64,000 bases of DNA, from the NCBI GenBank assembly GCA_032622095.1, contig CP136066.1, positions 170,696,664 through 170,760,663 of the forward strand, in the 5' to 3' direction. Every line of letters starts with the position of its first letter. Positions within the stretch are counted from its first letter, which is position 1. The notes under the pieces are model-generated. The model was given only the letters and a program-made list of their open reading frames with translations, made no database searches and had not been told where the DNA came from. Source of the DNA: Siphonodentalium dalli (lineage: Eukaryota > Mollusca > Scaphopoda > Gadilida > Siphonodentaliidae). Shown piece after piece: positions 1-64,000 of this stretch. Position numbers and translations under genes: made by a program.

Positions 1-1192
1 GAGTGACATCTTATGGTCATAATGGTTTATAATAATCTAACTTTCATGTTAAATTACGCATAGAATATTCCGGTTGATTGTCACCGACATCGCATTTTGT
101 GACATCGCTGTATATTTTGTTTACGTTTTAAGTGAAAGCCGAAGTCGTACGGAAGAAATCCGGTACAGTCCGGAGTTTGTTCTGGCTATACAAACAAAAT
201 GGCGGCCCCCATATTATTCTAATGCTCGTTGTGTTTACACTGTTTTAAACTGTGAGATGGTTGTAATTCCCGCAATTTATTTAATGTATTACATTTATAT
301 CTTCAATATTTACTTAATCTATGCATTTATTTATTTATTGACACGTACAATTCCGATTACAATGGAGAATTCATCGTGCGTGGTTGATCGAAAATCTACG
401 GAATATTTTCCCCGGAAAATGCCGAACGCAGTTCGCGAGGTCAACTGAGTTCGCATACTTTTAAAATTATGTAAACATTGCGTTAAATGTCTCTTTTCAC
501 ATTAAATTACCGCGTTCAAATCACAACTGATGTGGGATTCAGATCAAATAGCATGTCTTCTGTGGAAAATATCCGTTTATTGTCGCAATTGTGATATTTT
601 ATTTCATATAATTGTGGTTTTATTCTTGACAGCATGAATAGCGATACACTCCTTGCGTTTTGCCTAGGAGGGTGTATCCCAATGCAAATTGAACTGATTT
701 GTGATGAATATCGTCTTTTCAAGCGATGTGTGAGGTTTATGTTCATCCTGTGTTCTGACTAAGTTTTATGATATCGGATACTTCACTATATATTTGTCTT
801 AAACATCTTGTCTTGCAGTATATCATTCCCACAATGAATTTCTCAAGTTAAATTATATTGCATGTGTATATATGTCTTCATGTAACTTTTGTATATATAT
901 ATATTGTACCATAATGGTCTCCATATTTGGAGGAATAAACATATCTCTCTCTAAGTCGTGTTATAAGAAGCCTATGCAGGCGGGCTTGGACTAAACACCA
1001 GCAAATCGCCATACCAATATCTTAGCTGGTTTTAGTACAAGAAGACTTGGACTATATATAAAGAGCTCGCAAGGTCATATTTTTCATTTACAGAAGAGAC
1101 ATCGCAATTGATTTTCTCCAAGTTCGAAATAATTGAATTAAACGCTTACGCTCAGTGGGGAATCGTGCTATTTAAATTATTAATGTTTAGCT
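1..1192. other. AT-rich non-coding stretch, no gene seen
   Basis: No frame here looks coding: the short open frames lack recognisable domains and biased composition. A short TA run lies at about 885-905, followed by TCTCTCTC near 945. Nothing else was recognised. Confidence 0.5.
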
Positions 1193-1651
1193 AAAGTCTG
1201 AGTTTAGTGTGCATGTCATTTGCAGAAGAGGTCCCAGAGGGTTAATGTATTGATACTATCCCACATAGCGGGCTAGCATAACTAAATTCACCATCTGGGG
1301 ACCTCATTCTGATAAGGCCTCATCTTCTCTGGAAAGTTTCTTTATTGTCAAATTTCTATAGAAATTTCTTCACATAGATTCTATTTCTTTGTTAGTGTAG
1401 TTTATCTATATCCCCAAAATTGGCAGACGACACATTGCATAATCTAGGTTCTCAATGGGTGTACATGACAATATTCACCATTTTGGAACTTCAGTCTGAG
1501 TCTATGTCTCCAATAGCGGGTGAGTTCATGCAGAATGAGGTCCCATGAGGGTGAATTTAGTGATGCTAGCCCGCTGTGCGGGATAGCGTCACTATAATAC
1601 CCACTGGGGACCTCATTCTGCAAATGACAGGCACACTAAACTCAGACTTGA
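1193..1651. repeat. Foldback element made of two palindromes in inverted orientation
   Basis: The outer ends are inverted copies: AAGTCTGAGTTTAGTGTGC at 1194-1212 matches the reverse complement of 1632-1650. Inside lie two imperfect palindromes, 1228-1305 and 1537-1614. Each begins GAGGTCCC and ends GGGACCTC, and their inner arms carry the GCTAGC segment next to CCCGC or GCGGG. The second palindrome is the reverse complement of the first. About 230 bp of unrelated AT-rich sequence separates them. This is the architecture of a non-autonomous foldback or MITE-type element. No transposase is present and the superfamily is unknown. Confidence 0.7.
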
Positions 1652-4600
1652 CCCGAACAAGCTCACTGATCGAGACGGAGAGGCTGTGGGTGTTCACAAA
1701 CTTTCGTACTAAAATATCGGCGTTTATTCACTTGCCTAAATTATGCATAATATCTTTCAGAAAGTCAGGAACTACCCGTGGTGTAAATGGATTATCTCAT
1801 GCATGCTGTACCCCGCTTAATCTAAATAGTAATGCCATAAATTACAATCAATGGAGTGATAATGAACGATGAATGTTGAAATAATAGTAGAGGTCAACCC
1901 GGAGAGACATATGCCATTTTGGACCAATCGGGTAAATTATCGTTGCCTGAGAATTATAATGTCGAAAATGAGAAGTTGGTATCGTTGGAATCGCCACGAA
2001 GTTGTCTTTACTTTGCCCATGAACCGTGCATTCGCCCCACGATAAATGCTGTGCAATTTTGTTGTATGTCCATGTGTGCAAAATTTTCCGTGCTAAAATG
2101 TCGTATCTCCTTGACCAATTGCATCACCCAAAATCGTCACGTGGAAAAACTATGACGAAAGGCGGATTCTGAAATTTGGAAGAAATTGTATCTCAAGAAA
2201 ATAACAATGTTTCATTATATTCTCACACTTGTCAATTAGTGGTTTGCTATGTTGTCTTCGCAAATGTTTAGTCAACTAAATATGCTTGTTTAAACGCATG
2301 TTATGAGATATGAAGCATCTTACTATGTGTGGCACTGGAGATACAACATTCTTTCCATGACGTGAATTCAAGCTATCGATGGCTCGTTCTGATGTTATCG
2401 AGAATCGACATTATAGCACGCATGTTTCTGTCCAAGAATTTATGATATATAAAGTATGTATATTTAGCTATATTATAGTGTGTTGATGGGTCTTACAAAC
2501 GTCGACCTTCACATCCCTGATATCACCCAAATTCACATTCCAATTTTTACTTTTAATGTGATTAATTCTTGTCACATTTACGGCAGAAACGTTATCGGAA
2601 AACAATATTTAAAAATAATGGGACGTGCGTGATTTTTACCGGGGAGGGGGTGTTTCCCCACCAAAACGTTTCCAAAATGCAACCCTTGAACCAGACTTTA
2701 CCAAAAAAAATTTAACTGTTTGGAAAATTTGACCCCACTGTGTTTGAATTTGCTAACTGTCACCTCACGCTTTCAAGGATTTCGCTACCAAAAGCAACAT
2801 ATCTAACTTTTTTGTTTACAAAAGGAAGATGACAATATTTAACCTGATAGTGCATTGCTCTGTCAATAAAAATGCGAATAATGCTATGTGGGACCAACAT
2901 ACTACTGGTCGGGATTGCAACGCGATATCCAGTACTCTGTGTAAGACACTGTAGACGCGATATTCACGGACTAATCTTAAACATTCAATGTTGTGGTCGG
3001 ACTCATATGCATGCCACATAACACAAATTAACACATGTCAAAGGTAAAGACAGCCTCACAACACAAATAGAACCAGGTCACCCGTGCGTCTAGGTGGTGG
3101 GCACGGTATACTCGTCCATAATAAGAAAACATTCAATATCTCGGAAATCTTCGGCCCAGTTGTCTAATTTGCGCGTTGCATTTTGTCAGACCGTTGATAC
3201 GCAGTTTTGCAGGTGAAGAAATATGACTTTAATTATTAACAGGCGTCGGTTTCATTAAAGTGTAGTTTAGTTCTTTTCACTTAAGTGAAACATGTAGTGA
3301 TTTCAAGAAACGAACCAGTTACGTGTTGGTTCAACGTGCTTGTTAGTGATTCTACATTCTCGATTGTATATCTGATCCCGACACCAAACGGAGAAAATTT
3401 ACGTAAATAACAGCTGGAAGCTCCAGTGATCGAAAAACATATTCTATCAAATGAGAACATTGTCGACATACGAAGCATGATACACTGGATGCCAGTGGTG
3501 GACAGACAATTTTTATGAAACAATTTCCAGAAAATAGTTGTTCGTGTTTGGTATATTTGTTTTGCGGTCCCTGGTCACAAATGGAACGAACGATTTATGA
3601 TTTGCTCAATGACTGTCGTCTTAAATTGAAAGTTTCATATCTTTGTTGTGATTTTAAGTTTGATGTTCTAGAACATAATTCGCTTTGAGGTTCACTAAAT
3701 TGCATTTGTTACAGTCATTTATTTCCAATGTTTTTAGCGAGTTTGGCTCTTCGGTTCATCTGTATGAGCCCAATGTCACAGGAAGTATTATACTGTTGCC
3801 GATTTCGAAACACATTTTCGTTATTATAACATTATTATACTAGTAACTGGACTTCGAGTCCAAGTTATTACGCTTGTCCCGATCTCATTGTTTATCGTGA
3901 TTACCAGTTCAATTGTCCTTGTGTTTCTGTTTGACCAGGTGTTTTTGAGAGTCCAAGTTGAATACATAATTGTGTTCTATTTTCCCTGTTTGATGAAGTT
4001 ATTCTAACAGTATTCAGTTTTTAAATAATATTGTATTAATAATCAATTTCCCGCTTGCATTTCTTCGAGCAACTGTATTACAATCAGCTTCCACAACACA
4101 TCGATGTTATTGATTTGCTGATTTTCAACTTTCTGGTCGGTATTTGTGCTGAACTCTTAACTTTTGATTCTCAGTCGGGGGTAAATTTGGTCCTTCTCGG
4201 CGTAGAAAAAAACAATGCATTTCAAATTTCATGAGATAGAAAAGAACAAAGAGAACGGCACATACACGTGGTGATACTGTATACAACGCTAAATGTATAT
4301 TTAGTCCGTTTGTTCATTTGATAATTGTATTACAAATACCATAAAACATTTTTGAGTTATATAGTTGTAATCACAAATCAAAGCGACTTCAGGCCTTAAT
4401 TCGCGATGAGTCTGAGGGTTAACATTTGTACTTACATGGAAAGTACATGACGATAATTATTATAGGCTTACATTGTTCTTATATTGACTATTTGTATTGT
4501 TTAAGTTACGATAATCTGATGCTGACATTTATAATGATTGTTTGTGAGTAAACGACATCCAATTTCAATAAAATCCAGGGTTTGTTTACAAACAATGACT

Positions 4601-5859
4601 AGAATCCCCAAAATTTCCAAATTGGTGCAATGATCATAAGAACAAAATATGTCTATTTTTTTCATTTTCTCTGTTTGTGGATTGTAAAATGTTTAACCAT
4701 CAGTCCATCGCGAAGGTACCTATTCGCTTTAAGTGCACTAAATATTACATGTGAACATAACTATGACATGACTATACTGAATAATTTCACGATTGATTCT
4801 CACCGGATCGACATGTGGAAGCTAAGTTAGGAAAATCTCCAGATGTGCTATCATTGGTGGAATTATAAAGCTCTATAGTTCACATATCAAACAACAAGCA
4901 CACATTGTATTCTTACACAATTATATATTATGTATATAGTCTATTTCCGGTGCGTGCATGCCCTTGCATGTGGGACTATGATGCTCTTTAATACCATTTA
5001 TTCATATACTATTGGCCCATGACCGTTCATCGGGAGCACAGAGGGCGGCGTTTTATTACATTTTATTGCAGAAATGAACGGAGAGTTCAATGAGGTCACG
5101 GGATTTGGATAGCGAGCAACATCAACAAACATCACGAACCCCGAGGGGCTTCATACAAAGTCTTTTGAATGTGTTGGCATTGAATCCGTTGTGTATTACT
5201 TATATGTATATACTTTAACAAAGTGTTATCACCAACGCTGTTTTTCTTCATTTATAATTATAATCAGGGTTCCAGGCAATTTTAGTTTCATGTTTCGGCG
5301 ATTTAGTTAGATTGGCAGCATTAATTATCGCATTGTTTCCGAACAAAATGGCATCGGTATACATAGACCCAGTGTTAAAATAGTTCACATTTAGTGCTCT
5401 GTCAGCGGAACAGAACCAATGGCGATTATAAATTACTTATTGCATGTTGTTGTTGTAACCTCAGGTCTGGAAACCGGAATGCAACATTAATGCCAACAGT
5501 ATTATCACAATAGACATTATTTCATACAGAGGAGATTTACTATGTAAAAGTGTCGTATCTCCTTCGAGATTATGATCGAGAAGCCAGACGATGATTGTTT
5601 ACGAAAAATGTATCTTCAAACACCTTTTTCGTCATTTACTCACAATCGCGTGGACAACTGGTCATGAAATCCCCCATTAGAGTAGATATATATGTGATCC
5701 ATTATATTGTCGCATTTTCCAATATTTACGAACTGTTTATGTACGGAAACTGACCTACCGAAATTTCAAACTCAAAACTCAAATGGAGAAATGGACTTAA
5801 AACATTATAGTTCTCAGACGACGATATGTTGGCTGAACGGCATACCAAAGTATTTAGTT

Positions 5860-6380
5860 ACGAAGAGAGTAAAATCCAAGATGGCTGTCGGTGGTTATGT
5901 TTTTAAACAAAATTAAGAAAAAATAGATAAACCCCCATCCAGAAGTAACCCCGAAGATTCATTTGAAATTTGGGATGAAAAATATTGGTTGTAAGGCGTG
6001 CCAAAAAAATATAATCAGGCTAAAAGTAAAAGCCCAAGATGGCTGCCGGCGGCCATGTTTTTTGTTTATGAAAATCGTTCAAATTCAGCATCTCTCGTTC
6101 AGAGCTGATTCTAAACATCCCGGTCAATTTTCAAAACAATTCTCTTTAACTGTGAGCTGCAGGGTAAGCTGGTGAATTCAAATATGAAATTCAAGAGAGA
6201 TGCTGGTGGCCATGTTATTTAACGAATTTCGGATCTCCCCGCATATCCATATGACGTTTGGTGACGACCGGATGAGGGATGTGGCCTGTGTGGTGTGCCA
6301 AATGGAATTGTTGACGGATCACGGATGTACGTACGGACGGACGGACAACGGACACCAACCCATGCCACTTGACTTTCAAG
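5860..6380. repeat. Dispersed repeat with 'AAGATGGCTGCCGGCGGCCAT' type blocks
   Basis: Phrases of the form 'aagatggctg..ggcggccatg' recur at about 5878, 6040 and 6205. They are followed by a CATATGACGTTTGGTGACGA phrase and a GGACGGACGGACAACGGAC tail near 6335. The same phrases reappear in the tandem array at 32840-33690 and near 28345, 33875 and 35185. This marks one old, multi-copy interspersed family. Coding potential is not apparent. Confidence 0.55.
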
Positions 6381-7038
6381 TTGACCAAAACAACTTATAC
6401 TGTCTTCCAGAAATTTCAGCAGCACCCATAATCAAAAGATATACTTGCTGTCGGCTCGATTTTGTTCACATTCATGCCCGGGCCCCGGTGTCACAATACG
6501 CCATATCACTAACTTGCGGCCATATTTGATACACCAGGCCCGGTTCTGTGGTTTTAGTGCTACAGGTCAAAGTTCGGGAGTAGCATTCCATATCTGGAAG
6601 TCGTTAATCACGGAACCGGGGATTGATGAATCCATTACGGTCGCGACTCAGTGATATCGCTTATAGGTCGATAAATGCGAGTATGGAATTTACAAATTTT
6701 GGTTCACATGTCGATGCCTGATATGGTATGAATACAGTGCGTTTATTTCATGTCTCTTTGAAAGCAGCAGGGGAATTGTTATGAGCTCAGTCATAGGTCA
6801 TATCACACATATGTCACATTACACCGTTGTAACTTTGAAAACGATCGACCGAGACCACCAATATGCAGAGTTTATCTTCCTTAATAACTCGATAATACCG
6901 TTGTTGTGCACAGGCGATATTTTACCAACATTTTGTGCACTTCGGCGATATCAATATACTTACGAAGCGTACATGGTCAAACGTTACCCCGGTCAAGCAT
7001 ACAAACTGTATAAATACATTTGTCTAATTTCGTGCATT

Positions 7039-7132
7039 TCGTTCGTTGCAGAAATATTCATATTTGTTCAAATCGCCATCAACAAAAGGAATATTAAAAT
7101 ATATATAGTTTTGTTCATATGCCAAACATACT
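7039..7132. repeat. Interspersed repeat copy (partner at 17065-17155)
   Basis: About 90 bp beginning TTCGTTCGTTGCAGAAATAT and ending TTCATATGCCAAACATA is nearly identical to 17065-17155 in the same orientation. A related fragment (ACAAATATGAATATTTTCGA, opposite strand) is present near 51145. Function unknown. Confidence 0.65.
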
Positions 7133-7429
7133 TGTATCGTGATAATGTTTAGCTGTTTCGTTGAACTCACTGAATTTATCAACATGTTTTGTTTTCAAAA
7201 AATACTCTGCGGAAATGTCTGTAGCACATTTATCCCTGTGTTTACTAAATACTTATTGGCGTTTAGTTGCATTGGGAAATAGGAAATGTAAATATATAAG
7301 TTCAACACGATCATGAACAAGGTTTGTTAAACTTATGATGTGAACATTCCCAACATTGAATATCAATAGGTTATCTGCAGCGGAAATCGCCAAGTCGTTG
7401 ATGTGTCTGTGATGTGAGGGATGCCTCAC

Positions 7430-7592
7430 ATGCCAGTTTGGAACACTGACAGAGAATAAAACCCTCCACAGGTCTGATTCTTGTCTCCGGGGCAAGCCAT
7501 GTTACATGATGATTCAGCACGAGATCCGTATCTGCCATAACTCATGCCACAGAAACACTGATACGTGAACTGCAATCCTGCATACTGGTAAC
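7430..7592 (-). CDS. PAN-WSC secreted protein, exon 3: second half of WSC domain
   Basis: Read on the minus strand, this exon starts after a TTTCAG acceptor and encodes YQYAGLQFTYQCFCG, then a loop with two cysteines (SSC and MAC) and the closing block NQTCGGFYSLSVFQT. That is the C-terminal half of a WSC domain, a small disulfide-rich module thought to bind carbohydrate and found in extracellular proteins. Five cysteines are here; the three missing ones are in the exon at 21324-21184. The first codon is split after base 1 (phase 1), matching that exon's donor. The 3' border is less certain: AT|GTGAGG at 7430/7429 is the best donor, because an in-frame TGA follows at once. The frame upstream of the acceptor is intron and overlaps a dispersed repeat. 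Later exons were not found. Confidence 0.85.
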
Positions 7593-7736
7593 CTGAAACA
7601 TATCCATAAACACTGAGAATTTGTTCATGAACATTGAGGCAACGGATGCTCATACATACCAAATATCTCCATAGATATATAAACACGCGACAATTATCTG
7701 ATCTGAGGTGTGTGCTATTTTGCAATATATACCCGC

Positions 7737-8011
7737 CCAAATACGCACATAATCGACCTATAATATGAAATATGCACATAATGTGATTATTAGGTTCTGA
7801 AATAAGCAGATAATGGACTCTTATCCGTTATTTCGTGTTATGTTGCGGGCCAAAGTGAAAACATCTGTCAAAGAGCACACACCTGCAAATTCATGAGTTG
7901 GCTTCTTTATATCATTGTCAGCACATAATCTGCTTAGAATCGCTTCATTATGTGTCGATGTGACATTTTCTGCACATTATCGACTCAAAATGAGCCGATT
8001 CTAAGCAGATT
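7737..8011. repeat. Inverted-repeat-containing element, copy 1
   Basis: This segment matches 12541-12825 in the opposite orientation. Shared landmarks are CACATAATCGACCTATAAT at the outer end, AATAAGCAGATAATGGACTC, and the GCAAATTCATGAGTTGGCTT region. Its inner end is an imperfect palindrome at 7927-8011 with arms AATCTGCTTAGAATCG and CGATTCTAAGCAGATT. The two copies sit 4.5 kb apart inside the large second intron of the PAN-WSC gene. Confidence 0.65.
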
Positions 8012-9027
8012 AGCTACCTAAAACATGTTCTATTATAAGCTGGTTTTCGGAACAGGATTTATTTTTCGCCTCGAGTGAAATAAGATGATTGTCTACAACA
8101 AACAATCCTTGCATTTCTCGATATGGGAACGGAATATGCAGATAAACCATCCAGATTGTTTGAAGTGAGTAGGCATGCCCTTGTGTTAATCGAAGTTATT
8201 TTATGTGAAATAATAAACTATGACCAACAACTAGATTGACTTATTAAATACTCTCCATTAAAGTGATGTGAAACGTAAATTGATCCTCACAATTGAATTC
8301 CCTGCGTCATTCTGTGGGAAGAGTGAATAAAATAACTCAGATACACGAAATCCCCCATCCTGAAGTCAGTTTGTACACATTATACGGCCATTCGGCTAAC
8401 TATTTCGATTTCATCAATCGTCCCGATTAATCTCGCCATAATAACACGAAAAAACAAACCGAATCGTTGTCTTGTGCAGTCACGGAAATGCCCGAGCACT
8501 TCCGACTCGATTGGGATTGAATCGGGTTTCGTTCTCACTTCTCATAAATGGCTTCTAGGGAGGATGACCGTTCGCTGGAATAGCGTCACATCAGAATATT
8601 AAAGCGAAAAACTAATTGACATCGCAATCGGTAGTCAATTCGACAGGGAAGGAATAGAAAGGGAATTGTTGCGTGAAATCACAAACGGAAGAACATTGGC
8701 CGAGTTAGTGGCAAAGATTATAATCGAACAGTGATCGAGAGGTAATAATTCCAAAATGTTACTATTTATAGAAAATTGTAAGCGCATTGACCGAATTTTT
8801 ACATCAATCTGGCCGCAAGCACAGTACCGTGCAGAAAGAGTTGTCTTACTTTTGTAACTCAAAACTGTTTAATTACATTATACTTGTACAATAGTACAAT
8901 AATTGATATTCAATATGCCAATACTGACCATTTGTTAGCTCATTGGCCATGAAATATTTTTAAGTGCAAATTCTGTTGTCAAGCTTTAGTCAGCACTATT
9001 CATTCTGATAGATGATAACTATAATGG
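8012..9027. other. Intronic stretch, nothing recognised
   Basis: This part of the large intron between the two WSC exons contains no recognisable repeat, RNA gene or coding signal. Confidence 0.4.
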
Positions 9028-9494
9028 AAGGCCCTTTTCACATGTATTAGCTAATTGCACTTTAGCATAAGTGAATTACACGTACGCGTAATGTATTACA
9101 CTCAGCCTCAGGTGTAATGCACACATATAAAGCGTAATTCACTAACGCTTAACCGTATGATGTAGATAAAGAATTACTCCTATGAGTAATAGAATTATGA
9201 CTAGTGTGCTTAAGCGTAATTGATTTAAGTGTGCTTAAGCGTAATTGATTTACGCTTAAGCGTAATTGATTTACGCTTAAGCTCACTGGTAATTCATTTT
9301 CATTGATAGATTAATTACACTTACTCGTAAATGAATTATGCTTAAGCGATTATACGAGAAGCCGTTTTCACATTTATTCTGATTCTGCTTAATCGCAAAT
9401 CATTTAACGTTAAGTGTAAATCATTTGCACTTAAGAGCAAATCATTTATACTTAAATCCAAATCATATGCGCTTTAGCGGAAATAGTATGGGTC

Positions 9495-10310
9495 TATGGG
9501 AGGCCCTTTTCACATTTATTATTTATTTGCGCTTAAGCGCAAATATGTGTGCTTAAGCGTAAATCATTTGCGCTTAAGCGCAAATATGTGTCTATCAATT
9601 TATTTGCGCTTAAGCGCAAATACCTAACACTCCATTACATCCCTCTGATGTGAATGATTGAGTCCATCTCATATTATATTATCATGGGCCCATATATATA
9701 GTACCGGTAGTAGCCCTGTAGACTGGAAAGTTGAAAAAAGAAATCCATATGCATATCAGCATCTCTGTCCCTGGTGTCCCAAGAATTGGTGCCGCACTCC
9801 CAGAGCTCATGTATATTTTATTATCTCCTGCACAGATATATACCATTTCCATGGCCATAAATAGGGAATTAGGGGTTACTGGGGTTTGCTTCTCTCATAT
9901 GGTGTGCTCATTGACTTGAAGTAGGGGAAAACCCCCTATTTTCATAATATCAGCATCCCTGTCCCCAAGAATTTGTGTCTCCATCCCAGAGATATAGTAT
10001 ATTTTATAAAAGAGACATATCCTACACAGATCTATATCATTTCCATTCCATGGTCATAAAACAGATCTTGGGGTTTCTGGGGGATTGTTTCCTTCATATG
10101 GTGGGGCTATATCAACTTTAGTGATGTGTTTAGGCCTGTGCCATGTAAATTTAATTCAGGGGTGATCAATGCATATTGATTTTTATTTGCGCTTAAGTGC
10201 AAATGATTTGCGCTTAAGCGCAAATATGATCTATTTGCTTAAGCGCAAATGATAGAGGTTATTTGCGCTTAAGCGTAAATAAATAATAAATGTGAAAAGG
10301 GCCTCCCATA
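9495..10310. mobile_element. Non-autonomous DNA element with TATGGGAGGCCC inverted ends
   Basis: The left end reads TATGGGAGGCCCTTTTCAC and continues through a TTATTATTTATTTGCGCTTA stretch. The right end is its near-perfect reverse complement, finishing GTGAAAAGGGCCTCCCATA. The terminal repeats are about 50 bp. If the element begins TGGG, the flanking TA on both sides would be the target duplication. The unique middle (about 9630-10180) has no coding capacity for a transposase. Confidence 0.75.
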
Positions 10311-10754
10311 AAATAGATCACATTTATGGCAATTTTATGCTAAAGCGCAAATATATTATTAGACACTTATTTTTTGCGCTTGAGCGCAATTGATTTACAC
10401 TAATAAATAATATATTTGAAAAGGCTGTCTCCCATGCGATTCCCTCTAAACTCAAAGTTACTCTGGCAATAAGACATCAATCAAACATCGGTTTAGACTC
10501 CCCCATATACTATGAGATGGACTCAATTATTCAGACAGAGGAAATCAGTTGGAGTTCAAATAGGTATTTGCTTAAGCATTATTCATTTTAATTATGCTTA
10601 AGTGTAAATGAGTTCCGCGCTTAAGCGTAAATGAAGTACACTTAAACGTAATTCATATACACTCTCATTGAACTCCCCTCACGCTGAAATGGATGCAACC
10701 GCATTACTAATGCCAGTAACCTACATCAGGTTATACCAATACACATGAGGTATA

Positions 10755-11092
10755 TGGGGAGCCAAATTAACATTTAATAAATAATAGAGCTTAAGCGATA
10801 TAATTGACCTTAAGCGATATAATAAGGGAAGATATAATTGCGATTAAGTTCAATAAGGAATATCTAATTGCGCTTAGCAAATAAGGATATCTTGTTGCAC
10901 TTAAGCACAAAAAGGAATATCATATTGCACTTAAGCGCAATAAGGAATCTCTAAGCGCAATAAGGAATATTCTTATTGCGCTTAAGCGCGATAAGAAATA
11001 TTCTTATGCACTTAAGTGTAATTAGAGATTCCTTGATTGGGGGGGGGGCTTTAGCTCAATTATTTATTAAATGTTAATTTGGCTTCCTCCCA
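10755..11092. mobile_element. Related MITE with TGGGGAGCCAAATTAAC ends
   Basis: Left terminal sequence TGGGGAGCCAAATTAACATT is matched at the right by the reverse complement of AATGTTAATTTGGCTTCC, with TA on both flanks. The interior is mostly short AAGGAATAT / CTTAAGCGCAATAAGG units, so the subterminal octamer array fills almost the whole element. A G run of 10 lies at about 11040-11048. It is a cousin of the element at 9495-10310. Confidence 0.65.
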
Positions 11093-11230
11093 TAGAGGTG
11101 AGATAGCTGATGAACCCAATTACACTTAAGCGTAATTCAAATGTATAACGCTTATCGTAAGTTAATTATGCTTAAGCGTAAATAATTTACGCTTAAGTGT
11201 AATTAGCTACTATAAAGTGAATCTGGGATA

Positions 11231-12540
11231 AGGGGAGTACTCTAAATTGTTCTTTACACCAGCTGTTTCTACTAATTAAAAAGAATTCTCATTTATTTTG
11301 AAACTAATGAAAGACAACAGTATAATTTTTTACTGGTAATATTCATTATAAACTTGTACAAATCTGAAAACAAAACAAAATTTAATATTTAAGAAATTTA
11401 GAGTTCACTCTCTTACAGCAGCGACCACTATGCCAGGAAGACAAATCGATCTAGTTCAGCCCGATTGGGCTATTATTATAATTTATAGATCGATCGGTGG
11501 TTCACTTTCTGCATTTCAAATATTGCTAATAATTTCCATTTACAGAAGTCAATAATGTCATTGCAGATAACTTCATCTTAAATTTCGACCAAATATGTTG
11601 ACGTTTGATAAGAAACGCAGGAATTCCCCGATTTGTTTATTTTCAATCGATGAGAAGCATGACCACCTGGATCAGTTCGGAGGTGTGCCAATCGTATTTT
11701 GCATGCTGTGAATACCCATTCACGCCTAAATTTGCAAACAATCCATATATAACATATACACAGTGTGTACACTTTGTTAGTTGCCAATTAATTCTCGATA
11801 TTTCAATTAGAAAACATGAGATATCGATGCAAAAATCAAGACATTATCTAGTTTGTGTTTTGTTGAATCTACTTTCGGTTATCGACATGCCGGCTATTGT
11901 TTTGGCTGTTCTGTCAACCGTGCGTGCCAGCCGATCGTCGGTTTTCGGGCGGTTCCGATTTCTTCCGAATATAATTCCATGACCTCCACGCGATGATTCG
12001 CGCCGAAAATGTGGTTGTATCTGAGAAGATTTATTACTCTGACCGCAGTTTTCAACAATTTAATACGGGGCGAATACCGCATCAATAATATGCAACCTTG
12101 GGGTTTTATTTCTAGTTTTTTATTACCTTTATTATGGTATATCGGATACAGTTCTGTCTGACATGAAATATATACCCACCGGGAGTGAAGCTAATGACTT
12201 TAACGATATTATTCTATTGATATTTCACATGTCAAAATCATTGATATGTAAACATTACCGTCAGAGAGGAATTATCGATAAAAGTCCAGTTAGTCCAATA
12301 CGATATATCAAAGCATCGAACAATATTCTAACAATCATTTTCAGATTAAAATATTTAAACTTGCTACACGATTCGTGATGTTTGTTGACAAGTTGTAACA
12401 GTTTTGTTTACATAACAATGGTTTCAACACTTCATATTTCGTTCTTTGGGAACTATTAATAAGCATATAAGAACAACAGCCTGTTCTATAGAAAGCCAGC
12501 ACATTATAAGCTTGTAATAGCACATATTTTAGGTATATAT
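11231..12540. other. Intronic stretch, nothing recognised
   Basis: AT-rich sequence with a few short open frames on both strands (for example 11605-11982) that have no recognisable domain. No repeat or RNA gene was recognised. Confidence 0.4.
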
Positions 12541-12825
12541 AATCTGCTTATAATTGCCTCATATTGAGTCGATAATGTAATGAAAATGAGAAAATTTTGG
12601 TCACGTCGACTTATAATGAGGCGATTCTAAGCAGATAGTGTGCGGACAATGACACAAAGAAGCCAACTCACGACTTTGCAGGTGAACGCTCTTGAACACG
12701 TGTTTCGCTGTGACTCGCGCCATAAAACGAAATAACTGGTAAGAGTCCATTATCTGCTTATTTCAGAATCAAATAATCACTTTATATGTACCTATTTAAC
12801 ATTATAGGTCGATTACGTGCTTATT
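12541..12825. repeat. Inverted-repeat-containing element, copy 2 (inverted)
   Basis: This is the reverse-oriented partner of 7737-8011. The palindrome part is 12541-12636 with arms AATCTGCTTATAATTGC and GCGATTCTAAGCAGAT. The outer end reads ATTATAGGTCGATTACGTGC near 12801-12820. Confidence 0.65.
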
Positions 12826-12919
12826 TGCTCGAGGATATGTTGAAGAACAAAGTTTATTCATTTCTTCTTATTGGTGATGTTTTTATTTTTCCCCAATTTG
12901 AAACAGTTTTTATAGAACA

Positions 12920-13270
12920 TTAACCTTTTACCCAACAAACCGGCCAAAAACGCCCAAATAAAGCTTCAACAGCCTAAATATCTTCGGTCTGTCTCAATAA
13001 CACCATACAAATATGGATATCATTGGAACCGGTTCATTGACCACATTGTGATGGTTACAGTTATGCCCTGTGCCAATGCATTCTCTTATATATGCGAGTC
13101 GACCATAGGTCGCCTCGCATATATAAGAGAATGCATTGGCCTAAAAAAAAATTTTTTTTAATATGTGTTAAGCCAATGCATTCTATTATATATGCGAGGC
13201 GACCTATGTTCGACTCGCATATATAAGAGAATGCATTGGCACAGGGCCGTTCTGTTGGGTAAAGGGTTAA
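12920..13270. mobile_element. Double-palindrome element, family A copy 1
   Basis: Ends are TTAACCTTTTACCCAACA at the left and TGTTGGGTAAAGGGTTAA at the right, with TTAA at each border as in piggyBac-type MITEs. A roughly 150-bp left arm (containing GGAACCGGTTCATTGACC) leads into two 69-bp palindromes at 13072-13140 and 13172-13240, separated by a short A/T-rich spacer. Each palindrome has 27-bp perfect arms that start GCCAATGCATTCTCTTATAT. The second palindrome is the reverse complement of the first. No coding capacity. TTAA plus CCC/GGG ends suggest piggyBac mobilisation, by inference only. Confidence 0.85.
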
Positions 13271-13770
13271 TAAGCACAGCGGTTAACACGTCTGAGTAGC
13301 GTATGCTGCGTTGTTCTCTCGTGTGATGCGATGCTCAATTTCACTCACATTGCCTCGTGAAAGTAATACAACGCATAACTTTCAGAAGGAAACACATATC
13401 AATGGTTAACCCATTCTATGCTAAACGGGTTCTCTCAGGATATACCAGCATTACCAGCAGACGACAAATGATAATACAAGTGCAGAGGAATACATATTCA
13501 TTTGCATGTGGGAAATGTTTAGATAATACATGTAAGTTCAACAAACGGTCGTTTATTGAACTTATTATCTGAACATTTCCTAAGGGAACTCTTCGTATTT
13601 AGTATAGAAAGGGTTAAATATTGTCTATTTATTTTATGTCCATCAACACTCTATATCAAAATATATATCGCCTGCCATTTCATAGAAACCCGAACGTGTT
13701 ATTATATACAACGCTCTTTGTTTCTATATTTTCTTTAATTCCTTTGTTTCCTGAGAAGTTATAACTATAT

Positions 13771-14223
13771 ATGTGACCCGCTATATCAAATCCAGTCGTA
13801 AGACGGGATTTTTTTTAGCCTGTGCCAATGCATTCTCTTATATATGCGAGTCGACCATAGGTCGCCTCGCATATATACGAGAATGCATTGGCCTAACAAT
13901 TTTTAATAACTTTTTCTTCTATTCTTTAACAATTTTATAATTTCACCCATACAAAGCCCCAGACAAACATGAGCAGACGACACTCTTCGATATGCTTTTA
14001 TATATGTGTGGGGCTCCCTGCAGAGTAATGGTTTTTATTTTATTTTATGTCCTAAAAATTGTAAGAAACATTTATTTAAAAAAAATGATAAAAACTTGTT
14101 AGGCCAATACATTCTCTTATATATGCGAGGCGACCTATGGTCGACTCGCATATATAAGAGAATGCATTGGCACAGGGTGAAAAAATCCCGACTTACGACT
14201 GGATTTGATATGGCGGGTCACAT
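13771..14223. mobile_element. Double-palindrome element, family B copy 1
   Basis: The terminal inverted repeat begins TGTGACCCGCTATATCAAA and runs about 45 bp through CCAGTCGTAAGACGGGATTT; the right end is its reverse complement. Inside lie the same 69-bp palindromes as in family A, at 13824-13892 and 14103-14171, again in inverted orientation. The 210-bp spacer holds a specific segment around GGGGCTCCCTGCAGAG. The outer ends have no similarity to those of family A or C. Copy 2 is at 25404-25853 in the opposite orientation. Confidence 0.85.
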
Positions 14224-15469
14224 TTACAGACAATATCGGCCGAATTCTGGTCCTGGTCTAGACCAGGGTTTCATGTAAACTATAGTCTAGACCAGGTCGA
14301 AACCACAATGATCGCCATGTGTTACCCAGCTTCGAGGCGAGTAAGCTGGGATTATTGGTCAGCACTGGTCCGTATTCTCGTCTTTTTGAAACTCAGGTTT
14401 ACGTAAACCATGGTTTGCCTTCTTATTGTCATTCAATCCTTTGTCGATCAGTTCATAATTCGAACCATGTGGTAACGTACAAGTTCTGGTAACAGAAACA
14501 TATGTATTTTTTGGAAGCATTTATATTTATGTTAACCAAATAGGAATTTTGTTTTATTGATATGCTGTGTTGAAGAAAGATTATAATTATATATGAACTG
14601 GACAAAATGTAATATAATCGATAATTATGTTTGTTATAGGTAATAGTCTACAACTGAGACCTAGTACCCCCCTGGTCTGAGATTTTTGTATAAACCGAGA
14701 CTTGAACCTGAGACGAGAATACCTTTTTCTGTTTTCGCAGTAACGATACAGATTGGTAATTTGATTGTAATCATGCGTGCGTTTATCTGGCTTTACAGTG
14801 GAGTTTTATTTATAACATCCTTGTCGTGTTTGAAAGCATATTACCGTTCTAAAGATGGATTAAGTAAGATTTTCGTGCTATTATTTCTAATATGTTATCG
14901 ATGGGTTTGGTTGACACGGATAAATAGGGAATGATAGTAGTTTTGCAATCGGAACGTAATCCGCATTGGATGCGGGTGTCTTTCGTTCCGTGTTTCTGAA
15001 ATTAATTGAGGTCGGAGCTAGTTTTGATAGTACTAATTCATCATTTTAGAATAAATTATTGCTGGACTGGATATACAATATAACAGCAAAAACTCTCAAA
15101 ATTATATTAAGACAGAACGAAAAATTGTGGTTCAATATAAGGAAATGTCCAATTAAATTGAATTAAATTAAATTAAATGCATGGGACCCCTGCTCTTGAT
15201 TAATGATTTATTTGGTCCAGTTTCTTAAGCCTTGACATTTCAAATTGGTTTATTTGTCATAATTTATCTTTAAACGTGGATTTGGAAAAAAAATACATGG
15301 CAATGGAAATATCTGCTATCGGGAGTGGGATACAACGCACCCATCTCGATTTTTTTCCCGATACACCCACCCCCACCCCCGTTGTGACATTGTTACATTT
15401 TCTGGAAAATTATTTTCAATAACTTCAATCACGGCGATAGTTATTTAGAAACTTTCTAAATTTTCAACT

Positions 15470-15610
15470 TATTGCAAATTCCCAAGTCCGCGAAATTACA
15501 TTGCACATGTCACCCCCTCACCCCAATGAATTGTTGAAAATTTTCAACAAGTACCTCACTATTTCCAGTTGTTGGAAATTCCCACCTGATATCCCCTATA
15601 AAAATGGTTC
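15470..15610. repeat. TTGGAAAT / ATTTCCAAC phrase repeat
   Basis: Several copies of a short inverted phrase (AATTGTTGAAAATTTTCAAC, CCAGTTGTTGGAAATTCCCA) occur here. The family is more abundant at 20240-20730 and recurs at 26255-26350. Confidence 0.4.
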
Positions 15611-15727
15611 GAAATGTTTTAAAGGGATGAATGTAATTTATGTGTCATATTTTGACGCAAAGTTGAACAATATATAGTTGGTTCTTGATCTGAACAAACA
15701 CTATTTTACGCTATACATTGATTGTAA

Positions 15728-15990
15728 AGGGCGCCGGTGGTCCCGTCGGTAGAATGCTCGGGGCATTATGTCCGCCATTTGCCATCTAGCGCTGACGAAG
15801 CTGGTTCGAATGCCGACAAGCACGGATTCGCGATCCACTCTAAGTGAGGATAATCTTATTCGTGTATCTGGGCAAGTTTGTCGGTCCCTTTCCGGTGTCG
15901 GTATTTCTACACACAGCGGAGTGTTTCTCGGTGAATTTAGTCTCTGCATAGACTTTCCTCCACCCGTAAAACTGACAACGTCGTGACATC
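15728..15990 (+). repeat. Probable tRNA-derived SINE head
   Basis: GGTGGTCCCGTCGGTAGAAT (15736-15755) resembles a degenerate pol III A box. GCTGGTTCGAATGCCGAC (15799-15816) resembles a B box with spacing typical of tRNA-like promoters. The segment cannot fold into an intact tRNA and continues into unrelated sequence, which fits a tRNA-derived SINE. The open frames on both strands here are not convincing genes. Confidence 0.45.
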
Positions 15991-16676
15991 AGCATAGGGG
16001 GGGGGGATGAGAAATCCGCACTAACCCTGCCCCATGATCCCTGTCGAACGGCGACAGCATACAGATACCGCTATACAACACGGATATAAGCCGCTTTCAC
16101 GTGCATGCTCAGGTTTGGAGACACCAACACACCAATCTCGATGCAGCGCTCAGCACGCTTTTGTCCATAGATTGTCATTGATTGTCGTTGATTGTACAAC
16201 AATGCGCCGATCCCAGCTTGAGACCAGGTGGTTTCGCGAGACCAAGTCCTGACATGGAACACCGTGATTATTAGGGTGGTCTAGACCTGAGACCAGAATT
16301 CAGCCGTATGGGTGTGAATACTCATAGATCATTATTCCTTTCATATTCGGTTATCTGTACCTGAACTATTTGTTTCCACGAAGATTTGGAAGGGAATAAT
16401 CCAGATATTTCAAATATATAAGCATGCTATAGAAGAGATAATTTCGGTAAGATGTGATAAATGTCTGGCAGGTATGAGTGTGACTCTCGACGGCCAAGAC
16501 TGGGATCATATACTTTATAAAGGAATACGAGTTTTGCAGATTTATCTGCTGTCAATACCAGACACCCCATCGAAGATCCAAACGACACTAGCAACAAAAC
16601 CAATGGACATGAGGTATCAATGTTCGGGTAACTCTATGTAAACACGACCCTAACTCTATCAAAAATTCCACTTTTC

Positions 16677-17053
16677 TTAACCCTTTACCCAACAAACCCG
16701 CCAAAATTTTTAAACGGCCAAATAAAGCTGCAACAGCCTAAATTATCTTGGGTCTGTCTCAATAAAACCATATAAATATGGATATCATTGGAACCGGTTC
16801 ATTGACCACATTGTGATGGTTACAGTTATGCCCTGTGCCAATGCATTCTCTTATATATGCGAGTCGACCATATGTCGCCTCGCATATATATGAGAATGCA
16901 TTTTACCATTTTTTCTTACATTCTTTAACAATTTTATAATTTTTAATGTGTTAAGCCAATGCATTCTCTTATATATGCGAGGCGACCTATGGTCGACTCG
17001 CATATATAAGAGAATGCATTGACACAGGGCCGTTCTGTTTGGTAAAGGGTTAA
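16677..17053. mobile_element. Double-palindrome element, family A copy 2
   Basis: Flanked by TTAA, it has the CCCTTTACCCAACA left end and the GGTAAAGGGTTAA right end. The left arm matches copies 1 and 3. The first palindrome (16837 to about 16903) has lost its last bases where it joins TTTTACCATT. The second palindrome is 16955-17023. Confidence 0.8.
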
Positions 17054-17064
17054 AGGCACGGGCG

Positions 17065-17155
17065 GCGTTCGTTGCAGAAATATTCATATTTGTTCAAATC
17101 GCCATAAACAGAAGGAATATCAAAATATATATAGTTTTGTTCATATGCCAAACAT
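17065..17155. repeat. Interspersed repeat copy (partner at 7039-7132)
   Basis: Same orientation as the partner copy and nearly identical through TTCATATGCCAAACATA. It starts about 12 bp after the end of family A copy 2. Confidence 0.65.
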
Positions 17156-18478
17156 AATCAGCGCGTAAATAGTATATTGTCGCCAAGACGAACGGTGGTA
17201 TACGTAAACAAGAGCCTGCTCGTATTACAAAAGTTTTTGCTTCTGTTTACATAACACAGCGTAATTATATTGGTTATTCACACATAAATGATATAAACGC
17301 CCTATATTATTTCCATATCAGGTAAACAGTAACGAATAACGCTCTTTATGTTTACCATATCCGGATCTAAACAGAAGCCAGGTTCTGTAACGTTTTTTGC
17401 TGTTGTTTACATAACAAAGGAAATACATTTGACAATAATATACTGTTTATGCCATATTTCTGATTAGTATAAGAACAAAATATGTCTATATTTTACTAGT
17501 ATTTCTGTTTATGGCGGTTTTTGACGGAGGTGAATATGTTAACAGCATGACCACCGCCAACGCCGTCAGTATCTTTAATGGTGTGGATAATTTGATTTGC
17601 CATGTACGGTTACATTTCTCAAACCGTATTTTGTTTCGTTATTACTAAAATAACAGTTTTCGTAGAATTGTAATCGAATCTCCAATCTGACTGTATACAG
17701 AAAGCAGATGCGTATCATTTGCGATAAATATTCCATGGTAATATGGCATACGGGGAAGAATATTACCACCTGTCGTTGTCCTCAGGTGAACAGAGACAAT
17801 CTGGAGGTTAAATGATCGAATCTGGCGCAGAATTGAATATTGGTAAGGAGTGTGTTAATAACGTGTCAATTTGTTCCTGTCATACATCTTTTATTGAGTT
17901 TGTCGTGCAAACCTTTTATCGAAACTCAATCAGATGCGTTTTGAGCATTGAGCAAGTGTAACAGTGATTGAAATATAATATGGTGCATGTAATATACTAA
18001 CAATCCTGGTTAATATAACACAACAATGGACCCGCCCAATCTACCCGTTTGAAAGTCGTTCTATAAAGCTACCCACTGTCCGTGTAAACATATTTTTTAT
18101 TTCCAAACCCAAAACAAATAACATAGTATACAGATGACACGTATATGCATAGAATAGTCAATGTATGGAAACGAGGATCAGGCAACAAGCCTTTTTAAAG
18201 TTTTCTCAACTATTGCAGAATGTAAAAGTTTAACTTCAAATTGCGCGCGTAAAACACGTCACTTCGGCCTCGCTTTCTCGTCTGATTTTGTTTGTTTTTC
18301 TTGGCATTGTGTTGTCGACAGTTACGCTGACAATTCTATATAACTGATTCTTTGGTTTATTCTAATAATTTGATAAATTCTTTTCGGAGAACATCAAGCC
18401 TAGATTTAATTTTATTTATAAGAAATCAACTTTTTATAATTTATATTCACCATGTTGTGTCTTTTTGGATTGGAAATA
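17156..18478. other. Intronic stretch, few signals
   Basis: AT-rich. Contains an AACGCTCTTT motif at 17338-17347 and phrases shared with 50.6-51.1 kb (CATATTTCTGATTAG-like and TAAACAGAAGC-like). No coding exon was recognised. Confidence 0.35.
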
Positions 18479-18681
18479 GCGCGCTTAATATACCACTTCT
18501 TTTGACTGGTACTCTGACAAATTGTAAATTGAAAATATATACTCAATGAGGATATGTACTGTGGAAAGATTTTGGTGTATCTTTTAGTCTCCGCATTCGA
18601 TCACTTTGAATCCTCATTGAGTATGTTCTAATTTACAATTTGTTAGAGTACCTGTCAAAAGAAGTGGTATATAAAGCGCGC
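18479..18681. repeat. Foldback with about 72-bp arms
   Basis: Left arm 18479-18552 starts GCGCGCTTAATATACCAC and runs to ACTCAATGAGGA. Right arm 18611-18681 is its reverse complement with a few differences, ending ATATAAAGCGCGC. The loop is 58 nt (18553-18610). A third partial end (CTCAATATACCACTTCTTCT) lies near 19085, in a field of GCGCGCTTAATATCGCAAT phrases from 18950 to 19110. Confidence 0.7.
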
Positions 18682-19469
18682 CATTTTCGCGTCCAATATC
18701 GCAATAATATTTCAAGTGGAAACGCTTATAAGCGCGCCGCTTGCGTTATTATTGCAATAGTATGCGCTGGATATCGCAATGTATTAAAGCAAATTATTGC
18801 TTCTTCTATATTGTTTATTGTATAAATAAATAGAGACAATGTTTTAGAATTTTATATAATTATAGTTGTATATGCTATATGTACAGTATATGTACAATAT
18901 ATACACAGTATTTATTTAATATAAATATAACACTATCGGGTCTGTATGAAATTTTGCGCGCTTAATATCGCAATATTTTGCGCTCAATATCGCAATAATA
19001 AGCGCGACAGATTTTTGGTATTGCACTATATAATCGCGGCTTTTTCGAAATTAAGCGCGCTCAATATCGCAATAAAGGCGCGCCTCAATATACCACTTCT
19101 TCTGGTACTGTACATTTGTAAATATTTTCATTGTAGAGTTTTATTCATATTGTATCATACCTGCATGCTTGTATGACGGATTATATGAATTGGTGTGTTG
19201 TATAGATATATATATGTGGGCATATTTTAATTACTATTCTTTATTATCACTCCGGTTCGAGCTCGGGACAATATTTAGCAGGGGTAAAAAAAAACACGCG
19301 AATAAATTACTATCGCGGTCTTGAACATGTTTGTGAACAGATACGATTAGCATTTAGAACTGTATCTTCCACCATAAATGAAGTGTTTGTTTACAATTGC
19401 CTCATAATCGGCAGCTTTGTCAACGTTTAAAGACGACATCAGCCCTTTAAAACACTTCTCCAAATATGT

Positions 19470-19660
19470 CCGTTATTTCGTCAAAGACACCTTTTCAAAT
19501 ATCTCCGTTATTTCGTTTATAAAAATAATTTCATATTTCTATATTTCGTTCTATATTTCGCCCTATTTCGCTGTATTTTCCTATTTCGATTTTCTATGTA
19601 CTTTCCTATTTCGCTTTTTCGTTTTATTTCATGTTTCGATAATTCGCTATATTTGACATA
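19470..19660. repeat. Field of TATTTCG heptamers
   Basis: TATTTCG or close variants (TTATTTCG, CTATTTCG) occur about a dozen times with irregular spacing. This looks like a decayed simple repeat. An open frame across it (19417-19656) has a biased hydrophobic and aromatic composition caused by the repeat and is not annotated as a gene. Confidence 0.5.
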
Positions 19661-20239
19661 TTATGGGATATGGTATTATATGATACCCTACATTTTGATA
19701 TTCAACTGAACATCACGTGCCTCCCGTGGTCGCGATTGTATGCCAATAGCCATCATATCGTGAACCCCGATATGTTATCTTTTGGTAGTCAAGCGTGGGC
19801 GTATTGGCTGGGTTAATCGGTTCCGATCGCGGCGTTTTGCATTGAAATAACTTGAAGAAAGTTCCGTGATGAATTGCTGCATGGATTCAACTCAGATAAG
19901 AATAAGATATTTTACGATATTTGCGTCTGAAACAGCGACGTAGCTAGCGGGTCTCTGTTGGGAAGGGGGTGTCCACCTTGGAAATTCAACTGCACCGCAC
20001 GCCTTAAATCAGACCAAACACAATTTTTTTCGGAATTCCATTTGCACCCCATTGCACTTCTAATGCATGCTCCCTCACAGGCCTGGATAAACGGCTCTTG
20101 TTGTACAAAATACCCGGTGTCAGAACATTTATAGATCTGAATCTGAAAATTGCATAAATCCTAACATTTAGTGGTCTAATTGCAGACAAATTGAAATGAC
20201 CAGGGACGAGAGCCCAGGACATACCGTGCTATAGTGTGA

Positions 20240-20730
20240 GGAAAATTTGAAATCTGAAAAAGAAAATCGCAAAATCATATTATCTCGATGTGAGAACATT
20301 TTGAAATCTCAACAAAAACATCTGGGCTGGCCTCAGGATTTCCTAGCGTTGGAAATCTCAAACCTCACACCCCCACTTAAGTTGTAAAATTTCCAACTGA
20401 TGACCTCATTTTTTTTCAAATATAGGAAAATATTGTGGTCTTAAATTAGCTAGCAGTTTTTGACTAGCCACGGGGACAGACAAGCTTTCCAACTGTTGGA
20501 AATATCCAACCTAACAACCACCCTAAGGTTGGAAAATATCCAACTGATGGCCATTTCAGTCCAAAATTTTGACGAAAAGTAGTAAGTATGCAAATGTTGG
20601 AAACAACAAATCCCCCTAATAAATTGTTGGAAAATAAAACTACAATAACAATTTCAACCTATCGTTGGTGTGAAATTTCTAACTAATGTTGTGTCAGGTA
20701 TGAAATATCCAACTGTTAAAATTTTTACCA
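20240..20730. repeat. Array of GTTGGAAA / TATCCAAC phrases
   Basis: At least nine occurrences of TCCAACTGTTGGAAATATCC-type phrases or halves, at irregular 40-80 bp spacing, ending with a C10 run at about 20752-20762. It is the same family as 15470-15610 and 26255-26350. Confidence 0.5.
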
Positions 20731-21183
20731 AAGTTGGGGGTGAGACAACACCCCCCCCCCCTCCCCCGTACCTCCCTGTCGCCACGTCCTGGTCTGAAAT
20801 CCAACTTCGGAAGTTTGTATTCTATTCAACAATTGTTATAATTGCTCTAGGAAGACAGTTTGTTATGCACATATCCCGCAATGCTTCCATCTTATGATGG
20901 AGATACTCAAAGTACTCGTTCAAGAATTGCTTCAGATGACGAACACACACAGCCATTAGGTGATTGGACACATTCAACGAATCAACATTTGTGCCAGAGG
21001 TGGTGTTATCGTATGGTGGTACAAACGTTCTGATTACACTATGTATATGATGATCTGCAATGATAGTGAATATTTTAAATTTCTCAACAAACAGACCAAA
21101 CCTGAATGGTCGAATTCACCATCGAAGTATGTTTGGACAAAAGACGTGGTGCTCACTTCGACCTCCATCCCAGAGTTACTCAC

Positions 21184-21324
21184 CTAGAGCCGCGCAAATG
21201 TTGATGCAGAAACCGTGTGAGTTCTGATCTTCGTCTTCGATACGTATTCCGCTTAGGTCCCGGTATCTCGCGTCTTTGAAACAACCCAGGTATTGTGCTA
21301 TGTCCTTGAAATCTGTGTCTTGTC
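21184..21324 (-). CDS. PAN-WSC secreted protein, exon 2: first half of WSC domain
   Basis: Read on the minus strand, this 141-bp exon sits between an AATCACAG acceptor and a CTAG|GTGAGT donor. It encodes 46 whole codons with split codons at both borders (phase 1 and phase 1). The peptide contains YLGCFKDARYRDLSG, then HGFCINICAAL: the N-terminal half of a WSC domain, with its first three cysteines and the GCF and RDLSG hallmarks. Joining to 7592-7430 restores a glycine codon and the continuous GYQYAGLQ core. The 5' phase matches the donor of the exon at 26877-26571. An open frame on the other strand (21276-21470) is a shadow. The call rests on family knowledge of WSC domains and on matching phases, not on transcript data. 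Confidence 0.88.
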
Positions 21325-21643
21325 CTGTGATTACACACAACACCCTGACAGACTCATATATGTTACATCCATATTGTGAAATCAGTCTCTTCGTGGAATC
21401 ACTAAATCCTTCAGTGACTGTGGGAATCAGTCACTTCATGAAACGACTAAAAATGTTAGTCCTTTCGTGAAATGACCGAAATATATTGACAGGCATTTAA
21501 CAAAATGACTGAAGTTAGAAACATTTAATTAAGCCTTGACCACCAGTTTATCAGTGGGCTTCGGAAGAGCCGTATTCTCCAAAAAATAAATTTCCGGGAG
21601 ACGAAAAAATCTGAAATAACATTGGTTTTCATATCTCGCCTGG

Positions 21644-22107
21644 TTAACCCTTTACCCAACAAAACGGCAAAAAACGCCCAAATAAAGCTTCAACAGCATA
21701 AAATATCTTCGGTCTGTCCCAATAACACCATACAAATATGGATATCATTGGAACCGGTTCATTGACCACATTGTGATGGTTACAGTTATGCTCTGTGCCA
21801 ATGCATTCTCTTATATATGCGAGTCGACCATAGGTCGCCTCGCATATATAAGAGAATGCATTGGCCTAAAAAAATTCTTTTTTAACACTTTTTACCATTT
21901 TTTCTTACATTCTTTAACAATTTTATAATTTTTTCTTACATTTTTTAACAATTGTTATAATATTTTTCTACATTCTTTGACAATTTTATCATTTTTAATA
22001 TGTGTTAAGCCAATGCATTCTCTTATATATGCGAGGCGATCTATGGTCGACTCGCATATATAAGAGAATGCATTGGCACAGGGCCGTTCTGTTTGGTAAA
22101 GGGTTAA
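21644..22107. mobile_element. Double-palindrome element, family A copy 3
   Basis: TTAA borders, left end TTAACCCTTTACCCAACA, same long left arm as copies 1 and 2. Palindromes at 21797-21865 and 22009-22077. The spacer is AT-rich with repeated TTCTTACATTCTTTAACAAT phrases that also occur, shortened, in families B and C. Confidence 0.88.
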
Positions 22108-22243
22108 AGAGAAACACATCTGATGGCTTTATACGAACATATACCTCTTCAAAACTATCCAATCGGAATCATCCTACCAGGAACGGTTTCGAAAATACGA
22201 CATTCGACATTTTAGATTTTGAGATAAGTATCGACGGGAAACC

Positions 22244-22680
22244 TTAACCCTTTGAGTGCCAGGTCCGATTTTTGTATCAACCCATATACCCTGTGCCAAT
22301 GTATTCTCTTATATATGCGAGTCGACCATAGGTCGCCTCGCATATATTAGAGAATGCATTGGCCAAAAAAAAAATCATTATTTGTTATTATTTTTTACAA
22401 TTATTTACAATTTTAATATTTTTTTCTTATATTCTTTAACAGACTTGTTTTGTAGGTTTAGTGCCAGGGAATCTTACGTTTTTCATGGGCATCAAAATTA
22501 TTACTATGAATACTTGGTGATAGTTTTGAGTTATAACATGCCCCTAAGATTTTATCCAGTTTGTTTTTAAATTCGCTATAGCATGCTTAGACATACCAAA
22601 AAATATTCAACCCTAAAAAAAAAATTCTAAAAAAAATGGTTTTTAAATGATTTGGAAAATTTCACATTCTCTATTTTCTT
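22244..22680. mobile_element. Palindrome element, family C copy 1 (3' truncated)
   Basis: The left end reads TTAACCCTTTGAGTGCC, followed by ATTTTTGTATCAACCCATAT and one 69-bp palindrome at 22295-22363. The downstream body (GGTTTAGTGCCAGGGAATCT to CTATAGCATGCTTAG) matches 37489-38764 closely. The matching right terminal repeat is not found, so this copy is probably truncated or decayed near 22670. Confidence 0.75.
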
Positions 22681-22862
22681 ATGTAATCTAACCCGTAGAT
22701 GTATAAATACTTTATTAAATAAGCTTAAGTCTGCCACACTGACAATAATGTGAAATGTTATATAATAGATTATTGTATGAAGATCTGAGGCCGATTAATT
22801 GCTTCATCCCAGTGATGTGGAAAACGAAAGATGCCACATTCTGATGACCGTATAAACTTGCG

Positions 22863-23332
22863 TTAACCCTTTACCCAACAGAAGGGCCCTGTGCCAATGC
22901 ATTCTCTTATATATGCGAGTCGACCATAGGTCGCCTCGCATATATAAGAGAATGCATTGGCTTAACACATATTAAAAATGATAAAATTGTCAAAGAATGT
23001 AGAAAAATATTATAAAACTTATAAAATATTATAAAAATTGTTAAAGAATGTAAGAAAAAATTATAAAATTGTTAAAGAATGTAAGAAAAAATGGTAAAGT
23101 GTTAAAAAAGAATTTGTTTAGGCCAATGCATTCTCTTATATATGCGAGGCGACCTATGGTCGACTCGCATATATAAGAGAATGCATTGGCACAGGGCATA
23201 ACTGTAACCATCACAATGTGGTCATTGAACCGGTTCCAATAATATCCATATTTGTATGGTGTTATTGAGACAGACCGAAGAATTTTAGGCTGTTGCAGCT
23301 TTATTTGGGCGTTTTGTTGGGTAAAGGGTTAA
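22863..23332. mobile_element. Double-palindrome element, family A copy 4 (inverted)
   Basis: TTAA borders. The short arm is at the left (CCCAACAGAAGGGCCCTG) and the long arm at the right, so the element is inverted relative to copies 1-3. Palindromes at 22893-22961 and 23122-23190. The right border abuts AGCAACCAATCC; a related repeat without the element reads TTAAAACAACTAATCC at about 31948, supporting TTAA as the insertion target. Confidence 0.87.
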
Positions 23333-23334
23333 AG

Positions 23335-23640
23335 CAACCAATCCTTCAAATTATTACAACTACGGTTTATCACTGCAGTTTTTCTTTCACCACACCAGAA
23401 AGCCTCTAAATGTGGATCAGAAAACTAATAATCGGATTAAATACACACCCGATACTTCGCAATACGACCTACAGTCTACATTCCAACTGAGACATACTTC
23501 ATCAGCAATGCTAGCTGTTATATTATGCATTGTGCTCGGGTCGCAATAAAATCGTCAGCCATATAAATATCGATAGCCATTAACGCGGTCATGAAAGTTA
23601 CATACTGCAACAATGAGACATCCGCGAAGATACTTCCGCG
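23335..23640. repeat. Interspersed repeat (partner at 31950-32185)
   Basis: Shared blocks include CAATCCTTCAAATTATTACA, CACTGCAGTTTTTC, CCAGAAAGCCTCTAAATG and AACGCGGTCATGAAAGTTAC, in the same order and orientation as at 31950-32185. Unknown family; no coding capacity seen. Confidence 0.6.
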
Positions 23641-25149
23641 AATACATACATAATGCAAAGGGTCTAACCGGTACACAATATAGCGAGTACGTTATTAATC
23701 TAAGTTACCACATAGCTCATATTTAAAAAAATATAAGAATTGTATTCATCAAAAATAACACAAGTAACGAATATATAAACATAAAACAGGTCATAAAAAT
23801 ACAGTGCAATTATAATACATTTATTATATTATGTTACTATTTGACTATTATATATTATTATATGGTATATATCATATATGCAACATCAGACATAGTTGAT
23901 TAATCTTTTCTTGTTGTTTCCGTTACCTGTTTACCGTCGCTCCGCTTTTTTATTTATCTTAATATTTGACGTAAAACAGTTTCTTAATTATATATTTACT
24001 GAAATAAAATTACATCTTCTGCAATGATACCCGATGTCTTGGTTATATTAAATATCCCCAGAAAACTTTGGATGTCACAGTTTGTGCTATTTGGTAGGAA
24101 TATGACATTACCTTTCATTCTACTACAATTTCCTAACATAGCTCGCATTGTGTGAATCAAGAAATCTGTTGTTCTGCGAGATATCCCCATAGCTCCATTG
24201 ACACAGCTATATCACACTGGCAGTATAGACCCATAGGGCATAACAAAAGAACGTATATGGTCTGTATCGTCTAAGAGGATAAATGTTATGTTATAAACCT
24301 CGAAGTTATACTTGTAAACTGATTATACTAATTTTGTATTTGCATACGAATACATGCTAGAAGTTCTTGTTCGAACTATATGAATGATCTAAAGCACGTT
24401 CGACGCAACAGGAAATCTGGAAATCAGCTGACAGCCGGTAGCTAATAGCTACCAAAGTTTGAAGTTTTGTCGTTTTACAATCTAAACCTCCACACATTAT
24501 CAGTGCTTATGCTTGCCATTAAGTCCCTCTATAAACTATATCGGAGAGTTCATTCAATTGTAGTACATGGTTACCTAGACTAACACCGCCGTGCGAACAA
24601 CACTTCCATGACGTACTCAATCATTGTTGGTCAATCGATTCCGACGAAGCTTTCTGACATCGTATTATCTTTCTAGGTTACACACAACTAATTATTTTCC
24701 ATAGGCGACAGTGTTAACTAAAAGTCCCGCCGGCCATGGGTTAAGCCTATTTGAACTTCAAGTGGTCAATTTTCCATTAGAACGTCACCCTCTGCACCAG
24801 TATGTGACAACAAATACGCCCTTTTCGGTATTGTTTTCAAACGATAATCTTGCATTTCCACAACTACCCCATTTACTGCACAAAAATCAGCAGCATAAAA
24901 ATACCCAGACCCCTTCCGTAACTTCTGGATACCACTAGACTCTTCCTGGAGATCTAGACATACATGATCGCCATATTTACGTAGGCTATGATTTTCTGTT
25001 CCCGATTAGGTATATTTCCCTCAATGATAATCAACCAATCAGCAGCCAGATATAATTAGTTGCTTGTAACCTCTAGGGAGCGTTGGGGTTGTCCAGAACA
25101 CACAGATAGTACTTGAATGATAACACTTCCGTTTAGTTATTACTATACG
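23641..25149. other. Intronic stretch, nothing recognised
   Basis: AT-rich sequence between exon 1 and exon 2 of the PAN-WSC gene. Short open frames (24190-23996 minus, 24711-24938 plus) have no recognisable domain. Confidence 0.4.
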
Positions 25150-25272
25150 TACAGTAATGCCCTAAATAATCGACTTCTTAATCACAGCAGAATTATTGGT
25201 AACTTTTCAGGATTTAATCGGAAATATGGCTTGTTGCCATTCATCGGAAAGATCTCAGTGAGCATTACTGTA
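25150..25272. mobile_element. Small MITE with CAGTAATGC ends, copy 1
   Basis: Begins CAGTAATGCCCTAAATAATC and ends GCATTACTG, flanked by TA on both sides. The centre shares TTTCAGGATTTAATCGGAAA with the better-preserved copy at 27871-28019. TA target and CAGT ends are typical of Tc1/mariner-type MITEs. Confidence 0.65.
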
Positions 25273-25403
25273 AGTCAGTGCCAATTTTCGAACAGTTCAG
25301 TTATTCATGTATACGGTGCACTAATGTATAGCTCTCGCTATTTCTTTCAATTTTCGAGTTTAGCCCATACTCTGTTCAATACCAAAAATTACATCATGGA
25401 CAT

Positions 25404-25853
25404 ATGTGACCCGCCATATCAAATCCAGTCGTAAGTCGGGATTTTTTTTACCCTGTGCCAATGCATTCTCTTATATATGCGAGTCGACCATAGGTCGCCT
25501 CGTATATATAAGAGAATGCATTGGCCTAACAATTTTTTATCATTTTTTTTAAATAAATGTTTCTTACAATTTTAGGACATAAAATAAAAAACATCCATTA
25601 TCCTGCAGGGAGCACCACACATATATAGAAGAGTTTCGTCTGCTCATGTTTGTCTGGGGCTCTGTATGGGTGAAATTATAACATTGTTAAAGAATACAAG
25701 AACAAATTATTAAAATTGTAAAAAATTGTTAGGCCAATGCATTCTTTTATATATGCGAGGCGACCTATGGTCGACTCGCATATATAAGAGAATGCATTGG
25801 CACAGGGTAAAAAAATCCCGACTTACGACTGGATTTGATATGGCGAGTCACAT
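25404..25853. mobile_element. Double-palindrome element, family B copy 2 (inverted)
   Basis: Left TGTGACCCGCCATATCAAA and right reverse complement, with TA on both flanks. Palindromes at 25457-25525 and 25733-25801. The spacer segment (GTCTGGGGCTCTGTATGGGT) is the reverse complement of the spacer in copy 1 at 13771-14223. Confidence 0.87.
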
Positions 25854-26254
25854 ATTTATTGTACATCATTGTTATGGCATTACGTTTGCGACATCCAACC
25901 ACATTTGGACTCGTGTAAGCAAAAGCGCTCGTGTTTAAGAACATTTAAAACAAACGTGTATACTTGGACAATTTCATATTTTGTGATAAAAATACGACGA
26001 GAAAGACGAGTAGGTAATGAGAACTATTTTGTAAATAGTGTACATATGTTCGTAAACTCTTATCTCATGTTAATTCATGATTGAGTAGTATTCCGGACAT
26101 GCGTCAAACTCTAATCCAGAATAATGTCATATCGAGATAACTCGTTATAGTATACCCAAATATAGCATACATTTCAATTTTACAAAATGAGTTATCGGGG
26201 ACAACATAGCCAAGAGGGCTGTCTAGCTGTCGTTATTTAGACCAAAAAATCGAA

Positions 26255-26350
26255 TATTTCCAACTGTTGGTTAATTTATTACTGACATATCCATCAGTTA
26301 GAAATTATTGAACCATAGGGGGTGTTAGTTTGGAATTCTCCGACCGTTTG
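26255..26350. repeat. TTCCAACTGTTGG phrase repeat
   Basis: Short fragment of the same GTTGGAAA family as 20240-20730, just downstream (in minus sense) of exon 1. Confidence 0.35.
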
Positions 26351-26570
26351 AAAGTCTGGATATCAGTTTGAAAATTAAAATTCAAGGGTGCAATTGATTT
26401 ATCATAGATTTGGGAAATTTGGTCTTGAAGTGTGTATTTGAAAACATTAAGCAGCTCAAACAAAGACCCGCGCCCCTGATTTGCCATTTGCTATATCTTA
26501 CCAACCTGCAACAAAATAACAGTGTAGCGTGTAGACATATCGCACCTTAGTGTTACATGTAAAGGCTAAC

Positions 26571-26877
26571 CTTTCTCGAACACAGCGGCAGCAGTGTCCC
26601 GTGTGTACAGCTCACATTCGATCACGTAACAACTTGGTGCGTTGAATAAGAACCTCCGACATCCGGGTATGCTGAGGCAGAACGCAGCACAGTCCTCTTT
26701 TGATGATGCTGTAATTGACGCATAGTTCGTCGGCGGGCACTGGGTGGGCGAATCACCGCGCGGGTTGGTCAGCTCTTTCATTCTAAACAACTCCGCGTTC
26801 GCTCGAAATGTGAATATGATCATCACGCAAAGAGATTGAATGGTGATTGTAGGCGTGTGCGTCATCATAACATGCAT
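26571..26877 (-). CDS. PAN-WSC secreted protein, exon 1: signal peptide and PAN/apple domain
   Basis: The minus-strand start is ATG at 26877 (or the in-frame ATGs at 26868 and 26865). The N terminus is a signal peptide: a hydrophobic run SLCVMIIFTF, then a small-residue site RANA before ELFR. The mature part has six cysteines in a PAN/apple-like pattern: QCPPTNY, then KEDCAAFCLSIPGCRRFLF, then SCYVIECELYT. Apple/PAN modules are extracellular binding domains. The exon ends at a AAAG|GTTAGC donor in phase 1, which matches the acceptor phase of 21324-21184. The frame stays open 83 codons upstream of the ATG (to 27126), probably by chance, since that part lacks domain features. The product would be a secreted PAN plus WSC protein, perhaps binding glycans, in extracellular matrix or immune recognition. 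That role is inference. Confidence 0.82.
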
Positions 26878-27870
26878 TGGTACCGTGCAACGCTTAGCAA
26901 AATATGTGATACGTCTGCAGTACAATGTTTTACTCAAGAAATAATAGCTGGTCGGTATAACGTAGTTGTCAATAAAAACACACGAGACCGCTTCTTGACA
27001 ATAACACGAAGTCACATTCAGAGAAGACACAACGATGTAACTGCGAACTGCTGATATGCGCGCTATCTCATATACGAATCGAATGTGAGCCTGTGCGCGC
27101 AATTCTAAGGCATAAACTTGACGCATGTGCAGAAATCCGTCCCATATTGGCCCGGAATGCAGTTGATGGCTTAAGAAACAGCGGGCTGTTTTCAGCTGGC
27201 TCTGTTCTCTTACAGAACAACGGGGCTTTGTTAGCTTAATAATGTTGCCATTATATGTTATAGTATGTGTGCTTCGAAGATGCAGCTGCCTCTCTAGTAT
27301 TGAGCGATCTGCTGATCAAACATGTGAATCTTACGTGAATAACAATACAGATAGTAAGCAATTATCTGTGATCTGTTTGTCGTGATATGGCATACCGGCT
27401 GAAACGACGGTAAAACCCCAATATACAAATCTTTCGTTTCGCGTTTGACTGAGTGCAGGTATACTAAAATAGCATAGACATATACATTTGCTGTGACCAA
27501 TAGAAAATTATATTGACTTTGCGGTTTAAGTGTATACCAGCCGTTTATTGAAATGTTCCTCATTCTATATTAAGCGCGGGTTTTCCCTATAATAATGAGG
27601 CGGAGACCACAAGTTCACAACTCATAAACGAAACTTTTGAATGTGGAATGTTTGGTAACATTTTTCACAACATCTACTCTTTAGTATTGCAAATCAGAAG
27701 GCTCCGTTTTTAACATCGCATGCTGATATAAAAGGACACATCCTAACAAATTGAACAGTTTCGCGCACGAAATAAAAAGCTTCGCATTGGTTTGTGTTTA
27801 CAAATTAACCGGGAATCCGAATCACACAATTGTGCGCAATAGTGCTTGGATTATATCAATATTTTTCACA

Positions 27871-28019
27871 TACAGTAATGCACAAAGTAATTGACCACTT
27901 AACCACAGCAGAAGTATGGGTAAATTTTCAGGATTCAGTCGGAAATATGGCTTGTTGCCATTCAAATTACCCATAGTTCTGCTGTAGTTAAGTGGTCAAT
28001 TACTTTGGGCATTACTGTA
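27871..28019. mobile_element. Small MITE with CAGTAATGC ends, copy 2
   Basis: A 145-bp element, 27873-28017, flanked by TA duplications. The arms start CAGTAATGCACAAAGTAATT and are inverted over about 50 bp, through GACCACTTAACCACAGCAGA. The central 40 bp carries TTTTCAGGATTCAGTCGGAA. Confidence 0.8.
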
Positions 28020-28034
28020 TAAGGTATGCAATGA

Positions 28035-28480
28035 TACACACCTTCTTTTGTATGCTGGCAACAGGGGGGGGGGTCGTTTTTTCAGGCACGTATGGCATTT
28101 TTTCCCTTTCGATCATTTTTTGTACCCACCCACCCCCACCGCCAAATTTTTTTCCGTTTTCGGCAGTTTTTTCCGACCATTTTTTGACACCCACCCCCCC
28201 CCTTTTAACACTAAAACAGAGATTTGCGGGGGGGAATTCAATGTAAACAGCTGTATATATTTCTGTGCAACCTATTTATCATGGATGTTAACATGGACAT
28301 GTAAATAGGAATGAGTCATTTTGAGGTCATTCGGCCAAAAAAAACATGGCTGCCAGCGGCCATCTTGGATTTCAAAATTTGCAACAAAATACAACACGAT
28401 AACTGCCTGCAGTCAGTTTAACAGTTAGAATTACATTATTTCTCTCATTCAAAGTGGTTTTGAAGCCCAACTCATTGCCA
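28035..28480. repeat. Interspersed repeat with G/C homopolymers, copy 1
   Basis: Matches 35040-35475 in reverse orientation. Landmarks are a G-run plus GTCGTTTTTTCAGGC, TTTTTCCGTTTTCGGCAGTT, CCCGCAAATCTCTGTTTTAG (opposite strand) and CCATCTTGGATTTCAAAAT. It carries CCCACCCACC blocks that also occur at 40445-40560 and 41860-41990. Open frames here are repeat artefacts. Confidence 0.65.
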
Positions 28481-28688
28481 AAACACTAAAAAAACAAGCA
28501 GGAAATGTTTTTTTCAGTTGCGGAAAAAATTGCTTGTTGGTGGTTTTGACCATCCACCCACCCCGGCAGAAATTTTTTCACCCCCCCCCTGCTGGCAAGG
28601 GAAATTTGTAGCGCTGGTCGATCGGTGTAAATACGACAATAGCGGAGGTCCAAATAATATATTGGCCTAACAATCTTGACCTTGTAAT
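28481..28688. other. Repeat-derived spacer
   Basis: Contains further C-run and CATCCACCCACCCC phrases. No gene seen. Confidence 0.35.
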
Positions 28689-28762
28689 CCAGTGCATTCT
28701 CTTATATATACGAGGCCTCCCATGTGAGACTGGCGTACATGTGTATACAAGAGAATGCATTG
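28689..28762. repeat. Decayed single copy of the 69-bp palindrome
   Basis: The arms GTGCATTCTCTTATATATAC and ACAAGAGAATGCATTG are still visible, with a heavily mutated centre. AACAGGAT follows where intact copies have CACAGGG. No outer terminal repeat of family A, B or C is recognisable. Confidence 0.6.
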
Positions 28763-28779
28763 AAACAGGATACTTAATG

Positions 28780-29890
28780 CTGCACAAGCGCGGCTCCCAT
28801 CATGAAAGTGTTAAACTGCCTCCTCTGGGCTCATAGGTTATTTTCTGGTATAGAAGACATACTGCTAACGAAATAGTAGAATATTGGAACGTTATGGTAT
28901 CAAATATGATGGGGCATATTTAAGCCGGTTCATTTAATATGTATTGGGCCAGATGCAAGGCCCCACTTAGCACCCTGTGTCAAATCGACAGCAGGTTCTC
29001 TGGTTCTCTCGGTTCGAATGTCCCATTTATCCCAATCAGTGATACATTGTTGCGATGTTTACACAGGGTGATGACGAAAAGGGAATAATTCTCCACGATA
29101 TTTATCACAACACACACATTGCCTTACATTACAGCGAACATGCACAATACGTGGGAAATGTCATATGTTTCGCACGAAATAATTGTTATGTGTGTGTTTA
29201 TATCGTCGAACTATTAATTATACATTGTAATTTCCTATTTCTCTTATAGTATTGAGTTTCTTGTCTTGGGAGAATAATTCGTATAAGATGAGACCCGTAA
29301 CAGTCCTCATTGAGTGCACTGAAGCGTTAGATAAGTGTTGTTACTGTCTTGCCGTCTTTTATTTGAAAAGTGCAAATGAAAAAATATAGTGGTCGATACA
29401 CTAATTATTCAAAATACCAATCAAACAGCAATTAGTAACATCAGTGTCTTGTTATTAATATAGTCCATATGAAGAACGTTCTTCTGCTCTAATTGATGCT
29501 GACGCTTCCCTAAATAATAGCTGAGAGGAGGATGATAACTTGTTCAAATTATCGACACGTGGCCCACTCATCGATATTCGCACCATTCTTCTTTTTTTCT
29601 CTTTTGTTTCCTTCTTGTTCACATTACAGCTCGCTGTCATTTACTGACAATTATGAGCCGGTCCAGGTGCTACCACGGCCGAGTAACTTTATAACCCTGT
29701 GGTGACTCCAGTAGTGTTCTTTAGCGTGCAAACACCGAGGCGTGTACACGGGTCAGCCATTAATGTCCGCACCCGATCGGACAGCGTGCTGCACACATGA
29801 CAACATAGCTGGACAAGTGTTGTAATGGGGGAAGTGGGCATTTTTGCATTCGGATCTTTATACAGTGATCTCGAATGAGATTTTCAACCT
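28780..29890. other. Intergenic stretch between the two divergent PAN genes
   Basis: Part of the 3.4-kb region between the starts of the PAN-WSC gene (26877) and the damaged PAN gene (30237). A possible basic peptide frame lies at 29640-29455 on the minus strand, without a recognisable domain. No clear promoter element was found. Confidence 0.35.
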
Positions 29891-29894
29891 TACA

Positions 29895-30010
29895 AACTTG
29901 ATATCTGACCGAGTTCTGATTTTTGTCGGAATACCCTGACCAGGTTGCGATAACCGGTCCGCTAGCACGAGAGACCAGCACGCTACCTCTCGGTTACCGA
30001 CTTCCCAGTC
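29895..30010 (-). repeat. Possible degenerate tRNA-derived SINE
   Basis: On the minus strand, GGTAACCGAGAGGTAGCGTG followed by CTGGTCTCTCGTGCTAGC resembles the 5' half of a leucine- or serine-like tRNA with A-box character. GGTTATCGCAACC downstream is a poor B box. Not an intact tRNA. Confidence 0.3.
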
Positions 30011-30236
30011 AAAAGATAACATCGAACCACAACAAAACCGGAAATTAAGCACATACTTTTATGGGACCAATGTGCCCAGCGGTAGTGTTGCTAATTAACC
30101 GACATACGCTGATGCAATGTCACTGGAAATAAAAGACAACAATCCTAACGAAAATATATCAATATGGGAAAAGCACGAAGCTCATATGTCAGACGATGTG
30201 ATAAGCTCACACGCGTGTGAATGAATTACGCTCCCG

Positions 30237-30604
30237 ATGGAGACAATTTTTTGGGTTTTCAATATTCTGGCCGTGGTTGGTTTGAATGAAAAGTTTGGTG
30301 AAATTATGGAACTGCGAAACATAGTTTGTGATGACTATGTGGGTTGTGACTACGCCGAGTAAAAATCATGTGTGCAGCCACTTGTGGTAACGCGGACGGA
30401 TGCGTCTCCAACGCTTATGGGAGTTCTGATGACAAGTGCCGGCTATATTCGGGCGTCATCGACTTCAGACCGGCCACGTGCAGGACGCTCAGTGGATACC
30501 GCTAGTACAAGGACAAGACTGCCGCAGGCACTTTTGAAGCTTTGTGGCGGTTTCGAGCTAGCTGGAAGTGTGCTCGCCTTTATTGCACCCGCAGTCCGCT
30601 TCAG
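30237..30604 (+). pseudogene. Secreted PAN-domain protein, first exon, with frameshift and in-frame stop
   Basis: ATG at 30237 opens a 41-codon frame with a signal peptide (METIFWVFNILAVVGL, then small and polar residues) and VCDDYVGCDYAE, ending at TAA (30360-30362). In the frame two bases on, coding continues at once as KIMCAATCGNADGCVSN, then KCRLYSGVIDF. These are typical PAN/apple cysteine spacings (CAATC, GC, KCRLYSG). One missing base at about 30357-30361 would explain the switch. That frame meets TAG at 30503-30505, then stays open 33 codons to a CAG|GTAATA donor at 30604/30605. So this is either a damaged gene or a sequence with two errors. A conventional intron cannot explain the switch, since only about 19 nt are available. 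The gene is divergent from the PAN-WSC gene, which suggests a local family of secreted PAN proteins. Later exons were not found. Confidence 0.68.
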
Positions 30605-30644
30605 GTAATATGAATGTGTATAGAAATACGTTAAAGGGACATTC

Positions 30645-31470
30645 TGTCTACGTACTTTGGAAGAAGGTATAAGAAAAGTTGACAAATACACGAAATATTG
30701 ATATACCGGCTTCAGATGCTCTGAAAAACACTTAACATCCATGTTTCAGCTGTTTTCAATTTTTCGCACATAAGTGTCAAAATGCTCTCTATTTCTACAA
30801 TATCAACTAACACGGACCGCTCTTTTCTGTCCCATGACTGTTTTTGTTTGGTATCCACACATCGTGTTCAATGTTGCATTTTTTTTATTTCAATGCGTCT
30901 GTCATGGACATATAATGGTCGTAGAAAGGTACACGTAGTTCCAGTATTTATCGACCTATTTCGATACCGATAATAATTCAAAAGCGCATATTATTATGTG
31001 AATAATGGACCACAAATCACCAAGTGCGCGGCTTTAAACAGAAAAAAATGGCTTTCCAAAATGGTATTGTCTACGTAATTGAGAAGGAGGTATAATTTAG
31101 GTTGACAAATACATGAAATATTGATATACCGGCTTCATATGCTCTGAAAAATACTTTCCATGGTCACAGCCATTTCCATCTGTTTATAATTGTTCGCACA
31201 GAAGTGAAATAATCGGTCTTTATTTCTGCCATATCAGGAATAGACTAACATGAAACGCTCTGTTCTGTTCCATGTAGTGCGCATGGGTGTTGTTTGTTTG
31301 TCTGGGACCCAAACACCCTGTTCAACGTTGTGCTTTTATTACTTCAATGCGTCTTTCTGTGACAAATAATGCCCGTAGAAAGTTAGTTCATGTATTTATC
31401 GACCTATTTCGATACCGGGAAAAATTCGAAGGCGACTATTGTTAACTGTATTTTGGAGCGCAAACCGCCA
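30645..31470. repeat. Tandem duplication, two diverged 423-bp copies
   Basis: Blocks such as GACAAATACACGAAATATTG, ATACCGGCTTCAGATGCTCT, TTCAATGCGTCTGTCATGGA and TTTATCGACCTATTTCGATA recur 423 bp apart, at 30700 versus 31123. The duplication begins just after the donor of the damaged PAN exon, so it would lie in that gene's first intron. No coding signal. Confidence 0.7.
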
Positions 31471-32839
31471 TGTGGTTCAAATAATCTTGCACGGAAAGAC
31501 TTACTCATGTCATATATAACCTGGTCTCAGACTGCATCAATAAAGAGCGTTCCCTGTTAATCTATTCACGATCTGGAAACAGTATAGAACTTTTGTCTCT
31601 TCTGTGCACAAATTGAAAACAGCCGGTTCCGGGGATGGTTAACACTTTTAATATATAACGACTTTATATGTCACATAATGACTGTCCCTAACGAATAACG
31701 AATGTGACCTGTAGATGCGCCCCCACCCGCTACGTCATCTCGCCTCTGACTCTTGAGTTTGTTCATCTCATTGTTCTTTTGATTAGTAATACACAGCGGT
31801 TTGTTGTAGACATAACAAAAACCAGAGTAATAACAAGAAAACCATAATCAGAAATGGTAACGCCCTCAAGATCATATTATTAGCCATAAATATAAATTAT
31901 AATATAAAATATATTGGTTATATGAATTCACCGCCTCAGAATTCCGTTAAAACAACTAATCCTTCGAATTATTACAAACAACTACGGCTTATTACTGCAG
32001 GTTTCTCATTCACCAAACCAGAAAGCTTCTAAATGCGGATAAAAAATCGGAGGTATTGTGTTCCTGCCAAGAGTGCATTGTCCAGCCATTGTTCATACAT
32101 AAACATCGCAAGCAATTAACGCGGTCATAATTGTTACATACTGCAACTATAAGACATCCAGTGGATACACACCCCACGAAAACCTGAAATGTGTTGTCCT
32201 GCCATAAATCCCATCGTTATAGCTCAATTTGTCACGGCCAGATTAGCCTTCCTACAATATCCATAAACAAGATCATATATTATATACCCATGATTTTAAT
32301 TATAGAATATAAAATATATTGGTTTCGCGAATGACCAACTCAGAATTCCGTTAAAATAACAATAACAACCAGCACCTAATTAACGAACCGGCGACCGACT
32401 CGGCCGTCTCCGACCACAACCATCAGTGGGCTGCAGAACGAAAAATATCAATAATAGTTGAAATATAAGACTTACAAATTATCTTTTAAATTTCTTTTAT
32501 TGGTAATTGACATAGCTTGTCACAAACCAAAAATCAACATTATTGACATAATAATGTAAAGGACAATAAACGAAATTGAAATTCCCAACTACGCCTTTTA
32601 CCGGTGACCGGCCTCCTGATCGCGCAGTTCGACTTTTAAATAATAAACCGGAAAAAAACAATATTCTATTTATAAAAGTCCCATCGGCGCATCGGCCCAC
32701 ATGTTTCTAATATTTGGCCACCAGTATACACCCGATGGGCGTTAACTAAACAATAACTCCGACAGCTAAACAAAGCCAACAATTCACTGAAATGATTACC
32801 TGGGATAGACAAAGTGTGAGGTCGGTACAAGTATGTATC
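31471..32839. other. Non-coding stretch containing a repeat copy
   Basis: Holds the partner (31950-32185) of the repeat at 23335-23640, and a short internal duplication (ATATAAAATATATTGGTT with TCAGAATTCCGTTAAAA) at about 31905-31955 and 32308-32355. No gene seen. Confidence 0.45.
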
Positions 32840-33690
32840 GACCTATCTTGATACCTGGAAAAATCATGATGGGAGCTATTGCATTTGAACGATTTTCGAT
32901 GAAAACATGCCCGTCAGCAGTCATCTTGGATTTTACTCTAAGCATGACTAAATCGTTTGGCGCATCATGCAGGCCACATCGTCACCAAAATTCATATGGA
33001 TCATCCGGGTGACCGACCTCTTGATGGGAGCTGACAATTTTCCCGAATTATGCTTAAAACATGACTGCCAATAGATGTTATTCTTTGTATGACTAAATCC
33101 TTTAGCACACCATACAGGTCACATCTCGCGTCCGATCGTCATCAGACGTCATATTGATATTCGGGTTGACCTCTAGATGGGACATTACCATTAAAAAAAA
33201 TTTATTCTGTTAAAAATCATGGCCGTCCGTGGCCATATTGGATTTCACATTTGAATCCATCGGCACACCATGCATCCCACAATTATTGGCGAAATGTTTT
33301 GAAAGTTTACAGGCATGTTTGGGGTCTCCTCTTGATTGGAGCTATTTAATTTGAACGATTTTCGATGTAAAACATGGCCGCAAGCAGCCAACTTTTATTT
33401 TACTCTTTGCATTACTAAATCCTTTGGCACAGCCTACAGGCCACATCCCTCATCAGATCGTCACCAAACTCAGGGTGACTTCCTGATTTGAGCTTACCAT
33501 TTGTTGTTTTCGAATTTTGTTGAAAACATGGATGCTATCAGCCATTTTGAATATTACACTTTGTATGACTAAATCCTTTAGCACACCCTTCAGGTTACAG
33601 GTCAGATCTCTCATCCGATCGTCACCAAACGTCATATGGATCTTCGGGGTGATCGCTAGATGGGAGCTTACCATTTTAGCTCAAATTGAC
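32840..33690. repeat. Tandem array of about 155-bp units, five copies
   Basis: CATG plus a C/G-rich phrase and CAGCCAT-like sequence recurs at 32906, 33060, 33219, 33373 and 33527, spacings 154-159 bp. Each is followed by 'gactaaatcctttagcacacc' type sequence, a 'catccgatcgtcaccaaac' block and 'gatgggagctta'. Units are 70-85% alike by eye. Related single units occur near 6040-6300, 28345 and 35185. Confidence 0.7.
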
Positions 33691-33962
33691 AAGTTAAGTT
33701 TGAGCTATTGTCTGTGTACGTCCGCGTCTATGTGTGTGCGTGGGTGGGTCAATATTTTTAATTAGCACGGGCTACAGGTCGTACCGTTGGTCTGATCATA
33801 ATAAATTTGGCATAGCTGTTGGCATTGACATGTAGATGGAAATGAGTTATTTTGAGGTAATTCGGAAGAAAAAAACATGGCTATCAGCGACCATCTTGGA
33901 CTTCACAATTTAATCACCTGCTATTGATTTCAGCGGGGGTGGTCTAGATACTGTACAAACTA

Positions 33963-34695
33963 TAGGGGTGGTATTCACCGGCTGGGTTTATTATATAGTC
34001 CAGGTAGTTTTACGAGGCGACGCTCAATGCGAAGCTATCGGTGGACATCAATGGGAAGACATCGCCGCGCGGTATAGGATTATCCAATCAAGGTGATTGG
34101 CGGCAATCATAGATTGACCACCGGTCACATAAACATGCTGCGCGTAACAGTACACGTTTGGTTCATTTCAACAATGAGCAACCGATGAAAAGTACGTGGG
34201 GCAAAATATACCACCGACGAGCGTTTTTGGTCATTGTGGAGAGAAGAATCAAAATATTAGAGAACAAAGAAACCGACATAATTCACCAGCGCCGGAAAAA
34301 TGATGCCTGGAATTATATTTCTTTGGAAATGGCAGGGAAATTTCCAAACAGAACCAAAAGACAAACAAAATTATTCTGAGACGTTATCTTCTTGGCTCTT
34401 CATTTTCACGCTGTGCTAATTAAAACACCTCAATAATATCATTGAAACTCATTCTGCAGATGTATACGCCAGCATGAGTCTCCACACAATTATACCAAAA
34501 ATTATACCGCTATACATGCCGATTGTGGCCGGTGAGTGTTCACGAATTAGTCGTGAGACGGTGTCAATTGACAAGTGACAAAATCTGATAGATTGGATCA
34601 ATCACATCATCGAGAGCGTGTGTCCTTGGCGTTCAGCCACTACCAAATAAACTACCTGGCTTATAAATTAGTCTCGCTTGGTGAATACCGCCCTA
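33963..34695. mobile_element. Harbinger-like DNA transposon remnant
   Basis: The left end TAGGGGTGGTATTCACCGGC and right end GGTGAATACCGCCCTA are inverted, and both arms continue to a CCAGGTAGTTT block about 45 bp in. TA lies at both borders. The interior carries a Myb/SANT-like protein fragment (34158-34379) of the kind found in PIF/Harbinger elements. No DDE transposase frame is present, so it is an internally deleted copy. Confidence 0.7.
34158..34379 (+). pseudogene. Myb/SANT-like (MADF-type) DNA-binding protein fragment
   Basis: The frame reads LVIVERRIKILENKETD, then KNDAWNYISLEMAGKF, then NRTKRQTKLF, before a TGA at 34377-34379. This is the pattern of the Myb/SANT-like domain of PIF/Harbinger accessory proteins: a first helix with a 'ILENK.TD' turn, then 'K..aW..I', then 'RT..Q'. 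A convincing start codon is missing: the frame opens with TTG, and the first in-frame ATG is at about 34185. The third helix is cut where 'LW.N' would follow, so the copy is broken. In active elements this protein assists the transposase in binding the ends. Confidence 0.6.
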
Positions 34696-35039
34696 GAAGT
34701 CATGGCGGGTTTAGACTTTAATAAACAATTATCACTAGAAGAATTACCAAGACAGTATGAACTACGACACGAACTGAAATAATACAAGAAATGGTAACGC
34801 CATCAAGATCATATTTTTAGCCATATATGCAATATAACAACTTTAATGTGGTGACCGTGAAAAAATATGTATATAGGTAACGCCTATGTGGCTGATTATA
34901 TGTGATATGTTTTTTTCTAATTTCATTTGAAACAGTGGTCTGAGTAGCGCATGAAATAGCATGCAGAATAATATTCGGGCAAAAATTGGCCACGTATGCC
35001 GGGGTGGGTGGGTGTTCGATTTCGCAACTCAACATTTTT

Positions 35040-35475
35040 TTTATTATGCAAGTCTTTTTGACTGTTTTTGCAATGAGTTTGGCTTAAACACATTAGGGTA
35101 AGAGTAATAATGTAATTATAACTGCTAAACTGACTGCAGACAGTTATCGTATTGTATTTTGTTGCAAATTATTTTGAAATCCAAGATGGCCACTGGCAGC
35201 CATTTTTTTTTGGCCGAATTACCTCAAAATGACTCGTTCCTATTTACATGTCAATGTTTACATCCATGACAAATAGTATGCATAGAAATTCATATACAGG
35301 TGTTTACAGTGAATTGCCCCCCCGCAAATCTCTGTTTTAGTGTTAAATGGGGGGTTGGGTGTCCAAAAATTGGCGGAAAAAACTGCCGAAAACGGAAAAA
35401 AATTGGGACGCGGGGCCCGGGGGTGGGTGGGTCACAACAATGGTCGAAAGTAAAAAATCAGCATACGCGCCTGAA
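35040..35475. repeat. Interspersed repeat with G/C homopolymers, copy 2 (inverted)
   Basis: Reverse-oriented partner of 28035-28480, with the shared CTGCAGACAGTTATCGTATT, CCCGCAAATCTCTGTTTTAG and GGCGGAAAAAACTGCCGAAA blocks. Confidence 0.65.
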
Positions 35476-35489
35476 TTTTTTTTCCGGGT

Positions 35490-36240
35490 AAATTAATATA
35501 TCGTCCAATGAGGGTTAATTAAAATATCGTCCCATAAGAGTTAATTAAAACTTGGACCCATGGGGGGGGGGGGGGGGTAATTGAAATATGATCCCATTAA
35601 GGTCAATTAAATAGAGACTAATTAATTGGTTCCGCGAATTATGTTAAATAATTCACGAGAGGCGAGAGATGTCGGTAAGAAACGAGTGCGCGTTAGCACA
35701 AGAGTTTCTTATACAAACGTCTCTCGCCTCGAGTTAATTGTTTAACGTAATTCTCGGAACAAATTGATTCCTCTATTTATTTCACTTCTGCATCAATTTG
35801 GTTCGCCAAATATGATTAAACACCCCGAACTAATGCATGAAAGTCCCGATGTGAAGAAAGATCAACCATCGAAAATTCAGTCTAGATCAGTAAGCCACAT
35901 AACGTCAATGACGTCACAAGAAATGACATACTTCACTAGTGACATTACCATTTTTGATTAACGGCGTTTTAAATGTAAATCGCGCATATAAGTGTAATAA
36001 AATATGGTAACGTTACTTAATTAAAGAATAATTATATGGTCCCATTATGAGGGTTAATTAAAATTAAAATATGGTGTCATAAGTGTTGATTAAACTACGG
36101 TCCCACTGGGTGAAATACAATATAGTCCCATGAAGGTCAATTAAAATATGGTCCAATGAGGACTAATTATAATATGCCCCCTCCCCCATGATGATCAATT
36201 AAAACATGGTCATAAGAAGGGGGGGGGGGTAATATCTGAA
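35490..36240. repeat. TTAATTAAAATATGGTCCCAT phrase array around a foldback
   Basis: A phrase close to GGTTAATTAAAATATGGTCC recurs about ten times at 35490-35610 and 36000-36235, with G runs of 12 and 10. Between the two halves lies a foldback at 35619-35767 with arms GGTTCCGCGAATTATGTTAA / TTAACGTAATTCTCGGAAC and inner stems GAGGCGAGAGA / TCTCTCGCCTC. The short open frame 35764-35961 has no recognisable domain. Confidence 0.6.
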
Positions 36241-37488
36241 CATTCTTCAATTCATATATAATTCTGAGATATCCTCGGTACACATAAATAAAAATGATGT
36301 TTAGAATTTGGCAACATTGTATGTTAAACAACCAATGTGAAGGGTTGGTGTTGGAACTTTTCTTAATAACATCTCTATCATAGCTCCGATATATTCCGCA
36401 TACAAAGAAATGAAAAATCAATATTTACAAACAGCACGAATGAGTAACGTGGGAATTGGTTAATAATTACCATCCAGTTCATTTAGAATATAACATGCCG
36501 ATATTTGTCGCGTATAACTAAATGAAAAGTTCACTAAACGATATTAAATAACATTATTGGACGGTGAGGTGGAGACTTCCTTCGTGACATCCTTTGGAAA
36601 GGAATATAAAACTGTAATAAAATTGAACAAGGAGTTCAATCCAAAAACAATTAAAAAAAAAAAACAATAATGTTTTTTTTTTAATTTAAAAATAATGTTT
36701 AAATGATCAAAATGTGCGTAAAGGGGCCGCCGCTGAATACAGACTCTGTCTAAGATCAAAATGTGCGCGAAGTCGCACAAATGGGCCACAGGTCGCTGAA
36801 TACAGACAAAAAGGAGCCTGTTTCGGCTATTTTAGTAATAGAAGTTACTCCAGTAGACTAACACAAGCGGTATGGAATAAATTAGACAGACTAAGCAGGA
36901 ACCAGTTATAAATTATGGAATTGTGTGTATCCTGCAGCATGCCCTAGGTTTGCAGATATCATCAATTTATAAAATATTTTTTCCAATTGCAACCGGGTAA
37001 ACATCCTCTATGTATTTATTTTCAAATATGGCAAATATGGCACATCAGTTGAATTGGAACTTAGCAACTGATATGTCATGGATATGTCTACAAAATGTCA
37101 ACAGTGAGTCGAAAGTTAAGATTAAGTTAATCTCACTGTCCTGAGATCAGCTTAAAATGTATTACAGCCAAATAACCAAAACACGTGGTCGGTGTAATAG
37201 CTTGCAGCGGAAAATGGTATACCACTGGATATGCACGGGATATTTAAAATTAGTCTTTGTAAAATTGAATGCATATACCTTATATTATTATTGTATGTGC
37301 ACATGGGTTACTGTATTTGTCCACGGCATCGATGCATTAGAATTTCCATTTAGCAGTATGGAAATTTGACCACCCAGTTAGACCCAGTATACTCGCATTG
37401 CACACTGACCTGGAAACTCCAATCATTGTATGTGGTAACCAAATGCCTATCAGCCAGTATTTGTAAAGAATCTTCACATTTGCGTGTA
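36241..37488. other. Non-coding stretch, nothing recognised beyond short duplications
   Basis: A 60-bp phrase (GATCAAAATGTGCG with CGCTGAATACAGAC) is duplicated at about 36703-36760 and 36753-36810. No gene seen. Confidence 0.4.
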
Positions 37489-38764
37489 TTAACCCTTTGA
37501 GTGCCAGGTCGATTTTTGTATCAACCCATATACCCTGTGCCAATGCATTCTCTTATATATGCGAGTCGACCATAGGTCGCCTCGCATATATAAGAGAATG
37601 CATTGGCCTAACAATTTTTCATCTTTTGTTATTATTTTTTACAATTTTTTATAATTTTAATATTTTTTTCTTATATTCTTTAACAGGTATATTTAGTAGG
37701 TTTAGTGCCAGGGAATCTTATGTTTTTTATGGGCATCAATATTATTACTATGAATACTTGGTGATAGTTTTGAGTTATAACATGCCCCTAAGGTGTTATC
37801 CAGTTTGTTTTTAAATTCGCTATAGCATGCTTAAGGGTGGATACACACATGCATGTAATCTCTGTATGTAAAATACATGTATTTTACATGGCCACGCCAA
37901 TAATTGACAACATTAATCACCTACGCGCGAGCGGTTCGTTGTTAACAGTCCAGACAAGTGAGTAATTATAAGCGAAGTCAAACTGTCTGCTGTCATGACA
38001 TTTAAGGCCAGTCCAAAACATGTCTTCTCTGCGGAAATTGGTCAAGTCTGGGTGATATCTGGCATTTTATTAATACACGAACACGAGATGCGACACGTCT
38101 GGCATATAGAACATGTTCGACCATGATGCTTGTTTGGCGTGGGGTCTCGAAAGCTTCAAATCGGTAAGGGACTTAGTTGAATACATGTATATCGGTCGGA
38201 ATAATCTGGGCAAGAAGGTACAATATAATATGTTTTACTTAAGTAGCTCAGAGTTAGCCACCCCGCCTGGTAGCTTTCGGGATCATAATATAGCCGCAAG
38301 TCGGGGATCACATATAGCCACAAGTCGGAGAAATCCTGATCCACCACTGCTATAAATATCAAAAGAGGACTCGTAATTATTTACATATAGAACGCCCACC
38401 ATATGGGTTATCCCACGAACAATTATTTTAAGTGTTCTGGCGACTCGGTTCAAGATAACGGCTTTTCTACATTCCCACTTAATTGGAACTAGAAATGAGA
38501 GCGGTCAACACGTCGACAATGATTGGGTTGTCAGTGGACACATATTACATTGTCTGTATGATCCATGTAAAACGCCAAATACACGATAATTACAGAGATT
38601 ACATGCATGTGTGTATCCACCCTAAGCATACCCGAACAAAATTCAACCCAAAAAAAAATTGAATCTAAAATTAAAAACCATTTTTTTTTTTTTTTTTTTA
38701 GGGTCGATTTTACACACCGTAAATTAGGGCCGATGAGATCGGCCCGTGGCACTCAAAGGGTCAA
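37489..38764. mobile_element. Palindrome element, family C copy 2, with nested insertion
   Basis: The left end TTAACCCTTTGAGTGCC and right end GGCACTCAAAGGGTCAA are inverted (one mismatch in the TTAA). A single 69-bp palindrome is at 37539-37607. The body is closely similar to 22244-22670 up to GCTATAGCATGCTTA, where a second element (37834-38623) interrupts it. Without the insert the element would be about 490 bp. Only one palindrome is present, unlike families A and B. It is a non-coding piggyBac-type MITE by its ends. Confidence 0.85.
37834..38623. mobile_element. Nested DNA element with AGGGTGGATACACAC ends
   Basis: Terminal inverted repeats of about 29 bp: AGGGTGGATACACACATGCA at the left, reverse complement at the right, ending TGTGTATCCACCCT. 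The insertion site in the host reads CTTA on the left and AAGC on the right. The uninterrupted relative at 22590 reads GCTTAGACATACC, so the target was at or near TTA/TAA. A 22-bp perfect palindrome centred on ACATGT is at 37867-37888. No transposase is encoded. Confidence 0.8.
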
Positions 38765-41260
38765 GAGGGAGACGCACGTTTTGAATAAATCCAGCAAAAA
38801 TTGGCAAGAGATTTTCAACAAAGAATTTATCTGGATCTATCTCACAAAAACATTTTAATTTCACTTATCATCGTCGTCATTGTTTGTTGAGTCTGATCAA
38901 TTATTAAGAGACAACAAAACGAATGGATTTTAATACATTTGAGAGATTGAACATTTTCTTTAATTTTTTTAACCTTGAGGTACCAAGAACTGCTAGAATA
39001 ATTAATAATTTCACACAAAACTCCAATAACCAAAGCATATTGCCTTGGCTCTATGAGAGGAGGCTTCATTTGTATCATAATGTTGAGTTAGATTTTTAAT
39101 TGCATAATATAGCATCATACCCCCATATATTAGAATGAAGCAGTCACACATATTCCAGCCCATTTAAAACAAATGTTGATATGCAGTTTGGTCCACTCAT
39201 GCAGGGAGCAATCAGCATGGATTAGGCCACAGTGTTAAGAGATATGGAGGTCAGCTTCAACTTGGGTATGAACCCATGACCAACAACACACATCAGCCCA
39301 ATTGTTCATTGATCAACCCGCATGGCATAAAAATCCTAAAATATAGACAATTAGTTATGGGTAGTTGCCTTCAATGCATTTCTTAATGAAAATTATCATT
39401 AAATTTAACAAATAAAGAATAATTAAGTCTCCTCTCATGATCTTGAGGTATAATATCATGGAAAAATGAACTGCACTTTTGAAACAAAAATATTTTACAG
39501 AAGTTCTTCGAACCTGAAAACAGTGAAATTTTAGATATTTTACATGTCATAAAAGTAAAGTAAATGAAGTTATAATATAAATTGATATTATATATTGTGT
39601 CACAATAATCGCTTGCACCAAAGATATTCCTAATTGATTTTAAGAAAATCCATTTTTAAATACCAGGACATTTTGACCATTAACATTTTTTGTGTTCAAT
39701 TAAACAGATTCTGAAACAGGTTAAACTGCCATTTGAATTAAATGAGATACTTGTCCAGTTATATGAGTGATCTATGTAGGGTTTTGTGCGGATTTAGACC
39801 AAAATTATTTTAATTTGGGGGGAGAGGTGGGTGTCAACAAATTGCGAATAACATTTTATTTTGCAGGTGGTGGTGAGTCCCCGAAAATAAAAAAACGGCA
39901 TACCTACCGATATTATATAATGTATCTACATTACGTCCCTTAAATTGGACATGATTATTTATAAGATAGTTCAACAATCACAATTGAGAACGCTCTTTTT
40001 AGTTACCGCTTTTTGTGCGATGGAAGCATTGATGCTATTTATAAGAGGCGATCGTTGGAATGTTTGCAAGGCTTACTTAAATTCAAAACATGTTTAATCC
40101 TCCTTATTAAAAAGTCGATATTTTTGTCCCCCGAAAAAAGAGAACTCACCGGCGTCCGTCCCAGATGGTTTCCCGATTGTTTTAAAATCTGGTTTATGGA
40201 TTACTCACGTGAAAATACAGGTCAAGTTCAAATTTGGGTTCGGTGTGCCAATTTATACCGGAGTTATGACCCTTGTCGACTTAGAATTTGCCGACTATTT
40301 TGGTTTCCAGGTGATAACTTCATATACTTGGAATTCACTGATTTGTCTGGTGTTTAATCGAATAAAACTCGGTGTGTTAACAACTAAGACAGTTAGCAGC
40401 ATAGTTTGATTCAATGGTTTTCCCCAGAATCTACTATTTCATTCAGGGGGGGGGTCTGCAAAAAAAATCCGTATATAGGGCCGGGGTGGGTGGGTGGTCC
40501 AGAGGCGGAACAAATGGTGCTTGTAATTTTTTTCCAAATTGGGTTTTTTTCAAACAATTTACAAGTACTGACCATGTAATGTTGTTTGTAAGCATGTTGG
40601 TACCATGCTTGTTGGTATAGGGCTATATAGGCAGCTAAAGTGACTATTTAGCCTCAGATTTAGCAACATTCTGGATTTCACAGGATCCCGGACCACTTCA
40701 CAGTGGACCACCGTATTAACGTTCAGGAAACTTATGATCAACGGAAGAAATATTTAGTAACAAAATTAATATATTACCCAGTTGTATTATCTGAATAAAA
40801 GTAATAAAACAAAAAAACTCTATCACAAATTGGATACTACATGGTGAATACTCAATGATGACTACTAGTAGATATCATTAACCTGATTGTTGCATAACAT
40901 GAAATTGAAAAGGGTATCTCATAAATTTCTAATGTCTGAAATACTGTCTTGTTCTGGCATGTAATCAAATTCACTCCTTCTTGTTATTTCTCATCTTGAA
41001 TGATTGCAAGTTATGTTAATTTGCAACAATTATCCAAATAAAACTGAATTGGTTATGATGAATGACATTACTGTTTACTGCTCAGACAATCCCAAATGAA
41101 GGTGACGCTATTCTCATTGAATTTCCGAACTTCATCTGGGAGCTTTACTGCCCAACAAGACAAAACTAAAATACTAATTGTATACTGTTATCACTTACAA
41201 ATAGATGAACTGAAATAATGTGATGCATTCAGATGCATTGAGAAATGACATTCAATTCTT
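38765..41260. other. Non-coding stretch
   Basis: AT-rich. Contains a G-run and GGGTGGGTGGGTGG block at 40445-40560 related to the 28-kb repeat, and AACGCTCTTT at 39989-39998. Frames such as 40013-40357 lack recognisable domains. Confidence 0.4.
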
Positions 41261-41263
41261 CAT

Positions 41264-41560
41264 TCTGGTCTATCACCATACCAAACCACATCAAAATTTG
41301 ACAACCGACACTTAACTTATATTGCAAAAACTTTGTATGGACTGAATTTCATAAAGTCGAACAGCGCCCATAACTCTGGTAGGCATTGGTGGTCACAACC
41401 CGTGATATTATGCATATTCGTCCCCCATTTCTGGTCCGTCACCATGCCATAGGGCATCAAATATGACAACTGACACTTGAGTTAAAATTCAAAATGTTTG
41501 TACGGACAGACGGCTCGAGACGTCAACTATATACCCGCCGACTAATATCGGGCAGTATAA
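41264..41560. repeat. Two 166-bp repeat units
   Basis: TCTGGTCTATCACCATACCA at 41264 and TCTGGTCCGTCACCATGCCA at 41430 begin two similar units that continue 'catcaaaatttgacaaccgacactta'. The second ends in GTACGGACAGACGGCTCGAG. Dispersed-repeat character; no gene. Confidence 0.55.
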
Positions 41561-42685
41561 TAACCATATATCTATGTGTATACATAACCAAAAAACAATT
41601 CCCCTCCCCACCCCATCCCGTTGGATAAGACTAAAGAGTTCTTTGATCATGCACATATAATTGTGGAACCCCTGACCTGTTTACCTACACAATGCTTAAT
41701 TAATATTGTTGTTAGATACTGAAAACACCAGGAAACACATGGAAATACAGTATATTTTTCATTTTTCTGATCTGTGTTTACCAATTAGTAAGGCAGTTAA
41801 CACAGTTATTGAAGAACGGCTAAAAAAAAACTCGGAAATTTTGATAAAAACATGAGAAACGGGGGGTGGGTCCCCAAATTTTTGGAGGAATATTTTTTTT
41901 TTGCAAAAATGGGGTGGTGGGTCCCTCGATGTTGGAAAAAAAAAATTTGGGCCCTATATGTGCAATTATTTTCCAGACCCCCCCTGTTTCATTTCTAAAA
42001 AAGTCACCAGTTAAATAAAGCCACCTTATTCAGGAGACGTGTGGCCTTTTATCTGTTACTGAAAATGTACACATTTTGGTGTTATGATGTCAAATTGGAC
42101 AGGGCTTCTTTAATATATGGTACTAAGGTGGTCATTAATTCCATCGACATAACGCTGATTAAAACATTGATGTACTTGTATATACCGTAAAAAGGGTTAT
42201 TCGTTAAGTCCTTGGTTAATCCAGCTTCAATTTCAGCTTATTATCATGAACATGGCTAGGGGGTTCCGTTTGGGGTGTCCAACTTAGATGTCAAACTCAA
42301 CCCATCCTTGATGATGTATACGCAACCATTTGGTCTAACAAAACATACTTCACGCTAAAAGCTGGTTGGAAAATCAAACCTATCATTTTCGACTACTTAA
42401 AATTATGACCGTAGTTTTGTTTTGGGGTGGGGGGGACATCCCAATCCCCATGTCGCCATACTCCTGCTTCTAAGACATAACGTTTATGGACGGAATGTAT
42501 GCTCGCGACGATCCATGCGCGAGTTATGCATTTATTTATTGCATGCATGGTTTGTGAGTAATCATGTTCCACACCCAGCTTCAATAGGGAGGTTTAGATT
42601 GAAAACTTCTAACTTTACCCGTCAAGCAATATCAGATTATACCATTCCTCATGATGGGAGATCGTGGCCAGTGATAGAACATTGT
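41561..42685. other. Non-coding stretch
   Basis: Contains GGTGGGTCC phrases at 41860-41990 shared with other G-rich repeats. The minus-strand frame 42584-42393 and plus-strand frame 42422-42697 overlap each other and lack recognisable domains. Confidence 0.4.
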
Positions 42686-42692
42686 ATAGTCT

Positions 42693-42733
42693 GTTAACTC
42701 GTTTAGGACGGGAAACGGATATATCCGTTTCCC
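42693..42733. repeat. 24-bp perfect palindrome next to a TTAACTCGTTTAGGACGGG block
   Basis: Positions 42710-42733 form a perfect palindrome centred on GGATATATCC with GGGAAAC and GTTTCCC arms. It follows TTAACTCGTTTAGGAC (42694-42709), which resembles a piggyBac-type end (TTAA plus a G/C-rich arm). A matching right end was not found. Confidence 0.5.
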
Positions 42734-43000
42734 ACTTAATACACTTGCTATCAGCGAATGATTTTTTTTATAATATAGGCCGATCATTCAGTGAGGGGTC
42801 CGGGAAGATGTAACCTATTTTTGGCGTCACGTGGGGGTAGCGTGCCGTGATTCGTGACGTCATTGCTCCAAAATGACTGCGCTCAGTAGCCTAAGCCATT
42901 GACGCGTAGACAAGTTTTCGGTTGGCAATCACCATGGCAGGTGAATATTGACCCCCTCAGCGGAAGGAACAAGAAGCGGGGGCAATTTAAGTATATTCAT

Positions 43001-43660
43001 GGATCCTATTTCTTTGGAAAATAATTAAATTTGATTCAAAATGTCGCATGCATGAATCTCGTATAGCGAAATTAAAGCCCCCTAATGCATAATTTTCCGA
43101 AAATCGGTTGCCATGTCAACCGGTCGCAATTTGGTGGTATCTACCCACAAATTTTGGAAAATTTATAGAATACGAATGATCACCCATATATATATTATTA
43201 GTTGTCACGTGGAGAATTATGTCATGACCAATGGTCTGACCCAGCATTAAGTTAACGCATACATTGCCATAAAATGATATTTTAACGTTAGAAAACGGGG
43301 CTTTGGCGGCCATTTTGAATGGCGCCCTCTGTCGGTGTTGGGTGATTTTCGAGCAAGGCTATTTCCAGATGTTGGCAAAATATTCCTGGATCATTTAACT
43401 TCGGAATGATTTATATTTGAATCAAAATGTCGCAAACATAACGTCATATAGCGAAATTACAGCCCCAAACGCATACATTTCCGAAAATAGGTTGCTATAG
43501 CAACCGATCGCAATTTGGTGGTATCTACCCACAAGTTCTAGAAGATTTATAGAATACCGATGATTACCCATATAGTATGAGTTGTCACACGAAGAATTCG
43601 GCCATGGCAAATGGTCTGACCCAACATTGCATAAAACGCATAAATTGCAATAAAATTATA
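43001..43660. repeat. Tandem duplication, period 384 bp
   Basis: CAATTTGGTGGTATCTACCC at 43127 and again at 43511, with flanking blocks (AATCAAAATGTCGCA, ATAGCGAAATTA, AATGGTCTGACCCA) in the same order. The two copies are clearly diverged. No coding signal. Confidence 0.7.
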
Positions 43661-43847
43661 TAAAAGTAAGCATTTCTGCAAACAATCTCGTCTGTGAGTA
43701 ATGTTTTCTCAAAAGAATCACGTCCCAAACGAGATAATAAACTCCGCATAGCACCGAGTGTGAACTGTTAGGCGCGTTACACGTGCATGTGACGTATCAT
43801 TAAAATCTTTAATATGCATCATTCCTCTTCCTACTCCTCATCTTCCT

Positions 43848-43852
<5 letters not shown>

Positions 43853-43909
<57 letters not shown>
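43853..43909. repeat. (CT)n microsatellite
   Basis: An uninterrupted CT run of about 57 bp inside a pyrimidine-rich tract (43830-43930). Confidence 0.95.
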
Positions 43910-43912
<3 letters not shown>

Positions 43913-46080
43913 ATTCCTCTCCTCCACCTCAGTTCTTGATAACCCATCCTATACTCTCCACATCTCCCGACATCGACCTATCATACAATTTCAGTTCAAT
44001 CAGCCACTAAATACCAAATCAAATGGCAACGACCAGATACAAGATATTGGTCTTAGTGAGATATTCGTGAGCCGGCATGGTACCAAGATCGTGTATACAT
44101 ATTACCAGTTTAAGAATATTGGGTATCTTTCTGAGTGGGCGCAACGACCAAAAAAGCTTATATCTTACTGTTGTCTCCGTTTCCAACCGATATAACATGC
44201 CTGCAAATCTCCGATAACATACACCAACACTTTTAGGTGAACTACATGTATGAGTCATTATCAATTTTGGCGCATATTTCAGTCTGGTAATAATTGAAAA
44301 AAATATGTTGGCAGAAAACGTAATTTGGTCATCGTTTGAAATAAATAGACCTTATGGGTTATTAAAACACTAAAATGCAGGCTTAATCACCTATGATTTG
44401 TATTTGGTTGGGTTGTCAATGTTGGCTATGCATATATAATGTCTATACTATAACAAACACACTTTGTATGGCTGCAATTATAAAATATTAGAACTACTTC
44501 ATGTTGTAATTCGATCATGTCAAAATGGGTTATCTTACAACTAATAAAACAGATTTTTCCGGTTATATGATGTTAAATCATGTCTTTTCCATGTGTACAA
44601 TCAACTGTTTTTCGAAAATTACATTTTGCCGATACGAAAGAGTTCTTCAAGAGAGAATATTCGTATCATATTGGGTATTGGTTTAATGCCGTGAATCCGA
44701 TATGCCTAAGCCACTGATAATTGAAAAAAACTCCCTTGGAATTGTATGACTTAGCATTTTTAAATTTCAATATTCACCGCGTTACAGTGGGGACATTTGT
44801 GTGACAGTATAGACGGTCATCGTTACATGATATACAATTTTGAGCACCACATGGAGGTTGAAACCCACTAAGCTATACCAATATGTAAAATTTCGAGTAT
44901 AGCGCGACAAAAATAACAATTTCGCAGTCTGACGTGCATAATAAAGGATGTACAATGTTATTTAATAAATTACCGTGTAGTTTAAAATGTCATATGCTAC
45001 AGTAAAGACACGCGTGTTACACGATATACATAACATGTACATTTGGACTTTTCTAGTTCCATTTTGATGAAGGAAGATTTGTTTAATATATTCAGGGTCT
45101 CACTAAATTTTGTTAAAGAGTTGTTGCCATATATAACCATTATCTGACCAAAGAACTTGTCCGTGGGCTCTTAATGTTACACGAAAGACACATTTTTATT
45201 ATTGTTTTATTCAACAAAAACACGATGAAAAGGGATAATCAAAATGCGTTATCCAAAGAAAAAAGGAGGAAAAATATATAACTGGAGTGGTGTATTCGCC
45301 ATAGAATGAAGTTTGTGGCGACTATAGTGCGCTCCGTTGCCCCTCCGTCGTAACTGTACACACATCTGATACACGGAAGTATTTCAAGTGGAGTGTTTAC
45401 TAGAGATGCATATATAAGATATGTGTGAGTTACCATCGAGGGCCAACTACAACTCATCGCATATTAATTGCGTCATGTGAGAGTTTCTTCATCCCTAAGT
45501 AAAAATAGCGAGGTTCAGTTACACGTATGTGTAGATAGAATGAATTGATCTGGTGAATGAAACTCACCTGACTCACATGAGTACGTGCACGGTTATTCGG
45601 TTAACACTAGTTTAGATGTAAGTCTATCCGATGTGTAACATGTAACTAAGAAGTGTAATTAAGAGTATTACCCCACCTTCATTACATAAAGAAGGTTTCA
45701 ACGAGTTATGAACGCCATGTGGCTGTTATGAGCATGTGTGATTTACCCGCAGACATATTTTATTTTGAGTGATGCAAATTTAATCATGTTGTCGTTACAC
45801 TTGCGTTCGTGACAGCAGTCGGTGGCTTTAAATTCCCTTCATCGTGCACCACTATATCAATACTATACACAATACTATACAAATACGTGGGACTGAACCC
45901 ATCTATTAACAAGAAAACAAAAATTGTAATTTAAAATATGTTTAATGGAAACAAATAACTAAACCACACGTGTGGATATTTTCCAACAAATATCATACAT
46001 GTACGTTACGATATATGTATAATATACCGCTGACATTTCCAACTCATTAGCATACTGCAAACCACCGAATATATACGGGG
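43910..46080. other. Non-coding stretch, nothing recognised
   Basis: AT-rich with scattered GTTACACG / CGTGTAAC phrases that become more frequent at 48.8-50.3 kb. No gene or clear repeat boundary. Confidence 0.4.
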
Positions 46081-46108
46081 AAATTACATACTCAGCCAAT
46101 AGCCTTTC

Positions 46109-47950
46109 TTAATGTCCGATATTACTCTGTAATTTATTCCATATTGGCATGCACACTTTAAAGTGCGAAGCTCTCCCTGTAATTATATTTGGCTCTAGAA
46201 TAACTGCCAAAATCTCGTTATGACAGTACCACGAAATATCTGTGCAGCGTTTTGGCCATGTAAAGCAATTTGCCTTCTTTGGACCTATACGCTTCATACA
46301 TTTTATAAGCAACTCATCACCCGAGACATTCTGGACATATCCAGGGTATATGTTCCGCTGGTATTTAACAATAACATATTTATCAATACACTCAACTGAA
46401 CTTGGCACATTCAACCAAACACCGTCACATGTCTTGTCTGAACCATCAACCAGCTTCTCCCCATCACATTCATTGGCAACTGTTTTACTCTGCTGTTCAC
46501 TATCCGGTACCTTCTCCTGACACATCCCGTCTAAACCTTCAACCTGCTTCTCTCCATCACATTCATCAGCTGTCTTAATCTGCTGTTCACTCTCCAATGT
46601 ATTCACCTGACACATCCCGTCTAAACCCCCAACGTGCTTCTCCCTGTCACATTCATCAACAACTATCTTACTTGTCTCTTCGCTCTTGGCTACACTCTCC
46701 GGACACATCGAATGCACACACTCGATCAACATGTGCATTCCACATTCATCAACAACTATCTTACTCTGCTGTTCACTCTCCAGTACATTCTCCTGACACA
46801 TCCCGTCTAAACCGTCAACCCGTTTCTCTCACTCACACTCATCAACTGTCTTACTCTGCTGTTCACTATCCTGTACTTTCCCCTGAAACAGCCCGTCTGA
46901 ACCTTCAACCTGCTTCTCTCCATCACATTCATCGGCTGTATTACTCTGCTGTTCACTCTCCGATACTTTCTCCTGACACCTCTCGTTCACACCCTCGTTC
47001 ACACCATCTCCATGCCACATTCATCAACATATGTCTTACCCTGTTCATGCTCTAGTACAATCTCCGGTCACATGTCGTCCACGCCCTCGATCTCCATTTT
47101 CGTGTCATTTTCATCAACTGTCTTACTCCGCTGTCCACTCGCTAGTACATTATCCGGACACCTCCCGTCTAAACCCTCAACAAGCTTCTCCCCATCACAT
47201 TCATCAACATCTGGCTCACTCTGTTCAATCAACTCAGAATCCTCTCCAATCCCAACTAATCCGACGCTAACCTCTCTGTCTGAGCGCGCACCTCGACTTG
47301 CTTTCATACCAGTCCTAGTCGAAACACCCTCAACCTTTCTCCCTACAGACCCAACTTTCAAACCGTCATCGACAATCGCCCCAGGTTCCTCTCCACTCCC
47401 AACTAACCCGTCGCCGACCTCTCTGTCTGATCGCACACCTCGACTTGCATGCCTACCACGCCTAGTCAAAACATCCTCAACCTTTCTGCCCACCGACCCA
47501 ACTTTCAAACCATCATTGGCAATCGCCCCAGGTTCCTCTACACTCCCAACTAACACATCGCATTTGCCGACCTCTATACCTGATTGCGCACCCTGACCCG
47601 CTTTCTTGCCACAACCACCCAATACACTTTTCTTAACATTCCGTCTAGTTCTAATAACAGGCATAACGATATTGGGACTCTCATACAGAACTTTATCCCG
47701 ATAACATTTGGATCGTTCGCGAATTACTTGCTTGCTGCTCTCTCTTTCCTGTCTAGATGGGCCAGGAAATTCTGCGTGATTTTGCAGTGGCGAAGCTGGT
47801 GGTGTATACATGCTATAATCTACTTTATTTTCTTTAGTTTTTCTCTTTGTTTTCTCTGTTTTTCTTTCCATTGTTTTCGTCAGTTCTCGCGATGTCATAT
47901 CTTTATTGCATTTCTTTTTTCCCAGTTCCTTATTATACCTCTTTAAAAAA
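46109..47950 (-). pseudogene. Broken repeat-rich protein with C-terminal YPG domain
   Basis: Three minus-strand blocks (47950-47068, 47020-46829, 46801-46109) encode one recognisable protein. Its N-terminal part is basic (KDMTSRELTKTMERKTEKTK), then TPPASPL and SRQERESSKQVIRERSKCY. Next come two 55-residue repeats (EEPGAIxxDGLKVGSVGRKV), about eight 32-residue repeats (xSEQQSKTVxECDGEKLVxG) and a C-terminal domain with YVIVKYQRNIYPGYV and FTWPKRCTDISWY. This pattern resembles multicopy, transposon-associated proteins of invertebrates. I do not know a function; the YPG part may have a Tudor/PWWP-like fold. Lesions: TGA at 47070-47068 where other repeats have Cys, a frameshift at about 47000-47020, and TGA near 46826 where Gly is expected. 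The N terminus lacks an ATG. A polypyrimidine tract and AAAG at about 47943-47958 may be a splice acceptor. Confidence 0.65.
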
Positions 47951-47997
47951 AAAAGGGGTATACTGTTTTGCACCTGTCCGTCTGTGCGTCCGTCCGA

Positions 47998-48520
47998 TGT
48001 CTGTTCATGTCATAACTTGAACAGTAGTACCCGGATCTCAATGAAATTAGGTATGGATGTTCACTAATATGAGGACATTAAATAGTGGGTTCCATCGTTT
48101 TGTTCGGATTTTCCATTCTAGAGTTATTCATCTTTGTTTATCTGGAAATGTTGGCTTTTGGCCCGTATGGTGTCTGTTCATGACGTAACTTCAACAGTTG
48201 TGCTGGGATCTCAATGAAATTTGGGTTGGGTGTTCACTACTATGAGGGCATTCAATAGAGGGTTACATCGTTTTGTTCGGATTTTCCATTCTAGAGTTAT
48301 TCATCTTTGTGTATCTGGAAATGTTGGCTGTTTGGTCCATCCGATGTCTGTTCAGGTAATAACTTGAACAGTAATGCTCGGATCTCAATGAAAATTTGTA
48401 TGGCTGTTCACCACTATGGTGACATTTAATGGCATATTCAACTGTTTTGTTTTGGTTTTTTCTTCTATAGTTATTCATCTTTGTTTATATGAAAATGCTG
48501 ATTTTTGGGTCCATCGGTCT
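47998..48520. repeat. Three tandem units of about 173 bp
   Basis: TGTCTGTTCATG-type phrases start at 47998, 48171 and 48345. Each is followed by GGATCTCAATGAAAT, 'ttttgttcggattttccattctagagttattcatctttg' and GGAAATGTTGGC. The array directly abuts the poly-T end of the broken protein gene. Confidence 0.8.
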
Positions 48521-51299
48521 GAGTATAGCACTCATAGGTTATAGATATGCCCACACTAGTCGGTATGCCACAAGGGGATATGCACCGGACGACAGTCCAT
48601 CACTTGTCTTCTTTATACTTTGCTTTCTGTTTGTTCAAATAAGAGCGTCATCGTTCAGGATCCTTATCTCTATTCGCTCTGAATTTCCTCTGTCTCTCAG
48701 CATTTGACATAGCCATATCTGAAAGTAATCAGGACGACGTTACTAATATACGAATACCATATATGTATTAATCGTGCTTGTTCAAAAACTATATGTACAC
48801 ATACGAATGTATTTTACTCGTGGGCACGGACACATGCGACTTCCGGAATTTGTCGAGTTGTAAATCAATGGCATCTTGACATGTATATCGTGTAACGTCT
48901 AATCAAGTATGTATGCATGAGTGCGCCTCAGTTTGGTTTCCATTATAATTCACCAAAACAAAGTATTATACCAATAATTCGACCCTTTTATTATTGCTAT
49001 TTTGGCGAGCGAATTTGAATTACCCCACCAAAATAACCCTTCAGACACACTCTGGTCTTTCCTGTAGCGTGTTGTGTATTTAATGTAACGACCACGCGAT
49101 CTGGTCATGAATTTAAAAGGAACTATATAACGAACGCATCGATGCTTACTCACCATAGCACACTCACATACATATTTGTATGTGAGTTAAAAATGACACT
49201 TACCATTTGGTAATCCTTTCCCCTTACACCGAAATTAAAATAATGACAACTAATCGTATTTCCTGTAACGCCTATTTGGTTATTTGTGCAGATAACTGTA
49301 TCATTGGCATGTAATTTCGGTATTTTCAAATAATTTCACGCTACTCATGTAATTATAACATACCTAAACACAGTAAATAAACGTCAAACAAAATAACACA
49401 CGATTGCTTGCTATTACTACAAAAGTAAAATTCATGTAACACATGTCGTATATTGTGTTACTCGCAGTGTATTTCGTGTAACGAAATCACAATTTGAAGC
49501 GACTCAAATATAGAAGAGGTCGCGTTTATTACTATATGATGTTTTTCACATCACAATGATAGCAGGAATGCGACAAGGGGGCTAAAAGTCGACTTTATTC
49601 AAAATTGCTACGTTGTTGGTCAAAACTGCTTTCTCCCGTAACAATTATAGTATCTCCCGTAACATGATTTAACATTGTGACAAAGTCCCAGCAAATGGTT
49701 TATCTTAAACACATAACTGTTTGCCTAAATACAATTCTAATGAGTCACCTGACAGTTTACATAATAAATCCACATAATATTTTGACACATATTATACATA
49801 GACTAATCTCAAGGTGATATTTCTATCTCCAGTAACAAAACTGGTATTTCCTGTAATGATTTTCTTCGTAACAGGAGTAGACCGTTACAGGATATATGTA
49901 TTGACTATCAAACACGAAATATCTCAATGATTTCTCCCTTCAGCGGGGAGATAATGTGGCAATCGAAATGACGCACAAACATATCTATGAAAATGAATTA
50001 GCGATACTGAGCTCCCTGGTCATATCGATTAAATTTGCGTTACATTTCAGACGCTTTTTAAATATACGGTTATAGGTGCACCTACCTGATGCTAATTTTT
50101 CTTCCGCTGTATCTTCGTATTCCAAATCGGCGTCCACTTTCGATCATGCCACGTGCTCTCACTCTTATAAAACGAATTGACGTCATTGACACTGATAGGG
50201 AGGTCCTATTATTTTGCTAGTATGCATCTTCGTTACAGTAGATACATCGAGTTGAGGGACAAGATGTAACGAGCAAAAAATATGTGGAAATCTCGGACAT
50301 TGGTAGTCTACAGTTAATTTTCATTTAGAGTAATGACCATTATTCAACTGCGCATGACAGTTTTCATAATTATTGTGAATAATATCCATAGACAGACGAG
50401 CGAACTCGATATTTTGAAATTGGGACACGAGTTTTAGTGGAAATTCAGCTATAAAGCTAACGGGTAGGGGGTTAATATCCCGTTACACGACATGTATACG
50501 GTGTGTATTTTATAGAACGCATTGCGGGCCATATATAAAATTATAATTTGCTAGCATATATCTTGTCTGAAAGACGCCAGTGTCAAAGGACAAGAATATG
50601 CGCCAAAATTGATAATGACTCGTATACTCTCAATTTGTTGTGTTTTATGTATCTGCATGTATTGTCTTTGTATTGGAATAAAGTATGTTAAAGGTACGAT
50701 TGGCCTTGGCGGTGGGTATCCTGTGAAAATATCTCCACCCGTCAAAAACCGCTACAAACAGAAAGAACATCAAAATGTAGATAGACTTTGTCCGTATACA
50801 AATAAGAAATATCGCATAAACAGTATGTTATTGTCATATGTTTGACCATTGTTATGTAAACAAAAGCATAAAAAGTTACTTTTCTGGCGTTTGTTTATAT
50901 TATGATGGTAAACATAAAGAGCGTTCTTTGTTGGAAAATTCCTGATATGGAACTAATAAAGAGCGTTTATGTCATTTGCGTGTGATTAGCCAGTAGCATT
51001 GTGCGGTCTTCTGTAACACAATCAGGCGCTTGCTTAGGTAAAATATAGTAGGTCTTACGATAACATGCTGTTTACGCGATGGTCATGGTATATATGAACG
51101 AAACTGTATGCGTTTTAATGTTTTTCTGTTTACAATGTTTGGAACAAATATGAATATTTTCGACAATTAAGGCCTCACGTGCCTTTAAAACAAACAAAAT
51201 TGTTAGGCGCGAGTAGCGGCTTTAGTTATTTTATTTCGCACAATGAACTACATGTACTACTGATAGACTTACGAATCTCATATATATTTTGAAGACCTC
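48521..51299. other. Non-coding stretch with GTAAC phrases
   Basis: Repeated CCCGTAACA / CCTGTAAC phrases at 49200-50300 suggest a decayed repeat. A hairpin with 11-bp perfect arms (ACTCACATACA, loop TATT) is at 49162-49187. Exact AAAGAGCGTT motifs occur at 50916 and 50958. No coding exon recognised. Confidence 0.45.
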
Positions 51300-51790
51300 T
51301 GTTTGTTTGTCTGTTTGTCTGTATGTATGTTTGTCTGTCATTTATACAAATCTACGATTCTCGACCGATCTGGACGAAACTTGGTACGTGTGTGTAGTTT
51401 GACCAGGCGGTCGACGTTGTCGTATTGGCGAGCCCGTGCGGCGCCCGCTTCGCGCATGCGCAGACGAGATCTCAGAAACGGGTGGAGCTATCGACTTGAA
51501 ATTTGCTATGTGAATGTATCTTGCCCCGGATACGAATTTTATCGTGTCGCCGAGCCCGTGCGACGCCAGCTTCGCGCATGCGCAGACGAGATCTCGGAAA
51601 CGGGTGGAGCTATCGACTTGAAATTTGCTATATGAATGTATCTTGCCCCGGATACGAATTTTATCGGGTCGCCGAGCCCGTGCGACGCCAGCTTCGCGCA
51701 TGCGCAGACCAGATCTCGGAAACGGGTGGAGCTATCGACTTGAAATTTGGTTTTTGAATAGCCCGGACAACGTCGGGCTCATCGGCTAGT
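51300..51790. repeat. 122-bp tandem repeat element (minus orientation of the 58-61 kb family)
   Basis: GAAACGGGTGGAGCTATCGA recurs at 51475, 51597 and 51719, period exactly 122 bp. The unit contains CTTCGCGCATGCGCAGACGA and GCCCCGGATACGAATTTTAT. A TTTGTCTGT-rich lead (51300-51345) precedes the array. The same unit is found inverted at 58.3-60.5 kb. Open frames on both strands arise from the repeat. Confidence 0.85.
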
Positions 51791-53066
51791 AGCTTATATA
51801 TGTAAGTCGTAAATTTTCGTACGGACCAAAAAAACTTTTTCGCTTAATTGACGATTACGAGTCCGTTTGTGAGAAAATAGTGTGGTTTAAATATTTATGG
51901 CCACTCGCAGTTAGGTGATATGACTATGTTTGGTGTGATTAGTTTGTACTTAATTGTGTGGTTATCAGGTCATAGTCAATGGTAGGCTTGATGTTTGCAC
52001 GCACAGCTCGCGTTCCCATTCTTGGCTTCTATAATTTAACCCGTAATCGTAACTACGAATATGGCAAAACGACAACTGATAGAAAGAACACAAATTCTAG
52101 TGACGTAGTACCCTATTCCTAATTCTTATTCCATAGTAGTTCATTGTGCGAAAGGTGTCCAAAGCTGACTTTATTATGACACGCTTCGTGGCTCATTGAC
52201 AAATAACGAAATCTACTGTTACGTTGCACGGACTTCATATGAAAATAGCATATATATCTGACTACTAAATAATATGTTTTCGCTTCGGAACACCGATAAT
52301 TATGGTCTGTTATGCCTCGGAAGTTTGAAATTTTAAAATTTAAACCTCCCTATTGATGGAAAGTTTACGAACGGTGTTTGTGATTTCGGGTGTCGAAAGA
52401 TGGAAGTTCCGTTTATCTTTGGTATATGTCGCTGAATAGTGATATCCATATTCCACCGCGATTCATCTCGCGTCTTATCTATCTTCTAAGAAGTAAACTT
52501 AACGAACGGTGTTTATGCTCTCGGACCACGAAACGTGAGAACATGAGTTCCATCCATCTTTGGATACCTGTTGCTGGAGCTGGATATGGTTGTCCACCTC
52601 AATGCAGTGTGTGTGCGCGTGTGTGTTGTAACTATGGTTACTCGATATGGTGAAATATGCCCCTTATTAAATTTACAGGGTATCTCGAACCAACATAAAA
52701 CACTGCCATGTGATTGGGTGATACTATGAGAAAGAAATTTCCGGTGAAATAAAATATGCTTTATATTCTATTGATTCCTTTAAACTATGTCATGATTCTG
52801 TCGATTCAGGGTTTTCTGTGAATTGTATATACATGTATGGTACCTGTGAATGCTGGTAGTGAAATTGGATGTAAATCTGACGGCAGTATCAAAATCACTG
52901 AGTTTGACAAGATACAGTCCTGACTCGAAGGAAATCCACTTGTATTATATACAGCGGTTTTGATTTTTTTTTGCAAAATAATGTATGATTTTAAACAGCA
53001 TCGACAAATGGTATAAACATTGTCGCCTTGGAAAACAGTTAGTTCCTTCCTCGAGTTTATGCGCGA
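51791..53066. other. Non-coding stretch downstream of the Mab-21-like gene
   Basis: A weak internal duplication around GAACGGTGTTTGTG / GAACGGTGTTTATG occurs at about 52370-52560. No gene recognised. The 3' untranslated region of the minus-strand gene may extend into this stretch. Confidence 0.4.
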
Positions 53067-53531
53067 TCATGTTTCGCATTCAGCTTCAATGACGTAGAAA
53101 TATTCCATCCATCCTTGATGCTCACTTGACATAGAACACAACCCGTAGACCCCAAAGAGCACCCTGTTCAAAGCAAACAACGCCAAAATACATCGATATT
53201 CTGGACTCTCCGGATTCATCGTTCGCATTATTCTTCCCTTCTGATCACCCGATCCACCAGATGTCTTGACCCGAGCGCTCATAACAAGAGCATACTCAAC
53301 GTTGAGGAACATTATCTCGATAACTTCATTCAATATGTTCATGTTTGCATCAAAGTCGCCGACTGGCTCCGGCCTGAAGGAATAGGTGTCATTCTCTAAA
53401 GGATAACTGAACGTTTCAATATGATCCCCTGCAAAGGTTAGCAACTCTTTGGCAATTTTATAGAGAAGTATGTCGATATTTTCCTTGCACCGATTGCTGC
53501 TTACTCTGCTGTCACCACGTGACGTACCACG
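53067..53531 (-). other. In-frame coding-like extension after the Mab-21 TAG
   Basis: Immediately after the TAG at 53534-53532 the same frame is open for 154 codons, to a stop at 53067. The extension has ordinary protein-like composition (IDILLYKIAKELLTFAGDH, then FLNVEYALVMSARVKT and YRCILALFALNRVLFG), including amphipathic segments. This fits either a recent nonsense change or sequencing error in a longer gene, stop-codon readthrough, or an unseen splice that removes the TAG. I see no convincing intron: the nearest GT and AG are only about 25 nt apart. Confidence 0.55.
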
Positions 53532-55046
53532 CTATTCTTGGCTGGCAACAATGTTCCCGTGTGATTGTAACATGGTAATGAAATCATCGACAAAAGCCAA
53601 CCATTTATTCATTAGTTTTTCTGATTTCCGCAATGCTCTTCTGATAGCACGACGGCCTCCTTTATTTTTACCTGTCGATGTTATCACGAAGAACTCTTCT
53701 AAAGGGTCCTTATTTGAATCCACAATTAGAGACATAAGTGTAACAAAGTCGCCATATGAAATATATTCATGTTGTCTAGAATACACCCAAAGATCAACCG
53801 TCTTATTAACTGTCGTAAGATTTGATTTAACTTCGTCTATATAATATCGTCTGACTGAATGGATTGGACACCTCGTCAATACAGATGCGGATACTCGTTG
53901 TTTCATGTCATGGGGTACAATTCCGGTCCCATGCATTACCTCTGCTGCTTCTATGGTGTTCCTGATACGAGACATATGACCCGTTTGCGTGCTAGTCGGG
54001 TTTGTTTCAGAGAGTTGTCTACTTACATAAGATAATATAAAAAATGCGAGTAACAGCCTTGTGAGTGATGTCATTCCCGCGATATCATCAGTGATGAGAT
54101 ACAACCCGAGAAGAGACCACAAACGCCTGCGGAGATATATCAGATCAGATTCCGAGACGCCAGTCAACAAGTTCATTGCAGGAACAAAATAATGAGGAAG
54201 GAATCCGATTTTTAAATCCTGATCAAGTCTCTTTAATAGATCCACTACTGACAAGTCATTTTCCCAGAATCGAGCGTCCGTCTGCTCGAAATACCAGAGA
54301 GCTGACGTCTTCAGATGGTAGGACGTCAACACACCCCGGCCAAAATCGATGACGCGTCCGATTTCCTTCAAAAACTTTATACTGAGTATCTGGTTAACTG
54401 ACATTGTTCTCAACAGCACGACTTCTGCTTTAGTGAACGACAGACAAAAGTCGTGCTCACGGTCCGGGTCTGATGGAGCAGGTCGTGCTGCAAGGTGAAA
54501 TTCACCGGATATAATTAGCGATATAATGTCGTCCGATGGCCACTGTCGGTCACGTGCGGAAAATAAGCGTGCCGTCTGTGGTATTCTACTTATTCTTAGT
54601 TGTGGAACCAAGTCGGTGGTGGTGTCTCGACCATTTATTATCTTACCAACCTTTGATAATCTATCAGCATCTGGAGTTTTTCCAAAGATCTCTTCACACA
54701 TTTCTCTAACAGGATCAGCCAGCACGTATTTCCCGTCACCCAAGATTACGTTTGGTACGAGCCCTGCTAACCCCTCAGTAGATATCCGGACATACCACGG
54801 GAGGTCATGTCGGTATATCAAGCTGGATTCCGCTATTAATATGCTTCGAGGTTCGATCAGAAGATCTGAATCACTTCCTGTAATATAAAGTCCACTCGCG
54901 GTGCTCCCTACTAATGTAACTTTATAACGATCAGTCGACTCACGTGCCCTTCGTCTACTGTTAAACCCTTGCAGCATAATCCGGTTATAACGCGGAGATG
55001 GCTCTTGTGAGTCCTCACTGCACCGACTTTGTGATGAGGACGCCAT
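53532..55046 (-). CDS. Mab-21-domain protein, cGAS-like receptor candidate
   Basis: Single-exon frame of 504 residues. The ATG at 55046 has A at -3 and G at +4, and an in-frame TAA lies 7 codons upstream. The nucleotidyltransferase signature is at residues 46-61 (VGSTASGLYITGSDSD): GS at 47-48, acids D59 and D61. A third candidate acid, D145, lies in TDLVPQL, 84 residues on, within the spacing known for cGAS-like receptors. Family blocks follow: RQWPSDD (167-173), CLSFTKAEVVLLRTM (201-215), LKTSALWYFEQT (245-256) and LPHYFVPAMNLL (283-294). No cGAS-type zinc-thumb cysteine cluster is seen. cGAS-like receptors sense nucleic acid and make cyclic dinucleotides that signal through STING; other Mab-21 proteins are developmental and inactive. 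The acids favour enzyme potential, but ligand and product are unknown. About 180 C-terminal residues are not assigned. The TAG may be premature. Confidence 0.88.
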   Translation of the reverse strand: MASSSQSRCSEDSQEPSPRYNRIMLQGFNSRRRARESTDRYKVTLVGSTASGLYITGSDSDLLIEPRSILIAESSLIYRHDLPWYVRISTEGLAGLVPNVILGDGKYVLADPVREMCEEIFGKTPDADRLSKVGKIINGRDTTTDLVPQLRISRIPQTARLFSARDRQWPSDDIISLIISGEFHLAARPAPSDPDREHDFCLSFTKAEVVLLRTMSVNQILSIKFLKEIGRVIDFGRGVLTSYHLKTSALWYFEQTDARFWENDLSVVDLLKRLDQDLKIGFLPHYFVPAMNLLTGVSESDLIYLRRRLWSLLGLYLITDDIAGMTSLTRLLLAFFILSYVSRQLSETNPTSTQTGHMSRIRNTIEAAEVMHGTGIVPHDMKQRVSASVLTRCPIHSVRRYYIDEVKSNLTTVNKTVDLWVYSRQHEYISYGDFVTLMSLIVDSNKDPLEEFFVITSTGKNKGGRRAIRRALRKSEKLMNKWLAFVDDFITMLQSHGNIVASQE

Positions 55047-55124
55047 AATTATTAAATGGATACCTTACTCTCACGAAGCCTTGGTGTATCGATTTTAATA
55101 CGATGGTATCATTATTAGTCCACC

Positions 55125-55132
55125 TATAAATA
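55125..55132 (-). promoter_or_regulatory. Possible TATA box of the Mab-21-like gene
   Basis: TATTTATA on the minus strand lies 79 bp upstream of the ATG, leaving room for a transcription start about 30 bp downstream and a short 5' leader. It reads as the stronger TATAAATA on the plus strand, so direction is ambiguous. No transcript evidence. Confidence 0.3.
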
Positions 55133-55723
55133 TCGGACACCACAGACTGTGTTCAGTTCACGTGAGCGGGAAATAAATAACATGTCGTCTTTCTGGAAAA
55201 CAAATGAATATAACGATGTAATTTGGATTTTTATCAGGTTTTGGTATGACGGGTAGAATATAACGGAGATTACTCAACGGGGTATTAACGATGGTCTATT
55301 ATAAATCTGGTTGGGGATATATAATGTGTATATATAATATATGTCTGTAATTTTTTTAATTGAGTACTGTCGATTACTTTGACACGATATTGAATAAACA
55401 TCAACATGTTGGCAATTACAACACCATTTTCTAAACTTTGTTGACATGAAAATTAATTTTAACTTCACTGTTCTCAGGTTTCAATAAGATCAGATTCTGT
55501 AATACAAACCTATTTTAAAAAGTGGACTTACATGTAAACTTATATTTTTCTTCATTCAAGAAATTAAACTGTTGAGCCACCCATGAATATTTGTTATGTT
55601 TGATAATGTTCATGCCACGCAAGTTGGTCATTGGAAATTTCCGGTTTCAACAGACAGTATTTGTTTCGAAAAGAATATTTATCCATTTTGTTCTGTTCCT
55701 AATTCTCTCTTATTAGGTACTAG
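55133..55723. other. Upstream region of the Mab-21-like gene
   Basis: AT-rich, with a TA-rich tract at about 55315-55345. No repeat boundary, RNA gene or exon recognised. Confidence 0.4.
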
Positions 55724-55726
55724 CAG

Positions 55727-58236
55727 GGTTACCCGGCGTTGCCCAGGTTAAATTGATGTGAAACCCTCTGTGGGTATTTGGTGGGAATGATTCTTACACA
55801 TGGAATATAAGTAATGGCTCATCTGGTCAGGTCGGAGCTATTATCATTTTGTTTATCGCGTTTCATCCGTCCCACCAATAAAGAAGTATTTATTTATTTA
55901 CAACGGCGTATACTTCAGATAATGAGGTGTTTTATAGCATGAAACATGAACATCATAAACACATTAGTTCGAAAACAATAAAAGACGACAATTGTGTTTT
56001 ACATAGAGATGTTTTAAAGATATGTCCAGGTGCTCCTCTGTTCTGGTGCTATATACTGGCTAATCATTTTCAGTTTAAAAGAATTTATGTTTTGCATGTA
56101 TAGCAACTACATGTGCCCGACACAGCAATATTTTGAGTTGTGTATGTTAGGCGATGACTCTGTTCTAAAAAATTAAAGAAATCCTCTGTATCGGGCAGAT
56201 ATACCCGTATCATATGTCAATATTGGAGGATCCTGAAGAGTCATGTGCTACGGACTGCGTTTTCCTTTATCTCAGAAGTAACCATATTTGACTGCACACT
56301 GTGACCACTATTTTTGAACAGGCCTGCTCTACATTTCCATATCTCTAGGAAATTGTAACTTTTTTGTGGAAACTATATTCAATGGGACAGACTCAATCGT
56401 GTTATAATATATACATGAGCCATTCTAATGTGCAATCCTCTGACGATTCAAGGTCCCACAGTTTGAATGAATATATGTATCTCTTAAATAGATTGATATC
56501 AATATACTTTTAATGCTTTTTTTCTATGTATCTGTGTTGCTAGATCATTATAGAAATGCCCTGATTTCCATCCCCATATAAATATGACAGTTGAGAAGAT
56601 ATAATTGTTCAAGTGACTTCATTCGGTCACCATTTGTCGAGATTGTGAAATTGGAATGCCAAAAACTCCTTCGAACGACATAGAGATGGCCTGGGAGATG
56701 ACTATATATAACTTTGTTGGATATCGGCGAATTGAACAATCTTAGAAATGCTAATGAATCTCTTCTCGCCATCCATGACCCAAACGACCCCAAATGTGAT
56801 TTAATTGATCATATCATTAGAGAAGAACGTGCATGAATTTGGTGGAATCAGTGCTAAATACATTTGTATCAACTTTGGTGCAACTCCCCTCATGCATGAC
56901 TTGAACCGCGCCACTTATGTCATATTTAAACCACGTCTATTAGACTCATACATGCATTATATAATGGAGATGATTTTATATAAGTTTGGTGGTAATCGGC
57001 AACTAAACAAATGCTTATCAGAGTTATTACCCCCCCCCCTACCTCTCACCTAAACGGCACCAATTCCGCGTCTTCAAATCACACGTTTATATTCCTCGTA
57101 TCACGGAGAAGAATAATATATGAATTAGGTCGAAATATGTGCTAAAAATAGCCCCTCCCTGACACCAACAACTTCAGTTTAGAAAATTATAACCAGCACC
57201 ATTATCTTACTCGTAAGAAATTACCCCTGTTAGACCGCCTTGGTGCCATCTCGGGCGGGTGTACCGTTAAAGTTATATATAGAACACAGACAGATATTCG
57301 CAAATATTTGATTCATTGTATCATTTGAGAAGAACGTGTGTATGCGTTTGATGGTAATTGGCACTAAACATATTTTTATAAGTTTTTGGTGACCCTCTCG
57401 TCCCTATTTCGGACTCAAGCAGCGCCACTTTTGACATCATTAAACCGTGCACACAATTAGACTCATTACAGAGATGAATATATATAAATTTATGAAAATT
57501 GGCGAGTATACAAATTCGTATCAAATTTGTATTTCTCACACATAAAGCACCAATTTGGCGCATTTAAACCACTCGATTAGATTATTTTTATCACGGAGAA
57601 GAAAATTTATCAATGAGGTGGAAATCGGCGCTAAACATATTGTTGATCAATGTTTGTGTCCTCTCCCCCTCTGGGCATCCACTTTTGACATCTGATATCA
57701 TGGAGATTATTATTTGTACGTTTGGTGCTAATCCGCGACTAAACAAATTTTTACCAAATTTAGTGACCACCCACCCGCCCCCAAATATCTCATCTCAACG
57801 ACACCAATTTTACGACTTTCAATCACCCAATAAGATGCCTGTATCATGGAGAAGTTATCAGAAGATTGTGCATCAATTGGGTGGAATTCGGCGCTAAAAT
57901 TATTTTTGATCAATTTTGGTGCCCATCTCCCCTTCCTGTCATCACTGGCGCGAACTGCGCGACTTTTGGCATATTTAAACCACAACATTATATTCATCAT
58001 AGTATGGGGATGATTATATATAAGTTTGGTGGCAATCGGCGACAAATTTTATTCTACCCCTCACCATTTCCTTCCCCTGACAACGACGTCACTTTAGAAA
58101 ATTCTAACCCTCGCCTTTATCTTTCTCGTAAAAAGTTACCCACATTAAACCCATTTTGTGTCATATAGGTGGTCCCCTGTGAATTTCTATAGAACACAGA
58201 CAGACAGCCAGACAGACATTCGCAAATATAGATATA
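55727..58236. repeat. CTAGCAGG element 1, with internal degenerate repeats of about 290 bp
   Basis: Starts CTAGCAGGGTTACCCGGCGT and ends with a CAGACAGACATTCGCAAATA tail and TAGATATA. The second half (about 56790-58190) consists of degenerate units containing TTTGGTGGCAATCGGC, AAATCGGCGCTAAACAT and AATCACACGATTAGATT-like phrases at roughly 280-300 bp intervals. Open frames inside (57053, 57897, 58168) follow these repeats and contain no known domain. Possibly a decayed non-LTR element or other dispersed repeat; family unknown. Confidence 0.6.
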
Positions 58237-59099
58237 CTAGCAGGTTAGCCCGCCACTGGCGGCATTCGTCTCATGGCTTTGTTTCAGAAACATGACATTT
58301 TTTTAATTTAACCAAATTTCAAGTCGATAGCTCCACCCGTTTCCGATATCTGGTCTGCGCATACGCGAAGCTTGCGTCGCACGGGCTCGGCGACCCGATA
58401 AAATTCGTACCCTGGGCAAGATACATTCACATACCAAATTTCAAGTCGATAGCTCCATCGGTTTCCGTGATCTCGTCTGCGCTTGCGTCGCACGGACTCG
58501 GCGACCCGATAAAATTTGTATCCGGGGCAAGATACATTCACATAGCAAATTTCAAGTCGATAGCTCCACCCGTTTGCGAGATAACGCATTCTTTGTTTTT
58601 CAATGAGTTAATTCATGGTACCCGTCCTCCCCGTCCTAAACTTCAGAGCGGACAGTCAATTAATCCCGTCGTGAAATCCCTCTGCATAATATTTCGAGCT
58701 CTTAGATCAATTCTGCCTTTTTAGTTGCATTTCGTCCGCATCCGTATTTCGGACGCATGTGGTCAGTCGTTTAGCCACGTCCATTGGAATCCGCATCGGA
58801 CGCATGGGGTATCGTTTAGCCACGTCCATTGCAATAAAGAGCGTTAATTGTTAAAACCTCCGTATAAGGTATAGATAAAGAGCGTTATTGCCTTAACCCC
58901 CGCCGTGCCTTTGCGGTGATTTGGGAGTGGATAGAGGGTGCTCAGAGCTTCTCGAAAACACTACTACGGCGGAGTCGGTGAAATTTTACACTTACATACG
59001 AAATTTGATCTCAATCTGTACACGCGTTTTGGATTCTATGAAGTACACACACACATATATACACACATATATACGAAGTCTCAAAATATATAGTATAGA
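58237..59099. repeat. CTAGCAGG element 2 with 122-bp subrepeats
   Basis: Starts CTAGCAGGTTAGCCCGCC, then a 122-bp-type unit (AAGTCGATAGCTCCACCCG at 58321, 58442, 58554), then a unique body (CATTCTTTGTTTTTCAATGA to ATATAGTATAGA). The third subrepeat interval is shortened to 112 bp. The 3' part has AAAGAGCGTT at 58836 and 58877. Confidence 0.85.
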
Positions 59100-60134
59100 C
59101 TAGCAGGTTAGCCCGCCACTGGCGGCATTCGTCTCATGGCTTTGTTTCAGAAACATGACACCCGCCACTGGCGGCATTCGTCTCATGGCTTTGTTTCAGA
59201 AACATGACATTTTTTTAAATTTAACCAAATTTCAAGTCGATAGCTCCACCCGTTTCCGAGATCTGGTCTGCGCATGCGCGAAGCTGGCGTCCCACGGACT
59301 CGGCAACCCGATAAAATTTGTATCCGGGGCAAGATACATTCACATACCAAATTTCAAGTCGATAGCTCCACCGGTTTCCGAGATCTCGTCTGGGCATGCG
59401 CGAAGCTGGCGTCGTACGGACTCGGCGACCCGATAAAATTTGTATCCGGGGCAAGATACATTCACATACCAAATTTCAAGTCGATAGCTCCACCGGTTTC
59501 CGAGATCTCGTCTGCGCATGCGCGAAGCTGGCGGCCCACGGACTCGGCGACCCGATAAAATTTGTATCCGGGGCAAGATACATTCACATAGCAAATTTCA
59601 AGTCGATAGCTCCACCCGTTTGCGAGATAACGCATTCTTTGTTTTTCAATGAGTTAATTCACGGTACCCGTCCTCCCCGTCATAAATTTCAGAGCGGACA
59701 GTCAATTAATCCCGTCGTGAAATCCCTCTGCATAATATTTCGAGCTCTTAGATCAATTCTGCCTTTTTAGTTGCATTTCGTCCGCATCCGTATTTCGGAC
59801 GCATGGTGTCAGTCGTTTAGCCACGTCCATTGGAATCCGCATCGGACGCATAGGGTATCGTTTAGCCACGTCCACTGCAATAAAGAGCGTTAATTGTTAA
59901 AACCTCCGTATAAGGTATAGATAAAGAGCGTTCTTGCCTTAACCCCCCGAAGTGCCTTTGCGGTGATTTGGGAGTGGATAAAGGGTGCTCAGAGCTTATC
60001 GAAAACACGACTACGGCGGTGTCGGTGTGATTTTACACTTACATACGAAATTTGATCTCAATCTGTACACGCGTTTTGGATTCTATGAAGTACACACATA
60101 TATATAAACGAAGTCTCAAAATATATAGTATAGA
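59100..60134. repeat. CTAGCAGG element 3 with four 122-bp subrepeats
   Basis: Same head and body as element 2. Subrepeats start at 59234, 59356, 59478 and 59600, exact 122-bp spacing. The head segment CCCGCCACTGGCGGCATTCG is duplicated (59113 and 59161). This copy is about 170 bp longer than its neighbours because of the extra units. Confidence 0.88.
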
Positions 60135-61013
60135 CTAGCAGGTTAGCCCGCCACCGGCGGCTTGTCCGAAACATGACATTTTTAAAATATTTTTTTTTAA
60201 TTTTTAGCTCCACGCGTTTCAATAAGAAAAATTTGTACCCGGTAGCTCCACCCGTTTCCGAGATCTGGTCTGCGCATGCGCGAAGCTGGCGTCGCACGGA
60301 CTCGGCGACCCGATAAAATTTGTACCCGGCGCAAGATACATTCACATAGCAAATTTCAAGTCGATAGCTCCACCCGTTTCCGAGATCTCGTCTGCGCATG
60401 CGCGAATCTGGCGTCGCACGGGCTCGGCGACCCGATACAATTCGTATCCGGGGCAAGATACATTCACATAACAAATTTCAAGTCGATAGCTCCACCCGTT
60501 TGCGAGATAACGCATTCTTTGTTTTTCAATGAGTTAATTCATGGTACCCGTCCTCCCCGTCCTAAACTTCAGAGCGGACAGTCAATTAATCCCGTCGTGA
60601 AATCCCTCTGCATAATATTTCGAGCTCTTAGATCAATTCTGCCTTTTTAGTTGCATTTCGTCCGCATCCGTATTTCGGACGCATGGGGTCAGTCGTTTAG
60701 CCACGTCCATTGGAATCCGCATCGGACTCATGGGGTATCGTTTAGCCACGTCCATTGCAATAAAGAGCGTTAGTTGTTAAAACCTCCGTACAAGGTATAG
60801 ATAAAGAGCATTGTTGCCTTAACCCCCGCCGTGCCTTTGCGGTGATTTGGGAGTGGATAAAGGGTGCTCAGAGCTTCTCGAAAACACGACTACGGCGGTG
60901 TCGGTGTGATTTTACACTTACATAGGAAGTTTGAGCTCAATCTTTACACGCGTTTTGGATTCTATGAAGTACACACACACATATATACGAAGTCTCAAAA
61001 TATATAGTATAGA
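60135..61013. repeat. CTAGCAGG element 4 with two 122-bp subrepeats
   Basis: Same head and body. The first subrepeat region is partly replaced by a short poly-T segment (60175-60240). Ends ATATATAGTATAGATAGATA and runs into the 60-bp satellite. Confidence 0.85.
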
Positions 61014-61029
61014 TAGATAGATATATGTA

Positions 61030-64000
61030 TGAATCATTGATTCTCATTATCATAATTGTGACGAGTTATCTCTTAATAAGTATTGTGTATGTCTCATTGA
61101 TTCTCCGTTATCATAACTGTGATGAGTTATCTCTTATTTAGTATTGTATAGGTCTCATTGATTCTCATTATCATAATTGTGATGAGTTATCACTTATTGA
61201 GTATTGTGTGGGTCTCATTGATTCTCCGTTATCATAATTGTGATGAGTTACCTCTTATTAAGTATTGTGTAGGTCTCATTGCTTCTCATTATCATAACTG
61301 TGATGAGTTATCTCTTATTAAGTATTGTGTAGGTCTCATTGATTCTCATTATCATAATTGTGATGAGTTATCTCTTATTAAGTATTGTGTAGGTCTCATT
61401 GATTCTCATTATCATAATTGTGATGAGTCATCTCTTATTAAGTATTGTGTAGGTCTCATTGATTCCCATTATCATGATTGTGATGCGTTATCTCTTATTA
61501 ATTATTGTATATTTCTCATTGATTCCCATTATCATAATTGTGATGAGTTATCTTTTATTAAGTATTATGAGGTCTCAATGATTCTCATTATCATAATTGT
61601 GACGAGTTATCTCTTATTAATTATTGTGTAGGTCTCATTGATTCTCATTATCATAATTGTGAAGAGTTATCTCTTATTAATTATTGTGTAGGTCTCATTG
61701 ATTCTCATCATCATAATTGTGAAGAGTTATCTCTTATTAATTATTGTGTAGGTCTCATTGATTCTCATTATCATAATTGTGATGAGTTATCTCTTATTAA
61801 GTATTGTGTAGGTCTCATTGATTCTCATTATCATAATTGTGATGAGTTATCTGTTATTAAGTATTGTGTAGGTCTCATTGATTCTCATTATCATAATTGT
61901 GATGAGTTATCTCTTAATAAGTATTGTGTAGGTCTCATTGATTCTCATTATCATAATTGTGACGAGTTATCTCTTATTAAGTATTGTTTAGGTTGCATTG
62001 ATTCTCATTATCATAATCGTGACGATTTATCTCTTATTAAGTATTGTGTAGGTCTCATTGATTCTCATTATCATAATTGTGATGAGTTATCTCTTAATAA
62101 GTATTGTGTAGGTCTCATTGATTCTCATTATCATAATTGTGATGAGTTATCTCTTAATAAGTATTGTGTAGGTCTCATTGATTCTCATTATCATAATTGT
62201 GATGAGTTATCTCTTAATAAGTATTGTGTAGGTCTCATTGATTCTCATTATCATAATTGTGATGAGTTATCTCTTAGTAAGTATTGTGTGGGTCTCATTG
62301 ATTCTCATTATCATAATTGTGATGAGTTATCTCTTAATAAGTATTGTGTAGGTCTCATTGATTCTCATTATCATAATCGTGACGATTTATCTCTTATTAA
62401 GTATTGTGTTTGTCTCATTATCATCATTGTGACGAGTTATCTCTTATTAAGTATTGTGTAGGTCTCATTGATTCTCATTATCATAATTGTGATGAGTTAT
62501 CTCTTATTAAGTATTGTGTTGGTCTCATTGATTCTCATTATCATAAGTGTGATGAGTTATCTCTTATTAAGTATTGTGCATGTCTCATTGATTCCCATTA
62601 TCATAATTGTGATGAGTTATCTCTTATTAAGTATTGTTTAGGTTGCATTGATTCTCATTATCATAATCGTGACGATTTATCTCTTATTAAGTATTGTGTA
62701 GGTCTCATTGATTCTCATTATCATAATTGTGATGAGTTATCTCTTAATAAGTATTGTGTAGGTCTCATTGATTCTCATTATCATAATTGTGATGAGTTAT
62801 CTCTTAATAAGTATTGTGTAGGTCTCATTGATTCTCATTATCATAATTGTGATGAGTTATCTCTTAATAAGTATTGTGTAGGTCTCATTGATTCTCATTA
62901 TCATAATTGTGATGAGTTATCTCTCAATAAGTATTGTGTGGGTCTCATTGATTCTCATTATCATAATTGTGATGAGTTATCTCTTAATAAGTATTGTGTA
63001 GGTCTCATTGATTCTCATTATCATAATCGTGACGATTTATCTCTTATTAAGTATTGTGTTGGTCTCATTATCATCATTGTGACGAGTTATCTCTTATTAA
63101 GTATTGTGTAGGTCTCATTGATTCTCATTATCATAATTGTGATGAGTTATCTCTTATTAAGTATTGTGTTGGTCTCATTGATTCTCATTATCATAAGTGT
63201 GATGAGTTATCTCTTATTAAGTATTGTGCATGTCTCATTGATTCCCATTATCATAATTGTGATGAGTTATCTCTTAATAAGTATTGTGTAGGTCTCATTG
63301 ATTCTCATTATCATAATTGTGATGAGTTATCTCTTAATAAGTATTGTGTAGGTCTCATTGATTCTCATTATCATAATTGTGATGAGTTATCTCTTAATAA
63401 GTATTGTGTAGGTCTCATTGATTCTCATTATCATAATTGTGATGAGTTATCTCTTGATAAGTATTGTGTAGGTCTCATTGATTCTCATTATCATAATTGT
63501 GATGAGTTATCTCTTAATAAGTATTGTGTAGGTCTCATTGATTCTCATTATCATAATCGTGACGATTTATCTCTTATTAAGTATTGTGTTGGTCTCATTA
63601 TCATCATTGTGACGAGTTATCTCTTATTAAGTATTGTGTAGGTCTCATTGATTCTCATTATCATAATTGTGATGAGTTATCTCTTATTAAGTATTGTGTT
63701 GGTCTCATTGATTCTCATTATCATAATTGTGATGAGTTATCTCTTATTAAGTATTGTGCATGTCTCATTGATTCCCATTATCATAATTGTGATGAGTTAT
63801 CTCTTATTAAGTATTGTGTTGGTCTCATTGATTCCCGTTACCATAATTGTGATGAGTTATCTCTTATTAAGTATTGTGTATGTCTCATTGATTCTCATTA
63901 TCATAATTGTGATGAGTTATCTCTTATTAAGTATTGTGTGCGTCTCATTGATTCTCATTATCATAATTGTGATGAGTTATCTCTTAATAAGTATTGTGTA
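61030..64000. repeat. 60-bp satellite array, about 50 units, open at window edge
   Basis: The unit contains TCATTGATTCTCATTATCAT, AATTGTGATGAGTTATCTC and TTATTAAGTATTGTGTAGG. Most units are over 90% alike. A shortened 50-bp unit lacking TTGATTCTCA marks higher-order repeats: it occurs at about 62413, 63063 and 63593, intervals 650 and 530 bp (eleven and nine units). One frame has no stop in the 60-bp unit, so open frames of up to 235 codons (SHYHNCDELSLIKYCVGLID) are products of the repeat and are not annotated as genes. Confidence 0.95.

Follow-up and report, generated by a model that had tools for sequence, protein, structure and literature searches.

Why some non-autonomous transposons, and not others, reach tens of thousands of copies is an old question. 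It is raised anew by a stretch of 64,000 nucleotides from the scaphopod Siphonodentalium dalli (contig CP136066.1; the window), where one internal module recurs in unrelated element shells that belong to two likely superfamilies within one genome. The first-pass annotation of this DNA had noticed the same palindrome in family A (four copies), family B (two) and family C (two), and we find all of these ends present and the palindrome arms matched in the window. By examining the junctions, target duplications and sequence variation of these elements across the genome, we arrive at a reading that we hold with roughly even confidence: a discrete module, probably a former small transposon, was taken up whole by unrelated MITEs (A, C and G; B) and then amplified by their transposases.

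The hairpin module and its copies

The palindrome is a 69-bp hairpin with 27-bp perfect arms, one mismatch and a 3-nt loop. There are 14 palindromes across families A, B and C in the window, alongside one decayed copy that belongs to a fourth family, G. Arm matches at no more than 3 mismatches number 29, and shuffled controls gave 0 in 100. The shared unit is larger than the 69-bp palindrome: it consists of CCCTGTG and the palindrome followed by an AT-rich spacer. The A and B elements of the window carry two mirrored palindromes each and the C elements one, and a full module reads CCCTGTG, 69-bp hairpin, AT-rich spacer, mirrored hairpin, CACAGGG. As judged by eye, CCCTGTG forms the start of the module at seven junction types (A-left, A-right, B-left, B-right, C-left, G-left and G-right); the base preceding it is A in families B, C and G, and G in family A.

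Family A (piggyBac-like, with TTAA) is represented on the forward strand at 12920-13270 (cores 13066-13140 and 13172-13246), 16677-17053 (cores 16831-16902, with a damaged inner arm, and 16955-17029) and 21644-22107 (cores 21793-21865 and 22009-22083), and on the reverse strand at 22863-23332 (cores 22887-22961 and 23122-23196). The two B elements, with a Sola2-like target, are both on the forward strand, at 13772-14222 (cores 13819-13892 and 14103-14177; flanks ATAT and ATTT) and 25405-25852 (cores 25451-25525 and 25733-25807; target duplication ATAT). Also on the forward strand are the two single-core C elements: the first spans 22244-22644 (core 22289-22363), where the stated end marks the limit of similarity to the second, the right TTAA end not having been found; the second, C2, spans 37489-38764 (core 37533-37607) and owes its length of 1,276 bp to another element nested at 37835-38622, which has TAA on both sides and whose empty site is present in locus L042. 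The G remnant, whose shell is TTAACACTTTCATGATGGGAGC here, lies on the reverse strand at 28664-28814, with a shell end at 28774-28814 and one decayed core at 28689-28769 (75% identity over the match).

The whole-genome search for the core that the annotation had proposed returned 240,072 and 238,964 arm matches in the 2.23-Gb genome, with 51,364 module-A junctions, 18,018 module-C junctions and at least 19,870 module-B ends. Most of the genomic loci read were picked for their core content, and statements on how often the module is present are accordingly based on unselected DNA (L009-L028 and the window). In this DNA the core accompanies long A-left matches in 12 of 12 cases and B ends in 6 of 6; full-length C-left matches include four with the core and three without (26-bp partial matches uncounted); and G-type matches were flagged with the core in 8 of 10 cases, the remaining two resembling decayed cores by eye. 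One A-right end, at L022 716-739, is followed by no more than the opening bases of the module. Junction and shell tables omit the overlapping loci L002, L004 and L006, and one core compilation also omits these loci together with cores whose match is shorter than 67 bp.

Shells, targets and junctions

Families A, C and G are piggyBac-like by the TTAA at their ends. It is found at both ends in 19 of the 22 A elements listed (L001 and L003 being near-duplicates), with a mutated or shifted end in the other three; in family C it is at both ends in L042, while the right end of C2 reads GGGTCAA; and in family G both TTAA ends are seen in L043 and the left end is mutated in L008. Among the copies read, A elements measure 252-470 bp and B elements 441-477 bp, the latter with inverted ends of 43-46 bp and no coding sequence. 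Both families have the characters of MITEs (short, non-coding, with inverted ends and high copy number), and no ORF of at least 150 aa lies inside an A or B element in the window.

For family B, a duplication of the type AWWT (ATTT, AAAT and ATAT were seen) fits both sides in all 8 elements examined, with identical sides in 6 and one mismatch in 2, including the window copy at 13772-14222, and family B is likely Sola2-like, as judged by this target site. A TA target for B was dropped on the same 8 elements. A 2-bp duplication within a preferred AWWT target fits the B data equally. The suggested pairing of TTAA with TA does not stand as it was put: B duplicates AWWT, and A and C are both piggyBac-like.

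The annotation had named an alternative to its own view, in which A, B and C arose by internal deletion from a single longer element; this has only a vanishing probability. All three share the module as well as some of the AT-rich spacer, but the target duplications differ (TTAA in A and C versus AWWT in B), C-type shells exist without the module, and none of the ten loci with a piggyBac transposase that were read, over about 4 kb each, has the core. Such a single ancestor was rejected because neither the ends nor the target duplications agree. The genome holds at least 128 DDE_Tnp_1_7 matches, some of which are two pieces of one gene, and none of the ten loci read from the 128 has ends exactly those of A, C or G, nor was an autonomous A, C or G recognized among these ten. 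In one family (L049 and L056) similarity on one side starts at TTAACACGTTGAGTGCCGG, near the TTAACCCTTTGAGTGCC of C, and on the other side continues past TTAA.

The boundaries of the module differ in their surroundings. In B it is flanked by TA on both sides, in the middle of the inverted repeats; in C, which carries half a module, TA is found on the left; and in A (TATG and CCGT) and G (AAAGA and TTTTT) the junctions differ from a TA duplication. Core-free shells of C type were found at L007 2014-2201, L028 5152-5373 and L028 about 1620-1760. An exact pattern in which 2-16 nt separate the two B arms gave 0 module-free B elements, and the corresponding pattern for A, with a gap of up to 28, gave 5 matches, all with module remnants, so that there was no true module-free A; diverged empty sites of either family would escape such patterns.

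The loci read contain few modules whose flanks are foreign: two retain both ends and two are truncated. The two-ended modules (L016 5790-6158 and L036 690-1055) occupy sites of a type in which TTTTTTA precedes the module and TAAAAA follows it, with TA on both sides in each; in L036 the left CCCTGTG is altered, and the truncated modules (L015 and L034) have TA at their one remaining end. The L016 flanks also fit, by eye, a direct repeat of 14 bp that has one mismatch, which counts against TA insertion because TA insertion does not predict it. As the spacers of all four are of B type and three of these modules have B's T-run, they may be derivatives of B. Among the T-run ends listed (99 of 100 entered the position count, one beyond the last listed B place being omitted), no B tag lies within 480 bp in 22 of 99 ends and 2 of 15 pairs; a B tag of their own accompanies 19 of the 30 paired ends listed, and mutated tags could by themselves account for the 2 of 15 untagged pairs. 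The proposed check for empty sites and naked cores produced core-free C shells and four foreign-flank modules, but no true module-free A or B by exact patterns, and these results do not support the idea that the module inserts preferentially into MITEs.

Probable transfer and spread of the module

What stands of the proposal that the module moved between transposon shells is a module with the same boundary in unrelated shells of two likely superfamilies, but not three unrelated targets. Acquisition of a module is favored by the boundary at seven junctions, the differing ends and target duplications, the core-free relatives of C, and the smaller number of shared core variants in A. It is weakened by the A and G junctions, which are not TA, by the lack of module-free A or B under exact patterns, and by the half module of C. 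We hypothesize that the module most likely used to be a small transposon with the ends CCCTGTG...CACAGGG, presumably able to move by itself and inserting at TA in T-run/A-run sites; that it entered, as a unit, the piggyBac-like A, C and G (TTAA) and the Sola2-like B (AWWT); and that transposases recognizing the outer ends then copied the composites, a process that the conserved core may have helped in cis. The oldest carrier of the module among those seen is G. Transfer could have taken place by insertion or by recombination.

A reading to which we give appreciably less weight is that the module never jumped and that its ends were exchanged, template switching or gene conversion having given new outer ends to an old module from the piggyBac-like G. 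Palindromes break and recombine at hairpins, and several here (L001, L003, L015, L046 and L047) are broken at or near the centre; the old cores in G (L020, L028 and the window) show 75-86% identity with the young core in their longer matches; and the non-TA junctions of A and G and the half module of C also suit such exchange. Random switch points, however, would not yield one boundary at seven junction types in four families, the same shell is found at both B ends, and no mixed A/B, A/C or B/C element was noticed among the elements read.

The core of A is less variable than its shell between source lineages, and private changes are not significantly different. In 21 elements (L001, the near-duplicate of L003, being dropped), a variant occurs in at least two copies at 12 of 146 left-shell sites and at 1 of 138 core sites (p=0.003, with linked sites treated as independent), and private substitutions number 31 of 3041 and 16 of 2728, respectively (p=0.08). 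An earlier comparison of A that excluded CpG sites gave 168 of 5365 differences in the shell and 16 of 2505 in the core, with private changes of 50 of 5365 and 14 of 2505 (p=0.11); for B the corresponding figures (293 of 2285 and 16 of 976; private 46 of 2285 and 14 of 976, p=0.32) are not relied on, since mixed orientations inflate that of the shell. In eight old copies, hand-picked and given as raw counts, the inner stem differs but pairs, with changes on both sides at pairs 30/40 and 31/39 in 4 of 8 each; two of these copies (L016 883 and L028 6860) were classed as other and not as G. Gene conversion between active copies could be another way in which cores are kept alike.

These data also bear on an improbable explanation by nested insertion and luck, in which the module is one MITE among many, with a functionless core, and its hosts happened to be active. 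Nesting does occur here, as in the insert of C2 and in L028, where an A element begins at the TTAA that terminates a G copy, and the A cores show no significant deficit of private changes relative to the shell; but the core occurs in four families at the junction numbers given above, module-free A and B were not found, and shared variants are rarer in the A core. A bolder extension of module acquisition, which we put forward tentatively and consider rather unlikely, is that the hairpin serves as a transferable propagation module acting in cis. Shells of any superfamily would then be copied more efficiently once they acquired it (replication, repair or escape from silencing being conceivable routes), so that unrelated shells would have taken it up repeatedly and module-bearing versions would have replaced module-free ones. 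If the core does act in cis, the question of copy number becomes testable, since piggyBac and Sola2 donors can be compared with this sequence put in or taken out.

Relation to known elements

At gathering scores, positions 12900-38800 contain 0 Rfam families; the core pattern had 0 matches in IMG/VR, DNA words of the module were not found in paper texts, and no described shared-core MITE was found in the parts of the literature covered, most of which lay outside subscription journals. piggyBac-like MITEs have CCCTTT-type ends. Families A, C and G resemble them in their TTAA ends and TTAACCCTTT starts, and differ in that their module is also found in an element with another target. Sola2-type elements are described as having AWWT target duplications (PMC3627910), to which the ATTT, AAAT and ATAT of B conform; B, in contrast, consists of 43-46-bp inverted ends without coding sequence, and is likened to them by target site alone.

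The same source describes Sola2-Fanzor chimeric elements, whose families have one end region in common, some of them together with the transposase (PMC3627910). There too one large part is common to different families while the rest differs, but the common part here is a hairpin module that is internal and non-coding, and the target type is not the same for all ends. In Blepharisma, BogoMITE occasionally inserts inside unrelated IESs (PMC9942856), and so provides a case of one MITE within unrelated elements; the composites described here differ in that they were themselves amplified, with tens of thousands of junctions for A and for C, and in involving at least four shells.

The common module

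The four A, two B and two C elements, short MITE-type families with different outer ends ("shells"), are present where the first-pass annotation had placed them. All carry the 69-bp palindrome that it had claimed as their core, but A and B elements contain two mirror-oriented palindromes each and C elements one. The arm GCCAATGCATTCTCTTATAT has 29 matches in the window at up to 3 mismatches, against 0 in shuffled sequences, and the palindrome folds into a hairpin in which a T/C mismatch separates 27 outer pairs from 5 inner ones that close a 3-base loop. A decayed core at 28689-28769 adjoins a fourth end type, TTAACACTTTCATGATGGGAGC, that of family G.

In every family the shell gives way to common sequence at CCCTGTG on the outer side; the preceding base is also common to B, C and G, where the boundary reads ACCCTGTG. 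On the inner side, B, C and young G elements remain alike across CCTAAC, or a near variant of it, and on into an AT-rich spacer containing TTCTTACATTCTTTAACAATTTT-like motifs, also present in A. Because the outer boundary is fixed and the inner similarity extends into the spacer, what the families have in common is a module whose outer end is constant (CCCTGTG, palindrome and spacer, and in the full form a mirrored palindrome and CACAGGG) and not the bare palindrome.

Some loci elsewhere in the genome carry partial arrangements. At L046 (675-1150) and L047 (652-1100), which have flanks in common, a B end and a half palindrome ending near the hairpin centre are joined to GGC-rich and AT-repeat DNA. 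At L037 and L039 an altered half palindrome comes after a G-like end, and L037 also has a long run of the spacer motif; these may represent one more variant of the shell.

Shells, target sites and foreign flanks

Families A, C and G start with TTAACCCTTT and terminate in TTAA, which is unaltered at both ends in 19 of 22 A elements and is found at both ends of a C element (L042) and a G element (L043). Two target types had been proposed, TTAA and TA; two types there are, TTAA in A, C and G, but the flanks of eight B elements indicate AWWT instead of TA. With the outermost T and A taken as target, the B flanks are identical on both sides in six (ATTT, AAAT, ATTT, AAAT, ATAT and ATAT) and differ by one letter in the other two, all eight fitting AWWT. 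Such duplications, including ATAT, AAAT and ATTT, are those given for Sola2-type elements in a paper on Fanzor elements (PMC3627910), so that B, judged by its target site, is probably Sola2-like. Since the A, C and G shells use TTAA and are piggyBac-like, and B uses AWWT, one module occupies shells of two likely superfamilies.

The genome contains at least 128 piggyBac transposase-domain matches; the ten loci examined among them lack the core and exact A, C or G ends. One edge of the similarity between L049 and L056 falls exactly at TTAACACGTTGAGTGCCGG, which resembles C's TTAACCCTTTGAGTGCC; on the other side the similarity continues beyond TTAA. A short TTAA-ended element without a core lies at 13406-13617 (ends TTAACCCATTCTATGCTAAA and TTAACCCTTTCTATACTAAA), and a similar end occurs at position 4129 of the piggyBac locus L057. 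At L028 (3302-3738), a G-type copy has an A element starting at its TTAA end.

In DNA not selected for the core, the core follows 12 of 12 long A-left matches (matches to the left shell of A), 6 of 6 B ends and 8 of 10 G-type matches, the remaining two looking decayed by eye; full-length C-left matches comprise four with the core and three without. Core-free C relatives (L007 2014-2201; L028 5152-5373 and about 1620-1760) read CAACCCATAT or CAACCCATAA and then TTCC or TTCT, whereas core-bearing C elements read CAACCCATATA and then CCCTGTG. Genome searches by exact pattern gave 0 matches for an empty (module-free) B and 5 for an empty A, every one with module remnants. Four modules among the loci examined have foreign flanks: two keep both ends between TTTTTTA/TAAAAA-type sites (L016 5790-6158; L036 690-1055, its left CCCTGTG altered), and those at L015 and L034 are truncated. 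The L016 module can alternatively be read as flanked, immediately beyond its T-run, by 14-base direct repeats that differ at one position.

The second C element (37489-38764) itself contains a nested element (37835-38622) that is flanked by TAA on either side, has GGGTGGATACACACATGCATGTAATC... as its long inverted ends and is probably PIF/Harbinger-like; its empty site is seen in L042. The window also holds a 504-aa open reading frame (53532-55046, minus strand) matching Mab-21 domains and families and related to cGAS-like receptors, another with PAN-domain matches slightly below curated cut-offs (26566-27126, minus strand), and two overlapping frames built of the tandem repeat SHYHNCDELSLIKYCVGLID (62404-63641). 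The first of these points to an animal as the probable source of the window.

Abundance and conservation

Across the 2,226,750,531 bases and nine contigs searched (the window being C6:170696664-170760663), the 27-base arm has 240,072 + 238,964 matches at up to 3 mismatches and its reversed control 0; by arithmetic, palindromes number about 240,000, or about 0.7% of the genome. CCCTGTG-plus-arm ends number 135,818 + 135,206 (control 7 + 3). A-left junctions (51,364), C junctions (18,018) and B ends by exact tag (at least 19,870) leave about two thirds of these 271,024 ends unassigned, G and A-right lying outside these counts. The 49 cores typed in 20 random 10-kb stretches and the window comprise 12 A-left, 11 A-right, 6 B, 4 C, 8 G, 7 other and 1 with its outer end missing; three of the seven are ends of foreign-flank modules (one in L015, two in L016), and the rest read as old or broken copies. 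On contig C1, at about 0.83-0.92 Mb, C-type modules recur about every 11.2 kb, resembling a large tandem array.

Among 21 A elements, variants common to at least two copies occupy 12 of 146 left-shell sites, 13 of 79 spacer sites and 1 of 138 core sites (left shell versus cores, p = 0.003 with linked sites treated as independent). Private substitutions, most of them later than insertion, number 31 in 3041 in the left shell and 16 in 2728 in the cores (p = 0.08). Most simply, these figures mean that source copies, those from which others descend, retain the core, and that no protection of it is detectable in dead copies; the same pattern of shared and private changes could come from gene conversion between active copies.

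The inner stem tends to CTCCC/GGGAG in old copies and CGACC/GGTCG in young ones. In eight hand-picked old copies pairing persists in 196 of 255 pair cells (in the 75 others, in 2,294 of 2,346), both sides are changed at pairs 30/40 and 31/39 in four of the eight each, and eight more both-side changes occur in one copy each. Pairing thus seems to have been kept across the letter change, by either selection or hairpin-templated repair.

Proposed origin and known systems

The module was probably once a small TA-inserting transposon bounded by CCCTGTG...CACAGGG; it probably got into several MITEs and would afterwards have been carried by the transposases of these hosts. Of this, the constant outer boundary, the two target types and the existence of C shells without a core are observed, and we infer that the module moved by itself, the direction of its transfer and a function in cis. 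The main rival is that recombination at hairpins exchanged the ends, and it is favoured by the A and G junctions, which are not TA, and by C, which carries half a module.

In the part of the open-access literature accessible to us, we came across no account of a single non-coding module that is common to MITEs from two superfamilies and reaches such copy numbers. Nested MITEs (PMC9942856) and chimeric transposons (PMC3627910) are already known, and plant LTR retrotransposons have been reported as targeting palindromes (PMC6911290).
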